This document shows, in pieces, positions 1-64,000 of a stretch of DNA of 64,000 nucleotides. The first letter of the stretch is position 1, and the number at the start of each line of letters is the position of its first letter. A program made the position numbers and the translations under genes. The DNA is from Lachnospiraceae bacterium (GTDB lineage: Bacteria; Bacillota; Clostridia; Lachnospirales; Lachnospiraceae). The stretch is taken from assembly GCA_022483465.1 (NCBI GenBank), contig JAKVNF010000002.1, forward strand, positions 186,001-250,000, read 5' to 3'. The notes beneath the pieces are model-generated. The model searched no databases, was not told the origin of the DNA, and was given only the letters and a program-made list of their open reading frames with translations.

Positions 1-1614
1 ACAGGCGCTATGAAGAGGTACTCACTCTGATCAAAACGGCCATGGAATCCAATCTCCAGAGCGTCCACACGGACTGCCCGACCATCGAGCGCTTTGCCTG
101 GCAGGAGGTCAACCACCTGCTGGCACCGTCTGTGATGTTTCTGAAGCAGGTCCGCCCTCACTGGGAAAAGTTCCTTACGGATCTTCGGGATGCGCAGCTC
201 ACAAAGGAGGATCACTTTCACGACGGAAAGGGAGGCGAGTATTACCCCGGAGCGGGCCTTGTCCCCTCCCAGGCGCCCTGCTATGACCCGAACGTGCTTC
301 CGATTCCAGGACTCGGCGATTTCTACAATGCCCCCGGCTGGGGAAGCAGCATTCTTCTCGGCACCAGATGGCACTATCTCTTTGGCGTTAGTAAAGAACC
401 GGGTTGACGGGTTCCATACCACAACCTCCATGGTGAACTCTCGACGCGATAATGTCTGATGAAGATATAGAATCCCCATTTGGAGCTCTTTTCTTCTCTG
501 CATAATGCCTATCTTGTTATTTATAGTCACATGCTCGGCAAGTGGGTGTATGCTTTTAGGCAATCTAGGTGATGCTTTGTTACATGATGCAACACAGCAC
601 GGATAGGAGTGTACCCAGCTCGAGCTCAAAGTGAGGGATTAGTGGTCTCATGCTAGGCGATCGCTTATCAACCCGTTTCTTAACTAACGCCATCTCTTTT
701 ATGGGGACAGGCGCGTTGTTGCGGACAACTATGAGGCGGGAAAGCGCTACGTCTCCTTCCTCGACACGTGCCTGGATGCAGATGGCCTGCTGTCCTGCGG
801 CCTCGGAGACTGGGGCAATCCAAAGCAGCGCTTTGCAAAAGAGAACATCGACACCGCGCTGTACTATGCCGATGTCAGAACCCTGGCAGACTTTGCAGGG
901 ATCCTGGGAATGCCCGGGGAGCAAGCAGCTTTCCGGAAGAAAGCGCAGGAGATTTCTGAGAACTACAACCTTGTCTTTCTTGCCCGCGATGATAGGTCGG
1001 GAAAAATGAGCTATCGGCTGAAGGACGGATCCCCTGCAACCCAGGCGGCGCTTGCGCTGCCCCTTTTCTGGAAAATGGTTCCCGAAGAAGCCAGGGCAGA
1101 TACCGCCTCAGCCCTTGTCAGACAGGTTGAAGCGGACGGCACCCTGCTTGCGGGGGAGGTGGGACTTGCCTACCTCATCCCGGTCCTCTCGGACCTTGGC
1201 CGGAATGACCTCGTCAATGCCTTCCTCCTTCGAGGGGAGCACCCGGGGTATTATGCCTTTGTGCGGGACGGGGAGACCTCCCTCGGGGAGTACTGGAAGA
1301 CCAATCCCCGAAGCCACAACCACGACATGTTGGGACACATCGCCGCCTGGTATTTCTACGGCATGGCGGGAATCCGGCCTCTTGCACCCGGATTTTCCCG
1401 GGTTCTCATAAGGCCCTGGCTTCCAAAGGAATGCAGCCATCTTACCTGCACCTATCACAGCATAGCGGGCAGCATCACCGTTATGATGGACCGCACAGGG
1501 GATGGGATTTCCCTGAAGGCAGATGCTTCATCGGGAATTACCCTCACTTTGGACACCAGCCTTCTCGGGGATGAAAAGGCAAATCAAAAACAGGAGAGCA
1601 GAACAAGTGAATGA
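1..1614 (+). pseudogene. Alpha-L-rhamnosidase (GH78), 5' end off window, split by a MITE
   Basis: Would hydrolyse terminal alpha-L-rhamnose from plant glycosides. The frame is open from the window edge to a MITE at 384-691. It carries the GH78-type catalytic-domain stretch DCPTIERFAWQE near position 78-113. Removing the MITE and one 8-bp duplication joins HYLF at 383 to YGDRRVVADNYEAG at 700 with no frame change. The restored frame continues through GDWGNPK (around 810-830) and a C-terminal beta domain to a TGA at 1614. As it stands, translation from the 5' part stops at 407 inside the MITE, so the enzyme is probably inactive. The stop overlaps the GTG start of the GH43 gene, which suggests one operon. 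The subfamily differs from the two TDCPQRDER-type rhamnosidases (3091 and 38612). Family call is firm; loss of function is inferred. Confidence 0.85.
384..691 (-). mobile_element. MITE copy 1 (308 bp, IS1595-type ends)
   Basis: Non-coding element flanked by the 8-bp direct repeat ATCTCTTT (376-383 and 692-699). Its ends are imperfect inverted repeats of about 24 bp starting GGCGTTAGT and containing CGGGTTGA. The sequence is nearly identical to the copies at 18484-18791 and 58186-58493. The strand given is the orientation opposite to the copy at 18484. The ends match those of the IS1595-type element at 22861-24064. It carries no transposase and interrupts the rhamnosidase gene. Confidence 0.93.
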
Positions 1615-2989
1615 CATCAGAACCTGGTCAAACAAACGCAATCCGCTGCTTCCGCTGGACATCCATATCCCGGACGCGGAGGGCCACGTCATGCCTGACG
1701 GGAAGCTCTACCTTTACGGGAGCTTCGACGAGAAAGAAGACGTCTACTGCAGCGACCGCTACCACGTGGTCTCGACGCCGGACATGCTCCACTGGACCAT
1801 CCACGACACCTCCCTCTCGGGGGAGCAGATCCCCTGGTTTTCTGATCCGAACGCCCCGAAATACCCCGGCATCGACTGGTCCCACCCGACCCCCTTCATC
1901 CGAAAGATGCTCGAGGAGACAAAGGCGAAGGAAGGCACCGACATGAAGGAGAAGTTCGAGAAGAAGAAGGATGCGGCCCCGGAGCCCCTTCTCTTTGCCC
2001 CCGACTGCCTGGCCCATGAGGGAAAGTACTACCTGTACTTCTGCATGGCGGATGACAGCGAGGGGGTTGCAGTCTCCGACCATCCGGAGGGACCCTTTCA
2101 CGACCCCGTGCGCCTTCCCATCGGCGGCATCGACCCGGCGGTCTTTCAGGACCGGGACGGGAGCGTCTACTACTACTGGGGGCAGCTCTTCTCCCACGGA
2201 GTCAAGCTGAACCCGGACCTGGTCTCCTTTGATCCGAATGCGGTGGTGTCAGACCTTGTGAACGAGGAGAACCACTACTTCCACGAGGGCTCCTCCATGC
2301 GGCGCATCGGGGATACCTACTACTACGTCTACGCCGACATGCAGCGGGGGAAGCCAACCGCCCTCGGGTACGCGACCTCCGACTCCCCGCTCGGCCCCTT
2401 CACCTACCGGGGCATCATCATCGACAACGCCGCCTGCGACCCGAAGAGCTGGAACAACCACGGCTCTATCGAGTGCGTGAACGGGCAGTGGTACGTGTTC
2501 TATCACCGCTCCAGCGGGAATGCGCAGGTCCACCGGAGGCTCTGCGCCGAGAAGATCGAAATTCTGCCGGACGGGACAATCCCGGAAGTGCTGCCCACCT
2601 CCCAGGGCGTGGGAGAACCCTTTGCTCCGGGAGAAGAACTGTATGGTTTTGAGGCCTGTGCCCTGCAGGGCTGCGTTTATATCGGCGCGGCGCCAGGGGT
2701 GGACTACAACAGGCCTCACAAAGAGGCACTTCGCGGCATCGCCCCGGAAGACCAGATGACTTTCCGGTATGTACAAAGTCCCCGGCCCTGGACCGGCATC
2801 CGCATCGGAGGACAGGGCTCTGGCAGGGTGGAAGTGCTCCTGGGAAAAACCCTTGCAGGAGAGCTCGAAATCAGGGACGGAAAAGGGCAGGGCACTCTGT
2901 ATGCTCCTGCGGGAACCTGCCCGCTTACCCTTCGCGTTCTGTCCTGTGAGAATCTTGTGATCGATTCCCTGTGTCTTTTTGCAGACTGA
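1607..2989 (+). CDS. Glycoside hydrolase family 43 with C-terminal CBM6-like domain
   Basis: Predicted beta-xylosidase/alpha-L-arabinofuranosidase-type enzyme of about 460 aa. The N-terminal five-bladed propeller is recognisable from DIHIPDAEGHVMPDGKLYLYGS, FAPDCLAHEGKYYLYF, the GGIDPAVFQD stretch, the HEGSSMRRIG stretch with the likely general acid Glu, and NNHGSIECVNGQWYVFYHR. The last ~90 residues (IRIGGQGSGRVEVLLG... ending LCLFAD) look like a beta-sandwich carbohydrate-binding module. GTG at 1607 is preferred because AGGAGAG lies 9 nt upstream; an ATG at 1571 in the same frame is the alternative. No signal peptide is seen, so it probably acts in the cytoplasm on imported oligosaccharides. 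The start overlaps the stop of the upstream rhamnosidase gene. Exact substrate is not readable. Confidence 0.85.
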   Translation: MNDIRTWSNKRNPLLPLDIHIPDAEGHVMPDGKLYLYGSFDEKEDVYCSDRYHVVSTPDMLHWTIHDTSLSGEQIPWFSDPNAPKYPGIDWSHPTPFIRKMLEETKAKEGTDMKEKFEKKKDAAPEPLLFAPDCLAHEGKYYLYFCMADDSEGVAVSDHPEGPFHDPVRLPIGGIDPAVFQDRDGSVYYYWGQLFSHGVKLNPDLVSFDPNAVVSDLVNEENHYFHEGSSMRRIGDTYYYVYADMQRGKPTALGYATSDSPLGPFTYRGIIIDNAACDPKSWNNHGSIECVNGQWYVFYHRSSGNAQVHRRLCAEKIEILPDGTIPEVLPTSQGVGEPFAPGEELYGFEACALQGCVYIGAAPGVDYNRPHKEALRGIAPEDQMTFRYVQSPRPWTGIRIGGQGSGRVEVLLGKTLAGELEIRDGKGQGTLYAPAGTCPLTLRVLSCENLVIDSLCLFAD

Positions 2990-3001
2990 AGGCCCCGGCA
3001 A

Positions 3002-3065
3002 CTTAAAAAATGTCGTGAGGTGGCAAATCCAGCCCATAGCTCCAAGGCTTTGTCTTTCCTATAAT
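3002..3065 (+). promoter_or_regulatory. Candidate activated promoter with 14-bp upstream motif
   Basis: A perfect -10 box TATAAT lies at 3060-3065, with no convincing -35. At 3002-3015 is CTTAAAAAATGTCG, a 14-mer repeated exactly at 11392-11405 upstream of the GPH symporter gene. A start of transcription near 3072 would exclude the in-frame ATG at 3064 and leave the TTG at 3091 as start. The regulator is unknown; an AraC protein is the natural guess. Confidence 0.45.
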
Positions 3066-3090
3066 GAAAACAGGAATGGAGGAAACCGCC

Positions 3091-5733
3091 TTGAACATTC
3101 AGGATCTTCAACTCAACCATCAGCTGCCGCTCCCCGGCATGCACACCGACCCCCTTGTGCTCTCCTGGAAAGAGGAGGGGCAGGTGGAGAAGGTGCAGAT
3201 CACCCTCTTAAAGGATGACGCGGCCGTCTTTGAAAAAGAGGTCAGGGAGCCGGAAGCCTTTCTGGGGACCCGGCTGAACGCCGACCTTCAGCCCTGCACA
3301 GACTACGAGATCCGGCTTACAGCCTGGGGAGAGAAGACAAAGAAGTCGTGCTACCTTCCCTTCTTTACCGGAAAGCGCGGCAGCGCCTGGGAGGGCGCCT
3401 GGATCACGGCCCCCGGGGACCCGGACGTTCCGTTCTCCCTGGAAAAGACCTTTGAACTGAAAGCGCTCCCGAAAAAGGCGGTCTTTCTCTTTTGCGGCCT
3501 CGGCCTTGCGGAGGTGTTCGTCAACGGAAGTAGGGCGCAGCGCGAAGTCCTGACCCCCGGGTACCAGTCCTACGACAGCCATGTCTTTGCGGACGGCGTG
3601 GACATCACGGACCTTCTGGTTCTTGGCAGGAACACGATCCGGGTCGATCTTGCCGACGGGTGGTACCGGGGCCGGATCGGCTTTGGCGGCGGCTATACGA
3701 AGGTGTACGGGGCGCGGAACTGCCTCATCGGAGAGCTCTGGTGCGACGGGAGCTGCGCCCTGAAGACGGATGCAACCTGGCTGGCCGCGCCGCAGGAGGT
3801 GCTGTTCTCCTCAATCTACGACGGCGAGATCCAGGACCCCGGCTTCCTCCTCCATGAGCGTACGCCGGCGGTCCCCTGCATGCTCTGGACACCGGAGGGG
3901 GTTGGCCCCCTGACGGATCGCCTGAACCCGCCGGTGGTGAAAGGGACAGGTCTTCCCGCAAAGCAGCTCCTGCACACAAAACACGACGAGCTCGTCCTCG
4001 ACTTTGGTCAGGAGATCACGGGCTGGATGGCGCTTTCGATCCCCGAGGATCCTGCCTTTTCCAGGGGCCGGGCCCTGGTCCTCTCCACCTGCGAGGTCCT
4101 GCAGGATAAGTGCTTCTGGAACGAGAACTACCGGACGGCAAGGTCCCAGTTTTCCCTTGTCCTGGATGGAACAGCCCGGACGGTCCTTCCGCGTTTTACC
4201 TTCTTTGGCTTTCGGTACCTTCGGATTCAGCTCCTTGCCAATCCCCAGGTCGTGACGGAGAAGATCCCGGTGGCGGAACCCGTCCCGGGAGAAGAGCCCT
4301 TTACCACCTGCGAGGTCCTTGCGGGGACCGACATCACCGCTTCGCTCTCTGAGGAGTTGCTAAAAGCCCTCTCCATCCAGGCGGTCCCCGTCAGCAGTGA
4401 GCTCGTGCAGACGGGCTTTCTCACCGCGGGGGACCCTGCTGTCAACCAGCTCTTTTCCAACATCCTCTGGGGCCAAAAAGACAACTTCCTCGACGTCCCC
4501 ACGGACTGCCCCCAGCGGGATGAGCGCCTCGGCTGGACCGGGGATGCCCAGATCTTCTCGGAGACCGCGCTCTTTCAGTACGACTGCACCGCGTTCTTCC
4601 GCAAGTACCTCTATGACTGCCGGGCGGAGCAGATAAAGGTCGGCGGAAGTCTCCCCAACACCGTGCCGAGGCTGAACCGCGGCATGGTCGCCTCCTTCGG
4701 GGCAAGCCCCTGGGCGGATGCCGCCTGTGTGATCCCCTGGAACCTCTATCAGGCTTCTGGCGACAGGGAGCTTCTCAAGGAGTGCCTTCCCGGCATGCGC
4801 ATGCTCGTGGATGCCATCCGAAAAGAGGAGGAAAAGATCCCTGGCCCACACCTTGTGAAATCGGGCTTTCACTTCGGAGACTGGCTCGCCCTGGACAACA
4901 AAGAGCCAGGGCCCTTCGGGGCAACGGATCCCCTGTTTTTGGCGAGCGCCTACTACTATGAGGATGCCCGGCACACTGCAGAGGCGTTTAAGATCCTTGG
5001 GGGAGAAGACCAAGCGAAAGAATACCAGTCCCTTGCGGAGGACATCCTCTCCGCCATCCGGGCCAAGTACTTTGACGGGGACGGCCTCTGCAGCATCCGG
5101 ACCCAGACCGCTGCCGCAGTCTCTGTCATGATGAATCTCAATCCCACGAAAGAGGCAAGACAGAGACAGGGAGATCTCCTGGCAGATCTTGTGCATGAAA
5201 ACAGCGATCACTTAAATACCGGCTTTGTGGGGACGGGGTTCCTCCTCCAGGCGCTCTCAGAGACGGGACACGGAGGCCTGTCCGTGACGCTCCTCTTAAA
5301 CCGCGACATCCCCTCTTGGCTCTACGAGGTGGAAATGGGCGCCACGACGATCTGGGAGAGGTGGAACAGCCTCCTCCCGGATGGAAAGGCCAACCCGGAT
5401 GGGATGAACTCCTTCAACCACTACAGCTTCGGCAGCATCGCCGGGTGGGCAGCGAGGTACCTGGGCGGCATCCGCGAACTTGCACCCGGCTATGTAAAGG
5501 CAAAGATTCAGCCCTTCTTTGACAGGAGGCTTGGAAGCTTTTCCATCCGCCAGGACACCCCCAGCGGAACGTATTGCTGCAGCTGGGCTTGTCAGGAAAC
5601 GGGCACCGTCACGGTGGAGGTCACCGTTCCGGATGGCTGCACGGCCGTGTTTACAGCAGGAGATCTCCAGGAGACATTACAGAAAGGAACCTGGCACTTT
5701 GTGGTGCCGGTTGACATGGAGGACAAGAGATGA
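3091..5733 (+). CDS. Alpha-L-rhamnosidase (GH78)
   Basis: About 880 aa, full length for GH78. It has an N-terminal Fn3-like domain (MHTDPLVLSWKEEG...), then a jelly-roll lectin-like domain (VFLFCGLGLAEVFVNGSR...). The (alpha/alpha)6 barrel follows, with TDCPQRDERLGWTGD near residue 471, FHFGDWLALD near 592 and EMGATTIWERW near 748, then a C-terminal beta domain. It would remove alpha-L-rhamnose from glycosides. TTG at 3091 is chosen because GGAGGA sits 7 nt upstream and the likely promoter's -10 overlaps the alternative ATG at 3064. The 3' end overlaps the next gene by 4 nt (ATGA), so translation is probably coupled to the GH2. No signal peptide is visible. Confidence 0.92.
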   Translation: MNIQDLQLNHQLPLPGMHTDPLVLSWKEEGQVEKVQITLLKDDAAVFEKEVREPEAFLGTRLNADLQPCTDYEIRLTAWGEKTKKSCYLPFFTGKRGSAWEGAWITAPGDPDVPFSLEKTFELKALPKKAVFLFCGLGLAEVFVNGSRAQREVLTPGYQSYDSHVFADGVDITDLLVLGRNTIRVDLADGWYRGRIGFGGGYTKVYGARNCLIGELWCDGSCALKTDATWLAAPQEVLFSSIYDGEIQDPGFLLHERTPAVPCMLWTPEGVGPLTDRLNPPVVKGTGLPAKQLLHTKHDELVLDFGQEITGWMALSIPEDPAFSRGRALVLSTCEVLQDKCFWNENYRTARSQFSLVLDGTARTVLPRFTFFGFRYLRIQLLANPQVVTEKIPVAEPVPGEEPFTTCEVLAGTDITASLSEELLKALSIQAVPVSSELVQTGFLTAGDPAVNQLFSNILWGQKDNFLDVPTDCPQRDERLGWTGDAQIFSETALFQYDCTAFFRKYLYDCRAEQIKVGGSLPNTVPRLNRGMVASFGASPWADAACVIPWNLYQASGDRELLKECLPGMRMLVDAIRKEEEKIPGPHLVKSGFHFGDWLALDNKEPGPFGATDPLFLASAYYYEDARHTAEAFKILGGEDQAKEYQSLAEDILSAIRAKYFDGDGLCSIRTQTAAAVSVMMNLNPTKEARQRQGDLLADLVHENSDHLNTGFVGTGFLLQALSETGHGGLSVTLLLNRDIPSWLYEVEMGATTIWERWNSLLPDGKANPDGMNSFNHYSFGSIAGWAARYLGGIRELAPGYVKAKIQPFFDRRLGSFSIRQDTPSGTYCCSWACQETGTVTVEVTVPDGCTAVFTAGDLQETLQKGTWHFVVPVDMEDKR

Positions 5734-8183
5734 AGAAGACACTTTGGAATGACGGATGGAAGTTCTGGAAGGAGGAGAATGCATTCTCCCTCGTCTGGAG
5801 CGTACCGGAGAATGCCAGGGAGGTGACCCTCCCCCACGACGCGATGCTGGAAGAGCCTGCGGACCCGGAGAGCAAAAATGGCGGCAATACCGGCTTTCGA
5901 AGCGGCGGCGTCTATGTCTATGTGAAGAACCTCTGCCCGAGCAAGGAGGATCTTGCAGGCGAGCTCTCCCTCTTTTTTGAGGGCGTCTACATGAACGCCG
6001 CCGTCTACGTGGACGGGCAGCTCGTGGCAAGGCGTCCCTACGGCTACAGCGGCTTTGCCACAGACCTTGCCCCCTACCTGCATGCGGGGAAGGAGAGTGA
6101 GATCCGCGTGATCGCAAAGACCGGCGCAGAGCCCAACTCCCGCTGGTACTCCGGCGGTGGGATCCTCCGGGATGTGTGGCTTCTTACCTCCGACAGGACC
6201 CATCTTCCCTATGAGGGCCTGCAGATCCGGACGGAGGAGGCAGACGATACGCTTGCCGTCCTCCATGCGTCCATCGAGGTCAAAAATAACGCCCCCGTCT
6301 CAAAGACCCTCACCGCAAAGACGGTGATTCGGGACCGGGAGAGAGCCATCTGCGCCAAGGAGGAGACCAAGCTCTTTCTCACCCCGCACGAGGCCCGCAC
6401 CATCGGCCAGCGCATCGCGGTGCAGCATCCCGCCCTCTGGTCCGATGAAACGCCCGTCCTGTATCAGGCAGAGACCGAGCTTTTCGAGGGCGAGACCCTG
6501 CTCGACAGTGAAGAGACCGCCTTTGGCATCCGGACCCTCTCGGTCGATGCGGTGCGGGGCCTTCGGATCAACGGGCGGAGCGTGAAGCTTCGCGGCGCCT
6601 GCATCCACCACGACAGCGGGATTCTCGGTGCTGCCGTGTATTACGACGAGGCGCTCCGGAAGATGAAGAAGCTGAAAGCGGCCGGGTTCAACGCGGTGCG
6701 CATGTCCCATCAGCCGGCTGCCCCGGCCTGGCTTCGCGCCTGCGACGAGGTGGGCCTCTATGTCATGGACGAGCTCACCGACATGTGGAACCGCTGCAAG
6801 ACGGACTACGACTATGGGCTCTATTTCGAAGACTGGTGGGAGAGGGACGCCGCCGCCATGGTCCGCAAGGACTACAACCACCCGAGCGTCATCCTGTACT
6901 CGATCGGAAACGAGATCCCGGAGATCGGAACGGACCAGGGCTCCGCCATCGCCCATGCGGTCGCGGAGAAGTTCCACAGGCTCGATGAAACGCGCCTTAC
7001 CACTGCCGGCATCAACGGCGTCTTTGCAGCCGGAGACCGGGTTCCGGAGATCCTGCAGGACCTTGCGGCCAAGGACGGAAATGAGGGAGGAAACGTCAAT
7101 GACTTCATGACCGTCATGGACACACGCATGGATGAGATCGTGGTCCATCCTGCGATCTCACAGCGCCTCGACATGGCCTGCGAGGCGCTGGATGTGGCAG
7201 GCTACAACTACATGACCGCCCGCTATGAGAAGGACCAGAAGGAGCGCCCCAACCGGGTGCTTGTGGGATCCGAGACCTATCCGCCGGAAATCGCAAGAAA
7301 CTGGGAAGAAGTGGAAAAGTGCAGCAACACCATCGGCGACTTCACCTGGACCGGCTGGGACTACATCGGCGAGGCCGGGGTCGGCGTCCCCGCCTATCAC
7401 TTCGGAGAGGGCGGCTTTGGTGCGGGTTTCCCCTGCCAGCTCGCCTACTGCGGCGACTTTGACCTGATCGGAAACCGGCGCCCCGCCTCCTACTACCGGG
7501 AGATCGCCTATGGCCTTCGGCAGGCGCCGTATCTTGCCGTCCAGGATCCCGCCCACTTCGGCGAGAAGCTCATCAAGACGCCCTGGGTGATCTCCGATGC
7601 CTCTCACAGCTGGACCTTCCCCGGCATGGAGGGAAGAAAGACGATCGTCGAGGTCTACGGAAGGGGCTATGAGGCAGAACTTCTTGTCAACGGCACTTCA
7701 AGGGGAAGGGAGAAACTCACGCCTCCCGGCGCCGGTGTCATCGGAAACCGCGCTCTGTTTCCTGTATCCTACGAGCCCGGCACGCTGGAGACCGTGCTCT
7801 ATGACGAGAAGGGCCAGGAACTTGGCAGGGACCGGATCGAGACGACAGATAAGCCGGAAGGTCTTTCGGCAAGGACAGAGGACCTGCAGGATCTTTATTT
7901 CATCCGCTTTGCCCTGCAGGATGCCATGGGACGGGAGATCGACACGAAGGCCTTTGACACCGAGCTTCGAATCACGAATACCGAAAACGTGACGTTTCTT
8001 GGCCTTGGAAGCGGCGATCCCAAGCCCCTTCACAACTATACAGAGCGCGTGACAAAGACCTTCCTGGGCACGGCCCTTGCCATCGTGCGCCTTGTGGATC
8101 CTGACAGAGAGGGTTCCCTTACCGCAAAGACAGCGGAGGGAGGGAAGATCACGGTAACTGTGAAAAGGAGAGAGAAGATATGA
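5730..8183 (+). CDS. Glycoside hydrolase family 2 (beta-galactosidase-like)
   Basis: 817 aa. Sugar-binding domain at the N-terminus (LPHDAMLEEPADPESKNGGNTGF), immunoglobulin-like domain, then TIM barrel beginning at LRGACIHHDSGILGAAVYYDEA. The likely acid/base Glu is in IGNEIPEIG near residue 394 and the nucleophile Glu in VGSETYPPEIA near 515. A C-terminal domain follows (around 600-817). It overlaps the rhamnosidase gene upstream and the esterase gene downstream by 4 nt each, so the three are co-translated. A role in removing beta-galactosyl, beta-glucosyl or related residues after rhamnose removal is inferred; specificity is open. Confidence 0.9.
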   Translation: MKKTLWNDGWKFWKEENAFSLVWSVPENAREVTLPHDAMLEEPADPESKNGGNTGFRSGGVYVYVKNLCPSKEDLAGELSLFFEGVYMNAAVYVDGQLVARRPYGYSGFATDLAPYLHAGKESEIRVIAKTGAEPNSRWYSGGGILRDVWLLTSDRTHLPYEGLQIRTEEADDTLAVLHASIEVKNNAPVSKTLTAKTVIRDRERAICAKEETKLFLTPHEARTIGQRIAVQHPALWSDETPVLYQAETELFEGETLLDSEETAFGIRTLSVDAVRGLRINGRSVKLRGACIHHDSGILGAAVYYDEALRKMKKLKAAGFNAVRMSHQPAAPAWLRACDEVGLYVMDELTDMWNRCKTDYDYGLYFEDWWERDAAAMVRKDYNHPSVILYSIGNEIPEIGTDQGSAIAHAVAEKFHRLDETRLTTAGINGVFAAGDRVPEILQDLAAKDGNEGGNVNDFMTVMDTRMDEIVVHPAISQRLDMACEALDVAGYNYMTARYEKDQKERPNRVLVGSETYPPEIARNWEEVEKCSNTIGDFTWTGWDYIGEAGVGVPAYHFGEGGFGAGFPCQLAYCGDFDLIGNRRPASYYREIAYGLRQAPYLAVQDPAHFGEKLIKTPWVISDASHSWTFPGMEGRKTIVEVYGRGYEAELLVNGTSRGREKLTPPGAGVIGNRALFPVSYEPGTLETVLYDEKGQELGRDRIETTDKPEGLSARTEDLQDLYFIRFALQDAMGREIDTKAFDTELRITNTENVTFLGLGSGDPKPLHNYTERVTKTFLGTALAIVRLVDPDREGSLTAKTAEGGKITVTVKRREKI

Positions 8184-9127
8184 TCACCAAAGAGCTGTAC
8201 CTGTACGACGGCAATCCCGATGTCCGGCTCACCACCTATTGCCTGGATTCTCCGGAGCTCATGGCGGTGGGGCCGCGCCCCGCAGTCCTCGTCCTCCCAG
8301 GGGGCGGGTACTTCTCCTGCTCGGATCGGGAGGCGGAGCCGGTGGCCCTTGCCTTTGCCACGATGGGATACCATGCCTTTGTGCTTCGCTATTCGGTCTA
8401 TGATCCAAAGGGGTCCGTCTTCCCGGACATCACGAAAGACATTCCGCTGAAGGAGGCCTGCCAGCACCCAAGACCCGTGCGGGAGGTGGGCATGGCAATG
8501 CGGCTGATCCGGGACCACGCAGAGGCGTGGAAGGTCGATGCGGACCGGATTGCGGTCTGCGGCTTCTCCGCAGGGGGCCACAATGCGGCGATGTACGGGG
8601 CATACTGGAACACGGATCTGGTGACCGAGGGGAAGTTTGAGCCCATCCGCCCGGCTGCCCTGATCCTGGGGTATCCTCTGATCGACTACGTGCTGATGCG
8701 GGATCTCTTAAAGACTGCCGCCCCGATGGATCAGGCCTTCTTCCGGCAGTCGAACCGCGCCTTCCTCGGGGGAAGAGAAGACGATGCAAAGCTTGATGAG
8801 GTGTCCCCGGCAAGACACGTGACAAAAGACTTCCCGCCGACCTTCCTCTTTGCAACAACAACGGATACCATGGTGCCCCCGCAGCACAGTCTCGCCCTTG
8901 CCATGGCGCTGCAGAATGCAAAAATCCCCTACGAGCTGCACCTCTATGAGGGCGGCCCCCACGGCCTCTCCCTCGCGGATCAGGCAAGCGCAACCAGCGA
9001 GTGGGAGACAGAGCCCCGCGTGGCGGGCTGGATCCAGGATGCAAAGACCTGGCTCTTAAAGCGCTTTGCGATTCGTCTCCCGAAGGAGCCCGCGTGGATC
9101 GCGATGGCACAGGGAGAAAAACAGTGA
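8180..9127 (+). CDS. Alpha/beta-hydrolase, acetyl-xylan-esterase-like
   Basis: 315 aa. The oxyanion-hole motif LPGGGYFSCSDREAEP is near residue 35-50, the nucleophile elbow GFSAGGHNAAMYG has its Ser near residue 121, the Asp lies in TTDTMVPPQHS, and the His in YEGGPHGLS. This is the pattern of the small carbohydrate esterases (BD-FAE/AXE-like, annotated as alpha/beta hydrolase or endo-1,4-beta-xylanase B-like) that deacetylate oligosaccharides. Start overlaps the GH2 stop and its own stop overlaps the next gene's GTG. It probably strips acetyl or acyl groups so that the neighbouring glycosidases can act. No signal peptide. Confidence 0.85.
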   Translation: MITKELYLYDGNPDVRLTTYCLDSPELMAVGPRPAVLVLPGGGYFSCSDREAEPVALAFATMGYHAFVLRYSVYDPKGSVFPDITKDIPLKEACQHPRPVREVGMAMRLIRDHAEAWKVDADRIAVCGFSAGGHNAAMYGAYWNTDLVTEGKFEPIRPAALILGYPLIDYVLMRDLLKTAAPMDQAFFRQSNRAFLGGREDDAKLDEVSPARHVTKDFPPTFLFATTTDTMVPPQHSLALAMALQNAKIPYELHLYEGGPHGLSLADQASATSEWETEPRVAGWIQDAKTWLLKRFAIRLPKEPAWIAMAQGEKQ

Positions 9128-9980
9128 AAAAACTCCAGCTCTCTGAGATCAACATCCGGGATCCGTTCCTTTTGCGGGATGGGGATCTCTGGTACCTGTA
9201 CGGAACGAGGGCACAGACCTGCTGGGGACCGGCAGATGGATTCGATGTCTTTGTGAGTTGCGATCTTAAGACCTGGGATCCCGCAAGGGAGATCTTCCAC
9301 AGACCGGAAGGCTTCTGGGCAGACCGGAGCTTCTGGGCACCCGAGTGCATCCGAAGAAACGACAGCTATTACCTTCTTGCCACGTTTGGAAATGAGAGGC
9401 AGAAGGCGGTGCAGATCTTAAGGAGCCAGAGGCCGGACGGTCCCTTTGTCCCGGTCTCGGACCAGCCCGTCACCCCGAAGGACTGGAACTGCATCGATGC
9501 CACCTATTATGAGGAGGAGGGAACTCCGTATCTTGTCTTCAGCCACAGCCTCCCGGAGGAAAAGCGAGGAGCTTTCTGCGCAATGCCCCTCTCGGAGGAC
9601 CTGACCCATGCGGAGGGCGATCCGGAGGATCTGTTCTTTGCAGCAGATGTTCCCTGGAGTGTGCCGCTTCCCTTTGCAGAGGAGGAGATGCACCTTACGG
9701 GAGACGTCTTTCTCTCGGACGGTCCTTATCTCTTTCACAGCAAAGACAAGAGGCTTGGTATGCTTTTTTCAAGCTGGAGCGAGAGGGGATATGCCATGGG
9801 CTTGCCTGGTCGGATACCGGCAGGCTCAAAGGTCCCTGGACAGCAGAAGAAGATCCCATCCGGCAGGGAGGCGGCCACGGCATGATTGCAGAGACAGAAG
9901 AGGGACGGCGGTTTCTGGTCTTGCATTCCCCGAATGACAAGGGGAGCGAGCATCCGGTGCTGGAGCGATTTGACCGATAA
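9124..9980 (+). pseudogene. Glycoside hydrolase family 43, frameshifted
   Basis: Starts with GTG overlapping the esterase stop (GTGA). The propeller is clear: LSEINIRDPFLLRDGDLWYLYGT, SFWAPECI and WNCIDATYYEEEGTPYLVFSH. Near 9801-9806 one base is missing: the current frame leaves the family pattern and stops at 9885. The +1 frame continues with AWSDTGRLKGPWTAEEDP, then GGGHGMIAE and LVLHSPND to TAA at 9980. The intact protein would be about 285 aa, resembling small GH43 arabinosidase/xylosidase-type enzymes. It could be a true mutation or a sequencing error. The 198 bp downstream hold no recognisable gene. Confidence 0.8.
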
Positions 9981-10178
9981 ACACAAAGCCTTGGAGCAGA
10001 CAAAGGCAGGACCCGGAGAAATGTCAGAGCGGTATTTTTCCACACCCATTTTGCATCTAAAAAAATGCAGGGTGAAACGAAATCCATGCCAGATACAGAA
10101 AGAGGCCGGGACGGTATGATGATCCTGTCAGAAAAAAATAAAAACCACGTCAACAAAAGTTGAAGAAGGGATAGCAAG

Positions 10179-11384
10179 ATGCATATTGCATTCGTAACGC
10201 TTGGCGCATTCGGACACATCAACCCGACGCTCGCCCTGGTGACAGAGCTCATCAAGCAGGGAAACCGGGTCACGTATTTTACGACGGAGCCCTTCCGCAG
10301 CATCATCGAGGGAACCGGTGCCACGTTCGTCCCGGTCCCGTCCTGGATGGCAGAGAATGACCACCACAACGAGGACAGCAAGGACGGGAAGGAGAAGGGG
10401 GAGGACGAGAACGTCGCCGCGGTCGTCCCGTTCCTGTTTTTGAACGAGGCGGGCGCCTACATCGACACCGTCCTGGACACCCTGAAAGAAGATGTCCCCG
10501 CCGCCATCGTCCACGACTTTGCCGGCATTGCGGGCACGATGGCAGCGGATGTCCTCCACACAAAGAACATCATGCTGTACGCAAGCTACCCCTCCAATGA
10601 CCACTACAGCGTCTCGGCCTCCTTCACAAGCGTCCCGGCGGATCACCCGCTTCGGATCGCCGCGGACCAGCTTGCTGACAGCTATGTCGCAAAGTACGGC
10701 TGCCGCAAGATGACCGTGCAGGAGATCTTTGACGGCAGGGGAGACTTCAACATCGTCATGATGCAGAAGCGCCTCGTCCCCTACGCGGAGAGCTACGATG
10801 AGAGCTTTGTCTTCACCGGCGTGCAGATCGGAAAGCGCACCGCCTTCGGCAGCTGGAAGGCGCCGGACAACGGGAAAAAGCTCCTGTACTCCTCCCTTGG
10901 CACCGCCTTCAACAACTGGCCGGAGTACTACCCGATCCTCTTCGACGCGGTGCGGGATCTCGACATCAACGTCTTTGCCGCCCTCGGCAGCATCGACCCG
11001 AAGAGCTTAAAAGACATTCCCGCAAATGTCGAGGTGGGACAGATGGTCCCCCAGCTCGACATCCTCTCCCAGGCAGATCTCTTCATCACCCACGCCGGCA
11101 TGGGCGGCACGGGAGAGTCGATCTACTACGGCGTGCCGATGATCGCCATCCCGCAGATGGACGAGCAGGCGATCACCGCAAAGCAGATCGAGGCAAAGGG
11201 TCTCGGCATCGCCTTCCTCGACAAGGAGAAGATCACCGCCAGCTCCCTGAAGGCTGCCATCACGAAGATCCTCTCCGACGCGTCCTATCAGGAGACCGCA
11301 GAGGACTTCTCGAAGGACATGCGCTCCCTTGGCGGCGCCGAGGCTTCCGCAGCTGCCCTTCTTTCCTACCTGGCAAAAGCCTGA
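10179..11384 (+). CDS. GT1 glycosyltransferase, macrolide glycosyltransferase (MGT) type
   Basis: 401 aa. N-terminal Rossmann domain with GAFGHINPTLALVTELIKQG; C-terminal nucleotide-sugar-binding domain with the GT1 signature (FITHAGMGGTGESIYYGVPMIAIPQ followed by DEQAITAKQIEAKGLG, around residues 305-350). Family members transfer glucose or another sugar from a UDP-sugar to a small hydrophobic acceptor, such as a macrolide or flavonoid. An acidic, Lys-rich loop (NEDSKDGKEKGEDE) sits near residue 67-80. It lies among catabolic glycosidase genes, which is unusual. It may re-glycosylate toxic aglycones released by the rhamnosidases. That role is inference. Confidence 0.88.
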   Translation: MHIAFVTLGAFGHINPTLALVTELIKQGNRVTYFTTEPFRSIIEGTGATFVPVPSWMAENDHHNEDSKDGKEKGEDENVAAVVPFLFLNEAGAYIDTVLDTLKEDVPAAIVHDFAGIAGTMAADVLHTKNIMLYASYPSNDHYSVSASFTSVPADHPLRIAADQLADSYVAKYGCRKMTVQEIFDGRGDFNIVMMQKRLVPYAESYDESFVFTGVQIGKRTAFGSWKAPDNGKKLLYSSLGTAFNNWPEYYPILFDAVRDLDINVFAALGSIDPKSLKDIPANVEVGQMVPQLDILSQADLFITHAGMGGTGESIYYGVPMIAIPQMDEQAITAKQIEAKGLGIAFLDKEKITASSLKAAITKILSDASYQETAEDFSKDMRSLGGAEASAAALLSYLAKA

Positions 11385-11391
11385 AACACAC

Positions 11392-11405
11392 CTTAAAAAA
11401 TGTCG
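11392..11405 (+). promoter_or_regulatory. Repeat of the 14-bp upstream motif
   Basis: CTTAAAAAATGTCG, identical to 3002-3015. It lies about 150 bp upstream of the GPH symporter start, with CATAGGAT at 11453-11460 as a weak -10 candidate. The distance from motif to -10 differs from the other copy by about 5 bp. Possible binding site of a shared activator. Confidence 0.35.
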
Positions 11406-11553
11406 GATGAAGCATAAGGGACGACATACAGCCTGAAAGGGCAGTCTGCTACCATAGGATCGTCGGAAGAAATTCCGGCAGAACAAACAGAATCGATAAT
11501 ATCCGGAGTGTCTTAAGTAAAAATTTAGAAAAATGAGAAACAGGGAGGACGAA

Positions 11554-12996
11554 ATGGCAACGAATACAGCCAATACGACAGCGGTACAGGAAAAAGAGGG
11601 ATCCACCGCATTTGCATGGTTCCATGCAACCTCGGTGAACGGCGGCGCCATGGCGATTGCCGCCGTGATCGCAAGCTACTTCTCGGTCCACATGACGGAC
11701 GATCTGCACATGGCAGCGGGCGCAGCCTCGCTGATCATGTTCATCGCATCCCTCTGGGATGCCATCAATGACCCGATGATGGGCGTCATCGCAGACCGCA
11801 CCCACACGAAGCTCGGCCGCTACCGCCCCTACTTCCTGTTTGCCCCGGTGCTCCTGACATTGTTTGCCGTCCTGATCTGGATCAACCCGGGCCTTGGCTC
11901 CACTGGAACCTTTGTCTACGTGCTCCTGACCTACATCGGCTACGGCATGACCGTCACGATGTACACGATGCCCCAGATGGCCGTTCTGCCGGCCGTCGTT
12001 CGGGATACCCAGAGAAGAAACACGATCATCGGCATGGGCGCCGGCGTCTGCGCGGCTGCGTTCACGATCGGCAACACCTTCACCCCGCAGATCACGGCCT
12101 TCTTCACCGGCCTTGGCTTTGCGAACCCCTACATCCCCTACATGCTGATCCTCGGCGGTCTCTCCTTCATCTCCTTCTGGGGCCTGTTTGCCACCTCCAA
12201 GGAGAAGTACCTGACCCCGGTCTCCAAGGACAACCCGATGAAGCTCATCGGAACCGTCTTAAAGCACAAGGAAGTCTGGCCGAACATCGTGGCCTGGATC
12301 ATGGCCTCCATGGGCTACGGCATGATGTTCTCCACCTCCGTCTACCACTGCATGTACTACCTGGCAAGACCCGACCTCATCTCCATCTACATGGGTGTGA
12401 TCTCCATCGCCGCGCTGGTCTCCATGGTGGTCCTGATGCCGGTATTCCTCAGGGTGTTCAAGACCGGCCAGAAGGCGCTCCTCATCTCCCAGGCACTCTC
12501 CATCGCCTGCTACATCATCCTGTTCTTCACCGGAAAGAGCAACTTTATCTGGCTCTGCGTGATGACCTTCATCTCCGTGTGCTTTGCCGCCATGCAGAAT
12601 GCACTGGTCAACGTGCTCGTCAATGACTGCATCGACTTCGTCATGTTGAAGGACGGCATCTCCGCCAACGGCGTCATCTCCTCCATCAAGGGCTTTGCCC
12701 AGAAGTGCGGCAACACGGTCGTCACCTCCGGAATTCTGGCAGCCCTCGGCGCAGCAGGGTATGTTGCCGGCGCCGTCGGACAGCAGAACGCGGCGACCAT
12801 GTTTACGCTGAACTTCCTGAAGTTCGGCGCCCCCTGCATCACCGGCGTCGTCCTGATCCTCTGCGTCGTCTTCAACCCGTTCCAGAAGTACTACGGACAG
12901 ATCGAGGAGATGAAGAAGAACATGAAGAGCATCGATGAGCTCGAGGAAGAGGAAAAAGAGAGCGACAAAGAGAAAGAGGGAGAGGATCTCCTGTAA
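11554..12996 (+). CDS. GPH-family sugar:cation symporter
   Basis: About 480 aa, twelve predicted membrane segments. The glycoside-pentoside-hexuronide signature is in the loop after helix 2: IADRTHTKLGRYRPYFL near residue 78-94. The hydrophilic C-terminal tail is highly charged (ELEEEEKESDKEKEGEDLL). ATG at 11554 is chosen because AGGGAGGA precedes it at about 5 nt; an in-frame ATG at 11533 has no such site. It would import the oligosaccharide or glycoside that the surrounding cytoplasmic glycosidases break down. It ends at a strong bidirectional terminator and faces an AraC gene. Confidence 0.9.
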   Translation: MATNTANTTAVQEKEGSTAFAWFHATSVNGGAMAIAAVIASYFSVHMTDDLHMAAGAASLIMFIASLWDAINDPMMGVIADRTHTKLGRYRPYFLFAPVLLTLFAVLIWINPGLGSTGTFVYVLLTYIGYGMTVTMYTMPQMAVLPAVVRDTQRRNTIIGMGAGVCAAAFTIGNTFTPQITAFFTGLGFANPYIPYMLILGGLSFISFWGLFATSKEKYLTPVSKDNPMKLIGTVLKHKEVWPNIVAWIMASMGYGMMFSTSVYHCMYYLARPDLISIYMGVISIAALVSMVVLMPVFLRVFKTGQKALLISQALSIACYIILFFTGKSNFIWLCVMTFISVCFAAMQNALVNVLVNDCIDFVMLKDGISANGVISSIKGFAQKCGNTVVTSGILAALGAAGYVAGAVGQQNAATMFTLNFLKFGAPCITGVVLILCVVFNPFQKYYGQIEEMKKNMKSIDELEEEEKESDKEKEGEDLL

Positions 12997-13013
12997 ATCA
13001 CAGCTCCGCTGCC

Positions 13014-13050
13014 AAAAACTCCCCGCTGCGGCTGCAGCGGGGAGCTTTTT
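13014..13050. terminator. Bidirectional intrinsic terminator
   Basis: An 11-bp perfect stem (CTCCCCGCTGC / GCAGCGGGGAG) with a 4-nt loop, A5 on the left and T5 on the right. It serves the symporter gene and the convergent AraC gene. Confidence 0.9.
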
Positions 13051-13061
13051 CAAAGGAACAT

Positions 13062-14198
13062 CTATTGCGTTCCGGCGTCCTCGTTCTGAAAGGGGACGAA
13101 GGCCCCCTCCCCCTTCTGGGAGGCGCGGTAAGCCTGGGGCGACTCCTGCATCGCCGCCCGAAAGACCCTGGAGAAGTGGTCCGCCGAGTGGTAGCCCACC
13201 CGGTCTGCGATCTCCGCGATCCGAAGGTCCGTCTCCCGAAGATATCGCTTGGCATCCTCCAGCCGCAGCTCCCGGATGAGGTCCGAGAAGGTGTGGCCGG
13301 TGTTCTTGCGGATCAGGGTGCAAAGGTGCGGCTCCGAGTAGTGGAAGAAGGCGGCAAGCCCGGAGAGCGAGAGCGTCCGATAGTTGTGCTGGATGTACTG
13401 CAGCACCAGGGAGAAGTCGCTTCCCATCTCGTAATTGTAGTAGCTGATCGTCTGGGAGTAGTTGCGAAGGAGCTCAATGAAGACCAGCTGACAGAGGTGA
13501 ATCACCACCGCATTGCTATAGGCATCCCCGTAGGCGCACTCGATCATGGCGCTTCGAAGGCACCGGCCCAGCCGGGTGATGTTTTTTAAGTAGAACATCA
13601 GGTAGTTCGGGTGCCCGTCCCCCTGGAGAATCGTCTGGAAGAAGTAGGAGAGGAGGTTGTTCCCCTCGAGCTGCCGGAAGAAGGCGGTCTGGAAGGTGCT
13701 CTTTCGGATGCACAGGACAAAGGCAAAGCTGGTGTCGTCCCGGATGTACATGTCGTGGCGGGACCCCGGGGCAACGATGACCACCTCGCCGGGGTGGAGC
13801 ACCTTGTCGGGCTCGTTCTCGAAGGAGAAGGTCATGGCCCCGGACACGAGGCAGACCATCTCGAAGTAGTTGTGGGAGTGGAGAAAGGTCCGGGTATACC
13901 GGGGATGCCGGATCACCATCACATCCCGCCTTGTCGGGATGATGTCCTCCTCGGAGACGCTCGCCTTGAGCGCCTGGTCGTCCGCATGTTCCAAGGGGAG
14001 CGTGTCCACCACCCGGTCAAAGTCCGCGTCCGACAAAAACTCATACCCCTCCGGGATGGCATAGGGCGGCGGGGTGGGCGAGAGCAGCCCGTGGGCCGCC
14101 ATGTAGCGCATCATCTCCGGGAACTGCATCATCGTCCCGGTTCTCTCGTAAAAATCCTTCATCTGTGCCTGAAAGGCACCATACGTTGTATACTGCAT
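13062..14198 (-). CDS. AraC-family transcriptional regulator
   Basis: 378 aa. N-terminal cupin-like sensing domain (HSHNYFEMVCLVSGAMTF, then HPGEVVIVAPGSRHDMYI), C-terminal double helix-turn-helix (LSLSGLAAFFHYSEPHLCTLIRKNTGHTF, then LRIAEIADRVGYHSADHFSRVFR). ATG at 14198 has GGGAGGG just upstream; a longer frame to 14282 is not supported by a ribosome site. It is divergent from the GH43 gene at 14260 with only 61 bp between, so it probably controls that operon in response to a sugar and may act on the 1.6-12 kb genes too. Confidence 0.9.
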   Translation of the reverse strand: MQYTTYGAFQAQMKDFYERTGTMMQFPEMMRYMAAHGLLSPTPPPYAIPEGYEFLSDADFDRVVDTLPLEHADDQALKASVSEEDIIPTRRDVMVIRHPRYTRTFLHSHNYFEMVCLVSGAMTFSFENEPDKVLHPGEVVIVAPGSRHDMYIRDDTSFAFVLCIRKSTFQTAFFRQLEGNNLLSYFFQTILQGDGHPNYLMFYLKNITRLGRCLRSAMIECAYGDAYSNAVVIHLCQLVFIELLRNYSQTISYYNYEMGSDFSLVLQYIQHNYRTLSLSGLAAFFHYSEPHLCTLIRKNTGHTFSDLIRELRLEDAKRYLRETDLRIAEIADRVGYHSADHFSRVFRAAMQESPQAYRASQKGEGAFVPFQNEDAGTQ

Positions 14199-14259
14199 GC
14201 AATCCCTCCCTATTATCCCATCATCATACCATACGGGAGGAAAACGGAAAGGAGACGAC

Positions 14260-15747
14260 ATGAACGAGCAGCTTCCCTGCAACCCCTATCTTCCCTTCTG
14301 GGAGACCGTGCCAGATGCAGAGCCCCATGTCTTTGGGAACCGCCTCTACGTCTTTGGAAGCCATGACCGGCTGGGCGGCACGACCTTCTGCTCCGATGAC
14401 TACGTCGTCTGGAGTGCGCCTGTCTCGGACCCCGGGCATTTCCGCTTTGACGGCGTCAGCTACCGGGCAAGTCAGGATCCCCTAAACGGCGCCCCCTATG
14501 ACGGGCCGCTGCCGGACTCGCCCCTTCCCATGGGAACTGCCGATCACCCGCACCTTCTCTATGCGCCGGATGTGTGTAGGGGGCAGGACGGGAGATACTA
14601 CCTGTACTACGCCCTGGACTTTGCGGACGTGATCTCCGTCGCGGTCGCCGACCGCCCGGAGGGGCCCTATCACTTCCTTGCCTACTGCCTGACCCCCGAG
14701 GGGAAGAGCCCAGAGCCCGGAATCCGCTTTGATCCGGCTGTTCTCTGTGAGCCCACCGGAAATTGGCTTTACTACGGCTTTGCCCCGAAGGTGCGCTTTC
14801 CCGGCCAGACCGGGGAAATCCCCGGCGCCATGGTGGTGCGGCTTGACCGGGACATGCACACCGTCATCAGCACACCCGTCCCGGTGGCCTTTGGCTGTGA
14901 GCGGGCCGCCGGTACCTCCTTTGCAGGCCACCCCTTCTTTGAGGGGTCCTCGATCCGGAGGATCGGAGCGTCCTACTACTTTGTCTACAGCTCTCTCCAG
15001 GGAAACGAGCTCTGCTATGCGACGGGGCCTTCGCCGGAAGGGCCCTTCACCTTTCGGGGGGTTCTCATCTCCAACGGCGACCTTGGCTTTCACGGACGGA
15101 CCGTGCCGGACAACTTCACCGGCAACAACCACGGGGGCCTCGTGCAGTTCGGGGGCAAAACCTTTATCTTTTACCACCGGCACACCCACGGCACCCAGTT
15201 TTCCCGGCAGGGCTGCGCCGAGGAGGTGGAGATCGAAGCGGACGGCACCATTCCCCAGGCGGAGGTCACAAGCTTTGGCCTTGCCGGCGGCAGGGCACCG
15301 GCAAGGGGCCGGTTTTCCGCCCACATCTATGCGCAGCTCTTGAAACCAGGCCGGGATACCATGGGAGACGCCCTGATTGCGGGCCCGGGAGAGGCACTGC
15401 CGCCCCTTCCCGCGGACTGGCCGTATTTAACCGAGGAGCCCTGCGAGGACCCGGCACAGAAAAACCTGCGGCCCTATCTTGCAAACCTTCAGGCGGGCGC
15501 CTGCGCAGGTTTTCGGTACCTTGTCTTTGTCGGGACGGAAAACACTCTGCGGGTCACCTGCCGGGGAAAGGCACAGATGTGCCTTCATGCCGATGCGCCG
15601 GAGGGGGAGGTGCTGGCAAGCTGGAGCGTCGACAGCAAAGACTGGACCGCTGCTTCCGCAGCCCTCACCCCCTGCACCGGCGCCCATGCCGTGTACCTCA
15701 AAGTGGAAGAGGGGCGCGCGGACCTCGCCTTCTTTGCCATCTCCTGA
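14260..15747 (+). CDS. Glycoside hydrolase family 43
   Basis: 495 aa. Propeller motifs: AEPHVFGNRLYVFGSHDR, YAPDVCRGQDGRYYLYYALD, GIRFDPAVL, FEGSSIRRIGASYYFVYSS with the probable acid Glu, and TGNNHGGLVQFGGKTFIFYHRH. The C-terminal ~100 aa resemble a carbohydrate-binding beta sandwich. ATG at 14260 follows AAAGGAG; the upstream ATG at 14197 lies across the divergent promoter region. First gene of a GH43-GH78-GH39 operon opposite an AraC gene. Likely trims arabinose or xylose; specificity not readable. Confidence 0.87.
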   Translation: MNEQLPCNPYLPFWETVPDAEPHVFGNRLYVFGSHDRLGGTTFCSDDYVVWSAPVSDPGHFRFDGVSYRASQDPLNGAPYDGPLPDSPLPMGTADHPHLLYAPDVCRGQDGRYYLYYALDFADVISVAVADRPEGPYHFLAYCLTPEGKSPEPGIRFDPAVLCEPTGNWLYYGFAPKVRFPGQTGEIPGAMVVRLDRDMHTVISTPVPVAFGCERAAGTSFAGHPFFEGSSIRRIGASYYFVYSSLQGNELCYATGPSPEGPFTFRGVLISNGDLGFHGRTVPDNFTGNNHGGLVQFGGKTFIFYHRHTHGTQFSRQGCAEEVEIEADGTIPQAEVTSFGLAGGRAPARGRFSAHIYAQLLKPGRDTMGDALIAGPGEALPPLPADWPYLTEEPCEDPAQKNLRPYLANLQAGACAGFRYLVFVGTENTLRVTCRGKAQMCLHADAPEGEVLASWSVDSKDWTAASAALTPCTGAHAVYLKVEEGRADLAFFAIS

Positions 15748-17381
15748 ACACCCAATGAAAGGAAACGGAATCAAACCATGAACATCACCGAGATGAAAAC
15801 CAACGGGGTGACCTGCCCCATCGGATATGACCTTGCCAAGCCGGAACTTTCCTGGAAGGTGACGGACACCCCCTCGAAAAAGGCCGTGAAAACCCTTGTG
15901 GAGGTTGCAACGACCCCGGACTTTGCCGAGGTCCTCTGCCGAATCGAGAATGGCGATGCCGACAGCACCGGGACCCTCCTTCCCCTCACTCTTGTCCCCA
16001 AGACCCGCTACTTTTGGCGCGTCGCGGTGACGGGAGATGCCGGCGATTGTGCAGAAGGCACCTCCTTTTTTGAGACCGGCAGGATGGACCTTCCCTTTGA
16101 CGCCGACTGGATCGCGGCCCCGGAGGAGACGCCCCTTTCGCATCCCATCTTCACAAAGCGCTTCCCAGTCACCGGAAACATCCAAAGAGCAAGGCTCTAC
16201 CTCACCGGCGTTGGCCTCTTTGAGGTCTACCTCAACGGAAAGAAGGTCGGAGACGAGTTCCTGACCCCGTATCTCACGGATTATGAATCGAGAATCCAGG
16301 TGATCACCTTTGACACCGCAGAATATCTGCAGCAGGGAGAGAACACACTTGAGATCCTCCTCGGCCCCGGCTGGTACATGGGCTGGTACGGCCCGGGACA
16401 GGAGCGGAATTACTTCGGAGACGTCCCCGCCGCCATCGCAGAGCTCGAGTGGACGACAGAAGATGGCACCACCTCCCGCCTTGCAACCGATGACACCTGG
16501 ACCGTGCGGGCAAGCGACATCGAGTCCTCCGGCATCTACGACGGAGAAGTCCTGAACCGCCTTCTCTTTGCGGGCCGTGAGAACAAAGAGCGCCGGGTCC
16601 GGGTCATCCGGGAGTTTGAAGGCGGCACCAGGAACCTGGTGAAAAACCATCTCTGCGACCGGCTCTCGCTCCCTGTCACGGTGCGAAAGACCCTGACCCC
16701 AGTCCAGATCCTGCAGACCCCCTCCGGGCAGACAGTGGCGGACTTTGGGCAGAACTTTGCGGGCTTTGTGTCCTTTGCGGCAAACTTCCCGAGCGGCACC
16801 CGCATCCGCTTTACCTGCGGCGAGATCCTGCAGAAGGGCGAGTTCTACCATGGCAACTACCGGGAGGCGGGGACGACCTTTGTCTACGTCTCCGATGGAA
16901 GAAAAGAGGATGTCCGCGCCCACTTCTCCTTCTCGGGCTTTCGGTACATCCTCGTCGAGGGGTGGCCGGGAGAGCTTCAATGCTCATACCTTACCGGAAA
17001 CGTCCTCTCCAGCAGCCTGTCCCGCACCGGGCACTTTGCCTGTGAGAACCCGAAGCTGAACCGCCTCTACGAGAACACCCTCTGGAGCGAGGTCTCGAAC
17101 TTCCTCGACATCCCCTCGGACTGCCCCCAGAGAAACGAGCGCCTTGGCTGGACCGGGGACATCCAGGTCTTCTCCAGGACTGCCTCCCTGCACCTTGACA
17201 CCAACGCCTTTTTCCGCAAGTTCTGCGTTCAGCTCCGGGATGAGCAGAGTAAGCTAACGGGAGTTTCGACATTTCAGCATGAAAACGCGGAGTTTTGACC
17301 GTGTTTCCATGCTTTTTTGTTGGCCTAAATGTATCGCCCTATTACTTCTATGTGTAGACTATTGATTTATGTCCTATTTCA

Positions 17382-17410
17382 TTGACTTATCGAACACATA
17401 TTGATATAAT
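17382..17410 (+). promoter_or_regulatory. Transposase promoter
   Basis: TTGACT (17382-17387), 17-bp spacer, TATAAT (17405-17410), 38 bp before the transposase ATG at 17448. Near-consensus sigma-70 type. Confidence 0.75.
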
Positions 17411-17447
17411 AATCAAGCATTTAAGGGATATATAGGTAGGGCGATAC

Positions 17448-19677
17448 ATGGCGTCAATCAGAAAGAAAACCAAAAAGGGACATGATTACTACTACATCGT
17501 CACCAGTAGACGGGCTCCAGGGAGCAAGTACCCCAAAGAGGTCGTCCTGGAATACATCGGCCCTGTTGACAAACTCTTCGATCGTGTGCTGAACGAGTAT
17601 TACCTCCGGACAGGTGACCCAAAGGGAAACGCATCTGGAAAACAGGCGGAACATGAAACTGGCGGGGTGAGGTTCAAGTGCTATTCGCATGGCGGACCGA
17701 TGGCGATGTTCCGCATGGCTCAGTACATTGGAGTCGAGAAGATCCTGGACGAGGCGTTTTCATCCAAGACAATCCAAGGGATGTCCCGCAGCAGAGTGCT
17801 CCTGCTTGCTGCTATTCACAGAGCAATCGATCCTGCCAGCAAGAAAGCGTTTTCCGCCTGGGCGCAGACAACAAGTCTCCCGTATCATCTCGGCTTCGCA
17901 CCGGAAGCCCTGTCTTCCCAGGCATTCTGGGAAGCGATGGACGGGATCTCCGAGGAGGAAGTCCACAAAGCACAGCAGCTGCTCACCAAAAGACTGCTCG
18001 AGATGTACCCCGATGAGTTGAACGACCTGCACCTCGACTACACGAATTACTTCACCTACATCGACACCCGGAACGGCCGCTGCGTGGTGTGCCAGCGGGG
18101 GCACAACAAGCAGAAGCGGACTGATCTGCGGCAGTTCAGTCTTGCGATGATCACCAGTCATCTGCTGCAGGTTCCTGTCCTCTGGGAGATGTATGAGGGA
18201 AGCAGGAATGACAAGGCAGAGTTCGGTGCATTCATGGAGAAGGTACAGAAGGATCTCCCGGATACAATCGGGAAATCTCTGGACGAAGTCACGGTTTCTT
18301 TCGATGGCGGCAGCAATTCGGAGGAGAACTTCAAGTCCCTCCGGGTACACTTCATCTGCGCCCACTCACTCGACTCCCATAAAGAGCTGTATGACATCGA
18401 CGTGGATCAGTACCAGGAAGTGAAGCTTGCAAACGGCCACACAAGACGTGCATACCGCATCGACGGGCTCACATTTTCCGGAAGGCGTTAGTTAAGAAAC
18501 GGGTTGATAAGCGATCGCCTAGCATGAGACCACTAATCCCTCACTTTGAGCTCGAGCTGGGTACACTCCTATCCGTGCTGTGTTGCATCATGTAACAAAG
18601 CATCACCTAGATTGCCTAAAAGCATACACCCACTTGCCGAGCATGTGACTATAAATAACAAGATAGGCATTATGCAGAGAAGAAAAGAGCTCCAAATGGG
18701 GATTCTATATCTTCATCAGACATTATCGCGTCGAGAGTTCACCATGGAGGTTGTGGTATGGAACCCGTCAACCCGGTTCTTTACTAACGCCTTCCGGAAT
18801 CACCGGAACGGGCATTCTGACGTACAGCGAGGATCTGTACATCGGCCAGGAAGCGCAGATGGGCCGGGACATCGAGAAGTTCAAGGCAAAGTTTGAGGAG
18901 TTCAGGTCTCGCTGCCAGAATCCCAGATCCCGCATCTACTCTTCCATGAGGAAGCGCAAAACCGAGGTAGAAAAGCAGATCAGCGAGGTCACGAAGGAAA
19001 ACGAGGAGCTGCTGAAGGAGCAGAAAGATCAGGCGAAGAAGGGACGAAAGAAGAAGCCAAAGGAGGTCCCGGTATGGGACGAAGCCAGTGAGTTTCTGAA
19101 GCTTACCCGCAGCTGTTTCACGGGGCTGCGCACGCTGGAGCAGTTCATCACCATCATCCCTTCCGGAAACATGGAGAGCGGATACGATGTGAGCTTCCAG
19201 CTCGATGAAGCGAAACTGGCAGTCTATAAGAGAAAGTACTACGGCAAGAAGCTGACCTGCACCGACAGAACGGACTGGTCGACGGAGGAGGTCCTCTCTT
19301 CGTATGCTTCACAGGAGTGCATTGAGGATCTCTTCAAGACGAGCAAGAAAGTGGACCACTTTGCCGTACGCCCGCAGTATCACTGGACAGACGACAAGAT
19401 CCGGGTACACGTCTTTCTCTGCTTCCTCGCGATCACGATCGCAGAGGTACTTCGAAGACGGATGGCAGATGAAGGTCTTACCTATACAAAGGCGGCAATG
19501 CTGGACGAGTTGTGCAAAATCCACGACGGATGGATTCTGATGCCGGGTCAGAAGAAGGCAGTCAGGGCACTCGAGGAACTAACGCCAAGTCTGCAGAGCA
19601 TGTGGAATATCGTCGAGAAGATACCTTCGCCAGATAATGTAAAAAGGGATAAAAAAAGAAAACTAAGAAAGAATTAA
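17448..19677 (+). pseudogene. IS1634-type transposase, split by MITE copy 2
   Basis: DDE transposase of the IS4/IS1634 group. The N-terminal part carries RKKTKKGHDYYYIV, GGPMAMFRMAQYIG and LHLDYTNYFTYIDT. The C-terminal part carries GRDIEKFKAKFEEF, a Lys/Glu-rich stretch, SQECIEDLFKTSKKVDHFAVRPQY and HVFLCFLAITIAEVLRR. Excising 18484-18791 and one TTCCGGAA joins LTFSG to ITGTGILTYSED with no frame change, giving 637 aa. As it is, the first part ends at 18491 inside the MITE. The element is therefore probably unable to move unless helped in trans. Confidence 0.85.
18484..18791 (+). mobile_element. MITE copy 2 (308 bp), inside the IS1634-type transposase
   Basis: Same 308-bp sequence as copy 1 in the opposite orientation. 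Flanked by the 8-bp repeat TTCCGGAA (18476-18483 and 18792-18799), itself a palindrome. Begins GGCGTTAGTTAAGAAACGGG and ends in the matching inverted repeat ...ACTAACGCC. This makes a nested insertion: MITE inside IS inside GH78. Confidence 0.95.
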
Positions 19678-19709
19678 CTACAGAATAGTAATTGGGCGAT
19701 ACAAAAGTG

Positions 19710-19755
19710 AACCCTTGCGAAGCCGCTAAACATCTGGCTTCGCAAGGGTTTTGCT
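19710..19755 (+). terminator. Terminator at the right end of the IS1634-type element
   Basis: 15-bp perfect stem AACCCTTGCGAAGCC / GGCTTCGCAAGGGTT (19710-19724 and 19736-19750) followed by a short T-rich run, 32 bp after the transposase stop. Confidence 0.75.
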
Positions 19756-21147
19756 TTGTCCTAAATCGAAACTCCCGCTAAACGGCGCTATCCCGAACTT
19801 CGTGCCGAACTTCGAACGCCGGACCGACGCCTGCGCGGTCTGGGGCGATGTGGGGACCTTCCTTCCCTGGAACCTGTTCGAGTCCACTGGCTCGGTGTCG
19901 GAGCTGGAGACAAACTACCCCATGATGCGGGACTGGGTCGAGTGGATCCGCCGCCAGGATGAGGCCCCCACCCACGCCCATCCGCACCTGTTTGACTTTG
20001 GCTTCTCCTTTGGCGACTGGCTTGCTCTCGACGGGCCGACCCCGTCCAGCTTCAAGGGCCGCACGGATGAGACCTACATCGCGACCTGCCACTACTTCCA
20101 GTCCGCCAAGCTCGTCTGGGAGGCGGCTGGGATCCTGAAGGGCCACGCGAAGACCGACGAGGCGCGGCAGATCTATGCAAAAGAGGAGAAGAAGTACCAG
20201 GCACTGGCAGAGGAAATCAAAAGCGCCATCCAAGATGAGTACTTCACCCCCGCAGGCCGCCTTGCCGTGGACACCCAGACGGGCCTTGCCCTCGCCCTTG
20301 CCTTTGACCTGGCACCGGAAAAAGAGGTATGCAAGAAGCAGATGAAGGCCTGCCTCAAGCAGGACCTCTATGCCATGAAGGCGGGCTTTGCCGGGGCGCC
20401 GCTTCTCTGCACGGCCCTCGCAAAGAGCGGCCTTGTGGAGGAGGCCTACGACCTGCTGTTCCGTGAGGCCTATCCCTCCTGGCTCTACGAGGTGAACCTG
20501 GGGGCCACCACGATCTGGGAGCGGTGGAACTCGGTTCTGCCGGATGGCACCATCAACCCCGCCGGGATGAACTCCTTAAACCACTACGCCTATGGTTCGG
20601 TGATGGAGTTTGTCTACGGCTATGCAGGAGGCCTTCTGCCCCTTGCCCCCGGCTGGAAGCGGGCCCGCATCGCCCCCTGCCCGGACATCCGGTTTGGGAA
20701 AAAGGTCACCTGCTCCTACGATGCGGCGGCGGGGACCTATGCCTGCAGCTGGGAGATCCAGGAGGATGGGGAGCTTGTGGTCACGGTCTCGGTTCCCTTT
20801 GGCTGCACCGCGGAGGTTATGCTCCCCGACGGGAAGGGCACCACAATAGAAACAGAGAGCGGCACCCACACCTACCGCTGCCAACCTGCGCGGGACATCC
20901 GGCAGGTCTTTACCTGGGATACCAAGCTCTCGAGGGCCTTGGAGGATGATCGGGCCATGGCGATCCTCGCCGCAAAGGTCCCGCCCCTTGCCGGCATGGC
21001 ACACGATCCGGAGATGGGCGCCAACACCTTCCGGGAGATCGCCGGGATGGGCTATCTTCCCATCGACCCGAAGGCCCTGAAGGAGACGGTGGAGGAGCTT
21101 GGCACGCTGCGAAATTCCGGTACCCAAAAAGAAGAGGAGATGACGCG

Positions 21148-22764
21148 ATGACACAGGAAATCGATGTAAGCAGCAAGGGACACCCCTTCCAAAAGCACTG
21201 GCAGTTCTGCATCGGGAGCGGCCACGCGCCACTGACCCTTCGGGCGGACTCGCAGGAGCTGCTTGCCCGCCTCCACCGGGAACTTGGCATCTCCTACGTT
21301 CGCTTCCACGGGGTTCTCAGTGACGACATGGGCGTTGTCAACACGTTTGCGGACCTCTTTCCGCTCCGGGGCGGGGAGCGCTTCTCGGAGTACAACTTCC
21401 GCCGGATTGCCGCCTCCTACGACGGGATCCTGAAGGCCGGCATGAAGCCCTTCGTGGAGCTCTCCTTCATGCCGGAAAAGATCGCCGCGGACCCGTCCAA
21501 GCGGTGCTTTTTCTACTACCGGGACAAGAACGTCATCTCCCTGCCAAAGGACGACGCGGCCTGGACCGACCTCATCACGGCCTTTGTCCAGTTCCTTCTC
21601 GCGCGCTACGGGAAAGAAGAGGTGGAGAGCTGGTACTTTGAGGTCTGGAACGAGCCGGATCTCTCCGGGTTCTTTGCCGGGACGAAGGAGGACTACTTCC
21701 ACCTCTACGAGATCACGGCAAGGGCGATCAAGGCTGTCGATGAGGGCCTTCAGGTCGGTGGTCCCGCGACCTCCTGCAGCAAGTGGGTGCACGGATTTCT
21801 TGCCTTCTGTAAGGAAAACAAAGTCCCGGTGGACTTTGTCTCCACCCACCAGTACGCGGGGGATCCTGTGGGCATGATCGATGTGGAGGGAAAGAGTGAG
21901 GCAGAGGAAAAGCCCGAGGATTTCTCTGGCTTTGGAGAGGCGGATCTCTTTGCAGGGGTCCCTGACGGGAGCGTCCTCGATGCCCTGCGGCACATGATGC
22001 CGGACCCCTCGGAGACGAAAGACCTCCCGGACGATGTCTTTCGGACCAACGCCAGGATCGTGCGGGAGCAGATCGCAAGGTCCGGCGTGCAGGAGAAGGA
22101 TGGCGGTCCCCTGCCTCTTTTCTACACCGAGTGGAGTGAGAACGCGGTCTTTTCCGCCTGGACCAACGACACCAGGAAGGAGGCCGCCTACCTCGTGCGG
22201 GCAGCTCTCGACACGGAGGGTGTGATCGACGCCTCCAGCGTCTGGTGCGCCTCCGACATCTTTGAGGAGTTTCACCTCTTCCGGGAGGAGTTCCACGGGG
22301 GCTTTGGCCTTCTGACACAGAGCGGCATCGAAAAGCCCTCCTTCTGGGCGATGAAGCTGCTGTCCATTCTCTACGGCGAGCGGATCGACCTCCCGGCAAA
22401 GCTCTCCGAGGGGGAGATCGGCGTTGCCGCCTTCCGGGGATCGGACCACGCCCTGCAGGTTCTCCTCTATCGCCAGAAGATGAAAAACGAGGATCTCCCG
22501 GAACAAAGCTGCGAGATCGTCCTCTCCGGGCTTGCAAACCCCTCTCAGGTGACCCTGCAGCGGATCGATGAGACCCACGGCAATCCCCTCGCCGCCTGGA
22601 AGAAGCTGGGAAGCCCCGCGATCCCCACACCGAAAGAAGTGGAAGAGATCCGGTCATCCTCCCGCGTCGTGGAAGAGCCCCTTCCGTATCAACTCTCCGA
22701 GGGAAAGCTCTCTTTCCAAGCCAGTCTTGGCGTCAACGACGTCTGGCTGGTGACCATCCGCTGA
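21148..22764 (+). CDS. Glycoside hydrolase family 39 (beta-xylosidase-like)
   Basis: 538 aa. TIM barrel with RFHGVLSDDMGV, acid/base Glu in FEVWNEPDLSGF near residue 169, VSTHQYAGDP, and nucleophile Glu in LFYTEWSENAVF near residue 328, then a C-terminal beta domain. GH39 enzymes of this type release xylose (or iduronate/arabinose) from non-reducing ends. ATG overlaps the rhamnosidase stop (ATGA). It is the last gene of the GH43-GH78-GH39 operon and ends at a strong terminator. No signal peptide; cytoplasmic. Confidence 0.9.
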   Translation: MTQEIDVSSKGHPFQKHWQFCIGSGHAPLTLRADSQELLARLHRELGISYVRFHGVLSDDMGVVNTFADLFPLRGGERFSEYNFRRIAASYDGILKAGMKPFVELSFMPEKIAADPSKRCFFYYRDKNVISLPKDDAAWTDLITAFVQFLLARYGKEEVESWYFEVWNEPDLSGFFAGTKEDYFHLYEITARAIKAVDEGLQVGGPATSCSKWVHGFLAFCKENKVPVDFVSTHQYAGDPVGMIDVEGKSEAEEKPEDFSGFGEADLFAGVPDGSVLDALRHMMPDPSETKDLPDDVFRTNARIVREQIARSGVQEKDGGPLPLFYTEWSENAVFSAWTNDTRKEAAYLVRAALDTEGVIDASSVWCASDIFEEFHLFREEFHGGFGLLTQSGIEKPSFWAMKLLSILYGERIDLPAKLSEGEIGVAAFRGSDHALQVLLYRQKMKNEDLPEQSCEIVLSGLANPSQVTLQRIDETHGNPLAAWKKLGSPAIPTPKEVEEIRSSSRVVEEPLPYQLSEGKLSFQASLGVNDVWLVTIR

Positions 22765-22795
22765 TCCAACAAAACAATTCAACAGGCATGCGAAA

Positions 22796-22830
22796 CCCCG
22801 CACTCGTTGTGACAACGAGGCGGGGCTTTT
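22796..22830 (+). terminator. Intrinsic terminator after GH39
   Basis: Stem CCCCGC + CTCGTTG paired with CAACGAG + GCGGGG around a TGT-rich loop, one bulged base, followed by TTTT. Confidence 0.88.
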
Positions 22831-22860
22831 CTGCGTCAGTTAAGAACACTTTTTTCAAAA

Positions 22861-24064
22861 GGCGTTAGTAAGGATCCGGGGTGATAAGCTATGTAAAAAT
22901 TTGTAGGAACATATTTATACAGCAAGCAAATTCAGTTCCTTGACATCATCATAGTGATGCACTCTCTTCGGATCACGCACCAGGAAGAGCTTCTCTGCAA
23001 GTTCATCCACCGACATCCTCATCCGGTATGCTGCACGGAATACCATGTTGTAGCGGTTCAGGTACTTGGTAGCCACACCGCGGTAGTCGTAGTAGCGGTT
23101 CTTGATGAAGCTGTGCAGATTGTTAACCGTGTTCAGGTTGAAGAAGCTGCCTGTCTCCTTCTTCACATTCATAACGCTGAGTTCCAGTACCTTGCCCAGC
23201 TTCGGATATACGTTCAATTCCGTCCGTGAGGAAAAGAGCCCCCTTCTTGACATGACCTGTGTAGATGTCGACGACATCCTCCGTGGAAGGTCTTGCACGG
23301 TTCTCCGATTTTACAACCAGATCACCGCTTTTGCGCTGAACTGCAGTGCAGATGCAGATCTGCTCGTCAGAAAGGCCGCACTTAGATGCCGGAGTACCGC
23401 GCTTACGGGGCTTTCTCCTGGCGTCGGGCCCGAATTTTGTCCCTTTCTCCGACTCTGGTACGTAGGTTTCATCAGCCTCGACAACTTCCTCGACCATTGC
23501 AGGACTGACCTCCTGAAGATCCTCAATCGCCAGCATGATCTTATGCCTCATAAAGAAGAGGCTGGTATGGCTGATCCGGATATGCTGAAGATCAAGTCCA
23601 TCTCTTGTGTCATCAAGGGATACGCCCATAAGCGTGTCAGCAAGGACGGTCTTCCAGACACCACTGCTGTAATGTGAGCCAGACAGAGACGTGCTACTTG
23701 CTGTAACAAATGACTTTTCGCATGCCCGGTACAGAAATGTCTGCTTGCCATGCTTGTGACCGTTCCTAACAACATGTGAACTGGTATGGCAGACCGGACA
23801 TTCCATCCGGGGAACGATCTTCACCGAAGAAGCAAACGACTTCTCATGGTTCAGACGGTCCATGATCTTGTTAACGGGAATCTTAAGATCCGAATCGGAG
23901 AGGTTGTTTCCTGCAGCCAGTATGCATTCGATGTTACCCATAGTCGTGTCCTCCTGACACGACTATTATAGGTCAAGTCCTAAAAGGACGTCGTACATTC
24001 AAATGTACAAATCCGGAAAAACTTTTGGGATCGCTACTTATCAACCCGTTTCTTTACTAACGCC
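22861..24064 (-). mobile_element. IS1595-type insertion sequence, parent type of the MITE
   Basis: Inverted ends begin GGCGTTAGTAA and share CGGG.TGATAAG (left 22861-22889, right 24036-24064). The 9 bases TTTTCAAAA occur on both sides (22852-22860 and 24065-24073), consistent with the 8-bp duplication usual for the family plus one chance match. Between the ends lies one transposase gene broken by a frameshift. The ends closely match those of the three 308-bp MITEs. Confidence 0.88.
22915..23941 (-). pseudogene. IS1595-family transposase (ISXO2-like), frameshifted
   Basis: N-terminal zinc-ribbon (CPVCHTSSHVVRNGHKHGKQ...), then VEEVVEADETYVPESEKG with the first catalytic Asp, then LFLTDG with the second. 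The third catalytic residue is in NTVNNLHSFIK in a different frame. The frame shifts near 23215-23235: the first part (to 23123) goes astray after LFLTDG, and the second part (down to 22915) resumes with ELNVYPKLGK. The product should therefore be non-functional unless frameshifting rescues it, which is not usual in this family. Another intact copy elsewhere would be needed to move the MITEs. Confidence 0.85.
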
Positions 24065-24085
24065 TTTTCAAAATTTCTTCATTTT

Positions 24086-24138
24086 GCGGGCGGCTTACCG
24101 GGGCAAGCCCCGGGGCTTGAACCCGCCGCCCGCATTTT
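24086..24138. other. Strong palindromic region upstream of the sensor kinase
   Basis: GCGGGCGG (24086-24093) pairs with CCGCCCGC (24126-24133). Between them lies the 16-bp perfect palindrome CAAGCCCCGGGGCTTG (24104-24119), which can also pair CCGGGGC with GCCCCGG. A short T-rich run follows. It may be a terminator of a gene displaced by the IS1595-type insertion, or an attenuator in front of the kinase. Confidence 0.5.
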
Positions 24139-24217
24139 ATGTTACAACTTTCCCCCGCGGGCATGATACGATATCCACAATGCAGTACTAAGCCGCGAAG
24201 GAGAAAGAGGCAGCACC

Positions 24218-26005
24218 GTGGAAGAGACAAAGCAAAGGAACAAAAAGCCGGAGCACAGGTGGTTTCGGCGTCCGAAGAAGGACCAGACCAAGAAACGAGC
24301 AAAACACCCCAAGGGGTTTCACTCCCTGCGGGAGGAGTTTACCCTGCTGTTTTTCATCCTGATGGCGGGCATGGTGCTGGTCATCTACCTGGCCAACTCC
24401 TTCTTTTTGGAGAAGTTTTACATCCGCAACAAGCAGCTGGCCCTGGAGAACGCCTACCAGAGCATCAACAAGGCCGCCAAGGCCAACGAGATCACCTCCG
24501 ATGAGTTCGACGTGGAACTGTTGCAGATCACAAGCCGCGACTCCATCGGCTGCATCATCATGAGCGATGAGTCCCGGACGATGAAGTGCTATGCCCAGGA
24601 CCCGGGGACGATGCTGCGCAGGATGTGGGACAACCTGCTCTACAACGAGGAGTCGGAGACCCCGGCCAATGGCGCGGCGTCCTCGGCATCTTCTGCGTCC
24701 TTAGCATCCTCCGAGGCTTCCTCTGAGAGCTCCACGGAGAGCGCGGCGGCATCCAGGACGGATGCCGGGAGCACCGCTTCCTCCGCCGCCTCCTCGCAGC
24801 CTGTGGCGGAGGACTCGGATGACCGCTACAAGGTGGTAAAGACCATCCCCACGGGGACCAGCCAGCGCCTGCAGATGGTGCTGGACACCCGCACCAACTC
24901 CCAGTCGATGGAGATGTGGGGAATCCTGGGGGATGGGTCCTTCTACCTGCTCCGCACCCCGATTGAGTCCATCACCAATGACACGCGGATTGCAAATCAG
25001 TTCATCCTGTACGTGGGGATCCTCGCCATCATCGGCGGGGTCTTCATCGCCATGGTCCTGGGCAACCGGTTCTCCCGCCCGATCCGGGCCCTCTCCGACA
25101 TCTCCCAGCGCATGAAGCAGCTGGACTTCTCCGCCCGCTACGAGGGGCAGGATGAGAACGAGATCGGAGAGCTGGGCGCCAACATCAACGATCTCTCCTC
25201 CACCCTGGAGCAGACGATCTCCGAGCTCAAGACCGCCAACAACCAGCTGCAGCGCGACCTGCAGCAGAAGGAACAGGTGGAGGCCTTCCAGCGGGAGTTC
25301 ATCTCAAACGTGACCCACGAGCTCAAGACCCCGATTGCCCTGATCCAGGGCTACGCGGAGGGCCTCTCCGACGCGGTGGCAGACGATGAGGAGTCCCGGC
25401 AGTTCTACACGGACGTCATCATCGATGAGGCCGGCAAGATGAACAAGATGGTCCAGAAGCTCCTCGCCCTGACCCACCTGGAGTTCGGCCAGACGGACGT
25501 CAACATCGAGCACTTCGACGTGGTGGAGATGATCCGCAGCTATCTGGACTCCGCGGGGCTCCTTGCCAAGGACAAGGACGTGAAGGTCAACGTGCAGGAG
25601 TCCGGGCCGATCATGGTCTGGAGCGACCGGTTCCTCACGGAGGAGGTCTTCCAGAACTACTACTCCAACGCGATCAACCACGTGGAGGGGGACAAGGTCA
25701 TCGACATCCGATTCACCCAGCAGAAGGACACGGTGCGCATCAGCGTCTTCAACACCGGAAAGCCAATCCCGGAGGAGTCCCTGGGCAGGATCTGGGAGAA
25801 GTTCTACAAGGTGGACAAGGCAAGGACCAGGGCCTACGGCGGCTCCGGCGTCGGCCTCTCCATCGTCAAGGCCATCATGGACCTGCTGCATCAGAAGTAC
25901 GGCGCCATCAACTACGACAACGGCGTGGAGTTCTGGTTTGAGCTCGACACCTCGACCCGGGAAGAGGGCGAGATCCAGGAGCCGGATGCGCCCGCTCCGG
26001 TCTGA
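24218..26005 (+). CDS. Sensor histidine kinase
   Basis: 595 aa. Basic N-terminus, first membrane helix near residues 43-65 (LLFFILMAGMVLVIYLANSFF), and an extracytoplasmic domain containing a ~45-residue Ser/Ala/Glu-rich low-complexity stretch (residues ~150-200). A second helix (ILYVGILAIIGGVFIAMVLG) is followed by HAMP. HisKA carries the phospho-acceptor His in VTHELKTPIALIQG near residue 367. The HATPase has NAINHV (N box), FNTGKPIP and GGSGVGLSIVK. GTG start follows AAGGAGA. No response regulator is adjacent, so the partner is unknown. The upstream neighbour may have been lost with the IS1595-type insertion. Confidence 0.92.
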   Translation: MEETKQRNKKPEHRWFRRPKKDQTKKRAKHPKGFHSLREEFTLLFFILMAGMVLVIYLANSFFLEKFYIRNKQLALENAYQSINKAAKANEITSDEFDVELLQITSRDSIGCIIMSDESRTMKCYAQDPGTMLRRMWDNLLYNEESETPANGAASSASSASLASSEASSESSTESAAASRTDAGSTASSAASSQPVAEDSDDRYKVVKTIPTGTSQRLQMVLDTRTNSQSMEMWGILGDGSFYLLRTPIESITNDTRIANQFILYVGILAIIGGVFIAMVLGNRFSRPIRALSDISQRMKQLDFSARYEGQDENEIGELGANINDLSSTLEQTISELKTANNQLQRDLQQKEQVEAFQREFISNVTHELKTPIALIQGYAEGLSDAVADDEESRQFYTDVIIDEAGKMNKMVQKLLALTHLEFGQTDVNIEHFDVVEMIRSYLDSAGLLAKDKDVKVNVQESGPIMVWSDRFLTEEVFQNYYSNAINHVEGDKVIDIRFTQQKDTVRISVFNTGKPIPEESLGRIWEKFYKVDKARTRAYGGSGVGLSIVKAIMDLLHQKYGAINYDNGVEFWFELDTSTREEGEIQEPDAPAPV

Positions 26006-26020
26006 AATCAACAGAACAGG

Positions 26021-26095
26021 AACCCTCCGTCGGGGGAGAGCCTGGCAGGAGACCAGAATTCTGCAGGATTCCCTTCCCCTCCGGAGGGTTCTTTT
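26021..26095 (+). terminator. Terminator-like inverted repeat after the kinase
   Basis: GAACCCTCCG (26021-26030) pairs with CGGAGGGTTC (26082-26091), followed by TTTT. The 51-nt loop is long but contains further G/C-rich pairing. Confidence 0.55.
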
Positions 26096-26172
26096 GATTT
26101 CCATTCGCGGCTGGTTGCGTTATACTTTGCTGGTACGATTTACAACAGCATCACAAGAAAGTGAACGCGCAT

Positions 26173-26808
26173 ATGATAGCAGTGATAGACTACGATGCCG
26201 GAAACATCCGCTCCGTCCTAAACGCCATGGCGTCCATGGGACAGGAGGCCGTTCTCACCAGCGACAAAAAGACGATCCTCTCTGCCGACCGCATCATCCT
26301 GCCGGGGGTCGGCGCCTTCGGCGATGCGATGGGAAGGCTCAGGGAGCGGGGCCTTGTCGATTTGATCCGGCAGGCAGCGGGAGAGGGCATTCCCTTTCTC
26401 GGGATCTGCCTGGGACTGCAGCTTCTGTTCGAGTCCTCCGAGGAGAGCCCGGGGGTGGAGGGCCTTGGCCTCTTGCAGGGAACCGTGAAGAAGTTTCCCA
26501 AAGAGGAGAACGGCCGCACCTACAAGGTGCCGGAGATCGGCTGGAACGATCTTTCCTATCCCACGCCGGGGCGGCTCTTTGCGGGCGTTCCCGAGCACAG
26601 CTATGTCTACTTCGTCCACTCTTACTGCGCCCATGCCACGGACCGGTCGATCGCAAAGGCGGTCAGCACCTACGCCGGCGTCACCTTTGACGCCTCGGTG
26701 GAGCGCGGCAACGTCTTTGCCTGCCAGTTCCATCCGGAAAAGAGCGGATCGGTGGGACGGATCATCCTGGAGAACTTCCTTGCTGTGACAGGAGGTGCCG
26801 CATGCTGA
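26173..26808 (+). CDS. hisH: Imidazole glycerol phosphate synthase, glutaminase subunit
   Basis: 211 aa class I glutamine amidotransferase that supplies ammonia to HisF in histidine synthesis. Nucleophile Cys in [12 protein letters not shown] near residue 79, His and Glu in CQFHPEKSG near residues 187-189, and [11 protein letters not shown] near residue 45. The conserved family start MIA.IDYDAGN points to ATG 26173 rather than the in-frame GTG at 26161. Overlaps hisF by 7 nt. No other his biosynthesis gene is in the window. Confidence 0.95.
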
Positions 26809-27572
26809 CCAAGCGAATCATTCCCTGCCTGGACGTCAAGGACGGGCGCGTGGTAAAGGGTGTCAACTTTGTCTCCCTCAAGGACGCCGGGGACCCGGTG
26901 GAAGCCGGTGCCGCCTACTCGAGAGAGGGCGCCGATGAGCTGGTCTTTTTGGACATCACCGCCACCTCCGACGCGCGAAAGACCGTGGCCGACATGGTCC
27001 GGCGCGTGGCAAAAGAGGTGTTCATCCCCTTCACCGTGGGCGGCGGCATCCGCTCCGTGGAGGACATGCGGGCGATCCTGCGGGAGGGCGCTGACAAGGT
27101 CAGCGTCAACAGCGCAGCTGTGAAGAACCCGGAGCTCATCCGGGAGGGCGCGGAAAAGTTCGGAAGCCAGTGCATCACCGTGGCAATCGATGCGAAGATG
27201 CGCACCAAGGACCCGGAGGATGGTTGGAGCGTCGTCATCGCCGGCGGCCGGATCGACACCGGGATCGATGCCCTGGAGTGGGCGAGAAAAGCCGAGTCCC
27301 TGGGGGCAGGAGAGATCCTTCTGACCTCGATGGACTGCGACGGGACGAAGGCGGGATACGACATCCCGCTGACAAGCCGCGTGGCGGAACTGGTGGACAT
27401 CCCGGTCATCGCCTCCGGCGGAGCCGGCACGAAGGAGCACTTCTACGATGCCCTGACTGCCGGGAAGGCGGATGCGGCGCTCGCCGCCTCCCTGTTCCAT
27501 TTCCGGGAGCTTACGATCCGCGAAGTAAAGGAGTATCTTGCCGGCAGGGGTGTGCCGGTTCGGCCGGTATGA
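26802..27572 (+). CDS. hisF: Imidazole glycerol phosphate synthase, cyclase subunit
   Basis: 256 aa, complete (beta/alpha)8 barrel. Catalytic Asp11 in [17 protein letters not shown] and Asp130 in ITVAIDAKM are in their canonical positions; phosphate-binding [10 protein letters not shown] and [11 protein letters not shown] are present. It converts PRFAR and ammonia to IGP and AICAR. Coupled to hisH by overlap and followed after 31 bp by pepD. Confidence 0.97.
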
Positions 27573-27603
27573 CAAGCAAGCGGCCAGAAGGAGAGAAGAA
27601 GAT

Positions 27604-29061
27604 ATGTACTACCTATTGAATGACGTCGAACCCAAGCTGGTTCTGCACTACTTTGAGGAGATCTGTGCGATTCCCCACGGCTCCCGCCACACGACCAAGA
27701 TTTCCGACTACCTGGTCAAGTTTGCCAAGGATCGGAACCTGAAGGTGGTCCAGGATGAGGCGGAGAACGTCATCATCTGGAAAAAGGGCTCGGCGGGCCA
27801 CGAGAAGTCCGCGCCGCTGATGCTCCAGGGCCACATGGACATGGTGCTCGAGAAGAACCGGGATGTGCCGCTGGACCTCGTGAACAACCCGATCCATTTG
27901 AAGTACGACAACGGTTTCCTGCACGCCGAGGGCACGACGCTCGGCGGTGATGACGGCATCGCGGTCGCGATGATGCTGGCAACTCTCGACGACAAGAACC
28001 TGGTGCACCCGCCGCTCGAGTGCGTGTTCACCACCGATGAGGAGATCGGCATGGACGGCATGGTGGCGCTGGATGCCTCGGTCCTCAAGGCAAAACAGCT
28101 CATCAACCTCGACTCCGAGGAGGAGGGGGTCTTCACCGTGGGCTGCGCAGGCGGCACCCACATGGAGCTCTTACTCCCGGTGCAGCTCAAGAAAAAAACC
28201 GGCATGCAGCTGCATGTCGAGATCACGGGCCTTCGCGGCGGCCACTCCGGAGAGTGCATCAACCTTGGCCGCGCCAACGCGGTCATGCTGATGGGCAGGC
28301 TTCTTCGCAAGCTCTTCAAGAAGTCCGAGTTCTCCCTGGGCTCCCTCGATGGCGGCTCCAAGGACAACGCGATCCCCAGAACCTGCACCGCAGACCTTCT
28401 GTTCTTCGGCCAGTTTGACAACCGGATCATCTCCGCCACCGTGGAGAAGTTCAAGGAGCAGATCCGCAACGAGTACCAGTTCACGGATCCGGACATCGAG
28501 GTCCGCTCCGACTGGACGGATCTGACGAGCCGGGAGACCGCGGTCGCCACGGCCCACGACACGAGAAAGGCGGTCGCCATGCTGACGGCCCTTCCAAACG
28601 GCCTCATCGAGACCGATCCCAACACCGGGCGCCCGCAGACCTCCCTGAACCTCGGCATCTGCAAGATGCAGGAGGACCAGATCGAGATCACGTACCTCGT
28701 GCGCTCCTCCATCAACAGCCAGAAGAAGTACCTGGTGTCCAAGGTCAAGGCGGTGGGAGAGCTCTCCGGCGCAAGAATCGACGCGACCGGCGACTACCCC
28801 GCCTGGGAGTACCAGAAGGACTGCCCGCTGCGTGACACGCTGGTCTGCGTCTACGAGAAGGCCTATGGGAAGAAGCCGAAGCTCTCCATCACCCACGGTG
28901 GCCTGGAGTGCGGCCTTCTTGCCGCCAAGATTCCGGGTCTGCAGAGTGTCTCCATCGGCCCCGACATGGAGGGCATCCACACCCCCGACGAGAAGCTCTC
29001 GGTGGAGAGCGTTCGCCGCACCTGGGACTTCCTCGTCAAGGCGATGGAAGCCCTGGCCTGA
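27604..29061 (+). CDS. pepD: Aminoacyl-histidine dipeptidase (M20C)
   Basis: 485 aa. Metal-site motifs LMLQGHMDMVLEK, LGGDDGIAVAMMLATL and FTTDEEIGMDGM, with a dimerisation domain GLRGGHSGECINLGRANAV and a final THGGLECGLLAAKIPGLQSVSIGP. Zn-dependent cytosolic dipeptidase acting on X-His dipeptides and others. ATG 27604 with AAGGAGAG upstream; an earlier in-frame ATG (27538) lies inside hisF. Its position after hisHF suggests a histidine-supply theme, by synthesis and by peptide salvage. Confidence 0.94.
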   Translation: MYYLLNDVEPKLVLHYFEEICAIPHGSRHTTKISDYLVKFAKDRNLKVVQDEAENVIIWKKGSAGHEKSAPLMLQGHMDMVLEKNRDVPLDLVNNPIHLKYDNGFLHAEGTTLGGDDGIAVAMMLATLDDKNLVHPPLECVFTTDEEIGMDGMVALDASVLKAKQLINLDSEEEGVFTVGCAGGTHMELLLPVQLKKKTGMQLHVEITGLRGGHSGECINLGRANAVMLMGRLLRKLFKKSEFSLGSLDGGSKDNAIPRTCTADLLFFGQFDNRIISATVEKFKEQIRNEYQFTDPDIEVRSDWTDLTSRETAVATAHDTRKAVAMLTALPNGLIETDPNTGRPQTSLNLGICKMQEDQIEITYLVRSSINSQKKYLVSKVKAVGELSGARIDATGDYPAWEYQKDCPLRDTLVCVYEKAYGKKPKLSITHGGLECGLLAAKIPGLQSVSIGPDMEGIHTPDEKLSVESVRRTWDFLVKAMEALA

Positions 29062-29070
29062 GGTTCCCTC

Positions 29071-29763
29071 ATGGCAGGCATTTCCGGCGACTGGCTCCCC
29101 GCCGTGGAGGGGGAGTTTCGGAAGCCCTACTATAGAAAACTCTTTCAGTTCGTGCGGGACGAGTACCAGAACCACGTGGTCTACCCGCCCTCGGAGGACA
29201 TCTTTGCGGCCCTGGATCTGACCCCGCTCCACAAGGTCAAGGTCGTGATTCTGGGGCAGGACCCCTACCATGAGCCCCACGAGGCCCACGGTCTGTGTTT
29301 TTCGGTGCTGCCGGGCACAAAGAAGATCCCTCCGTCACTCATCAACATCTACAAGGAACTCCACGACGACGTGGGCTGCAGGATGCCCGACAACGGGTAC
29401 TTAAAGTGCTGGGCGGACCAGGGGGTCCTGATGCTGAACACGGTCCTCACCGTCCGCGCCCACGAGGCCAACTCCCACAAGGGCAAGGGCTGGGAGCAGT
29501 TCACCGACGCGATCCTCGAGGCGGTGAACCGCCAGGACCGCCCGATCGTGTTCATGCTCTGGGGGAGCCAGGCCCAGTCGAAGGAGGTCATGCTCGACAA
29601 CCCGAAGCACCTGATCCTGAAGGCGCCGCACCCGAGTCCCCTGTCCGCAAGCCGCGGGTTCTTCGGCTGCCGGCACTTCTCCAAGTGCAACGCCTTCCTG
29701 GAGGCCCACGGCGAGGCCCCCATCAACTGGCAGGTACCGAATCTTTTCGACCACAGCAACTGA
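29071..29763 (+). CDS. ung: Uracil-DNA glycosylase, family 1
   Basis: 230 aa. Water-activating motif VILGQDPYHEPHEAHGLCFSV with the catalytic Asp near residue 64, and Leu-loop HPSPLSASRGFFGCRHFSKCN near residues 190-210. Removes uracil from DNA for base-excision repair. Starts 9 nt after pepD and ends 28 nt before lysA. Length is normal for the family. Confidence 0.97.
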   Translation: MAGISGDWLPAVEGEFRKPYYRKLFQFVRDEYQNHVVYPPSEDIFAALDLTPLHKVKVVILGQDPYHEPHEAHGLCFSVLPGTKKIPPSLINIYKELHDDVGCRMPDNGYLKCWADQGVLMLNTVLTVRAHEANSHKGKGWEQFTDAILEAVNRQDRPIVFMLWGSQAQSKEVMLDNPKHLILKAPHPSPLSASRGFFGCRHFSKCNAFLEAHGEAPINWQVPNLFDHSN

Positions 29764-29791
29764 CAACATGCAGCAAAGGAGCAGCAACCAA

Positions 29792-31078
29792 GTGAAAAAG
29801 ATACCGTTTGTCACCAGAGCACAGGCAGAAGCCATCGCAAAAGACCATCCCACCCCGTTCTATCTCTACGACGAGCGGGGCATCCGCAAGAACGCCGAGG
29901 ACGTGAAGAAGGCGTTTGCCTGGAACCCGGGCTTTTGCGAGTACTTTGCCGTCAAGGCAACCCCCAATCCCTACCTCATGCAGATCATGCAGGACTACGG
30001 CTTTGGTTTTGACTGCTCCTCCAAGGCAGAGCTTCTCCTCTCCGACGCCGTGGGAGCCCCGGGGCCGAAGATCATGTTTTCGTCCAATGACACCCCGGCT
30101 GAGGAGTACGCGCTGGCAAAAAAGCTGGGCGCGATCATCAACCTCGATGACATCACCCACATCGACTTCCTCGCCTCCATCATCGGCGACGAGTTTCCGA
30201 AGACCATGTGCTGCCGGTACAACCCGGGCGGGGTCTTCCAGCTCTCGAACGGCATCATGGACAATCCCGGGGACTCCAAGTACGGGATGACGAAGGAGCA
30301 GCTCTTTGAGGCCTACGCAAGGCTGAAGGAGCACGGGGTCGAGAACTTCGGCCTCCACGCCTTCCTTGCCAGCAACACCGTCACCAACGATTACTACCCG
30401 GAGCTCGCCGCCCAGCTCTTTGCGCTGGCAAAGGAAGCCCACGAGAAGCTCGGCATCCACTTTGCCTTCATCAACCTCTCCGGCGGCGTCGGCTGCGCCT
30501 ACAAGCCGGACCAGGAGCCCAACGACATCTACGCGATCGGCGAGGGCGTCCGGAAGGTCTATGAGAAGATCCTCGTCCCGGCCGGGATGGGAGATGTGGC
30601 GATCTACACGGAGATGGGCCGGTTCATGATGGCGCCCTACGGGGCCCTCGTCACGAGAGCGTTCCACGAGAAGCACATCTACAAGGAGTACATCGGCGTG
30701 GATGCCTGCGCGGCCAACCTGATGCGGCCCGCCATGTACGGGGCCTACCACCACATCACAGTGCTGGGGAAGGAAGATGCCCCCTGCGACCACAAGTACG
30801 ACGTGACCGGGTCCCTGTGCGAGAACAACGACAAGTTTGCGATCGACCGAATGCTGCCGAAGATCGACATGGGCGACCTTCTGTTCATCCACGACGCCGG
30901 CGCCCACGGCTTCTCCATGGGCTACAACTACAACGGCAGGCTCTGGTGCGCAGAGCTCCTCTTAAAGGAGGACGGGAGCGTGAAGGAGATCCGTCGGGCC
31001 GAGACTGTGGAGGACTACTTCGCGACCTTCGATCACACCGAATTCGCCGGGAAGCTTGGCGTCTCCCCCAGGTCCTGA
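29792..31078 (+). CDS. lysA: Diaminopimelate decarboxylase-like PLP enzyme
   Basis: About 428 aa fold-III decarboxylase. The PLP lysine is in CEYFAVKATPNPYLM, and the glycine-rich phosphate site in FINLSGGVGCAYKPDQEPNDI. The GSLCENNDKFAIDR stretch aligns with the family's active-site Cys-Glu region (usually CESGD), and IHDAGAHGFSMGYNYNGRL completes the site. It makes L-lysine from meso-DAP. GTG 29792 with AAGGAG 10 nt upstream is preferred; ATG 29768 is possible. The CENNDKF variant is worth noting but the overall pattern fits LysA better than other family members. Confidence 0.85.
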   Translation: MKKIPFVTRAQAEAIAKDHPTPFYLYDERGIRKNAEDVKKAFAWNPGFCEYFAVKATPNPYLMQIMQDYGFGFDCSSKAELLLSDAVGAPGPKIMFSSNDTPAEEYALAKKLGAIINLDDITHIDFLASIIGDEFPKTMCCRYNPGGVFQLSNGIMDNPGDSKYGMTKEQLFEAYARLKEHGVENFGLHAFLASNTVTNDYYPELAAQLFALAKEAHEKLGIHFAFINLSGGVGCAYKPDQEPNDIYAIGEGVRKVYEKILVPAGMGDVAIYTEMGRFMMAPYGALVTRAFHEKHIYKEYIGVDACAANLMRPAMYGAYHHITVLGKEDAPCDHKYDVTGSLCENNDKFAIDRMLPKIDMGDLLFIHDAGAHGFSMGYNYNGRLWCAELLLKEDGSVKEIRRAETVEDYFATFDHTEFAGKLGVSPRS

Positions 31079-31149
31079 GACAGAAGGACTTCGTAGGAGA
31101 TAAAAGAGGGAAGTGTTCTTCCCTTCCCTGTCCTGAAATCACAACTGAC

Positions 31150-31187
31150 AAAAAGATCTCCGGTGCACGCGCACCGGAGATCTTTTT
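31150..31187. terminator. Bidirectional terminator between lysA and GH1
   Basis: Perfect stem AAAAGATCTCCGGTGC / GCACCGGAGATCTTTT around ACGC, with A and T runs on each side. Serves both convergent genes. Confidence 0.93.
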
Positions 31188-31216
31188 GATTCTGGTATTT
31201 GGGGATGGCATGCAGC

Positions 31217-32512
31217 TTATGCCCTGCCGCCGGCGTAGCTTCCGAGATAGGAGAGGCTCTCCTTCGGCGTCCGCTCCATGGTTTTCCTGTCCACGGCGAT
31301 CAGGCCAAACTTCATGGAATAGCCCTTCTGCCACTCAAAGTTGTCGAGCAGGCTCCAGTAGGTATAGCCGCGCACCGGAAGCCCGTCGCGAATGCAGTCC
31401 TGCACGCCGGAGAGGGCACGGGAAAGATAGGCGATTCTCCTGGAATCATCCTCTGTCGCGATGCCGTTCTCCGTGACAAAGAGGTCCTTGTGGAAGTCCT
31501 GCGCGACCCGCCGTAGGACATGCCCAAGTCCCTCCGGATAGAACTCGTATCCCATCTGGGTGCACTCCGTCCCCTCCGGAACCGTGCAGAGCCCGTTCTG
31601 ATCGTACACAGATCTCGTGTAATTCTGGACCCCGAGGAAGTCATCCTCTTGCATGATGGGAAGGTAGCGGAGAAACTCCCGCTCCCAGATGCCTGCCGCA
31701 AACTCCTCCCCGCCGGGAAGCGCCTGCACGTCGTGAAGACTTAAAGTAAGGCCCACCTTTGCCTGGGGGGCAAGTTCGCGGATCACCTTCCTTGCCAGGA
31801 TGTGCGCCCTCTGGACGATCTCATCCCCGTGCTCGGTCCGGGGACTTGTGAAGTTCTCACACTTTGGCGTGCCGAACACCTCCAGGGTCTCCTTCGCGGC
31901 CTCCTTCTGCTGCTGCATCATCTTCTCGAGGTTCATGCCCATCTGCACGGAGGAATCCTGGCCGCTTCGCTGCATCTTTGCCATCATCTGCTTTTTGTAG
32001 CGCTCCGCGATCTCCGCGACCTGAAGGCCCATGTTTGCCTCGTTGATCGTGCAGATCCAGGAGAGCTCCGATCCGAGCTCTTTCATCAGAACGCGCACGT
32101 AGGCGGCAAAGTCCTCCGGCGTCGTGTCCGCTTCCCAGCCGCCCTTGGTGATCAGCCACTTGGGGCTGGAGAAGTGGTGGAGGGTCACCACGGGCTCGAT
32201 GCCGTTCTCTTTGCAGCAGCGGATGACGTCGCGGTAGTGCGAAATCTCCTTTTTGTCAAACACCCCCTCTTCCGGCTCCACCCTTGCCCACTCGATGGAA
32301 AAGCGGTAGCAGGTAAGACCCGCCTGCTTCATGAGCTTGATGTCCTCCGGATAGCGGTGGTAGTGGTCGCAGGCGATGCCGCTTGGCTCCTCGAAGCTTG
32401 TGTGCACCATGTGCTCCATGGCCCAGAGGTCACTCTTTGTGTTGTTTCCCTCCACCTGATGCGCCGCCGTGGCAGCCCCCAGGAGAAAATCCCCCGAAAA
32501 TGTCGTGTGCAT
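31217..32512 (-). CDS. Glycoside hydrolase family 1 (beta-glucosidase-like)
   Basis: 431 aa. FLLGAATAAHQVEGNN at the N-terminus, acid/base Glu in ICTINEANMG near residue 157, YRFSIEWARVEPEEG, nucleophile Glu in LFVTENGIATEDD near residue 347, and final GYTYWSLLDNFEWQKGYSMKFGL. Cleaves beta-glucosides, beta-galactosides or the phosphorylated forms. The symporter next door (not a PTS) argues for unphosphorylated substrates. ATG 32512 fits the family start; the frame to 32590 extends into the divergent promoter region. An insert of ~40 residues with MMQQQKEAAKETLEVFG in the middle is longer than usual. Confidence 0.92.
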   Translation of the reverse strand: MHTTFSGDFLLGAATAAHQVEGNNTKSDLWAMEHMVHTSFEEPSGIACDHYHRYPEDIKLMKQAGLTCYRFSIEWARVEPEEGVFDKKEISHYRDVIRCCKENGIEPVVTLHHFSSPKWLITKGGWEADTTPEDFAAYVRVLMKELGSELSWICTINEANMGLQVAEIAERYKKQMMAKMQRSGQDSSVQMGMNLEKMMQQQKEAAKETLEVFGTPKCENFTSPRTEHGDEIVQRAHILARKVIRELAPQAKVGLTLSLHDVQALPGGEEFAAGIWEREFLRYLPIMQEDDFLGVQNYTRSVYDQNGLCTVPEGTECTQMGYEFYPEGLGHVLRRVAQDFHKDLFVTENGIATEDDSRRIAYLSRALSGVQDCIRDGLPVRGYTYWSLLDNFEWQKGYSMKFGLIAVDRKTMERTPKESLSYLGSYAGGRA

Positions 32513-32638
32513 GTCGCGAATACCTCTCTTTCCTCTATTTTCCGTATGGTATCTGCAGTATGACAGATGAGAGCAGGAGAGAAGGAGCAAGGATTTGATA
32601 TTTCTGCGAAAATTTCAACTTGTTCAGATGCGCAGTTA

Positions 32639-32665
32639 TTGACAGAAACCGCAAGGTTTTGACAG
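32639..32665. promoter_or_regulatory. Direct repeat TTGACAG in the GH1/symporter divergent region
   Basis: TTGACAG occurs at 32639-32645 and 32659-32665, starts 20 bp apart, which is the spacing usual for AraC-type half-sites. Either copy could also be a -35 box, but no good -10 lies 16-18 bp downstream. The rest of the 229-bp gap between GH1 and the symporter shows nothing else clear. Confidence 0.3.
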
Positions 32666-32741
32666 CACTGGATTTTCCCAGAAGGTACGATGACACGCAG
32701 AAAAAGGCCATACATCCATTGTACAAGGGAGGGAAATTCAC

Positions 32742-34217
32742 ATGAAGAAATCAACACACAGGCCAACGGCAAGCGAGATCGACGGCGTCGCATACCGCCG
32801 GGCGAAGCTGTGGGAGATCATCCTGGTGTCCTGCAACGGCATGATCGGCATGAGCGTGTACTCGCTCATCGGCATGGCAAGTTACAGCGCGAGCATCGGC
32901 TACGGCATCAGCACCGCCATCATCGGCGTCATCCTGATGGGCACGAGAATCCTGGACGGCGTCACGGACCCGCTCCTTGCGCTTCTCTATGACAAGGTGG
33001 ATACGAGGTTCGGGCGCCTGCGTATTCTTTTAATCAGTGGCTTTCTGATCGAGGGCTTTGCGCTCTACGGCATGTTTGACCTGTTCTCGTCCAAGGGATT
33101 CGGCATCTTTGCGTTCACGCTCCTGTATGTCCTCTATGTCATCGGCTATACGATCGCAAACATGACCGCCCAGACCTTCTTTCCGATCCTGACAAATGAT
33201 CCGAAGCAGCGCCCCACCCTCGGCGTCTGGAGCACCATCTTCAACTACTTCGTTCCGATGGCGATGTCGATCCTGCTGAACGTCATCCTCCTGCCCCGGT
33301 GCGGAGGCACGTACAACCAGCAGTTTCTGTCCCTCGCTGTTAGGGTAACGCTCTTGATTGCCGCTGTCGGCGTGGTCCTTGTCTGCATCGGCATCACCCC
33401 GATCGACAAGCCCGCCTACTACAAGGTGGTGGAGAAGAAGGAGCCCTTAAAGATCCGCGACATGATCGATGTGGTGGCGCACAACAAGCCCCTGCAGGCG
33501 TACATCATCTCCGCCGCCTCGGACAAATTTGCCGTGCAGTCCACCTCACAGTCCATCATCGGCACGCTTCTCTACGGCATTGTCATCGGCAACATCGGCC
33601 TGTCCACGATCCTCAGCATTATCTCCATGGTGCCGAGCATCCTGTTTGCCGCCTTCGGCGCAAGATATGCGGGCAAGCACGGAAACCGCGATACGATTCG
33701 GCACTTCTCCTTTGTCTGCATCCTGATCGCTGCCATCTCCATCGTCTTCTTTGTTGTGATTGATCCGAAATCCATTGCGACCTTCGGACCGACCATGGTC
33801 ATCTACGTGATCCTGAACCTGCTCATGAACGGCAGCAGGATGTGCATCACCACCGCCAACACCGCCTTCATGGCCGACATCACCGACTATGAGCTGGACC
33901 GGAGCGGAAGATATGTCCCCGCCGTCACGGCCGGCACTTACAGCCTGATCGACAAGATCATCTCCTCCTTCGGGGCGGTGATGGCGACCGGCGCGGTGGC
34001 GCTGCTCGGCTATCACGACACCGTGCCGCAGCCGACAGACCCTTCTACACCTGCCATTTTTGCCATGGCCATAGCCCTGTTCTACGGCCTTCCGATCATC
34101 GGCTGGGCCATCACGCTGCTCGCCATGAAGAACTGCAAGCTCGGCAAAGAGGAGATGGTCGAGGTGCAGAAGCACATCGAGGCAAAGAAAAAGGCCGCCC
34201 AGGCACAGACGGCGTAA
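32742..34217 (+). CDS. GPH-family sugar:cation symporter
   Basis: 491 aa, twelve hydrophobic segments. The loop after the second helix has LYDKVDTRFGRLRILL, the degenerate GPH signature. AGGGAGGG precedes ATG 32742. Divergent from GH1, and followed on the opposite strand by an AraC gene. Probably imports the glycoside cleaved by GH1, GH2 and GH78 in this cluster. It differs clearly in sequence from the symporter at 11554. Confidence 0.88.
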   Translation: MKKSTHRPTASEIDGVAYRRAKLWEIILVSCNGMIGMSVYSLIGMASYSASIGYGISTAIIGVILMGTRILDGVTDPLLALLYDKVDTRFGRLRILLISGFLIEGFALYGMFDLFSSKGFGIFAFTLLYVLYVIGYTIANMTAQTFFPILTNDPKQRPTLGVWSTIFNYFVPMAMSILLNVILLPRCGGTYNQQFLSLAVRVTLLIAAVGVVLVCIGITPIDKPAYYKVVEKKEPLKIRDMIDVVAHNKPLQAYIISAASDKFAVQSTSQSIIGTLLYGIVIGNIGLSTILSIISMVPSILFAAFGARYAGKHGNRDTIRHFSFVCILIAAISIVFFVVIDPKSIATFGPTMVIYVILNLLMNGSRMCITTANTAFMADITDYELDRSGRYVPAVTAGTYSLIDKIISSFGAVMATGAVALLGYHDTVPQPTDPSTPAIFAMAIALFYGLPIIGWAITLLAMKNCKLGKEEMVEVQKHIEAKKKAAQAQTA

Positions 34218-34235
34218 AAATCAAATATTCGCTTC

Positions 34236-35468
34236 TCAGGAGTGACTTCCCAGGAGCCGGTCCCGGTACTGGGACGGCGTCTCCCCGGTGAGCTGGTGAA
34301 AGACCATGCTGAAGTAACTCCTTGTCGAGAAGCCGAGAGCATCTGAGATGTCCTGCACCGGAAGATCCGGATTGAGAAGGAGCTGTTTTGCCCGGTCAAT
34401 CCGCACGAAGGAGAGGTAGTCTGAGATGCTCCTTCCGGTTTCGGACCGGAACTTTCGGGAGAGGTAATAGGGGCTGTACCCCACGAGCGCAGAGAGCTTC
34501 TCCGCCGTGTACTTCTGCTCCGGGTGCCGGAGCATGGCATCGCAGCAGCGCCGGATCTCCGGACTGTAGGAGGGGCCTGTCCGCAGCCGGTGCACGCGAC
34601 GGATAAAGTCGTCGTACATGGAGCGGGAGATCGAGCTCAAATCCTCGACGTTCTTTGCCTGCACACAGGCCTGGATGTAGTAATCCCCCAGCGCATAGGC
34701 CTGCTCCGGGGAGAGACCGCCCTCCATGGCAGCGCGGGTCACCAGGGTACAGAAGACGATGTTGGAGACCCGGGCAGCCTCCATCGGATCGCTGCTCTTG
34801 ACCGGCACCCCATTGCTGCTCATCATGGAGTTGTTGAGGGCGCGCTTGTAATCCAGGTTTCCGGAGCGCACGGCGTTGAGCATCTCCCGCTCCGTCTGAT
34901 AGACGTGATATCTGTCATGGGACGACTCGTCCTCCTGGGGAAACGACATGGAGGGGGAATCCTTCCTGCGCACATGGATGTCGCTCACCGCAAGGTGTTC
35001 TCCGGTGAGGCAGTAGTGCAGCATCAGAAGGTACCTTGTAAAGATCAGGTACTGGAGGTTGGGGATCTGCGCAAGGCGCTTCAGAAAGTGGTGCTTCCAG
35101 GAAAGGCCCGCCACCTCCTCGAGGGGCTCCAGGGCCTGCCCGATCCGCTGCGGGTCATGGGCGGCAAGAAAGACAGGTCCCACCACGTAGTAGGACCTGG
35201 TCGCACCGCCTTCCTTTTCCATGGCAACCCCATAGACCAGACCAAAGCTCGTCCCGAGAATCACCGGATGCCCGTGCACCCTTCCCTCCGCGAGCATTCT
35301 CTCCCGGATGCCAAAGAGCGAGAACGCGCTGTCGAAGACCTCCCGCGCGGCGTCATCCAGGCAATTGGAGGAGAGTAGGCTCCCTCCCGCGTCCATGTGC
35401 CAGAACAAGATGTGATTTCCGCACTGCAGAAGTTCCTGAAACAGTGCGATATTCTGCGCAATATCCAT
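34236..35468 (-). CDS. AraC-family transcriptional regulator
   Basis: 410 aa. Long N-terminal sensing region without a clear cupin signature (FQELLQCGNHILFWHMDAGGSLL..., similar to the PocR-like/AraC-effector type), then double HTH: YTAEKLSALVGYSPYYLSRKFRSETGRSI and LPVQDISDALGFSTRSYFSMVFHQLTGETPSQYR. Divergent from the GH2 gene (52 bp apart) and convergent with the symporter gene (18 bp apart). Likely controls both flanking operons. Confidence 0.9.
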   Translation of the reverse strand: MDIAQNIALFQELLQCGNHILFWHMDAGGSLLSSNCLDDAAREVFDSAFSLFGIRERMLAEGRVHGHPVILGTSFGLVYGVAMEKEGGATRSYYVVGPVFLAAHDPQRIGQALEPLEEVAGLSWKHHFLKRLAQIPNLQYLIFTRYLLMLHYCLTGEHLAVSDIHVRRKDSPSMSFPQEDESSHDRYHVYQTEREMLNAVRSGNLDYKRALNNSMMSSNGVPVKSSDPMEAARVSNIVFCTLVTRAAMEGGLSPEQAYALGDYYIQACVQAKNVEDLSSISRSMYDDFIRRVHRLRTGPSYSPEIRRCCDAMLRHPEQKYTAEKLSALVGYSPYYLSRKFRSETGRSISDYLSFVRIDRAKQLLLNPDLPVQDISDALGFSTRSYFSMVFHQLTGETPSQYRDRLLGSHS

Positions 35469-35520
35469 ACCTTTCGCCTCCTGCCAACCCTTATTTTATA
35501 CTCAGAAAGGATGCATGATC

Positions 35521-37722
35521 ATGAACAAGAGAAACATTGTGAAGATAGACGACTCCTGGAAATTTGTAAAGTCCGCGGAAAGTGAAGAAGACGCCGTTTC
35601 CAAGGAGGGCACCCCCGTGACCCTTCCGCACACCTGGAATGCCATCGACGGCCAGGACGGCGGCAACGACTACTACCGCGGCGCCTGCTGGTACGTGCGA
35701 ACGATGAAAGAATCCGACCTCCCCGAAGGAGACGAGATCTGGATCGAGTTTCGCGGCGCTGCCATGGCGGCGAAGGTCTACCTGGACGGGAAGTGCATCG
35801 CAGAACACGAGGGCGGCTTTTCCGCCTTCCGCGCAGACCTCACGGGCCTTGTCCATCAGGGGAGCCTTCTTGCGGTCCGCGTCAGCAACGAGGAGAGCGA
35901 TCACATCTATCCCCAGAAGGCGGACTTTACGTTCTACGGCGGCCTCTATCGGGACGTCGTCCTCATCGGGGTCCCGAAGGAGCACTTTTGCCTCAACGAC
36001 CACGGTGCGCCGGGCATCCGGGTGACCTCGGATGTCGACCTTGCGAATCAATGCGCCACGGTCCACGTCACGACCTGGCAAAACGGCGGCCCCGTTGTGA
36101 TCAGCGCGGCCGGGCAGAAAAAGACCGTCCCCTCCGAAAACGGAGAGGCCAGGGCGGATTTTGAGATCAAAGACGTCCACCTCTGGGACGGCCTTGCGGA
36201 CCCATACCTCTATACCGCGGAGGCGGATCTTCCCTCCGGAGACCACGTGGCAACCCGCTTTGGCTGCCGCGTCTTTGCAATCGACCCCCAGAAGGGATTT
36301 TTCCTAAACGGACGGCCCTATCCCCTGCGCGGCGTATCCCGCCATCAGGATCGGAAGGGGAAGGGAAATGCCATCTCCCTCGATGACATGAAAGAGGACA
36401 TGGCGATCATCCGGGATCTTGGCGCCAATGCGCTGCGCCTTGCCCACTACCAGCACGCCCAGGAGTTCTACGACCTCTGCGATGAGAACGGCCTTGTCGT
36501 CTGGGCAGAGATCCCCTACATCACCCTGCACATGCCAAAGGGGAGAGAGAACACCCTCTCCCAGATGACAGAGCTCATCCTGCAGAGCGCAAACCACCCC
36601 TCCATCGCCGTCTGGGGGCTCTCGAATGAGATCACCGCGGCCAGCATGGTGACGGAGGACCTTCTGGAAAACCACAGGCAGCTGAACGACCTCTGCCACC
36701 GCCTGGACCCCACAAGGCCAACGACCATGGCAAACGTGTTCATGCTGGAGACGGACAGTCAGATCCTGGAGATCCCGGACGTTTCCACCTACAACCTGTA
36801 CTTTGGCTGGTATGTCGGAGAGCTCTCCCAGAACGAGGCGTTCTTTGATACCTACCATGCGCAGTACCCGAACCGCGCCATCGGCCTCTCGGAATTCGGC
36901 GCGGACGCCAATCCCAGCTTCCACAGCGCCGACCCCGACCGCGGCGACTGCTCCGAGGAGTACCAGTGCCTCTATCACGAGCACATGCTGCAGGTGATGG
37001 AGGAGTGCCCGTATCTCTGGTGCGCCTTTGTCTGGAACCTGTTCGACTTTGGCGCTGACGGGCGGGATGAGGGCGGAAAGCACGGAGAGAACCAGAAAGG
37101 GCTTGTCACCTTTGACCGGAAGATCAAAAAGGATGCCTTCTATCTCTACAAGGCTGCCTGGAGCAAAGAGCCCTTCGTCCACCTCTGCGGAAGAAGATAC
37201 GTGGACCGCGCGGAGGAGAAGACTTCGATCCGGGTCTACTCGAATCAAAAGCACGTCTCCCTCTTCGTGGACAAAAAGCCCTTTGCAGAACAGGACGGCG
37301 ACAAGGTCTTTGTCTTTTCCGTTCCGATCAGCGGGGAGCACGAGATCACCGCGGTCTCCGGCGCCGTGCAGGATACCATCCGGATCCGGAAGGTGGACAC
37401 CCCGAACCCCGCCTACAGCTTAAACAGCCAGCCGGCTGCAAAGAACTGGTTTGACGAGGACGAGATCAATCCGGCATATTACTCCGTGATGGACACGATG
37501 GGAGAGTTAAGACAGTGCAGCCAGGCGGCAGCACTTCTCGATCAGGTGAGCAGCGGCTCCAACCAGGGAGACGTCGCGGATGCCGTCAAGGACAATCCGA
37601 ACCTGCAGAGGATGCTTGCCAGAATGAAGATGCTCACCCTCTTAAAGCAGGCTGGAATCGCCCCGGAGAAAATCAAGCAGCTCAACCGGATCCTGCAGAC
37701 CATCAAAAAGCCGGAAGGCTGA
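35521..37722 (+). CDS. Glycoside hydrolase family 2 (beta-galactosidase-like)
   Basis: About 733 aa. Sugar-binding domain (VTLPHTWNAIDGQDGGNDYYRG), TIM barrel (PLRGVSRHQDRKGKGNAIS, LRLAHYQHAQEFYDLCDENGLVVWAEIPY), acid/base Glu in WGLSNEITA near residue 370, nucleophile Glu in IGLSEFGADANPS near 459. The C-terminal ~100 residues contain a helical segment (from MDTMGELRQCSQAA to LNRILQTIKKPEG) that is not part of the standard GH2 fold. ATG 35521 has AAAGG at 10 nt; ATG 35515 in frame is the alternative. First gene of GH2-isomerase-GH78. Confidence 0.9.
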   Translation: MNKRNIVKIDDSWKFVKSAESEEDAVSKEGTPVTLPHTWNAIDGQDGGNDYYRGACWYVRTMKESDLPEGDEIWIEFRGAAMAAKVYLDGKCIAEHEGGFSAFRADLTGLVHQGSLLAVRVSNEESDHIYPQKADFTFYGGLYRDVVLIGVPKEHFCLNDHGAPGIRVTSDVDLANQCATVHVTTWQNGGPVVISAAGQKKTVPSENGEARADFEIKDVHLWDGLADPYLYTAEADLPSGDHVATRFGCRVFAIDPQKGFFLNGRPYPLRGVSRHQDRKGKGNAISLDDMKEDMAIIRDLGANALRLAHYQHAQEFYDLCDENGLVVWAEIPYITLHMPKGRENTLSQMTELILQSANHPSIAVWGLSNEITAASMVTEDLLENHRQLNDLCHRLDPTRPTTMANVFMLETDSQILEIPDVSTYNLYFGWYVGELSQNEAFFDTYHAQYPNRAIGLSEFGADANPSFHSADPDRGDCSEEYQCLYHEHMLQVMEECPYLWCAFVWNLFDFGADGRDEGGKHGENQKGLVTFDRKIKKDAFYLYKAAWSKEPFVHLCGRRYVDRAEEKTSIRVYSNQKHVSLFVDKKPFAEQDGDKVFVFSVPISGEHEITAVSGAVQDTIRIRKVDTPNPAYSLNSQPAAKNWFDEDEINPAYYSVMDTMGELRQCSQAAALLDQVSSGSNQGDVADAVKDNPNLQRMLARMKMLTLLKQAGIAPEKIKQLNRILQTIKKPEG

Positions 37723-37749
37723 CCCCTTGTAGAGTAAGAAAGGAACACG

Positions 37750-38610
37750 ATGGAGAACACCAAACCCATCCGGGCGGTCCAGCAGATCATGCTGGGCACC
37801 GTGACAGGAAGCGAAAAACAGGCAGAAAAAACCCTTGCTGCCATCAAAGACGCGGGGTATGAGGGGATCGAGCTCAACCGCTTCATGATCCATCCAACGC
37901 CCCTGCTCGTCCGGTTTCTGACAAGGGCTGCCGGGATGCCGACGGGAAACGGCGGAAAGCTCGACTGGCACGCCCTGATCCGGAACGCGGGCCTTTGCGT
38001 CCCCGCGCTCCACACGGATCTTGGGAGCCTGGAAAAGGATCCGGAGGGCGCAGCAGAGGAGGCCCACTCCTTTGAGACCTCCCATCTTGTCATCACCGGC
38101 ATGTACCGCTTTGCCTATGGCGACCCCGACGCGGTAAAGCAGCTGGCGGAGCGCCTGAACCGGGCGGGAGAGCGCCTCCAAAAGGAGGGGATCAGCCTCT
38201 GCTATCACAACCACAACTGCGAGCTGCAGCGGGTTGCCCCCGGAAAGCGCGCCTATGATCTTCTGATCGACGGGACCGATCCCGCGTATGTCGGCTTTGA
38301 GTTTGACTCCTACTGGATTGCAGAGGGCGGTGCGGACCCGAAGGAGTGGATGGACCGGCTCGGCGAAAGGCTGAAGCTCTGGCACATCAATGATCGGGGT
38401 GCAAGGCTCCAGGGCCCCGCCATGACGCCCATCTTAAAGACCGATGCCTGCGAGCTCGGGACCGGCAATATGCCGCTCGATGCCCTGAAAGAACGGGCAG
38501 AGCGCGCAGGCGTTCGTGCCATCGTCCTGGAGACCCACAAAAACTGGATCGACAACGACCCCATCAAGAGCATTCAGGTCAGCGCACGGTACTTCAAGGA
38601 GAACAGCTGA
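37750..38610 (+). CDS. Sugar phosphate isomerase/epimerase (xylose isomerase-like TIM barrel)
   Basis: 286 aa AP-endonuclease-2 superfamily barrel: DAGYEGIELNRF, LCYHNHNCELQ and KLWHINDRGA supply the metal-binding His/Glu/Asp residues. The last third has ELGTGNMPLDALKERA and ETHKNWID. Members isomerise sugars or act on inositol or 3-keto-sugars. In this operon it may process the released sugar or a 3-keto-glycoside; the reaction is not determined by sequence. 27 nt after the GH2 gene and 1 nt before the GH78 gene. Confidence 0.8.
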   Translation: MENTKPIRAVQQIMLGTVTGSEKQAEKTLAAIKDAGYEGIELNRFMIHPTPLLVRFLTRAAGMPTGNGGKLDWHALIRNAGLCVPALHTDLGSLEKDPEGAAEEAHSFETSHLVITGMYRFAYGDPDAVKQLAERLNRAGERLQKEGISLCYHNHNCELQRVAPGKRAYDLLIDGTDPAYVGFEFDSYWIAEGGADPKEWMDRLGERLKLWHINDRGARLQGPAMTPILKTDACELGTGNMPLDALKERAERAGVRAIVLETHKNWIDNDPIKSIQVSARYFKENS

Positions 38611-38611
38611 G

Positions 38612-40810
38612 ATGGATTATTCATTTCTGAAAGACCACTTCATTACCACAGACCGCCCCTACGAGGAGGGGTGCGTGGAGGCCTTCTGCCAGACGATCCC
38701 GGCCAATGGCGTGACCCGGGCCGTTCTGCAGATCACCGCCCTCGGCGTCTTTGCGGCGCAGATCAACGGCAAGAAGGCGGGTGATGCCCTGCTTACGCCG
38801 GGATTTACCTACTACCCGGATGACCTGCAGGTCCAGGAGCTGGATGTGACGGACCTGCTCAAAGGTTCCCAAGAGCCCGCGGTCCTCACCGTCTTCCTCG
38901 GCCAGGGCTGGTACTGCGGCCGCTTTACCTTTGACAACAAGACGCAGATCTACGGGGAGCGCCCCGCGGTCTCCTGGGTCCTGACGGTGGAGGATGCGGA
39001 CGGGACGAAACAGCACTTCTCGGATGATGCCGATGTCCGCCCTGGAAAGAGCCCCTATGACTATGCGGGCCTCTATGACGGGGAGATCTTCCACGCAGAT
39101 GGCAGCTCGCAAAAGCCTTATCCCCCGGTGCCCTTCAAGGGCCCCATTCCAGGGTGCCTGGAGCGGGAGACCATCTTTGTCCGCCCGCGGGAGGAGATGC
39201 CGGTGCAGCAAGTCTTCCTGCACGGCGATACCACGATCCTCGACTTTGGACAGAACTTTGCCGGCATTCCGGAGATTGATCCCAAAAAGATGAGAGGGGT
39301 GAGCCTCACCCTTCGCTTTGGAGAGCGCCTGAATGCAGACGGGAGCCTCTACACGGCAAACCTGCGGAAGGCAAAGCAGGAGATTGTCTATTACAAGGGA
39401 AAGACGCAGGAGAAGTACCGCCCCGCCTTCACCTACATGGGCTTTCGCTATGCAGCTCTATCGGGGGTTCCGTATGAGGAGGGTCTCGTCCGCGCCTTTG
39501 CCGTCTACTCGGACATGGAACGGACCGGAACCTTTACCTGTGAAAATCCCCTGGCAGAGCGCCTGTACGAAAACCAGGTCTGGGGGCAGAAGTCCAACTA
39601 CGTGGAAGTCCCCACCGACTGCCCGCAGCGGGACGAGCGGATGGGCTACACCGGGGACTGCCATGTGTTTGCCAGAACGGCCTCCTACAACTTTGACACC
39701 GAGGCGTTCCTCGTCAAGTTCCTGAAGGACATCCGCTTCTCGCAGACCCACAACAAGGAGGGATATGTCCCCTCCACGGTCCCCGCGGCCCCGGGAGAGC
39801 AGGGCATCGGTATGCTGAACATGCTCGGCTGGGGCAATGCCGTCTGCATCCTGCCAAAGCTTTTGTATGAGCAGTACGGCAACCGTGAGATCCTCCGGAC
39901 GATGTACCCCGCCATGAAGACCTTCACGGAGTGCGAGATCCGCCACATGGGCGGAAAGGGCCTGTGGCTCGGTCCGAACCTCGGCGACTGGCTGGCGCCC
40001 GGGAAGGATGTGCGCTACATGGCAATGCACAACGGCCCGGTCTCCAACGCCTTTGTGATCGGGGACCTGCGCATCATGGCCTGGACAGCCGATCTTCTCG
40101 GAGAAAAAGAGGACGCCGCCCGGTACCGCGCACAGGATGATCTCTCCACCAAGGCCTATCTTGCCGCCTTCGTCAAGGAGGACGGCACGATGCAGGACGA
40201 CTATCAGGGCGCCTACGTGATGGCCCTTGCCCTGGTTCTTCCGGAGGGAGATCTCTGGAACAAGGTCTTTGCCAAACTTGTGCAGAGGCTCAAAGAGGAG
40301 GGCATTCAGACCGGATTTTTTGCCACGCAGCACCTGCTGCCGCTTCTTGCGGACCACAAGGAGGAGGCGCTTGCCTTTGACCTTCTGTTCCAGGAGAACT
40401 GCCCCGGGTGGATGTATGAGATCAGGCGCGGCGCCACCACCATCTGGGAGCGCTGGGACGCCCTGCGCCCCGACGGCACCGTGAACGAGACCAAGATGTC
40501 CTCTGACAACATGGTCTCCTTCAACCACTACGCCTTCGGAAGCGTCGGGGAGTTCTACTACGGAACGATCCTCGGCATCCGGCCTGCGGCCCCCGGCTTT
40601 GCACAGGCCCTTGTCGCGCCGCACATCGACGCAAGGCTCGGCTCCTTCTCCGGCTCCTACAAGAGCCGCCATGGCAGGATCGAAGTCTCCTTTGACCTGA
40701 AAGAGAAACGCCTCACCGTCTCGTCGGAGGTTCCGGGAACGCTTCGCCTTCCGGATGGCACCACCAAGGCTCTCACGAAAGCCCCCGCTTCGTACAGGAT
40801 TGCGCTTTAA
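38612..40810 (+). CDS. Alpha-L-rhamnosidase (GH78)
   Basis: 732 aa, a shorter GH78 lacking the N-terminal Fn3-like domain. It starts directly with the jelly-roll (AVLQITALGVFAAQINGKKAG). Catalytic barrel: PTDCPQRDERMGYTGD, LGPNLGDWLAPG, and RGATTIWERWDALRPDG; C-terminal beta domain follows. ATG 38612 has AAGGAG 11 nt upstream. Intact, so it and the gene at 3091 are the only undamaged rhamnosidases here. Ends at a strong terminator. Confidence 0.92.
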   Translation: MDYSFLKDHFITTDRPYEEGCVEAFCQTIPANGVTRAVLQITALGVFAAQINGKKAGDALLTPGFTYYPDDLQVQELDVTDLLKGSQEPAVLTVFLGQGWYCGRFTFDNKTQIYGERPAVSWVLTVEDADGTKQHFSDDADVRPGKSPYDYAGLYDGEIFHADGSSQKPYPPVPFKGPIPGCLERETIFVRPREEMPVQQVFLHGDTTILDFGQNFAGIPEIDPKKMRGVSLTLRFGERLNADGSLYTANLRKAKQEIVYYKGKTQEKYRPAFTYMGFRYAALSGVPYEEGLVRAFAVYSDMERTGTFTCENPLAERLYENQVWGQKSNYVEVPTDCPQRDERMGYTGDCHVFARTASYNFDTEAFLVKFLKDIRFSQTHNKEGYVPSTVPAAPGEQGIGMLNMLGWGNAVCILPKLLYEQYGNREILRTMYPAMKTFTECEIRHMGGKGLWLGPNLGDWLAPGKDVRYMAMHNGPVSNAFVIGDLRIMAWTADLLGEKEDAARYRAQDDLSTKAYLAAFVKEDGTMQDDYQGAYVMALALVLPEGDLWNKVFAKLVQRLKEEGIQTGFFATQHLLPLLADHKEEALAFDLLFQENCPGWMYEIRRGATTIWERWDALRPDGTVNETKMSSDNMVSFNHYAFGSVGEFYYGTILGIRPAAPGFAQALVAPHIDARLGSFSGSYKSRHGRIEVSFDLKEKRLTVSSEVPGTLRLPDGTTKALTKAPASYRIAL

Positions 40811-40847
40811 GAACCGCCTATTCTGACCTGATACACTTGCTAACCAC

Positions 40848-40889
40848 GCCTGTCCCGCAGTCTTACCGAAACTGCGGGGCAGGCTTTTT
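40848..40889 (+). terminator. Intrinsic terminator after GH78
   Basis: 14-bp stem GCCTGTCCCGCAGT / ACTGCGGGGCAGGC with one G-T pair, 9-nt loop, then TTTTT. Confidence 0.92.
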
Positions 40890-40910
40890 GCCGTCAGGAA
40901 GCAGCAGAAG

Positions 40911-40939
40911 ATGACAGCGCCGTTTTTGGTGTTTATACT
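40911..40939 (+). promoter_or_regulatory. hypF promoter
   Basis: ATGACA (40911-40916), 17-bp spacer, TATACT (40934-40939); 34 bp before the TTG start. Confidence 0.7.
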
Positions 40940-40972
40940 GGGTGCAAGAGTACAAAGGCAGAGGGAAATCAC

Positions 40973-43378
40973 TTGCAGCAGGAAGAGAAAAGAGAAGTGC
41001 ATACAGGGGAGGGGAGGCTCCTTCGGGTCTACGGCATCGTGCAGGGCGTGGGCTTTCGGCCCTTTGTCAAGCGCGCCGCCGATGCCCTGGGGATTAGAGG
41101 GAGCGTCTGCAACCGGGGCCCCTTTGTGGAGATTCGGGCCTTTGGTTCGGGGCAGTCCCTGAACCTTCTGAAAAAGCGCATCCTGACATCGCCCCCGGAG
41201 CGGGCGGTGATCTTAAAGTTTGACGAGACGCCCCTTACAGAGGCCGCCCCCATGGGCCCCTTTGTGATCCGGGAGAGTTCCAAAATTTCCGGGGAGATCT
41301 TTGTCTCCCCGGACATCGCGATCTGCCCCGCATGTGAGAAAGAGCTCTTTGACAGAAACAACCGGCGCTATCTCCACCCCTTCATCAACTGCACCTCCTG
41401 CGGCCCCCGGGTCACGATCCTGGACGGGATGCCCTACGACCGGGAGCGGACCAGCATGAAGGCCTTTCCGATGTGCGAACGATGCCGGTATGAGTACACC
41501 CACCCGAGCACCAGACGCTATGACGCCCAGCCCGTCTGCTGCAACGACTGCGGGCCCAGGGTATATCTGCTGCACCCGGGAAAGGCGTACTCCCTGCCCG
41601 TCCGGGTGGAGGACCTCCCGAAAGAAGAAACCGACCACGCCGCCATCTCCGCCGCAAGGCGGTGCATTCGGGAGGGCGGGATTGTCGCCATCAAGGGGAT
41701 CGGGGGCTTTCACCTCTGCTGCGATGCGGCAAATGAGGAGGCGGTATCGCTTTTGCGAGCCCGCAAACACCGCCCGGCAAAGCCCTTTGCGGTGATGATG
41801 CGGGACCTCAACGCGGTCCGCAGGGAGTGCGCCCTCGGGGGCGAAGAGGAGGCGGTCCTTGCCGGCCACCAGAAGCCGATCGTCCTGCTCCCCAAGCAGA
41901 AGTCCGGCACCCGCCTTGCCCCCTCCATCGCCCCGGGGCAGGACACGGTGGGGGTGATGCTTCCCTATGCGCCGCTCCAGCTCCTTTTGTTTCGCTATGA
42001 CGATGGGATCGAGATCCCGGATGCCCTGGTCATGACAAGCGCAAACGCCTCCGGCGCTCCGATCTGCCGGGACGATGCGGGAGCACTCTCGGAGCTCTCA
42101 GACCTCTGCGATCTCATCCTGTCCCACAACCGGGAGATCCGCCTTCGCTGTGACGACTCGGTGATGACCTTCTTCGAACACCGCCCCTATATGATCCGGC
42201 GCTCCCGGGGATATGCCCCGCTCCCCTTTGTGGTGGGGCAGCCTTTCTCCGGGTGCGTCCTCGCCGTCGGAGGTGAGCTCAAGAACACCTTCTGCATCGC
42301 CAAGGGGAGCCTTCTGTACCCCTCCCCCTACGTGGGGGACATGGGGGATGTCCGGACCGGAAGAGCCCTTTCGGAGTCCGTCACGCGGATGGAGCACCTC
42401 CTGGAGGCAGCACCTACCGTAGTTGCCTGCGACCTCCATCCCGGGTACCAGACAAGCGCCTATGCGAAGGGCCTCGGCCTTCCGCTGGTCACGGTCCAGC
42501 ACCACTACGCCCATGTTCTCTCGTGCCTTGCGGAAAACGATGCGCTGGACGAGACGGTGTACGGCGTCTCCTTTGACGGCACCGGGTACGGCACCGACGG
42601 CACGGTCTGGGGCGGGGAGATCCTCCTCTCGAACCTGGACGGCTTTTCGCGCGCGGCCAGCATCACCTCCTTTCCCCAGTCGGGAGGCGATGCCGCGGCC
42701 AGGGAGGGCTGGCGGATCGCCGTCGGCTGCCTTGCGGAAAAACTGGGAAGGGATGCTGCAATCCAGATGGGAGAGAGGCTCTTTCTCGGGAGCAAAGCAG
42801 AGCTCACCATGCAGCTGGCCCTCTCGGAGCACGGAATCAACACCGTGACCAGCACCAGCGCGGGGCGCCTCTTTGACGCGGCCAGCGCGATCCTCGGGAT
42901 CCGCCGCTGTTCCACCTTTGAGGGGGAGGCCTCCATGGCCCTCGAGACGGCGGCGGAGCGGTACCTTGCCGCGCACCCCGAAAAGGAGGAAGTCCCTGCC
43001 CTGCAGGGCCCCGAGACCTGGCAGCGCGGGGCGGACGGAAGGCTCCTTCTCCCGACCGATCAGCTCCTCCCGGAACTGGCAAGGCGCCGCCTTGCGGGGG
43101 AGGATGCGGGCGCTCTGGCACTCTGGTTCCACGAGAGCCTGGCAGCCCAGGTGGCGGCAGCCCTCTCGTTTCTTCGAAAAAAGTCCGGCATCTCCAAGGC
43201 AGCCCTGACAGGCGGCGTGTACCAGAACCTCCTCTTTCTTCGGCTGACCAAGGCATATCTGGAGCGGGATCACTTTTCCGTCCTCCTTCACAGCATGGTG
43301 CCGCCCAACGACGGCGGCATCTGCCTGGGGCAGGCGGTGGCCGCCCTGCATGCCTTGGAAAAGGAAAAGGCAAAATGA
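40973..43378 (+). CDS. hypF: Carbamoyltransferase HypF
   Basis: 801 aa. Domains in order: acylphosphatase (VYGIVQGVGFRPFVKRAADALG, residues ~20-110), two zinc fingers (CPACEKELF...FINCTSCGPR and CERCRYEYTHP...CCNDCGPR), YrdC-like (GGIVAIKGIGGFHLCCDA), and Kae1-like (CDLHPGYQTSAYAKG, VQHHYAHVLSCLAEN, SFDGTGYGTDGTVWGGEI). It makes the carbamoyl group that becomes the CN ligand of NiFe hydrogenase. TTG start follows GAGGG; a GTG near 40994 is an alternative. No hypCDE or hydrogenase gene is in the window, so it is separated from its partners. Confidence 0.95.
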   Translation: MQQEEKREVHTGEGRLLRVYGIVQGVGFRPFVKRAADALGIRGSVCNRGPFVEIRAFGSGQSLNLLKKRILTSPPERAVILKFDETPLTEAAPMGPFVIRESSKISGEIFVSPDIAICPACEKELFDRNNRRYLHPFINCTSCGPRVTILDGMPYDRERTSMKAFPMCERCRYEYTHPSTRRYDAQPVCCNDCGPRVYLLHPGKAYSLPVRVEDLPKEETDHAAISAARRCIREGGIVAIKGIGGFHLCCDAANEEAVSLLRARKHRPAKPFAVMMRDLNAVRRECALGGEEEAVLAGHQKPIVLLPKQKSGTRLAPSIAPGQDTVGVMLPYAPLQLLLFRYDDGIEIPDALVMTSANASGAPICRDDAGALSELSDLCDLILSHNREIRLRCDDSVMTFFEHRPYMIRRSRGYAPLPFVVGQPFSGCVLAVGGELKNTFCIAKGSLLYPSPYVGDMGDVRTGRALSESVTRMEHLLEAAPTVVACDLHPGYQTSAYAKGLGLPLVTVQHHYAHVLSCLAENDALDETVYGVSFDGTGYGTDGTVWGGEILLSNLDGFSRAASITSFPQSGGDAAAREGWRIAVGCLAEKLGRDAAIQMGERLFLGSKAELTMQLALSEHGINTVTSTSAGRLFDAASAILGIRRCSTFEGEASMALETAAERYLAAHPEKEEVPALQGPETWQRGADGRLLLPTDQLLPELARRRLAGEDAGALALWFHESLAAQVAAALSFLRKKSGISKAALTGGVYQNLLFLRLTKAYLERDHFSVLLHSMVPPNDGGICLGQAVAALHALEKEKAK

Positions 43379-43390
43379 GGTCAAGCGAAA

Positions 43391-43421
43391 GACCCGAACC
43401 GGGGTTCCTCCGGTTCGGGTC
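43391..43421. terminator. Inverted repeat terminator between hypF and the convergent small gene
   Basis: 12-bp perfect stem GACCCGAACCGG / CCGGTTCGGGTC with a 7-nt loop; weak T-rich tail. Confidence 0.7.
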
Positions 43422-43424
43422 TGT

Positions 43425-43763
43425 TCAGCTTTTGAGATAGGCGTCGTAGAATCCCTGATCCGTCCAGCCAAAGGGCGTATCGGGGCGCTTGAAAAGTGCC
43501 TCCGGGAGCTGCACGAGAAGAAGGGAGAGGACAACAAGCAGGAGGATGCCGCCGAGGATTTCCCGAAACGAGATCCCATGCCGCACAAAGAAGACAAGGT
43601 GAACGACGCCGAGGGGAAGCCAGAGAACCAGAACGGTGACAAGGCCCGGCGCATAGAGGGGCGTCTGGATGCCCCAGGAGGCAAAAATCTGCCGGGAGTG
43701 AACGGCGAGGAAGACGTGAACCCCCGCCTCGAAAAAGGAGAACACCATGACCGCAAAGCCCAT
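43425..43763 (-). CDS. Small integral membrane protein, unknown
   Basis: 112 aa from ATG 43763; a GTG at 43799 could extend it. Three hydrophobic stretches: GFAVMVFSFFEAGVHVFLAV, LVTVLVLWLPLGVVHLVFFV and REILGGILLLVVLSLLLVQL. Ends in a polar tail with a GWTDQGFYDAYLKS motif. No family recognised. The frame stays open upstream to 44099, but that part has antisense-like composition and overlaps a more protein-like frame on the other strand, so it is left out. Confidence 0.45.
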   Translation of the reverse strand: MGFAVMVFSFFEAGVHVFLAVHSRQIFASWGIQTPLYAPGLVTVLVLWLPLGVVHLVFFVRHGISFREILGGILLLVVLSLLLVQLPEALFKRPDTPFGWTDQGFYDAYLKS

Positions 43764-43799
43764 GCACTTCCCGTACCGGTTCCGCAGGACGAGGACCAC

Positions 43800-44084
43800 G
43801 TGCAGATCTTGGAACTTTTGATCCGAATCGACCGGGAGGACATCATCTTTCGCTGCCACGAGAAGAACGCGGCACTCCTTCACCGGCGCTACGGCGAACT
43901 GCAGCGCCTTGCCAGTGCCCATCCCGCGTACTTCATGGCGATCCGCACCGGCTTTACGAGCAGCATCCTCTCCGCCTGGATCCGGGGCGGAAAGCAGGAG
44001 AGCACGGAGGAGCTCCTTTCCATCATGGAGGAGCAGGTGACCCTCCTGCAGAAGAACTGGCGGGGGAGTGCTACGCTCTGGTAA
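43800..44084 (+). CDS. Possible remnant of a TetR-type regulator C-terminal domain
   Basis: About 94 aa from GTG 43800 (ILELLIRIDREDIIF..., then HPAYFMAIRTGFTSSILSAWIRGG and TEELLSIMEEQVTLLQ). The composition and helical pattern look like the ligand-binding half of a TetR/AcrR protein, but no DNA-binding half is present. Either a gene remnant or an unrelated small helical protein. Divergent from the membrane protein gene. Confidence 0.35.
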   Translation: MQILELLIRIDREDIIFRCHEKNAALLHRRYGELQRLASAHPAYFMAIRTGFTSSILSAWIRGGKQESTEELLSIMEEQVTLLQKNWRGSATLW

Positions 44085-44195
44085 GCTTCCCCCGGACACC
44101 CCGGGGGAGCCACTGTGGAAACTGACCGTCCAAAGAAGTGAGAGCGGTCCAGTTGTGTGGTTTCACGGGGACGATTCTGACAAAAAAATCGGGTG

Positions 44196-44224
44196 TTGTT
44201 GTTCCACCAAAGATCTGCTAAAAT
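44196..44224 (+). promoter_or_regulatory. tRNA-Leu promoter
   Basis: TTGTTG (44196-44201), 17-bp spacer, TAAAAT (44219-44224), about 45 bp before the tRNA. Confidence 0.7.
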
Positions 44225-44269
44225 CACAAAGATGTCGAATGAGGAAGGTCCCGACTTGCAGGGCCATGC

Positions 44270-44354
44270 GCAGGAATGGCGGAATCGGTAGACGCGGCAG
44301 ACTCAAAATCTGCTTTCTGAATAAGAAGTGAGGGTTCAAGTCCCTTTTCCTGCA
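44270..44354 (+). tRNA. tRNA-Leu (anticodon CAA)
   Basis: 85 nt. Acceptor stem GCAGGAA / TTCCTGC with discriminator A; D-arm region TGGCGGAATCGGTAGACG; anticodon stem GCAGA / TCTGC around CTCAAAA, anticodon CAA, reading UUG. A long variable arm is typical of tRNA-Leu; T-arm GAGGG-TTCAAGT-CCCTT. CCA is not encoded. Confidence 0.96.
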
Positions 44355-44359
44355 TCGCT

Positions 44360-44394
44360 GCCAGGGAGCACGTTCAATGCTCTTTGGCTTTTTT
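44360..44394 (+). terminator. Terminator after tRNA-Leu
   Basis: GCCAGGGAGCA pairs with TGCTCTTTGGC (two G-T pairs), 7-nt loop, then six Ts. Confidence 0.85.
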
Positions 44395-44426
44395 CTTTCC
44401 TTCTTGGGGGATTGCGGTAAAAGATT

Positions 44427-45854
44427 ATGACACAAAGGGTACCCAACAACAGAAATCGCTCGGCCCGTGCCAGACGGCGCAGGCAGCAGGTGATGCGGCA
44501 GCGGATCTTTTTGGGCGTTCTTGCGGCCATCGCCGTGCTCCTTGTCGTCTCGCTCCTTTTCATCTACGGAAAGGTCACCTACAGCTCAAAGTTTCTGCCC
44601 AAGACCACAATCAACGGGGTTGACGTCTCCGGGATGACCGCCGAGGAGGCAGAGGACAGCCTGACCTACACGCTCCCCACGATCACGATCACCTTTGACG
44701 GCGGGGAGAAGGACACCTTCAGCCTGGCCGATGTGGGCGGAAGCTACACCTACCTGGACGAGCTGAATGACCTGATCGATGCCCAGAACCCCTACACCTA
44801 CCTGCACCCCAAGGCCCAGGACCTGACCCTGGAGCCGGTGCTGTCCTATGACGCGGACCTCATCGAGGGCGTCATCGACAAGCTTCCGGCGGTGACCAAC
44901 GAGAACGCCACGGATCCCACCGACGCCTACATCGAGAAGACCGACAGCGGCTTTGAGATCGTGACGGAGACCGCGGGCACGAAGATCGACGAGCAGGCGC
45001 TGCTGACTCTGGTCTCCGACAGCCTTGCCAAGTGGCAGTACGAGATCGATGGGACCTCCTGCTACGTGCAGCCCTCCGTGAAGGCGGAGGACCTCTCCCT
45101 GTCGGACCAGATGCAGACCATCAACAACATGAACTACATCGACGTCAACATGTCCGGCGGCAAGACCGAGCGCATCGACAAGGCCACCGTGATGAGCTTC
45201 ATCATCTATGACGCCGACTCCGGCGACATCTCCGTGGACAACGCGGCGGTGACCGCCTACACCCAGCAGCTTGCCCAGGAGTACAACACCCTGGGGACCG
45301 TCCGGACCTTCACGACCACCGGCGGCTCCGTCATCCAGGTGGGCGGCTCCGACAAGGACACCTTTGGCTACCAGATGGACGTGGAGACCACAGCACAGCG
45401 CATCGCCTCCTGCTGTCTCACCGGGCAGGACACCGCGGCCAAGTGGCCGGTGGCGGGGAGCACCAGGGGTGATGACAACGACTTTGGTACCACCTACGTG
45501 GAAGTCAGCATCCCGGACCAGCACCTCTGGTACTACGTGAACGGTGCCCTGGCCATGGAGACGGACGTGGTGACCGGCACCGGCACCAACTCCACGACCC
45601 CTGGGGTCTTCATGATCCTGGACAAGCAGCACCCGGCAACGCTCAAGGGAGACGGCTACTCCACCGACGTGGAGTACTGGATGCCCGTCACCTACTCCGG
45701 CACCGGCCTCCACGACGCCCAGTGGCGCACGGAGTTCGGCAAGGAGATCTACATCAGCGGCGGCTCCCACGGCTGTGTCAACATGCCCCTGGCTGCGGTG
45801 GAACAGCTCTACAACAGCATCGAGATGGGCACCCCGGTGATCATCTACGATTGA
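44427..45854 (+). CDS. L,D-transpeptidase (YkuD) with peptidoglycan-binding repeats
   Basis: 475 aa. Arg-rich cytoplasmic N-terminus, one membrane helix near residues 29-49 (LGVLAAIAVLLVVSLLFIYG), then an extracytoplasmic part. This has two substrate-binding-like domains (TTINGVDVSGMTAEEAEDSL and the later SLSDQMQTINNMNYIDVNMSGG). The C-terminal YkuD domain has VSIPDQHLWYYVNG and SGGSHGCVNMPL with the catalytic Cys near residue 450. Makes 3-3 cross-links in peptidoglycan or attaches proteins. Membrane anchored and single-gene, between tRNA and a strong terminator. Confidence 0.92.
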   Translation: MTQRVPNNRNRSARARRRRQQVMRQRIFLGVLAAIAVLLVVSLLFIYGKVTYSSKFLPKTTINGVDVSGMTAEEAEDSLTYTLPTITITFDGGEKDTFSLADVGGSYTYLDELNDLIDAQNPYTYLHPKAQDLTLEPVLSYDADLIEGVIDKLPAVTNENATDPTDAYIEKTDSGFEIVTETAGTKIDEQALLTLVSDSLAKWQYEIDGTSCYVQPSVKAEDLSLSDQMQTINNMNYIDVNMSGGKTERIDKATVMSFIIYDADSGDISVDNAAVTAYTQQLAQEYNTLGTVRTFTTTGGSVIQVGGSDKDTFGYQMDVETTAQRIASCCLTGQDTAAKWPVAGSTRGDDNDFGTTYVEVSIPDQHLWYYVNGALAMETDVVTGTGTNSTTPGVFMILDKQHPATLKGDGYSTDVEYWMPVTYSGTGLHDAQWRTEFGKEIYISGGSHGCVNMPLAAVEQLYNSIEMGTPVIIYD

Positions 45855-45866
45855 TGCAAACAGACA

Positions 45867-45916
45867 AAAAAGGCACGGAGCCGGAAGGTTTTACCTTCCC
45901 GGCGCCGTGCCTTTTT
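45867..45916. terminator. Bidirectional terminator between the L,D-transpeptidase and the redox genes
   Basis: Long stem from AAAAAAGGCACGG to CCGTGCCTTTTTT with an inner GGAAGG / CCTTCC pair. The 3' end of the convergent 53-aa gene lies inside it. Confidence 0.88.
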
Positions 45917-46052
45917 TGTGTCTTCCCCGCTTGCAGGCGGGTGGGATCTTCTTGTTCTCGTGGGCGGCAAGACAGGCCGCGCAGTCCCCGTGCCGGGGAC
46001 AGGAGCGCTTGCAGGGGCAAAAGTCCTCTGCCGCCTCCTTCCTCTCGCTCAC
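45891..46052 (-). CDS. Small cysteine-rich protein, 53 aa
   Basis: GTG start overlaps the hemerythrin stop (GTGA), with a purine-rich GGAGATGGAG stretch upstream. Sequence features: FCPCKRSCPRHGDCAACLAAH followed by a later Cys in IPPACKRG. The pattern CPCKxxCPRHGxCxxC and His is that of a small clostridial Cys-rich protein, likely a metal or Fe-S binder. Function is not known to me. Its coupling to the hemerythrin gene suggests a part in the same redox response. The last codons lie in the shared terminator. Confidence 0.65.
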   Translation of the reverse strand: MSERKEAAEDFCPCKRSCPRHGDCAACLAAHENKKIPPACKRGRHKKGTAPGR

Positions 46053-46603
46053 GCCTTTTTCTCCATCTCCTCGAGGAAGGAGAGCCACTTGTCCCGGATC
46101 TCGACATTCTTCGGATCCTCTTCAAAGGAGGTGCAGGCGGCATCCACTCTGTCCTTGTCCTCCTGAGAGAGAGCCCGCTCTGCGAAGGGATAGACCACAT
46201 CATCCTCTTTCTTGGTGTGGCGCTCTAAGAGCTTTCCCCAGCCCATGGCCTCGGTCAGAATGTCCAGGCGGTTTGCATCCGAGGGATCCTTCTCGTAGGC
46301 CGTGACGGCCTCCTCCAGGGCAAGGACGTGGCCGCGCCCCAGGTCGTGCTCCACCAGCATCCCGTGATTGATCAGGTTGTCGGCGACCCGGCCGAGCTTT
46401 TCCGTCATCACGGGGAACAAAAACTGCTCCTCCTTGCCGTGGTGGTGGGCATCCGAGTACTCCCGGATAAAGGAGATGACCTGCCGAAGTTCCGCAGGAT
46501 CCACCGGCGCGCCGTTCATCATGGCGATGCAGCGCTTTTGAAGGACCGCGATCATGCGCCGGATGTTGACGTGCTCCTCTTTCATGAGCTCAATGCTGAC
46601 CAT
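46049..46603 (-). CDS. Hemerythrin-domain protein
   Basis: 184 aa. Four-helix di-iron pattern: EEHVNIRR, SDAHHHGKEEQFLFP, HGMLVEHDLGRGH and ERHTKKEDDVVYPFAE supply the His and carboxylate ligands. Binds O2 or NO, or stores/repairs iron. ATG 46603 has AGAAAGG upstream and sits right after the stop of the 199-aa gene. Part of the minus-strand operon preceded by the operator at 47293. Confidence 0.9.
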   Translation of the reverse strand: MVSIELMKEEHVNIRRMIAVLQKRCIAMMNGAPVDPAELRQVISFIREYSDAHHHGKEEQFLFPVMTEKLGRVADNLINHGMLVEHDLGRGHVLALEEAVTAYEKDPSDANRLDILTEAMGWGKLLERHTKKEDDVVYPFAERALSQEDKDRVDAACTSFEEDPKNVEIRDKWLSFLEEMEKKA

Positions 46604-46604
46604 G

Positions 46605-47204
46605 TCAGGACGCCTTTCTTGCAATGCAGTAGTGATCCCAGGAAGAGGAGACGAGGGTGTAGTCCGTATCCTGAAGCATCCCCTCCATCACCTTTTTCCG
46701 GAGTTCATGGTAGCGCGCGGGATCCTCCCAGTAGGGGGCGTGCAGATCCTCGGTGACGTCCCAGGCAAAGCGGTCCGCGCTCTGCTCCGTGATCTCCTCG
46801 ACCCGGTCGCAGGGCATGCCGGAGAGCAGGGTCCCGGTAAAGATCCGGTAGACCTCGGTGGGATCCGCCGCGTCGTTTGCCGCGTGTCTTGTCCCAAAGT
46901 CATAGGCGAGCTTCTGGATCTTGTCCCACCGCTCCGGATGGCCGGAGAGAAGAGAGGTGACGAGCTCCCCGTAGTCTCCCTCTGCGGCATCGATGAGTCC
47001 GGAGAGGCTCCCGTGGATGTTCGAGAGGTCAACTGCCTCCTCCAGGGTCCGCGTATCCTCCTTTGTGCACTTTTTAATCAGTGCACTATCCTTATCTGCC
47101 CAGCCGTTATCGACGGCGTATTCGGCGATCTCGCCGGTCAGCTGCTCCTGCAGTCGGATCTTGTCAAACATCCACTGGTGTATCGGTCCCAGCACAGCGC
47201 TCAT
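46605..47204 (-). CDS. Conserved-looking protein of unknown function, 199 aa
   Basis: Start ATG 47204 with AAGGAGGA 7 nt upstream. All-helical, acidic, no signal peptide or membrane segment. Recognisable segments: LGPIHQWMFDKIRLQEQLT at the N-terminus, NIHGSLSGLIDAAEGDYGELV in the middle, and SSSWDHYCIARKAS at the C-terminus. I do not recognise a named family. It leads the operon with the hemerythrin and the Cys-rich protein and has the redox operator in front, so it probably works in the same response. The C-terminal Cys and several His residues could bind metal or haem; that is inference. Confidence 0.75.
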   Translation of the reverse strand: MSAVLGPIHQWMFDKIRLQEQLTGEIAEYAVDNGWADKDSALIKKCTKEDTRTLEEAVDLSNIHGSLSGLIDAAEGDYGELVTSLLSGHPERWDKIQKLAYDFGTRHAANDAADPTEVYRIFTGTLLSGMPCDRVEEITEQSADRFAWDVTEDLHAPYWEDPARYHELRKKVMEGMLQDTDYTLVSSSWDHYCIARKAS

Positions 47205-47265
47205 GGTCTGTCCTCCTTGCAATTTCCATTTCTTTCATTTTCAAGCGATTTTCTTTTCACTGCGC

Positions 47266-47308
47266 AGTATCCCACAGACGAGTCGCCTTCGGTGTTGCAT
47301 TTGCAACG
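47266..47308 (-). promoter_or_regulatory. Operator TGTTGC-N4-GCAAC and -10 box for the hemerythrin operon
   Basis: TGTTGCATTTGCAACG at 47293-47308 (one end base off the palindrome). On the minus strand the -10 GATACT is at 47271-47266; its first base is 29.5 bp from the operator centre, as at the other two sites. This places the operator near -41.5, the class II activator position. Confidence 0.75.
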
Positions 47309-47312
47309 GAAC

Positions 47313-48020
47313 TCACGCCTCCGCCCCGTCCCCAGACTTTAAGAGCCGGAAGGTGTTCCGGTCAAAGTCGATGAGGCCCTCCTCCTTCATCTTGGCAAGC
47401 TCCCTGGAAAGGGCGCTTCGGTTGACGCAGAGGTACTGGGCCATCGCGTCCCGGTTCATTGGAAGAGCAAAGTAGAGGCTCCCCGCCTGCTGGGCCCTTG
47501 CAGAGAGGAGGGCTAAGATCTTCTGCGTTAAGTTCCGCTTCGAGAGGATCTCGATCTTTTCCAAGAGGCGGGCGTTCTTGTCCGCGAGGAGCCGGACCAT
47601 GTTTTCGATGAGGCGCTGGTGGAAGACGCAGGCGCTGCCACACAAGGTGAGCATCCGATGAAATGGGAAGAAGAGGACCTCCACGTCGGAGGAGGCCTCA
47701 AAGGAGACCGTCGCCAGGGACTTGGTGCCGCAGGCAAAGCTCTCCCCGAAGAACTCCCCCTCCCCCATGGACATGAGGATCGTCCGCACGCCCCACACGT
47801 CCTCCTGCACCATCTCGACGGTGCCGGAGAGGATGAGCCCTGCGCAGCTGACCGCGTCCTGCTCGAGGAGGATTACCCTCCCCCCGGGGAGGTGCTTTTG
47901 GTAAGCCCCGGTGCAGTGGAGCATTGGCAGGATCTCCCCCTCCGCGATCCCCGCAAACAGCTGACTCTTCTTTAATACGGGAAGCAGCGCCTCCCATTGT
48001 TTCGGATCTGGTATCTTCAT
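47313..48020 (-). CDS. Crp/Fnr-family regulator, HcpR-like role
   Basis: 235 aa. Cyclic-nucleotide-like beta-barrel (residues ~15-125, [28 protein letters not shown]), long dimer helix, then winged HTH ([32 protein letters not shown]). No N-terminal Fe-S Cys cluster as in true Fnr; haem sensing of NO is one possibility. Divergent from hcp, with the shared palindrome 37 bp from its own ATG. Probably activates hcp, the hemerythrin operon and the DUF438 operon; assignment rests on context and operator layout. Confidence 0.88.
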
Positions 48021-48056
48021 CCCGTTTCCCTCCGGAAATTGTAATCCCGCAAAAAG

Positions 48057-48099
48057 TGTTGCAAATGCAACAGAAGGTTACCGCATTCCGGGCTATGAT
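48057..48099 (+). promoter_or_regulatory. Operator TGTTGCAAATGCAACA and -10 box for hcp
   Basis: 16-bp palindrome at 48057-48072, centre 48064.5. TATGAT at 48094-48099, first base 29.5 bp from the centre. No -35 match, as expected for an activator-dependent promoter with the site at about -41.5. It also lies in front of the divergent regulator gene, so autoregulation is likely. Confidence 0.8.
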
Positions 48100-48157
48100 G
48101 CAACCATCACACGACAGACAACCTTTCAGGATTCAGGAAGGAGCAGGAGGATATACC

Positions 48158-49792
48158 ATGGAGAATCAGATGTTTTGCTTTCAGTGTCAGGAGACTGCTG
48201 GCTGCAAGGGTTGCACCCAGCGCGGTGTCTGCGGCAAGAAGCCGGAGACCGCAGGTCTGCAGGACCTTCTCACCTACGTGACGAAGGGCCTCTCCGCTGT
48301 GACCACCCAGCTGCGCAAGGAGGGAACCGAGGTCTCCTCTGAGGTCAATCACCTCGTCAGTGTCAACCTCTTCACCACGATCACCAACGCAAACTTTGAC
48401 GATGCGGCCATCACCGAGCGCATCAGCAAGACCCTTGCCGTGAAGGCAGAGCTGCTTGCCAAGGTGAAGGACGCTTCCTCCCTTCCCGCAGCCGCCACAT
48501 GGACCGGAGACGAGGCCTCCTATGCCGCCAAGGCAAAGACCGTCGGCGTCCTTGCCACCAAGGATGAGGACATCCGCTCTCTCCGTGAGCTTATCACCTA
48601 CGGCCTCAAGGGCCTTGCCGCCTACACCAAGCACGCAAACGCCCTCCTCGAGGATGACCCGGAGGTCGATGCCTTCCTGCAGAGCACCCTGGCTGCAACC
48701 CTGGATGACTCCCTGAGCGTGGACGATCTGGTCGCCCTGACCTTAAAGACCGGCGAGTACGGCGTCCGCGGCATGGCCCTGCTCGACAAGGCCAACACCG
48801 AGACCTACGGCAACCCCGAGATCACCAAGGTCAACATCGGCGTCCGCAAGAACCCCGGCATCCTGGTCTCCGGCCACGACCTGAAGGACCTGGAGATGCT
48901 GCTCGAGCAGACCAAGGGAACCGGCGTGGATGTCTACACCCACTCCGAGATGCTGCCCGCCCACTACTATCCGTTCTTCAAGAAGTATGACAACTTCGCC
49001 GGCAACTACGGCAACGCATGGTGGAAGCAGACCACCGAGTTCGAGTCCTTCCATGGCCCGATCCTGATGACCACCAACTGCATTGTGCCCCCGAAGGACA
49101 GTTACAAGGATCGCCTCTGGACCACCGGTGCCGCAGGGTATCCGGGCTGCAAGCACATCGATGCGCCTTACGGACAGAAGAAGGACTTCTCCGAGCTCAT
49201 CGCCCAGGCGAAGACCTGCGCGGCTCCGGAAGAGATCGAGACCGGTGAGATCGTCGGCGGCTTTGCCCATGCCCAGGTCTTCGCCCTGGCAGACCAGGTG
49301 GTCGAGGCGGTGAAGTCCGGAGCCATCCGCAAGTTCATCGTGATGGCGGGCTGCGATGGCAGAATGAAGTCCAGAGAGTACTACACCGAGTTCGCAAAGG
49401 CCCTTCCGAAGGACACTGTGATCCTGACCGCCGGCTGCGCAAAGTACAAGTACATCAAGCTGAACCTGGGCGACATCAACGGCATTCCGAGAGTCCTCGA
49501 TGCCGGACAGTGCAATGACTCCTACAGCCTTGCCCTGATCGCTCTGAAACTCAAGGAGGTCTTTGGCCTCGACGATGTGAACCAGCTGCCGATCGTCTAC
49601 AACATCGCCTGGTATGAGCAGAAGGCCGTGATCGTGCTCCTGGCCCTCCTGTCCCTGGGCGTCAAGAACATCCATCTGGGACCGACCCTTCCCGCATTCC
49701 TCTCCCCGAACGTCACGAACGTCCTGGTGAAGAACTTCGGCATCGGCGGCATCACGGATGTGGACAGCGACATCAAGACCATGATCGGATGA
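48158..49792 (+). CDS. hcp: Hybrid cluster protein (hydroxylamine/NO reductase)
   Basis: 544 aa. N-terminal Fe-S ligands Cys7, Cys10, Cys19, Cys25 in the anaerobe-type CX2CX8CX5C arrangement. Hybrid-cluster ligand regions: [59 protein letters not shown] and [11 protein letters not shown]. Reduces NO or hydroxylamine, and can S-nitrosylate proteins. AGGAGG lies 7 nt before ATG 48158. Followed by a small GNAT gene. Confidence 0.97.
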
Positions 49793-49824
49793 GAATCGGA
49801 TCAGAATTCTGAGAGGAGGCTGCC

Positions 49825-50118
49825 ATGGAAGAAGTACTCCTTGTACAGGATGGCCTGACCTATGTTTCCGGGCAGGACGCCATCACAGCAAGAGATGCTG
49901 AGGGGAACGAGCTTGCCAGGATCGACATCCACGAGGCCTCTCCGAAGGTGTATGACATCTGCCACACCTTCGTGGACCCTGTCCTTCGCGGGCGGGGCGT
50001 TGCCTCGGTTCTCACCGGCCTTGCAGTGGAGCGGGTTCAGAAGGAGGGTGCCACCGTCACCGCCTCCTGCTCCTACGGGAAGGCCTGGCTCGAGAAGCAC
50101 CCGGATCAGGTGAAGTAA
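49825..50118 (+). CDS. Small GNAT acetyltransferase, YjdJ type
   Basis: 97 aa. EGNELARIDIHEASPKVYDICHTFVDPVLRGRGVASVL carries the RGRGVA acetyl-CoA pyrophosphate loop; the last segment SCSYGKAWLEKHPD is typical of this compact subfamily. Substrate unknown. AGGAGG before ATG; 32 nt after hcp and before a terminator, so co-transcribed with hcp. Confidence 0.87.
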   Translation: MEEVLLVQDGLTYVSGQDAITARDAEGNELARIDIHEASPKVYDICHTFVDPVLRGRGVASVLTGLAVERVQKEGATVTASCSYGKAWLEKHPDQVK

Positions 50119-50140
50119 GAAAAATAGAGGACAGCCGTCC

Positions 50141-50178
50141 GAGGGGCTGCAGGAGAGATTCCTGCAGCCCCTCTTTTG
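50141..50178 (+). terminator. Terminator of the hcp operon
   Basis: 14-bp perfect stem GAGGGGCTGCAGGA / TCCTGCAGCCCCTC, 6-nt loop, followed by TTTT. Confidence 0.93.
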
Positions 50179-50211
50179 GTCTCCGGGGCGAGGATACCGG
50201 GCTTTATTCGT

Positions 50212-50254
50212 GTTGCTAAGGCAACAGAATAACTGCTTTCCCAGTACTACACTA
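50212..50254 (+). promoter_or_regulatory. Operator TGTTGCTAAGGCAACA and -10 box for the DUF438 operon
   Basis: Palindromic arms at 50212-50227 with centre 50219.5; TACACT at 50249-50254, again 29.5 bp from the centre. Third member of the local operator set. Confidence 0.75.
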
Positions 50255-50319
50255 TGGATTGTCAAGAGAACAAGAGATCAGAAAAACAAGAGCGCCGAAC
50301 CAAAAGGAGGCATTTCGAT

Positions 50320-51792
50320 ATGGAAAAGATTCTGGATATGACAAAGAGCGTTGCCGCACTCGTCGAGGAGTACCCGGAGGTGCGGGACATCTTAAAGGAG
50401 CTCGGCTTCACCGAGATCACAAACCCCATCGCCTTAAAGCTGATGGGAAAGTCGATGACGATCCCCCGGGGTGCTGCCGTCAAGAACATCCCCATGGAGC
50501 AGGTCGCCGCAGCCTTTCGCGAGCGCGGCTATGAGCTCCGGGGCCTTGCGGGGGAGATGGAAGAGGCCCAAAAGAGCATGGACCAGGCCGACGAGCTCAA
50601 GGGCTTTTTGCAGCGCCTTGGCAGCGGAGAGGACCTGGAGAGCGTGCGGGCGGACTTTGCGAAGGAGTTCTCCACCGTCTCCGTCCATGACATCGTCAAG
50701 GCAGAACAGAACCTCATCCAGGAGGGCACCCCTGCCACCGATGTTCAGAAGCTCTGTGACCTCCACTCCGCCCTGTTTCACGGAAGAACGGAAGCGGAGA
50801 TCTGGAGGGAGGAGGAACAGGCAGCTGCCCAAAAGAAGGTGAAGGCAGCTGCGGAAAGCGCCCTGGAGGAGGGACACCCGGTGACAACGCTCCGGGCGGA
50901 GAACACCGCCCTCATCGAACTCCTCGACAGGATCGACGCAGAACTGGCAGCGGGAGACGGCGCCGCCGTGCAGCAGGATCTTGCAAAGCTCACCAAGATC
51001 AGGACCCTCTACTCCCGCAAGGAGCAGCTGATCCTGCCGCGGCTCTCCCAGCTCGGCGTGACCGGCCCCTCGGATGTCATGTGGGGTGTGGACGATGAGA
51101 TCAAAAAGGACGTCTCTGCCCTCGCGGAGAACGTGACCGCCGACAACCTGCAGGAGATGGCAGGGGATGTCACCGCTCTCACCAAGAGGATGCGGGAGAT
51201 GGTCTACAAGGAGGAGAACATCCTGTTCCCCCTGGCGCTGGAGAAGTTCTCAGACACTGACTGGGCAAGAATCTACCAGGACCTCCCGGAGATGGGAACG
51301 TCCTTCGTGGCGGCCTATCCCGTGTGGCCCCGCGGGGAGGAGCTCCTTGCCGCATACCGGAAGGAGCAGGAGAAAAAGCAGAGTGATCTTCCGGCAGACG
51401 GCCTGCTCCACTTCGGGGAGAGCACCGGGGTTCTCACGCTTGCGCAGCTGTCTGCGATCCTCGACCTTCTTCCCATCGACATCACCTTCGTGGATAAGGA
51501 TGACATCAATCGGTTCTTCACGAACAAGGGCCGGGTGTTCTCCCGTCCCGCCTCGGCGCTGAACCGCCCGGTGTACCTGTGCCACCCGGCGGCAATCCGC
51601 CCCATCGTAAAGTCCCTTCTTGACGACTTTAGGGCCGGGAAGAAGGACAGCTTTGAGATCTGGACCCCGAACAAGAAGACCCCGACGAGGGTCCAGTACC
51701 TGGCCGTCCGGGACAAGGACGGAAATTACCTCGGGGCCGTCGAGCTCGTTGAGCGCTTCCCGGAGGATGCGGGAAAGCACTTCAAGGCATAA
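50320..51792 (+). CDS. DUF1858-DUF438-PAS protein
   Basis: 490 aa. Residues 1-60 are DUF1858-like (LDMTKSVAALVEEYPEVRDILKELGF). DUF438 follows (ELKGFLQRLGSGEDLESVRADFAKEF). A hemerythrin-like helical region comes next (RAENTALIELLDRIDAEL, YSRKEQLILPRLSQLGVTGPSDVMWGVDDEI, YKEENILFPLALEKF). The C-terminal PAS domain (ILDLLPIDITFVDKDDINRFFTNKGRVFSRPASALNRPVYLCHP) has a CHP haem/ligand motif. Probable O2/NO-responsive protein. AAAGGAGG before ATG 50320. Confidence 0.88.
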   Translation: MEKILDMTKSVAALVEEYPEVRDILKELGFTEITNPIALKLMGKSMTIPRGAAVKNIPMEQVAAAFRERGYELRGLAGEMEEAQKSMDQADELKGFLQRLGSGEDLESVRADFAKEFSTVSVHDIVKAEQNLIQEGTPATDVQKLCDLHSALFHGRTEAEIWREEEQAAAQKKVKAAAESALEEGHPVTTLRAENTALIELLDRIDAELAAGDGAAVQQDLAKLTKIRTLYSRKEQLILPRLSQLGVTGPSDVMWGVDDEIKKDVSALAENVTADNLQEMAGDVTALTKRMREMVYKEENILFPLALEKFSDTDWARIYQDLPEMGTSFVAAYPVWPRGEELLAAYRKEQEKKQSDLPADGLLHFGESTGVLTLAQLSAILDLLPIDITFVDKDDINRFFTNKGRVFSRPASALNRPVYLCHPAAIRPIVKSLLDDFRAGKKDSFEIWTPNKKTPTRVQYLAVRDKDGNYLGAVELVERFPEDAGKHFKA

Positions 51793-51804
51793 AGGAGGAA
51801 GCCT

Positions 51805-52467
51805 ATGGAAAACCACATGCCGGCGGGAGAGATCTTCCGCATTCAGGACCGTTACCCCTCGGTGCCGGGGTGCACGATCTCCGCAAAGATGACGGACGAG
51901 GAGACGCTCCCCGTCATCCACTTCTCCCTGGCGCCGCACACGGAAATCAGCCGGGAGATCTACCAGTCGAAAAAGCTCTGGATCATCGCGGGCGGCAGGG
52001 GCCGCGCCACGGTGGCGGGGAAACCGGATGTCACGCTTTCCGAAGGGGACATCTACCCCGTCCCCACAAACGTCCCCGCGGGCGTTGCCGCGGATGATGC
52101 GCAGCTGATCTACACAGAAGTGATTTTTGGAGAGGAGACTACAATGAACGAGATGTTAAAGAGCGGTGAGGTGTTTGCGTTAAAGGACCTGCTTCCCTTC
52201 CAGGAGGGCCGGGTTGTCAATATGGACCTCGTCCACAACGAGAAGGGAAAGCTCGCGCTGATGAGCTTTGCCGCGGGGACCGGCCTTCCCGAGCACGCCG
52301 CCCCCGGCGATGCCCTGCTCTTTGGCCTGGAGGGAGAGGGGATCATCGGCTATGAGGGGAAGGAGTACACCCTCCACGCCGGCGAGAACTTCCGCTTCGA
52401 CCGGGGAGGCCGGCACTATGTTAAGGCTTTATCAAACTTTAAGATGGCACTTTTACTCACAGTTTGA
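51805..52467 (+). CDS. Bicupin protein
   Basis: 220 aa with two cupin halves: the first around LWIIAGGRGRATVAGKPDVTLSEGDIYPVP, the second around MSFAAGTGLPEHAAPGDALLFGLEGEGIIGYEGKEYTLHAGE. The second keeps HxxP and a later His (GGRHYV) that could bind a metal. AAAGGAGG before ATG; 12 nt after the DUF438 gene, so in the same redox operon. Role unknown; perhaps a metal-dependent small-molecule enzyme or a sensor. Confidence 0.83.
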   Translation: MENHMPAGEIFRIQDRYPSVPGCTISAKMTDEETLPVIHFSLAPHTEISREIYQSKKLWIIAGGRGRATVAGKPDVTLSEGDIYPVPTNVPAGVAADDAQLIYTEVIFGEETTMNEMLKSGEVFALKDLLPFQEGRVVNMDLVHNEKGKLALMSFAAGTGLPEHAAPGDALLFGLEGEGIIGYEGKEYTLHAGENFRFDRGGRHYVKALSNFKMALLLTV

Positions 52468-52491
52468 TATACTTTACCTGTCAGATAAAAT
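52464..52491 (+). promoter_or_regulatory. Candidate enolase promoter
   Basis: TTGATA (52464-52469), 16-bp spacer, TAAAAT (52486-52491). A small CCGGGG / CCCCGG hairpin follows in the leader before AGGAGG. Confidence 0.5.
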
Positions 52492-52536
52492 TTCTGCCGC
52501 ACCGGGGGCCGCTGTCCCCGGCAAGGAAGGAGATAG

Positions 52537-53898
<1,362 letters not shown>

Positions 53899-53916
53899 TC
53901 CGTCATTCGGCACACG

Positions 53917-53957
53917 GGGCATGCCGCCGGAGAAATTCCGGCGGTGTGCCCTTTTTT
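53917..53957 (+). terminator. Terminator after eno
   Basis: 15-bp stem GGGCATGCCGCCGGA / TCCGGCGGTGTGCCC with a mismatch or G-T pair, short loop, six Ts. Confidence 0.92.
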
Positions 53958-53980
53958 GCATACGAGAGGAGAAGTTTGAG

Positions 53981-54583
53981 ATGGAACAGGCAAGTCCCGG
54001 GTGCCCGGAGGGGACCGAGGGGAGAAAGATGCTGCAGCGGATGAACCGCTCCCACGAATACCTGCGGACGTTCGCCCTGCCGCTGCTTCAATATCACGAA
54101 AACATGCGCATCCTGGATGCGGGGTGCGGAGGCGGCGCAACGATAAAGGCGCTCCTTTCCCTGGCGCCGGGAAGTCAAATCAATGGGATCGACATCTCCG
54201 AGGAGGCAATCCGCCTTGCCGGGGAGGTCAACCAGGACGAGCTGGAAAAGCGCGTCGTCCTGCAGCGGGCCTCAGTGGATCAACTGCCCTTTACAGGGGA
54301 CACCTTTGACCTTGTGACCGCGGTGGAGACCGTGTACTTCTGGGAGGACCCGCAGGCGAACATCCGGGAGATCTTCCGCGTCCTAAAGCCCAGTGGAACC
54401 CTGGCAATCCTTGCCGAGGCATCGGATCCTTTGCTCCACCAGGACTGGACAAACCCCGGCGGAAAGATGGTCCTCTACCGTCCAGGTGAGTACCGCACCT
54501 TCCTGTCCCGGGCGGGCTTTATCAACTTAAAGACCTACTTCGGCCCCGGGGACACGGTCCTTGTCACCGGACGAAAGCCCTGA
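53981..54583 (+). CDS. SAM-dependent methyltransferase, class I
   Basis: 200 aa. Motif I ILDAGCGGGATIKALL near residue 48, motif II GIDISEEAIRLA, motif IV FDLVTAVETVYFW, and post-motif RVLKPSGTLAIL. Substrate not readable; resembles UbiE/type-11 methyltransferases. ATG 53981 after GAGGAGAAG; the longer frame to 53921 runs into the eno terminator. Confidence 0.87.
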   Translation: MEQASPGCPEGTEGRKMLQRMNRSHEYLRTFALPLLQYHENMRILDAGCGGGATIKALLSLAPGSQINGIDISEEAIRLAGEVNQDELEKRVVLQRASVDQLPFTGDTFDLVTAVETVYFWEDPQANIREIFRVLKPSGTLAILAEASDPLLHQDWTNPGGKMVLYRPGEYRTFLSRAGFINLKTYFGPGDTVLVTGRKP

Positions 54584-54602
54584 ACTCCCCCAAAATCCAA
54601 AC

Positions 54603-54653
54603 AGCCGCCGGAGTGAGCGACGCGTGTCGTCTTCTCACTCCGGCGGCTTTCTG
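54603..54653 (+). terminator. Terminator after the methyltransferase
   Basis: Stem AGCCGCCGGAGTGAG / CTCACTCCGGCGGCT with a 16-nt loop and T-rich tail. Confidence 0.85.
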
Positions 54654-54700
54654 TTAAGATAGCAGGGTAGCAAACGACAGAGAAAAAGAGGGAAAAAGTT

Positions 54701-56380
54701 ATGATGATCGATCAGGCAAAGCAGCGGATCATCCGGGTCATCGGACACAAGAACCCGGATACCGACTCGATCTGTTCCGCGATCTCCTACGCCTATCTGA
54801 AGAACCAGATCAGCGGGGGAAAGGAGCACTACGAGCCCAGGAGAGCGGGGGAGATCAGCAAGGAGACCGCTTTCGTCCTGAACCACTTCGGCGTGGAGAC
54901 CCCGCGCCTCTCGGTGGACATGAGTCCCACCATCGCAAACATCGACATCCGGCAGGAGGAGGGCGTGGACGGACAGATGTCCACGAGAGCCGCCTGGCAG
55001 CGGATGAACGACCGCAACATCGACACGCTCTGCGTCACCGACAGCGAGCACAACCTGCTGGGTATCATCACGGTGCGTGACATCGCCAACGCAAACATGG
55101 AGCTCTTTGACACCACGGTCCTGGCCAAGGCCAAGACCAGCTACAAGAACCTCCTGGAGGTGCTGGACGGGGAGATGCTCACCGGAGACCCCAACGGCTA
55201 CATCACCACCGGCCAGATCCACGTGGGCACCAGCCCCGAGGCCATGGAGGAGCTGATCCACGAGGGAGATCTCGTGATGGTCACCAACCGGTATGAGGCC
55301 CAGATGTGCGCCATCGACTACGGGGCAAGGTGCCTCGTGGTCTGCATGAGTGCCGCAGTGCCGGATGTGCTGCTCAAGCGCGCCAAGGCCGCGGGCTGCA
55401 CCGTGATCCAGACCCACTACGACACCTACGCGGCCTCCCGCCTCGTCAGCATGGCGGCGCCCATCGAGCACTTCATGGTGACCAAAAACCTTGTCACCTT
55501 CAACATCAACACCCCGGTGGAGGAGGCAAGGAAGGTCATGGCGAGCCTGCGCCACCGCTACTTCCCGATCCTGGACAAGGACGGCCACTACTGCGGCGTG
55601 ATCTCCAGAAGAAATTTGTTAAACATGCACAGGAAGCGCGTGATCCTGGTGGACCACAACGAGGAGTCCCAAGCTGTGGACGGCCTCGAGGATGCGGAGA
55701 TCCTGGAGATCATCGACCACCACCGGCTGGGAAAGCCGGAGACCTCCGGGCCGGTGTACTTCCGAAACGAGCCCGTGGGGTGCACTGCGACGATCGTCTA
55801 CGCGATGTTCCACGAGCACAACGTGGAGATCCCGAAGAAGATCGCGGGCCTTCTGATGTCCGCCATCCTCTCCGACACCCTGGTGTTCCACTCCCCGACC
55901 TGCACGATGCTGGATCGGGCCGCCGCCAGCGACCTCGCGAACATCGCCGGGGAGAACATCGACGAGTACGTGCGGAGCATGTTTGAGGCAGGAGAGGATC
56001 TGACCGGCCGCTCCGCCGAGGACCTTCTGTACACGGACTACAAGGAGTTCGCGATCGGGGACATCTCGATCTGCGTGGGCCAGGGCTTCTTTGTCTCCAA
56101 GACGAACTTTGACCGGGCAAAGGCCCTGATCCAGGGGTATCTTGCGACCGCACTTGCCCACTCCCAATCGAGCATGATCTTCTACATGCTCACCGACATC
56201 CCGAGCCAGAGCACCTGCCTGCTCTACGTGGGGAAGGGGTCGGACGAGCTGATCTCCGAGGCCTTCCACGTCAGGGCTGAGAGCGGGTGCGCAAGTCTCC
56301 CCGGCGTGGTCTCGAGGAAAAAGCAGTTCATCCCGCCGGTCCGGGACCGGATCCTGAACCCCGAGCAGGACGGGATGTGA
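54701..56380 (+). CDS. ppaC: Manganese-dependent inorganic pyrophosphatase, CBS-DRTGG family II
   Basis: 559 aa. DHH-type catalytic part split around a regulatory insert: VIGHKNPDTDSICSAISYAYL at the start, EIIDHHRLGKPETSGPVYFRNEPVGCTATIV and LLMSAILSDTLVFHSPT later. The insert has CBS repeats (MNDRNIDTLCVTDSEHNLLGIITVRDIA and ASLRHRYFPILDKDGHYCGVISRRNLLN) with a DRTGG-like domain between. Adenine nucleotides regulate such enzymes through the CBS pair. Hydrolyses PPi. ATG 54701 or 54704. Confidence 0.94.
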   Translation: MMIDQAKQRIIRVIGHKNPDTDSICSAISYAYLKNQISGGKEHYEPRRAGEISKETAFVLNHFGVETPRLSVDMSPTIANIDIRQEEGVDGQMSTRAAWQRMNDRNIDTLCVTDSEHNLLGIITVRDIANANMELFDTTVLAKAKTSYKNLLEVLDGEMLTGDPNGYITTGQIHVGTSPEAMEELIHEGDLVMVTNRYEAQMCAIDYGARCLVVCMSAAVPDVLLKRAKAAGCTVIQTHYDTYAASRLVSMAAPIEHFMVTKNLVTFNINTPVEEARKVMASLRHRYFPILDKDGHYCGVISRRNLLNMHRKRVILVDHNEESQAVDGLEDAEILEIIDHHRLGKPETSGPVYFRNEPVGCTATIVYAMFHEHNVEIPKKIAGLLMSAILSDTLVFHSPTCTMLDRAAASDLANIAGENIDEYVRSMFEAGEDLTGRSAEDLLYTDYKEFAIGDISICVGQGFFVSKTNFDRAKALIQGYLATALAHSQSSMIFYMLTDIPSQSTCLLYVGKGSDELISEAFHVRAESGCASLPGVVSRKKQFIPPVRDRILNPEQDGM

Positions 56381-56398
56381 GAGAAAGTGGGGCTTTCC

Positions 56399-56731
56399 AT
56401 GAAGCGAACCCTCCTGCCAGCTCTCCTTCTTGCACTCTCGTTATCCCTTTCCGGCTGCGGGGAGAGCGCAGAGGCCATCGCACAGCAAAGCGCCCTGTCC
56501 CTCTCGGTCACCTTTGACGATATTTCCGTCCGGGTGCTGAAAAAGGTCTACGAGTCCTACCCCTCGGAGACGGCAGCCTCTGCCCTCTCCGGCGCCTACC
56601 TCTCCCTCGCCTCGCACCTTGCCGATGCCGGGAAAGAGGAGGAGGCAGAGGATAAGGTGGAAGAGGGCCGCGCTCTCCTGCCAGACGATCCCGCCCTGCA
56701 GGCATACGAACTGCCACAGGAAGGAAACTAA
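56399..56731 (+). CDS. Small lipoprotein with TPR-like helices
   Basis: 110 aa. Signal peptide with a lipobox: MKRTLLPALLLALSLSLSGC, lipidated Cys at residue 20. The mature part is helical (VYESYPSETAASALSGAYLSLASHLADAGKEEEAEDKVEEGRALLPDDP), like one or two tetratricopeptide repeats. ATG 56399 preferred; GTG 56387 in frame is the alternative. 18 nt after the pyrophosphatase gene, probably co-transcribed. Function unknown. Confidence 0.8.
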   Translation: MKRTLLPALLLALSLSLSGCGESAEAIAQQSALSLSVTFDDISVRVLKKVYESYPSETAASALSGAYLSLASHLADAGKEEEAEDKVEEGRALLPDDPALQAYELPQEGN

Positions 56732-56740
56732 AGACAACCA

Positions 56741-56776
56741 AAAAGCCAAAGTCGGTGTCTGCCGGCTTTGGCTTTT
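56741..56776 (+). terminator. Terminator after the lipoprotein gene
   Basis: Stem AAAAGCCAAAGTCGG / CCGGCTTTGGCTTTT (one G-T pair), 6-nt loop. Confidence 0.88.
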
Positions 56777-56809
56777 GATTTGTATTCGACTTTAGTCGGC
56801 TGAGCTTGC

Positions 56810-57533
56810 GATTCGCTTACGAAGTAAGCGAATCCTTGCGAAGCAGTAAACCACCCGCTGTGCGGGTGAGAGTAAGAGGTTATACAAATAAATCACCTTT
56901 CCTTACAATAGAGGTGCTCAAGCCACCATTGATGAAAGGAAAGGTGATTTAGATGCCGAAGGCTAATAGTGCAGCACACACAAAATGGTTGTGCAAATAC
57001 CATATCGTCTTCACTCCGAAGTATAGGCGAAAAATAATTTACAATCAATACAGGAAGGACCTTGCGGAGATACTGCATGATCTATGCGCATACAAAGGAG
57101 TGGAAATCATAGAGGGGCATCTCATGCCAGATCATGTGCATATGCTGGTAAGCATTCCGCCAAAGATCAGCGTAGCCTCGTTTATGGGTTACTTGAAGGG
57201 GAAAAGTTCGCTCATGATGTTTGACCGGCACGCAAATCTGAAATACAAGTTTGGGAACCGGCACTTTTGGTCTGAGGGGTATTATGTCAGCACGGTGGGA
57301 TTAAACGATGCGACGGTAAAGAAGTATATCCGGGATCAGGAGAGAGCAGACATCCTGCAGGATAAGATGAGTGTGAAGGAGTACGAGGATCCTTTCGGGG
57401 CGAAGCCTGGAAAGGATCCACAAGAAAGGACGTAAAAAACCGCCCCTTTAGGGGCGGCCAGGTGATAATACCTAAGCGAAGTATGAGGTGAGGAGCTGGA
57501 CGTAGCCCAGGATGGACGAACCTCATACTTCGC
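56810..57533 (+). mobile_element. IS200/IS605-type element, approximate limits
   Basis: A subterminal hairpin GATTCGCTTA / TAAGCGAATC (56810-56819 and 56825-56834) precedes the transposase gene. Two more inverted repeats follow it: CCGCCCC / GGGGCGG at 57440-57457 and a 14-bp pair at 57476-57489 / 57520-57533. Such imperfect hairpins are the recognition sites of Y1 transposases. Exact ends cannot be set without an empty site. Confidence 0.6.
56953..57435 (+). CDS. tnpA: IS200/IS605 transposase TnpA
   Basis: 160 aa HUH/Y1 transposase. HUH motif in GHLMPDHVHMLVSIPP near residues 55-70, and the catalytic Tyr region near VKKYIRDQERAD. KYHIVFTPKYRRKI at the N-terminus is typical. No tnpB is next to it. 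Complete, so possibly active. Confidence 0.93.
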   Translation: MPKANSAAHTKWLCKYHIVFTPKYRRKIIYNQYRKDLAEILHDLCAYKGVEIIEGHLMPDHVHMLVSIPPKISVASFMGYLKGKSSLMMFDRHANLKYKFGNRHFWSEGYYVSTVGLNDATVKKYIRDQERADILQDKMSVKEYEDPFGAKPGKDPQERT

Positions 57534-57783
57534 GTTTGTGGTAAGACGCTGAGCGGGCGGCCCCCGCTTTCCGTCTCCGGGAGCGAGCTCCCGGAGACGG
57601 TGAAACTCAGTTTTTCGTATGTAGATTGTATTCAAATGTAACATCGTAGATGCAATGCTGATGTTTCTAAAATCCTGGAAATCAACTGCTTAGAGGCATA
57701 GTATCTGCATCTTCGAATTAAAAATGAGTACAACAAAAAGGCCCCATGGTTAGGAGCCGATAAAAGATATTCGGCTTTGCTTT
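57436..57783. other. Non-coding stretch with three inverted repeats
   Basis: Holds the 7-bp hairpin at 57440-57457, the 14-bp inverted repeat GCGAAGTATGAGGT (57476-57489 / 57520-57533, 30-nt loop) and a 14-bp hairpin CCGTCTCCGGGAGC / GCTCCCGGAGACGG (57571-57584 / 57587-57600). The first two probably belong to the IS200/IS605 end; the third may be a terminator or the edge of the IS91-type module. No gene seen. Confidence 0.55.
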
Positions 57784-59320
57784 TTATGCGCTGTTGGATT
57801 TAGCTTCAGGCCTTGGCTTGAAATCTACTTTCACCATATCAGCGCCACACCTTGGACAAATATGATAATCATCCGAAAATAGCTCAAGGAGTATCTCGCT
57901 TTTACCCATGCCAGCAAAACGTGAGACAAACCTCTGCTTCTTTTGCTGTTTCTGAATACGGGCTACATTCTTCTTCCTTTGAGAATTACTCAGATACCCA
58001 TAGTATCGGATCTTCTGGAAGCCCTTAGGTAGGATATGAAGAAGAAATCTGCGAATGAATTCCTGTAAGCGGACTTTGATAACTACCCATTTTCCACCCT
58101 GCTTATTGTCTTTGGCTTTGAACGTTACTGTTTCTCTGTCATAGCTGAGAATCCTGCCCTCACTGATTGCGACACGATTAACATTGGCGTTAGTAAAGAA
58201 CCGGGTTGATGGGTTCCATACCACAACCTCCATGGTGAACTCTCGACGCGATAATGTCTGATGAAGATATAGAATCCCCATTTGGAGCTCTTTTCTTCTC
58301 TGCATAATGCCTATCTTGTTATTTATAGTCACATGCTCGGCAAGTAGGTGTATGCTTTTAGGCAATCTAGGTGATACTTTGTTACATGATGCAACACAGC
58401 ACGGATAGAAGTGTACCCAGCTCGAGCTCAAAGTGAGGGATTAGTGGTCTCATGCTAGGCGATCGCTTATCAACCCGTTTCTTAACTAACGCCTTAACAT
58501 ATCTGCCGAGATACTGGATGGCATTGCCCTTGCCGCATAGTGTCTCTTTGATATCAATGTCCCAGGATTTTTTATACATGCTGTCCTTGAAAGCCTGCCA
58601 GTCCTGAGGAGTTCTGATGCTGTCATCACCGGGCATGATCAGTTTCCCGGCATCATAAAGCTCTTGCAGGCCGGCCATGAACTTACCTCTGAACTTTGAT
58701 TTCAGGACATTTACAGGGAGACAGAAGTGTTTCTTTTTCCCTTTAACAAATCGCTTTGGCTTTCCCTTCAGCCCGCCTCCGGAAACAATGCAGTGGATAT
58801 GCGGATGGAACATCATGTTGTTTCCCCATGTATGAAGCACCTGAATGACACCGGGTGTTGCACCGAGAAACTTTTTATTCTGCATCAGTTCCACAAGTGT
58901 CTGTCCTGAAGCCTTATGCAGCAGATCATAGAGCAGACTCTTGTTGGCAAAGATCAGAGGATTCAGCTCACATGGAGCGGTAAAGACGACATGAAAGTAT
59001 GAGCAATCCACAAGCTCAGACTGGCGTTCATCAACCCAGATTTCCTTGTTGACATACTGATCCATTGGGCAGTTACGGTTACCACATGAGTTGTAGTGAA
59101 TTTCGGTATAACCACAGCGGGGGCATTCTACTTTGTTATAGCCCATTGCTTCCGTCCGACACTTGGAAATACAATCGGCAGCTTTGTACTGTTCGGAAGT
59201 GATGTGTCCTGCATAGTCTTTCTGATACTGCGGCCATCCGAGCTGAAAGATCTTCTGAATGGGGTGAGTCTTCTTATTGGCAGCCTTTGCCTGCTCTCGT
59301 GATACGATCTTTATACTCAT
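57784..59320 (-). pseudogene. IS91-family transposase, split by MITE copy 3
   Basis: N-terminal zinc-binding region (CPRCGYTEIHYNSCGNRNCP), HUH motif FHPHIHCIVSGGG, and the motif IQYLGRYVNRVAIS that holds the catalytic Tyr. The MITE cuts exactly within YLGRYV. Excising 58186-58493 and one duplication restores a 406-aa frame. The C-terminal part ends with CPRCGADMVKVDF. ATG 59320 has GAGGT upstream and lies 10 nt after the recombinase stop. Rolling-circle transposase, now disrupted. Confidence 0.88.
58186..58493 (-). mobile_element. MITE copy 3 (308 bp), inside the IS91-type transposase
   Basis: Same element as at 384 and 18484, same orientation as copy 1. Flanked by TTAACATT (58178-58185) and TTAACATA (58494-58501), 7 of 8 matching. 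A few base changes from the other copies. Second case of this MITE sitting in another element's transposase gene. Confidence 0.93.
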
Positions 59321-59330
59321 GATCGGTACC

Positions 59331-60095
59331 TCAAAGAGTATCGATAGGGCTTGTGATTCCATTGAAATCCTGATGTGCCAGAGTAATGTAAATCAGGGTT
59401 GAAGTAATACTGTTATGCCCCATGAGCTCCTTCAGACGGAAAATATCTACGCCAGAGCGATAGCATTCCGTTCCAAAGGCGTGCCGCAGACTGTGGCAGG
59501 TCAGCTTATCCAGTCCAATTGAATCTGCGATCTTACGGACATAGGTCTGGACACTGGTTGTAGAGATCGGCATCGAAGGGATCATCGGAGACGGAAACAG
59601 ATACTCGGTCTTATCCTCTATCTCCGGACTGCCAAGAGATTTCCAGTAGTCAGTAAGAGCCTGAACGGTCGCTTTCCCAAGAATTGCATAACGATCAGAT
59701 CTGTTCTTGGATACCGAAACATAAATACGATGCTCTTTCACATGGATGTCACAGTATCTGAGATTACAGGTCTCCTGACAGCGCAGACCAGCAGAATACA
59801 TGATAATCAGCATGGTTTTGTATCTGATGTTATCTGCTGCATTGAGCAAAGTGCGGAACTGTTCTTTTGTAGGAACAAACGGGATATATTTATCGAACTT
59901 GCGCTTGGGAACCTGAGTTGGATCCCAATGCTTATGGAGAACATAGATTATGAAGTTTTCCAGATGTGCAATGTCGCTGTTGATGGTACGGTCGCTCAGA
60001 TTTTTTGTAGCTTTAAGCCGGTCAAAAAAGGCGCGTATTTCGCCCCATTCAAAACTGGCAGGATCCTTATGAAGCTGAGTATCGAAGGTAAGCAT
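59331..60095 (-). CDS. Tyrosine recombinase
   Basis: 254 aa. SAM-like N-terminal domain (DRTINSDIAHLENFIIYVL), catalytic Arg in YSAGLRCQETCNLRY, His-x-x-Arg in CHSLRHAFGTECYRSG, and final His and Tyr in LMGHNSITSTLIYITLAHQ. Transcribed with the IS91-type transposase, 10 nt apart, as a two-gene module. Its role may be to resolve or assist insertion. Confidence 0.9.
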   Translation of the reverse strand: MLTFDTQLHKDPASFEWGEIRAFFDRLKATKNLSDRTINSDIAHLENFIIYVLHKHWDPTQVPKRKFDKYIPFVPTKEQFRTLLNAADNIRYKTMLIIMYSAGLRCQETCNLRYCDIHVKEHRIYVSVSKNRSDRYAILGKATVQALTDYWKSLGSPEIEDKTEYLFPSPMIPSMPISTTSVQTYVRKIADSIGLDKLTCHSLRHAFGTECYRSGVDIFRLKELMGHNSITSTLIYITLAHQDFNGITSPIDTL

Positions 60096-60527
60096 AACAA
60101 CCAGCGTACGCTGACAAAACCTGCATGAGGCGTTACCATTAAGGGGGGGAGGGTTCCAGTTGTAACCGCAAATACTTCAGAGATTCGCGGTTGACAGCGG
60201 AGGTGAATCTCTTTGCAGGTGTATTGCCTTCGGCCGACGCATCCCCTGGGAATGAACTGCGCAGGTTCGGATCTGGCCTGCAGGTACGCCGGTTGTGATG
60301 GGCGTCTCCGTGTACCTGGATAGGTTGGGCATCCGGGTCCCAGTCTCCTGTCACCCTGAAGCGATGGATCCAGACACAAGAAAGTCCGGCATGGCGATTC
60401 CCCGGGTGGGAACAATACCATGCCGGACGTTCAATTCTGCAGTTTCACTTATGCAACTGCAAGTGGCCGATGCCTGCCTGTTCGGCAGACGTCGGCTACT
60501 CGGGTTATTCTGTTTGTCAGGAGGTTA
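60096..60527. other. Non-coding stretch between two elements
   Basis: No convincing gene. Holds an 11-bp inverted repeat GTCCGGCATGG / CCATGCCGGAC (60384-60394 / 60418-60428). Probably contains the ends of the IS91-type module and of the IS66-type element. Confidence 0.5.
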
Positions 60528-62756
60528 TCATGCTGCCGGGTATGGGCCGACCACCTTTCCATCTCGCATCCACCGGCCATTTACCAGGATGGGTTCTGTC
60601 TCAGATTGAAAACTGATACCTTTCCCGGCCTGTGTGGCTTCTCGCTGCTTCGCTTCGTATGCCCTGTATTCTTCGGACCAGCACATCATCTTTGGAAGAT
60701 ATTCATCTGGGTTGTCTCCCCGCCTCTGATGCTTGGGTATCTCGATGAGGAGATACCGGAAGTAGTACTCCGGATCGGCATCATTCAATTCCGCTGTTGT
60801 TGCGATGGAGTTCGCAATCATGCGGTCGGTGGCACCTTCATCTGAATAAGAAAAGAGACTGCTGTTTCTTTGCAAAGCAATCCTACGGATGTTTCTTTCA
60901 CAGTAAGTGTTGTCCGCAGGTACGTTAGAATCGTAGAGGAAGCTGTCGATGTGACCGCCTTTCTTGCAGTCCTCAAAGTAGTTCATCGCCCTGCGCATCG
61001 TCGCGGTCATCGTTACTCGTTTTGATTGATCAGAGGAAGTACCATGCAGCGAGGCCTGATAGGCCTCCTCATACTCACAGATGTACTGCCAGGCCAGATC
61101 CAGGTGCGGCTTTACGTTTTTGATTCTTCCGGCAACCCGCTCCTCTCCGGACAGGCGCTTGAGCTTCGTATCCTCGCTCTCGGCAAGGCTGATCTCGCGC
61201 AGGATTTTCCATTCCCAGGTCTGTGCCAGCTGTTTTCTGCCTTCCTCCGTTTTCATGAGGTCTTTTGAGGCCATCTTTACAATAAACCAGGCAAGAAAGA
61301 ACGGCCTTCTCAGATGCGCAAGGCAGAATGAGACTACGATCTTTCCTTCAGACTTGCGCTCCAGTTCCGGATATGCAGCATACTTGTCGTTCTTGCATAC
61401 GACAGATGCATTTCCTGTCACTGCCGTAGGATCGGGCTCCGTTTCCTGTTCCAGCGGAGTTGTCTGGCCTGCGGTATCCGAACGATCCGCGTCATTATCC
61501 GGAAGAAAGTCTGCAAACAGACCATCCAGAAATGACTCAGCCCTGGAGGGATTGAAGAAATATGCAGCAGCCTTGGGACCTTCCCGCAGCTCACTTGTAA
61601 TCAGCAGCCAGATATAGGACTTTTCTCCCGGCTTCTCAGCATCATAGATGGATCTCCAGGTGGTTTCATCCATCTGAATGTACTTGCCCGCTATGATGAA
61701 GCTGACGAGATAATCGAAGACGGGAAGCAGATATCTTGCGGCACAGGTATTGCACCAGTAAACCGTTTTCTGCGTTTTCATGGGATAGCCCATGTGACAG
61801 ATCAGAGCAGCGATGCGTTTGTACGGGATGCTCATACTGGTCAGCATGTAGTACATGAAGGCGACGATCTCCGGGGTTGCCCGGGATCCCGGCATGATAT
61901 ATCCCTCGCTGTAGGGCCGGTATAGCGTACGATTCACCTCATGACTGTCAGGATCGGATTTTTCTTCGTTGCTGACATCCTCTGAGTATGCGATGATTGG
62001 TTTCATGATCGTCAGCACGACGACATGAGCCTCCTCTATACTGAGTTTTTCTCTTGCTTCGAATCCCAGCTTAGATAAAGACTTTGCTTTTTCGATCATT
62101 TCCGGAGTCAGATCATCCACATCATAGCTGATTCTGTGCGGGAGATTCTGCGTATCACGCTCCCAGATGCCTGGCTTGCGCTTCTGTTTTTCCTTTGATT
62201 CATCGGGTATCGGTTTTCTCGGGGGACGGCTGCTCCGTCTGGGTTTCCTGTCTTTTTCGCCAGCTCCGCCTTTCCCGGACGGATTCTCATCCTGAGTTTT
62301 TCCGTCACTGTCTTTCCCATTTTCGTCTGCATTGGCTGGCTCTGCAGGTTCTTCTGTCCCTGTCGTGTCTTTGGCCTGCTCTCCATCAGCGTCAGACTCT
62401 TCGGTGAGCGGATCTGTCTCCACATCCTCGCTGCCGCCTTGTGGAATCCCGGTTTCGAGTTCTTTCCCAGAGAGCTGCTCGTCCTTTTCCCCAAAGGCTC
62501 TCCTACGTCCGAGTTTGTTGTTCTCGTCCTTATTCTGCTCCTTCTGTTTGAGTTCCTCATTTTCCTTTTGCAGCGCTTTATAATCTTCAGCTGCTTTTTC
62601 AGCTGCCTTTATCAGCGCTGCAATGCGGTTCGTCTTGACGATGTCATCCACGATAACCTCACTAAAGATGTTCGAGATGTCGCTCGGACTGAAAGCGCCA
62701 CACTGGTACAGGAGGTTGTACTTATGAAGTCTCTGGACAGGGATCTCGGTTTCCAT
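60528..62756 (-). CDS. tnpC: IS66 transposase TnpC with long charged insert
   Basis: 742 aa, longer than the usual ~520. The N-terminal coiled coil (LIKAAEKAAEDYKALQKENEELKQKEQ) is followed by a ~100-residue acidic low-complexity insert (residues ~85-190). The DDE core then has IQMDETTWRS, VVCKNDKYAAYPEL and NTYCERNIRRIALQRNSSLF. ATG 62756 overlaps the accessory gene's stop. The second Asp lies in a large insert rich in Asp and Thr. Confidence 0.9.
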   Translation of the reverse strand: METEIPVQRLHKYNLLYQCGAFSPSDISNIFSEVIVDDIVKTNRIAALIKAAEKAAEDYKALQKENEELKQKEQNKDENNKLGRRRAFGEKDEQLSGKELETGIPQGGSEDVETDPLTEESDADGEQAKDTTGTEEPAEPANADENGKDSDGKTQDENPSGKGGAGEKDRKPRRSSRPPRKPIPDESKEKQKRKPGIWERDTQNLPHRISYDVDDLTPEMIEKAKSLSKLGFEAREKLSIEEAHVVVLTIMKPIIAYSEDVSNEEKSDPDSHEVNRTLYRPYSEGYIMPGSRATPEIVAFMYYMLTSMSIPYKRIAALICHMGYPMKTQKTVYWCNTCAARYLLPVFDYLVSFIIAGKYIQMDETTWRSIYDAEKPGEKSYIWLLITSELREGPKAAAYFFNPSRAESFLDGLFADFLPDNDADRSDTAGQTTPLEQETEPDPTAVTGNASVVCKNDKYAAYPELERKSEGKIVVSFCLAHLRRPFFLAWFIVKMASKDLMKTEEGRKQLAQTWEWKILREISLAESEDTKLKRLSGEERVAGRIKNVKPHLDLAWQYICEYEEAYQASLHGTSSDQSKRVTMTATMRRAMNYFEDCKKGGHIDSFLYDSNVPADNTYCERNIRRIALQRNSSLFSYSDEGATDRMIANSIATTAELNDADPEYYFRYLLIEIPKHQRRGDNPDEYLPKMMCWSEEYRAYEAKQREATQAGKGISFQSETEPILVNGRWMRDGKVVGPYPAA

Positions 62757-63133
62757 CACCGGGCCTCTTTGTCTACGGAAGCAAGGCTTGCGCTGGCCTT
62801 CTGAACGGCATCCTGATAGGCGCGGAGAGCCTTCCTCAGCTGTGTATTCTCATTCCGCAGAGATGCATTTGCCTCCTCCAGCTCTGTTATTCTGGAAATC
62901 AAAGTTTTCGTCGAACCTTCAGCCCGAACAGAGTTTGCCTGCTCTGCTGGTGCGTCGGAGGCCGATGCCTGCTTTCGAACGTACTTCCTGGTGGGCACAA
63001 CCTCCCCTGTAACGGGATCAAGCTTCCCGATCAGCTTCCGGTCTGTCTTGTGCTGTTTAGCCTCCTTGTCCCAATAGCTGTGTGAAGAATAAACGTATAC
63101 CGTATCCCCCTGTCTCAGATGAATGGTACCCAT
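62756..63133 (-). CDS. IS66-associated accessory protein, 125 aa
   Basis: N-terminal half: YVYSSHSYWDKEAKQHKTDRKLIGKLDPVTGEVVPTRKY, similar in kind to the N-terminal segment of IS4/IS1634 transposases. C-terminal half is a coiled coil (ISRITELEEANASLRNENTQLRKAL). No catalytic motif. Placed between tnpB and tnpC and translationally coupled to tnpC. Possibly binds the element ends or TnpC. Not a standard IS66 gene as far as I can tell. Confidence 0.75.
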   Translation of the reverse strand: MGTIHLRQGDTVYVYSSHSYWDKEAKQHKTDRKLIGKLDPVTGEVVPTRKYVRKQASASDAPAEQANSVRAEGSTKTLISRITELEEANASLRNENTQLRKALRAYQDAVQKASASLASVDKEAR

Positions 63134-63140
63134 GTCAGAC

Positions 63141-63171
63141 CTCCTGAGAGCTGCTTATCAGTTCTCAGGAG
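63141..63171 (-). promoter_or_regulatory. Hairpin that hides the accessory gene's ribosome site
   Basis: On the minus strand CTCCTGAGA pairs with TCTCAGGAG (13-nt loop). The 3' arm contains the AGGAG of the ribosome binding site, 7 nt before ATG 63133. It could limit translation of the accessory protein and so of tnpC. Confidence 0.55.
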
Positions 63172-63180
63172 TATAGTAAC

Positions 63181-63223
63181 ATATCTATACCCTCTTGTCA
63201 ACCGAAAATAAGGGTATAGATAT
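63181..63223. repeat. 12-bp inverted repeat between tnpB and the accessory gene
   Basis: ATATCTATACCC (63181-63192) and GGGTATAGATAT (63212-63223), perfect, 19-nt loop. AT-rich; may hold a promoter or a protein site for the accessory gene. Confidence 0.6.
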
Positions 63224-63278
63224 CTGAATATTTATACTCCCCACTGAAGTAGCCTGAAAGTTCAAAAACCGCGTGTTT

Positions 63279-63668
63279 TCAGGATCTCTGGGATTCTGCG
63301 GCCACCTGATCAGGCATGTCGATGTGCGGGTATACTTCGCGGATGGTACCGTCAAGTGCGATTCCGCTCATGAGCTGACGGTACTGCTCCGGAGAAAGAG
63401 ATCTGGCTTCGTCCGCATTCCTGGGATACTGGAATGAGTTTCCCGGCGCAAGGCGAAGCGTATAGAGCACAGTGCCGATTCCCTCGAAGCAGATCCCCTT
63501 GATCGTTCTGGCAGATCTGCCACGAAAAAGATAGAGAACTCCACGGTCCGTTGGATCCAGGTGATAGTTCAGCATGACATAAGCGGAGAGTCCATCAACG
63601 CCGCGGCGCATATCCACCCTCTTCGTGCAGAGAATGATCTTCCTGAAGCCGATGCCGTCAACAAACAT
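63279..63668 (-). CDS. tnpB: IS66 accessory protein TnpB
   Basis: 129 aa. The family pattern is clear: FRKIILCTKRVDMRRGVDGLSAYV, DPTDRGVLYLFRGRSARTIKGICFEGIG and YTLRLAPGNSFQYPR. ATG 63668 follows AAGGAGG; the frame extends to 63875 but the upstream part overlaps the tnpA-like gene. Needed for IS66 transposition, exact function unknown. Confidence 0.93.
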   Translation of the reverse strand: MFVDGIGFRKIILCTKRVDMRRGVDGLSAYVMLNYHLDPTDRGVLYLFRGRSARTIKGICFEGIGTVLYTLRLAPGNSFQYPRNADEARSLSPEQYRQLMSGIALDGTIREVYPHIDMPDQVAAESQRS

Positions 63669-63972
63669 GAAAAGCCTCCTTAAGCATGGAGAGGGTCTCG
63701 CGCCGGACAGAAGAGTAGAGATAGAGCCGACAGGACCGTGTCTCCAGGATAACTTCCGGAGACACGGCAGGCCCTCCCGGCCTGCCTGGAACAGATCCGG
63801 CATTTCCTTCTTCCGGTGTACCGGTGATCCGCGGAAGATCAGAGTGGTTCGACCGGCTGCGGGAACCCGAGTCATCAGCAGTACCCGGTTCCGAGCCTAT
63901 TGTATTGACATCAGGGCGTACATGTCCGTTTACGATATCGGTGATGTCTACGAAGTTCTCTGTCTCTGGCAC
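63658..63972 (-). CDS. IS66 TnpA-like protein, may extend past the window
   Basis: At least 104 aa from GTG 63972; the frame stays open to the edge. Low-complexity middle (GSRSRSNHSDLPRITGTPEEG), C-terminal segment VILETRSCRLYLYSSVRRETLSMLKEAFHVC. It overlaps tnpB by 11 nt, as orf1/orf2 of IS66 elements do. Assigned mainly by position. Confidence 0.6.
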   Translation of the reverse strand: MPETENFVDITDIVNGHVRPDVNTIGSEPGTADDSGSRSRSNHSDLPRITGTPEEGNAGSVPGRPGGPAVSPEVILETRSCRLYLYSSVRRETLSMLKEAFHVC

Positions 63973-64000
63973 TGAAACAGAGGATGCCTTCCTGTTACTG

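Follow-up and report, generated by a model that had tools for sequence, protein, structure and literature searches.

The 308-bp repeats of this Lachnospiraceae genome are very probably (we put the probability at about 0.93) non-autonomous MITEs moved in trans by IS1595-family transposases encoded in the same genome. This reading is drawn from the sequence, i.e. from shared ends, target duplications, a target rule, empty sites and a hybrid in which an ISA end is joined to a MITE and which has a duplication of its own. Two autonomous-type partners with MITE-like ends, ISA and ISB, are present in the genome, of which ISA is probably the main supply of transposase; we infer that the ISA protein does the work and that movement makes new copies. 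The genome amounts to 4.3 Mb in four contigs, and the window, which is the whole 64-kb stretch of DNA analysed, is a part of it. ISA is absent from the window, which carries the ISB type, and the features that concern us there are the following:

376-383 (left) and 692-699 (right): target duplication of MITE copy 1, ATCTCTTT
384-691, + strand: MITE copy 1, 308 bp, of the sequence type with 22 copies, inside a GH78 rhamnosidase gene
42-407 and 910-1614: pieces of the GH78 rhamnosidase gene on either side of MITE copy 1
18476-18483 (left) and 18792-18799 (right): target duplication of MITE copy 2, TTCCGGAA
18484-18791, - strand: MITE copy 2, 308 bp, of the same sequence as copy 1 but oppositely oriented, inside an IS1634 transposase gene
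17448-18491 and 18751-19677: IS1634 transposase frames broken by MITE copy 2
22852-22860 (left) and 24065-24073 (right): 9-bp target duplication of the ISB-type element, TTTTCAAAA
22861-24064, - strand: IS1595 element of the ISB type with MITE-like ends, 1204 bp, identity to the intact ISB copies about 95%
22915-23298 and 23123-23941: overlapping frames of the broken transposase of this element
58178-58185 (left, TTAACATT) and 58494-58501 (right, TTAACATA): target duplication of MITE copy 3, with 1 mismatch
58186-58493, + strand: MITE copy 3, 308 bp, of the sequence type with 16 copies, inside an IS91 transposase gene

The first two copies are identical in sequence and the third differs from them at 4 positions, while the two terminal ends of the MITE, both of which start with GGCGTTAGT, agree with each other at 22 of 24 positions. 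This confirms the earlier note on this DNA, which had described three 308-bp copies differing by a few bases and bounded by imperfect inverted ends of about 24 bp. Its statement that the copies are non-coding also holds, and it can be added that each of the three disrupts a gene (GH78, IS1634 and IS91, respectively). The IS1634 transposase profile is matched at positions 2-248 on one side of copy 2 and 281-477 on the other, and the IS91 transposase is split by copy 3 so that Y2_Tnp positions 1-115 lie on one side and 114-182 on the other. The repeat flanking copy 3 can be written TTAACAT(T/A), with one mismatch in 8. As had been described, the element at 22861-24064 has the ends of the MITE and a broken transposase, in two overlapping frames.

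The longest open stretch in the four main MITE types is 85 codons, therefore the MITE contains no transposase gene; in the window type this stretch has no Pfam match below an E of 0.1, the best value being 0.22. A different reading would be that the host has domesticated the 308-bp repeat for a function in regulation or as a structured RNA, and the strong hairpin of the full-length MITE taken as RNA (z of -4.8 and -4.3 for the window type) speaks in favor of it. However, this signal is due to the terminal repeats, because the interior alone loses it (z of +0.5 and -0.7 for the window type, +0.9 and -1.15 for the commonest type). The MITE has no Rfam match and no promoter- or terminator-like pattern, its orientation relative to long frames is unbiased (24/43), and all three window copies break genes. 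On the evidence of the hairpin, Rfam and the promoter and terminator patterns we rejected a host function, which we regard as extremely improbable.

A 33-mer from the MITE interior was found at 115 places of the whole genome at up to 3 mismatches (46 exact and 68 with one common change), while its reversed control was found at 0, which excludes chance. Counts of full copies are based on targeted stretches that, with earlier loci included, cover 13% of the genome (about 552 kb). These stretches contain 111 uninterrupted MITE copies, each exactly 308 bp long, 57 of them on the + and 54 on the - strand. Two outer copies of nests and one copy split by an ISAzo13-type element bring the total to at least 114, a lower bound in which one of the 115 places of the 33-mer is left out. 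Ends of the MITE/IS type at up to one mismatch number 336 genome-wide; 326 of them lie within the stretches first fetched, and 314 of these are the paired termini of 157 full elements. Two of the 10 ends beyond the first stretches were fetched and belong to one split MITE and one split ISA.

The 111 copies fall into only six sequence types, with 66, 22, 16, 4, 2 and 1 members, and contain 15 variable sites in all; their 34,188 bp of sequence include no more than one private change. The 43 full copies of ISA fall into 11 types and have 9 private changes in 50,988 bp (42 copies, the older-looking C2:494335 being left out). At the ISA rate about 6 private changes would be expected in the MITEs, as opposed to the one or fewer observed; the probability of such a count is 0.017 with the ISA rate fixed and 0.046 with both counts random. 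If mutations are assumed to arise at 1e-9 to 1e-10 per site in each generation, the mean age of the MITEs has a 95% upper bound of about 1.4e5 to 1.4e6 generations, a figure that gene conversion or consensus assembly could affect by depressing the count of private changes. We consider the MITE burst to be very recent. The earlier note had proposed a recently moved MITE family, and both parts of the proposal are borne out by this number and uniformity of copies; their contexts differ and duplications are present, in place of one constant context free of duplications.

The near-identity of the copies could instead be a product of gene conversion or of consensus assembly. In accordance with conversion, one end of one MITE type is that of ISA, and the 17 changes between the two main types of ISA are clustered at 801-1087 in the manner of a tract. 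However, the main MITE types have stayed separate instead of giving rise to many mosaics, ISA copies of the very same assembly retain the 9 private changes mentioned above, and the target duplications, too, are nearly undecayed. This explanation is therefore improbable compared with a recent burst.

A search of the genome with the PF12762 profile resulted in 52 places, 46 of which are ISA: 43 full copies, one with a MITE array, one split and one truncated. ISA is 1214 bp long and has an open frame of 349 codons in 44 of the 46 PF12762 matches (342 codons counted from ATG, in the one copy read), while ISB is 1187 bp long with 336 codons and is present in two identical intact copies, C1:635737 and C1:1472860. 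The remaining places comprise the ISB of the window, two C4 remnants and a distant transposase at C1:1611134-1611571. This third IS1595-type transposase, 38% identical to ISB, was not counted as a partner because the only ends of this type in the 4.8 kb examined there are those of a neighboring MITE nest. Both the ISA and ISB proteins exceed the curated cut-offs of PF12762 and of NF033547 (IS1595), and both have an N-terminal IS1/IS1595 zinc domain (NF050000 above cut-off). The prediction of the earlier note that an intact IS1595-type transposase lies elsewhere in the genome has thus come true with 43 full copies of ISA and two intact copies of ISB. Its assignment of the ends to the IS1595 type, and not to a different transposase family, is upheld as well, since elements with the same ends encode transposases above the NCBIfam IS1595 cut-off.

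Compared over 24 positions, both MITE ends have 1 mismatch to the left end of ISB and 3 to ISA, so that ISB could be the main driver. In that case ISB would have made the transposase that spread the MITE, and the ISA burst would be a parallel one, with ends and target rule alike by common descent. The existence of two identical intact ISB copies is compatible with such a course of events, but these two stand against 43 full copies of ISA, and in the MITE type with two members the right end is of the ISA type (with a 9-bp duplication in one member and none in the other). Taken together with the joint site and the hybrid described below, these observations make a leading role of ISB somewhat unlikely, and ISA remains the probable main source.

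If so, transposase would be supplied mainly by ISA (46 copies including the broken ones), probably, with the rarer ISB in second place. It would bind the terminal repeats of about 24-29 bp, GGCGTTAGT...CGGGTTGA, the two ends would be paired, and the DNA between them would be inserted through a cut staggered by 8 bp, or at times by 9 bp, at sites that begin and end with two A/T positions.

Exact duplications flank 108 of the 111 MITE copies, 97 of them 8 bp and 11 of them 9 bp long, which bears out the 8-bp duplications already described and adds the 9-bp ones. The three copies with no exact duplication are window copy 3 with its one mismatch, the MITE inside the hybrid, and C4:754958, which is unexplained. 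Of the 43 ISA copies 33 have 8-bp and six have 9-bp duplications (none exact in four), while of the three ISB copies one has an 8-bp duplication, one a 9-bp duplication and one none. MITE and ISA do not differ in the ratio of 8-bp to 9-bp duplications (p = 0.39). After 12 copies were dropped as belonging to a shared insertion event, an array or a repeated nest, the pattern WWNNNNWW fits 84/86 MITE and 32/33 ISA sites of 8 bp, and WWNNNNNWW fits all 17 sites of 9 bp (10 MITE, 6 ISA and 1 ISB). Against a background of 3.6% for the window and 6.5% for the flanks, MITE and ISA follow one common and strict target rule. Even an identical site, the 8-bp TTCTGATT of a repeated host element, received two MITEs, one in - orientation (of the type of 66) and one in + orientation (of the type of 16), as well as ISA, which argues against ISB as the driver. 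The left and right flanks of this ISA insertion now lie apart, at C3:423773 and C1:474659, apparently as a result of recombination between ISA copies. As for the position relative to genes, 66/108 MITE sites fall within frames that stay open over 120 codons or more and extend 20 codons or more to either side, in comparison with 87% of the 1609 WWN4WW sites of the window and 72% of its 169 WWWN4WWW sites. This suggests that the MITE avoids genes, a reading given no weight because chance frames are long at 58% GC.

Exact sites without the insertion, for which the earlier note had proposed a search in related strains, were found within the same genome. A host IS is present in nine copies, six with a MITE at TAAACGAT and three with a single uninterrupted site. 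The flanks of the six are the same, so the simplest explanation is a single insertion that the host IS subsequently spread. For window copy 1, the five best rhamnosidase homologues from the same genus were compared, and in four of them the spacing between the two halves equals that of the window minus 316 bp: 219, 219, 219 and 231 nt, the last with a match that starts later. The fifth has a spacing of 261 nt as opposed to 219. Four of the five homologues are thus devoid of the insert, although at 39-75% protein identity over the two halves they do not represent strain-level empty sites.

That ISA and MITE ends can be used together is indicated by the hybrid at C3:522817-523156, 340 bp long, in which 32 bp of an ISA end are directly joined to a MITE. 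It is flanked on both sides by the 8-bp duplication TTTTTATA, while its MITE alone is flanked by none. Since the hybrid has its own duplication, one ISA end and one MITE end must have moved together, which speaks against ISB as the main driver. The same junction recurs in the ISA that carries an array, C1:1014618-1017095, which is the likely source of the hybrid. The array, C1:1014650-1015905, lies inside the ISA end and consists of four MITEs head to tail, with the spacer TAAGCAAT occurring three times and the types alternating A-B-A-B. A further pair of MITEs at C2:928411-929034 is also arranged head to tail, with AAATTGTT as the spacer and again on either side. In the hybrid type B adjoins the ISA end, while in the present array type A is found there, from which we infer that B came first, that A entered the same 8-bp site and that the pair was then duplicated. 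MITEs nested in MITEs also occur as identical 624-bp units, at C1:1610334 and C3:596878, with duplications that differ, which is what movement of the nest as one unit would produce. A rather unlikely, speculative generalization would be that the transposase re-uses already duplicated 8-bp sites and so builds head-to-tail stacks, and that stacks together with borrowed ends seed hybrids. By analogy with a known element described below, a circle closed over one 8-bp duplication is a possible intermediate to the arrays, and unequal recombination after a first doubling may be another route.

The MITE was found in 0/36 genomes of the same genus and 0/24 of the same order (30 of these 60 genomes having a completeness of 90% or more and a contamination of 5% or less), by which vertical inheritance in the genus was rejected. 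In a sample of 390 other genomes of the class the exact ends were found in none; one named record, that of Fusobacterium naviforme, has them, with an element 82.6% identical to ISB in DNA. The ISB protein was matched in 3/61 other genomes of the genus, with a best identity of 47%. In collections that may omit records of this or very near genomes, the MITE was not found among plasmids or phages, its 33-mer was not found in viral contigs, ISA was not found among phages, and no relative was confirmed in viral contigs searched with the ISB protein. Plasmid matches to the ISB protein come from 64 records, all below 60% identity, and two viral contigs carry one IS-type end each, in one of them (L180) as 124 bp identical to ISA at the contig edge. 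Spread of the MITE by phage or plasmid was rejected on account of its absence from the plasmid, phage and viral-contig collections searched. The IS group itself is likely of horizontal origin.

IS1595-derived MITEs and high-copy bacterial MITEs are already known. In Haloquadratum walsbyi a MITE linked to ISHwa6 of the IS1595 family is listed with 165 bp, 7 copies, inverted repeats of 25 and direct repeats of 8 (PMC3852290, Table 4). It resembles our family in being non-autonomous and in having IS1595-type ends, but it belongs to an archaeon, while here the element is 308 bp long, present in at least 114 copies and identical within each type. The IS1016-type ISApl4 of the same family (712 bp, 39 copies in a single genome) reportedly forms a circle that closes over one 8-bp repeat, and 7-9 bp duplications are cited for other IS1016 elements (PMC12561309). 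ISA and ISB are similar to ISApl4 in their transposase domain and A/T-rich 8-bp duplications; unlike it, as described there, they are longer, possess the zinc domain and have ends in common with a MITE. An N-terminal zinc domain is ascribed to all groups of the IS1595 family except IS1016 (PMC8101967). Likeness to the Merlin transposons, which are eukaryotic, is based on the description in the same paper of a related catalytic domain, terminal GG and 8- or 9-bp duplications. High copy numbers are also quoted for Correia (>120) and ERIC (up to 711), and our family shares with these, Chunjie and QMITE the nature of short non-autonomous elements in tens to hundreds of copies (PMC10969869). QMITE and Chunjie, according to that description, vary in size and sequence, while here 111/111 uninterrupted copies are 308 bp long; unlike them as described, our family is also accompanied by many copies of elements that have its ends and encode an intact transposase. 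No large IS1595 MITE family was found in the literature searched, whose coverage largely excludes subscription papers.

What is notable here is the copy number, the youth of the copies, the sharp target rule, the hybrid that moved and the head-to-tail arrays. In MITE families with decayed copies the target rule and the partner enzyme must be guessed, while in this genome about 100 insertions are almost unmutated and dozens of elements with the same ends have an intact transposase. Empty sites, hybrids, nested units and arrays are all readable in one genome, which defines the target rule of an IS1595-type transposase cleanly and provides a natural record of the ends that can be paired.

Mobile DNA of several kinds (IS200, IS66, IS91, IS1634 and IS1595) is present in the window, where it is interspersed with glycoside hydrolase genes, and elsewhere in the genome copies of both the MITE and ISA were found split by other DNA. 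The features concerned are:

window 56953-57435, IS200-type transposase gene
window 60528-62759, IS66-type transposase gene
C1:1118900-1121400 (stretch L216), MITE with an ISAzo13-type element (466 aa) splitting it in two
C1:1349000-1352900 (stretch L217), ISA copy with other DNA, about 2 kb in length, between its two parts
C1:1611134-1611571 (stretch L177), distant IS1595-type transposase, a third besides those of ISA and ISB, with 38% identity to ISB

Five base pairs of the split MITE are found on both sides of the ISAzo13-type element, and six base pairs of the split ISA on both sides of the intervening DNA. The third IS1595-type transposase adjoins a nested MITE pair, and no ends of the MITE/ISA/ISB type belonging to it were detected in the 4.8 kb examined.

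Related sequences were also found outside this genome. In Fusobacterium naviforme, a relative of ISB with 82.6% DNA identity (L091:1425-2641) has its transposase matches in two different frames, and a check of its borders revealed no matching 8-bp repeat. The viral contig L181 possesses a single end of this type (2837-2860, GGCGTTAGTTAGAAAACGGGTTGA), while in the 11 kb of it that were searched the ISA and ISB proteins had no significant match. At the edge of another viral contig, IMGVR_UViG_3300044558_000057 (L180), positions 8815-8938 match the initial 124 bp of ISA without a difference; this ISA piece is thus carried either by a virus or by host DNA that was mis-binned.

Within the genome, the ISA/ISB copies at C1:474659, C3:423773, C1:634516 and C1:635737 have flanks that are swapped between loci, the left flank of one site being combined with the right flank of another. 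The exchange is the apparent trace of rearrangement through recombination of IS copies with one another. At C1:634516-636923, ISA and ISB form a tandem with a 7-bp gap. Two main types of ISA, comprising 18 and 16 of the 43 copies, differ at 17 positions, all of them located within ISA positions 801-1087, and this clustering of differences resembles a conversion or recombination tract.
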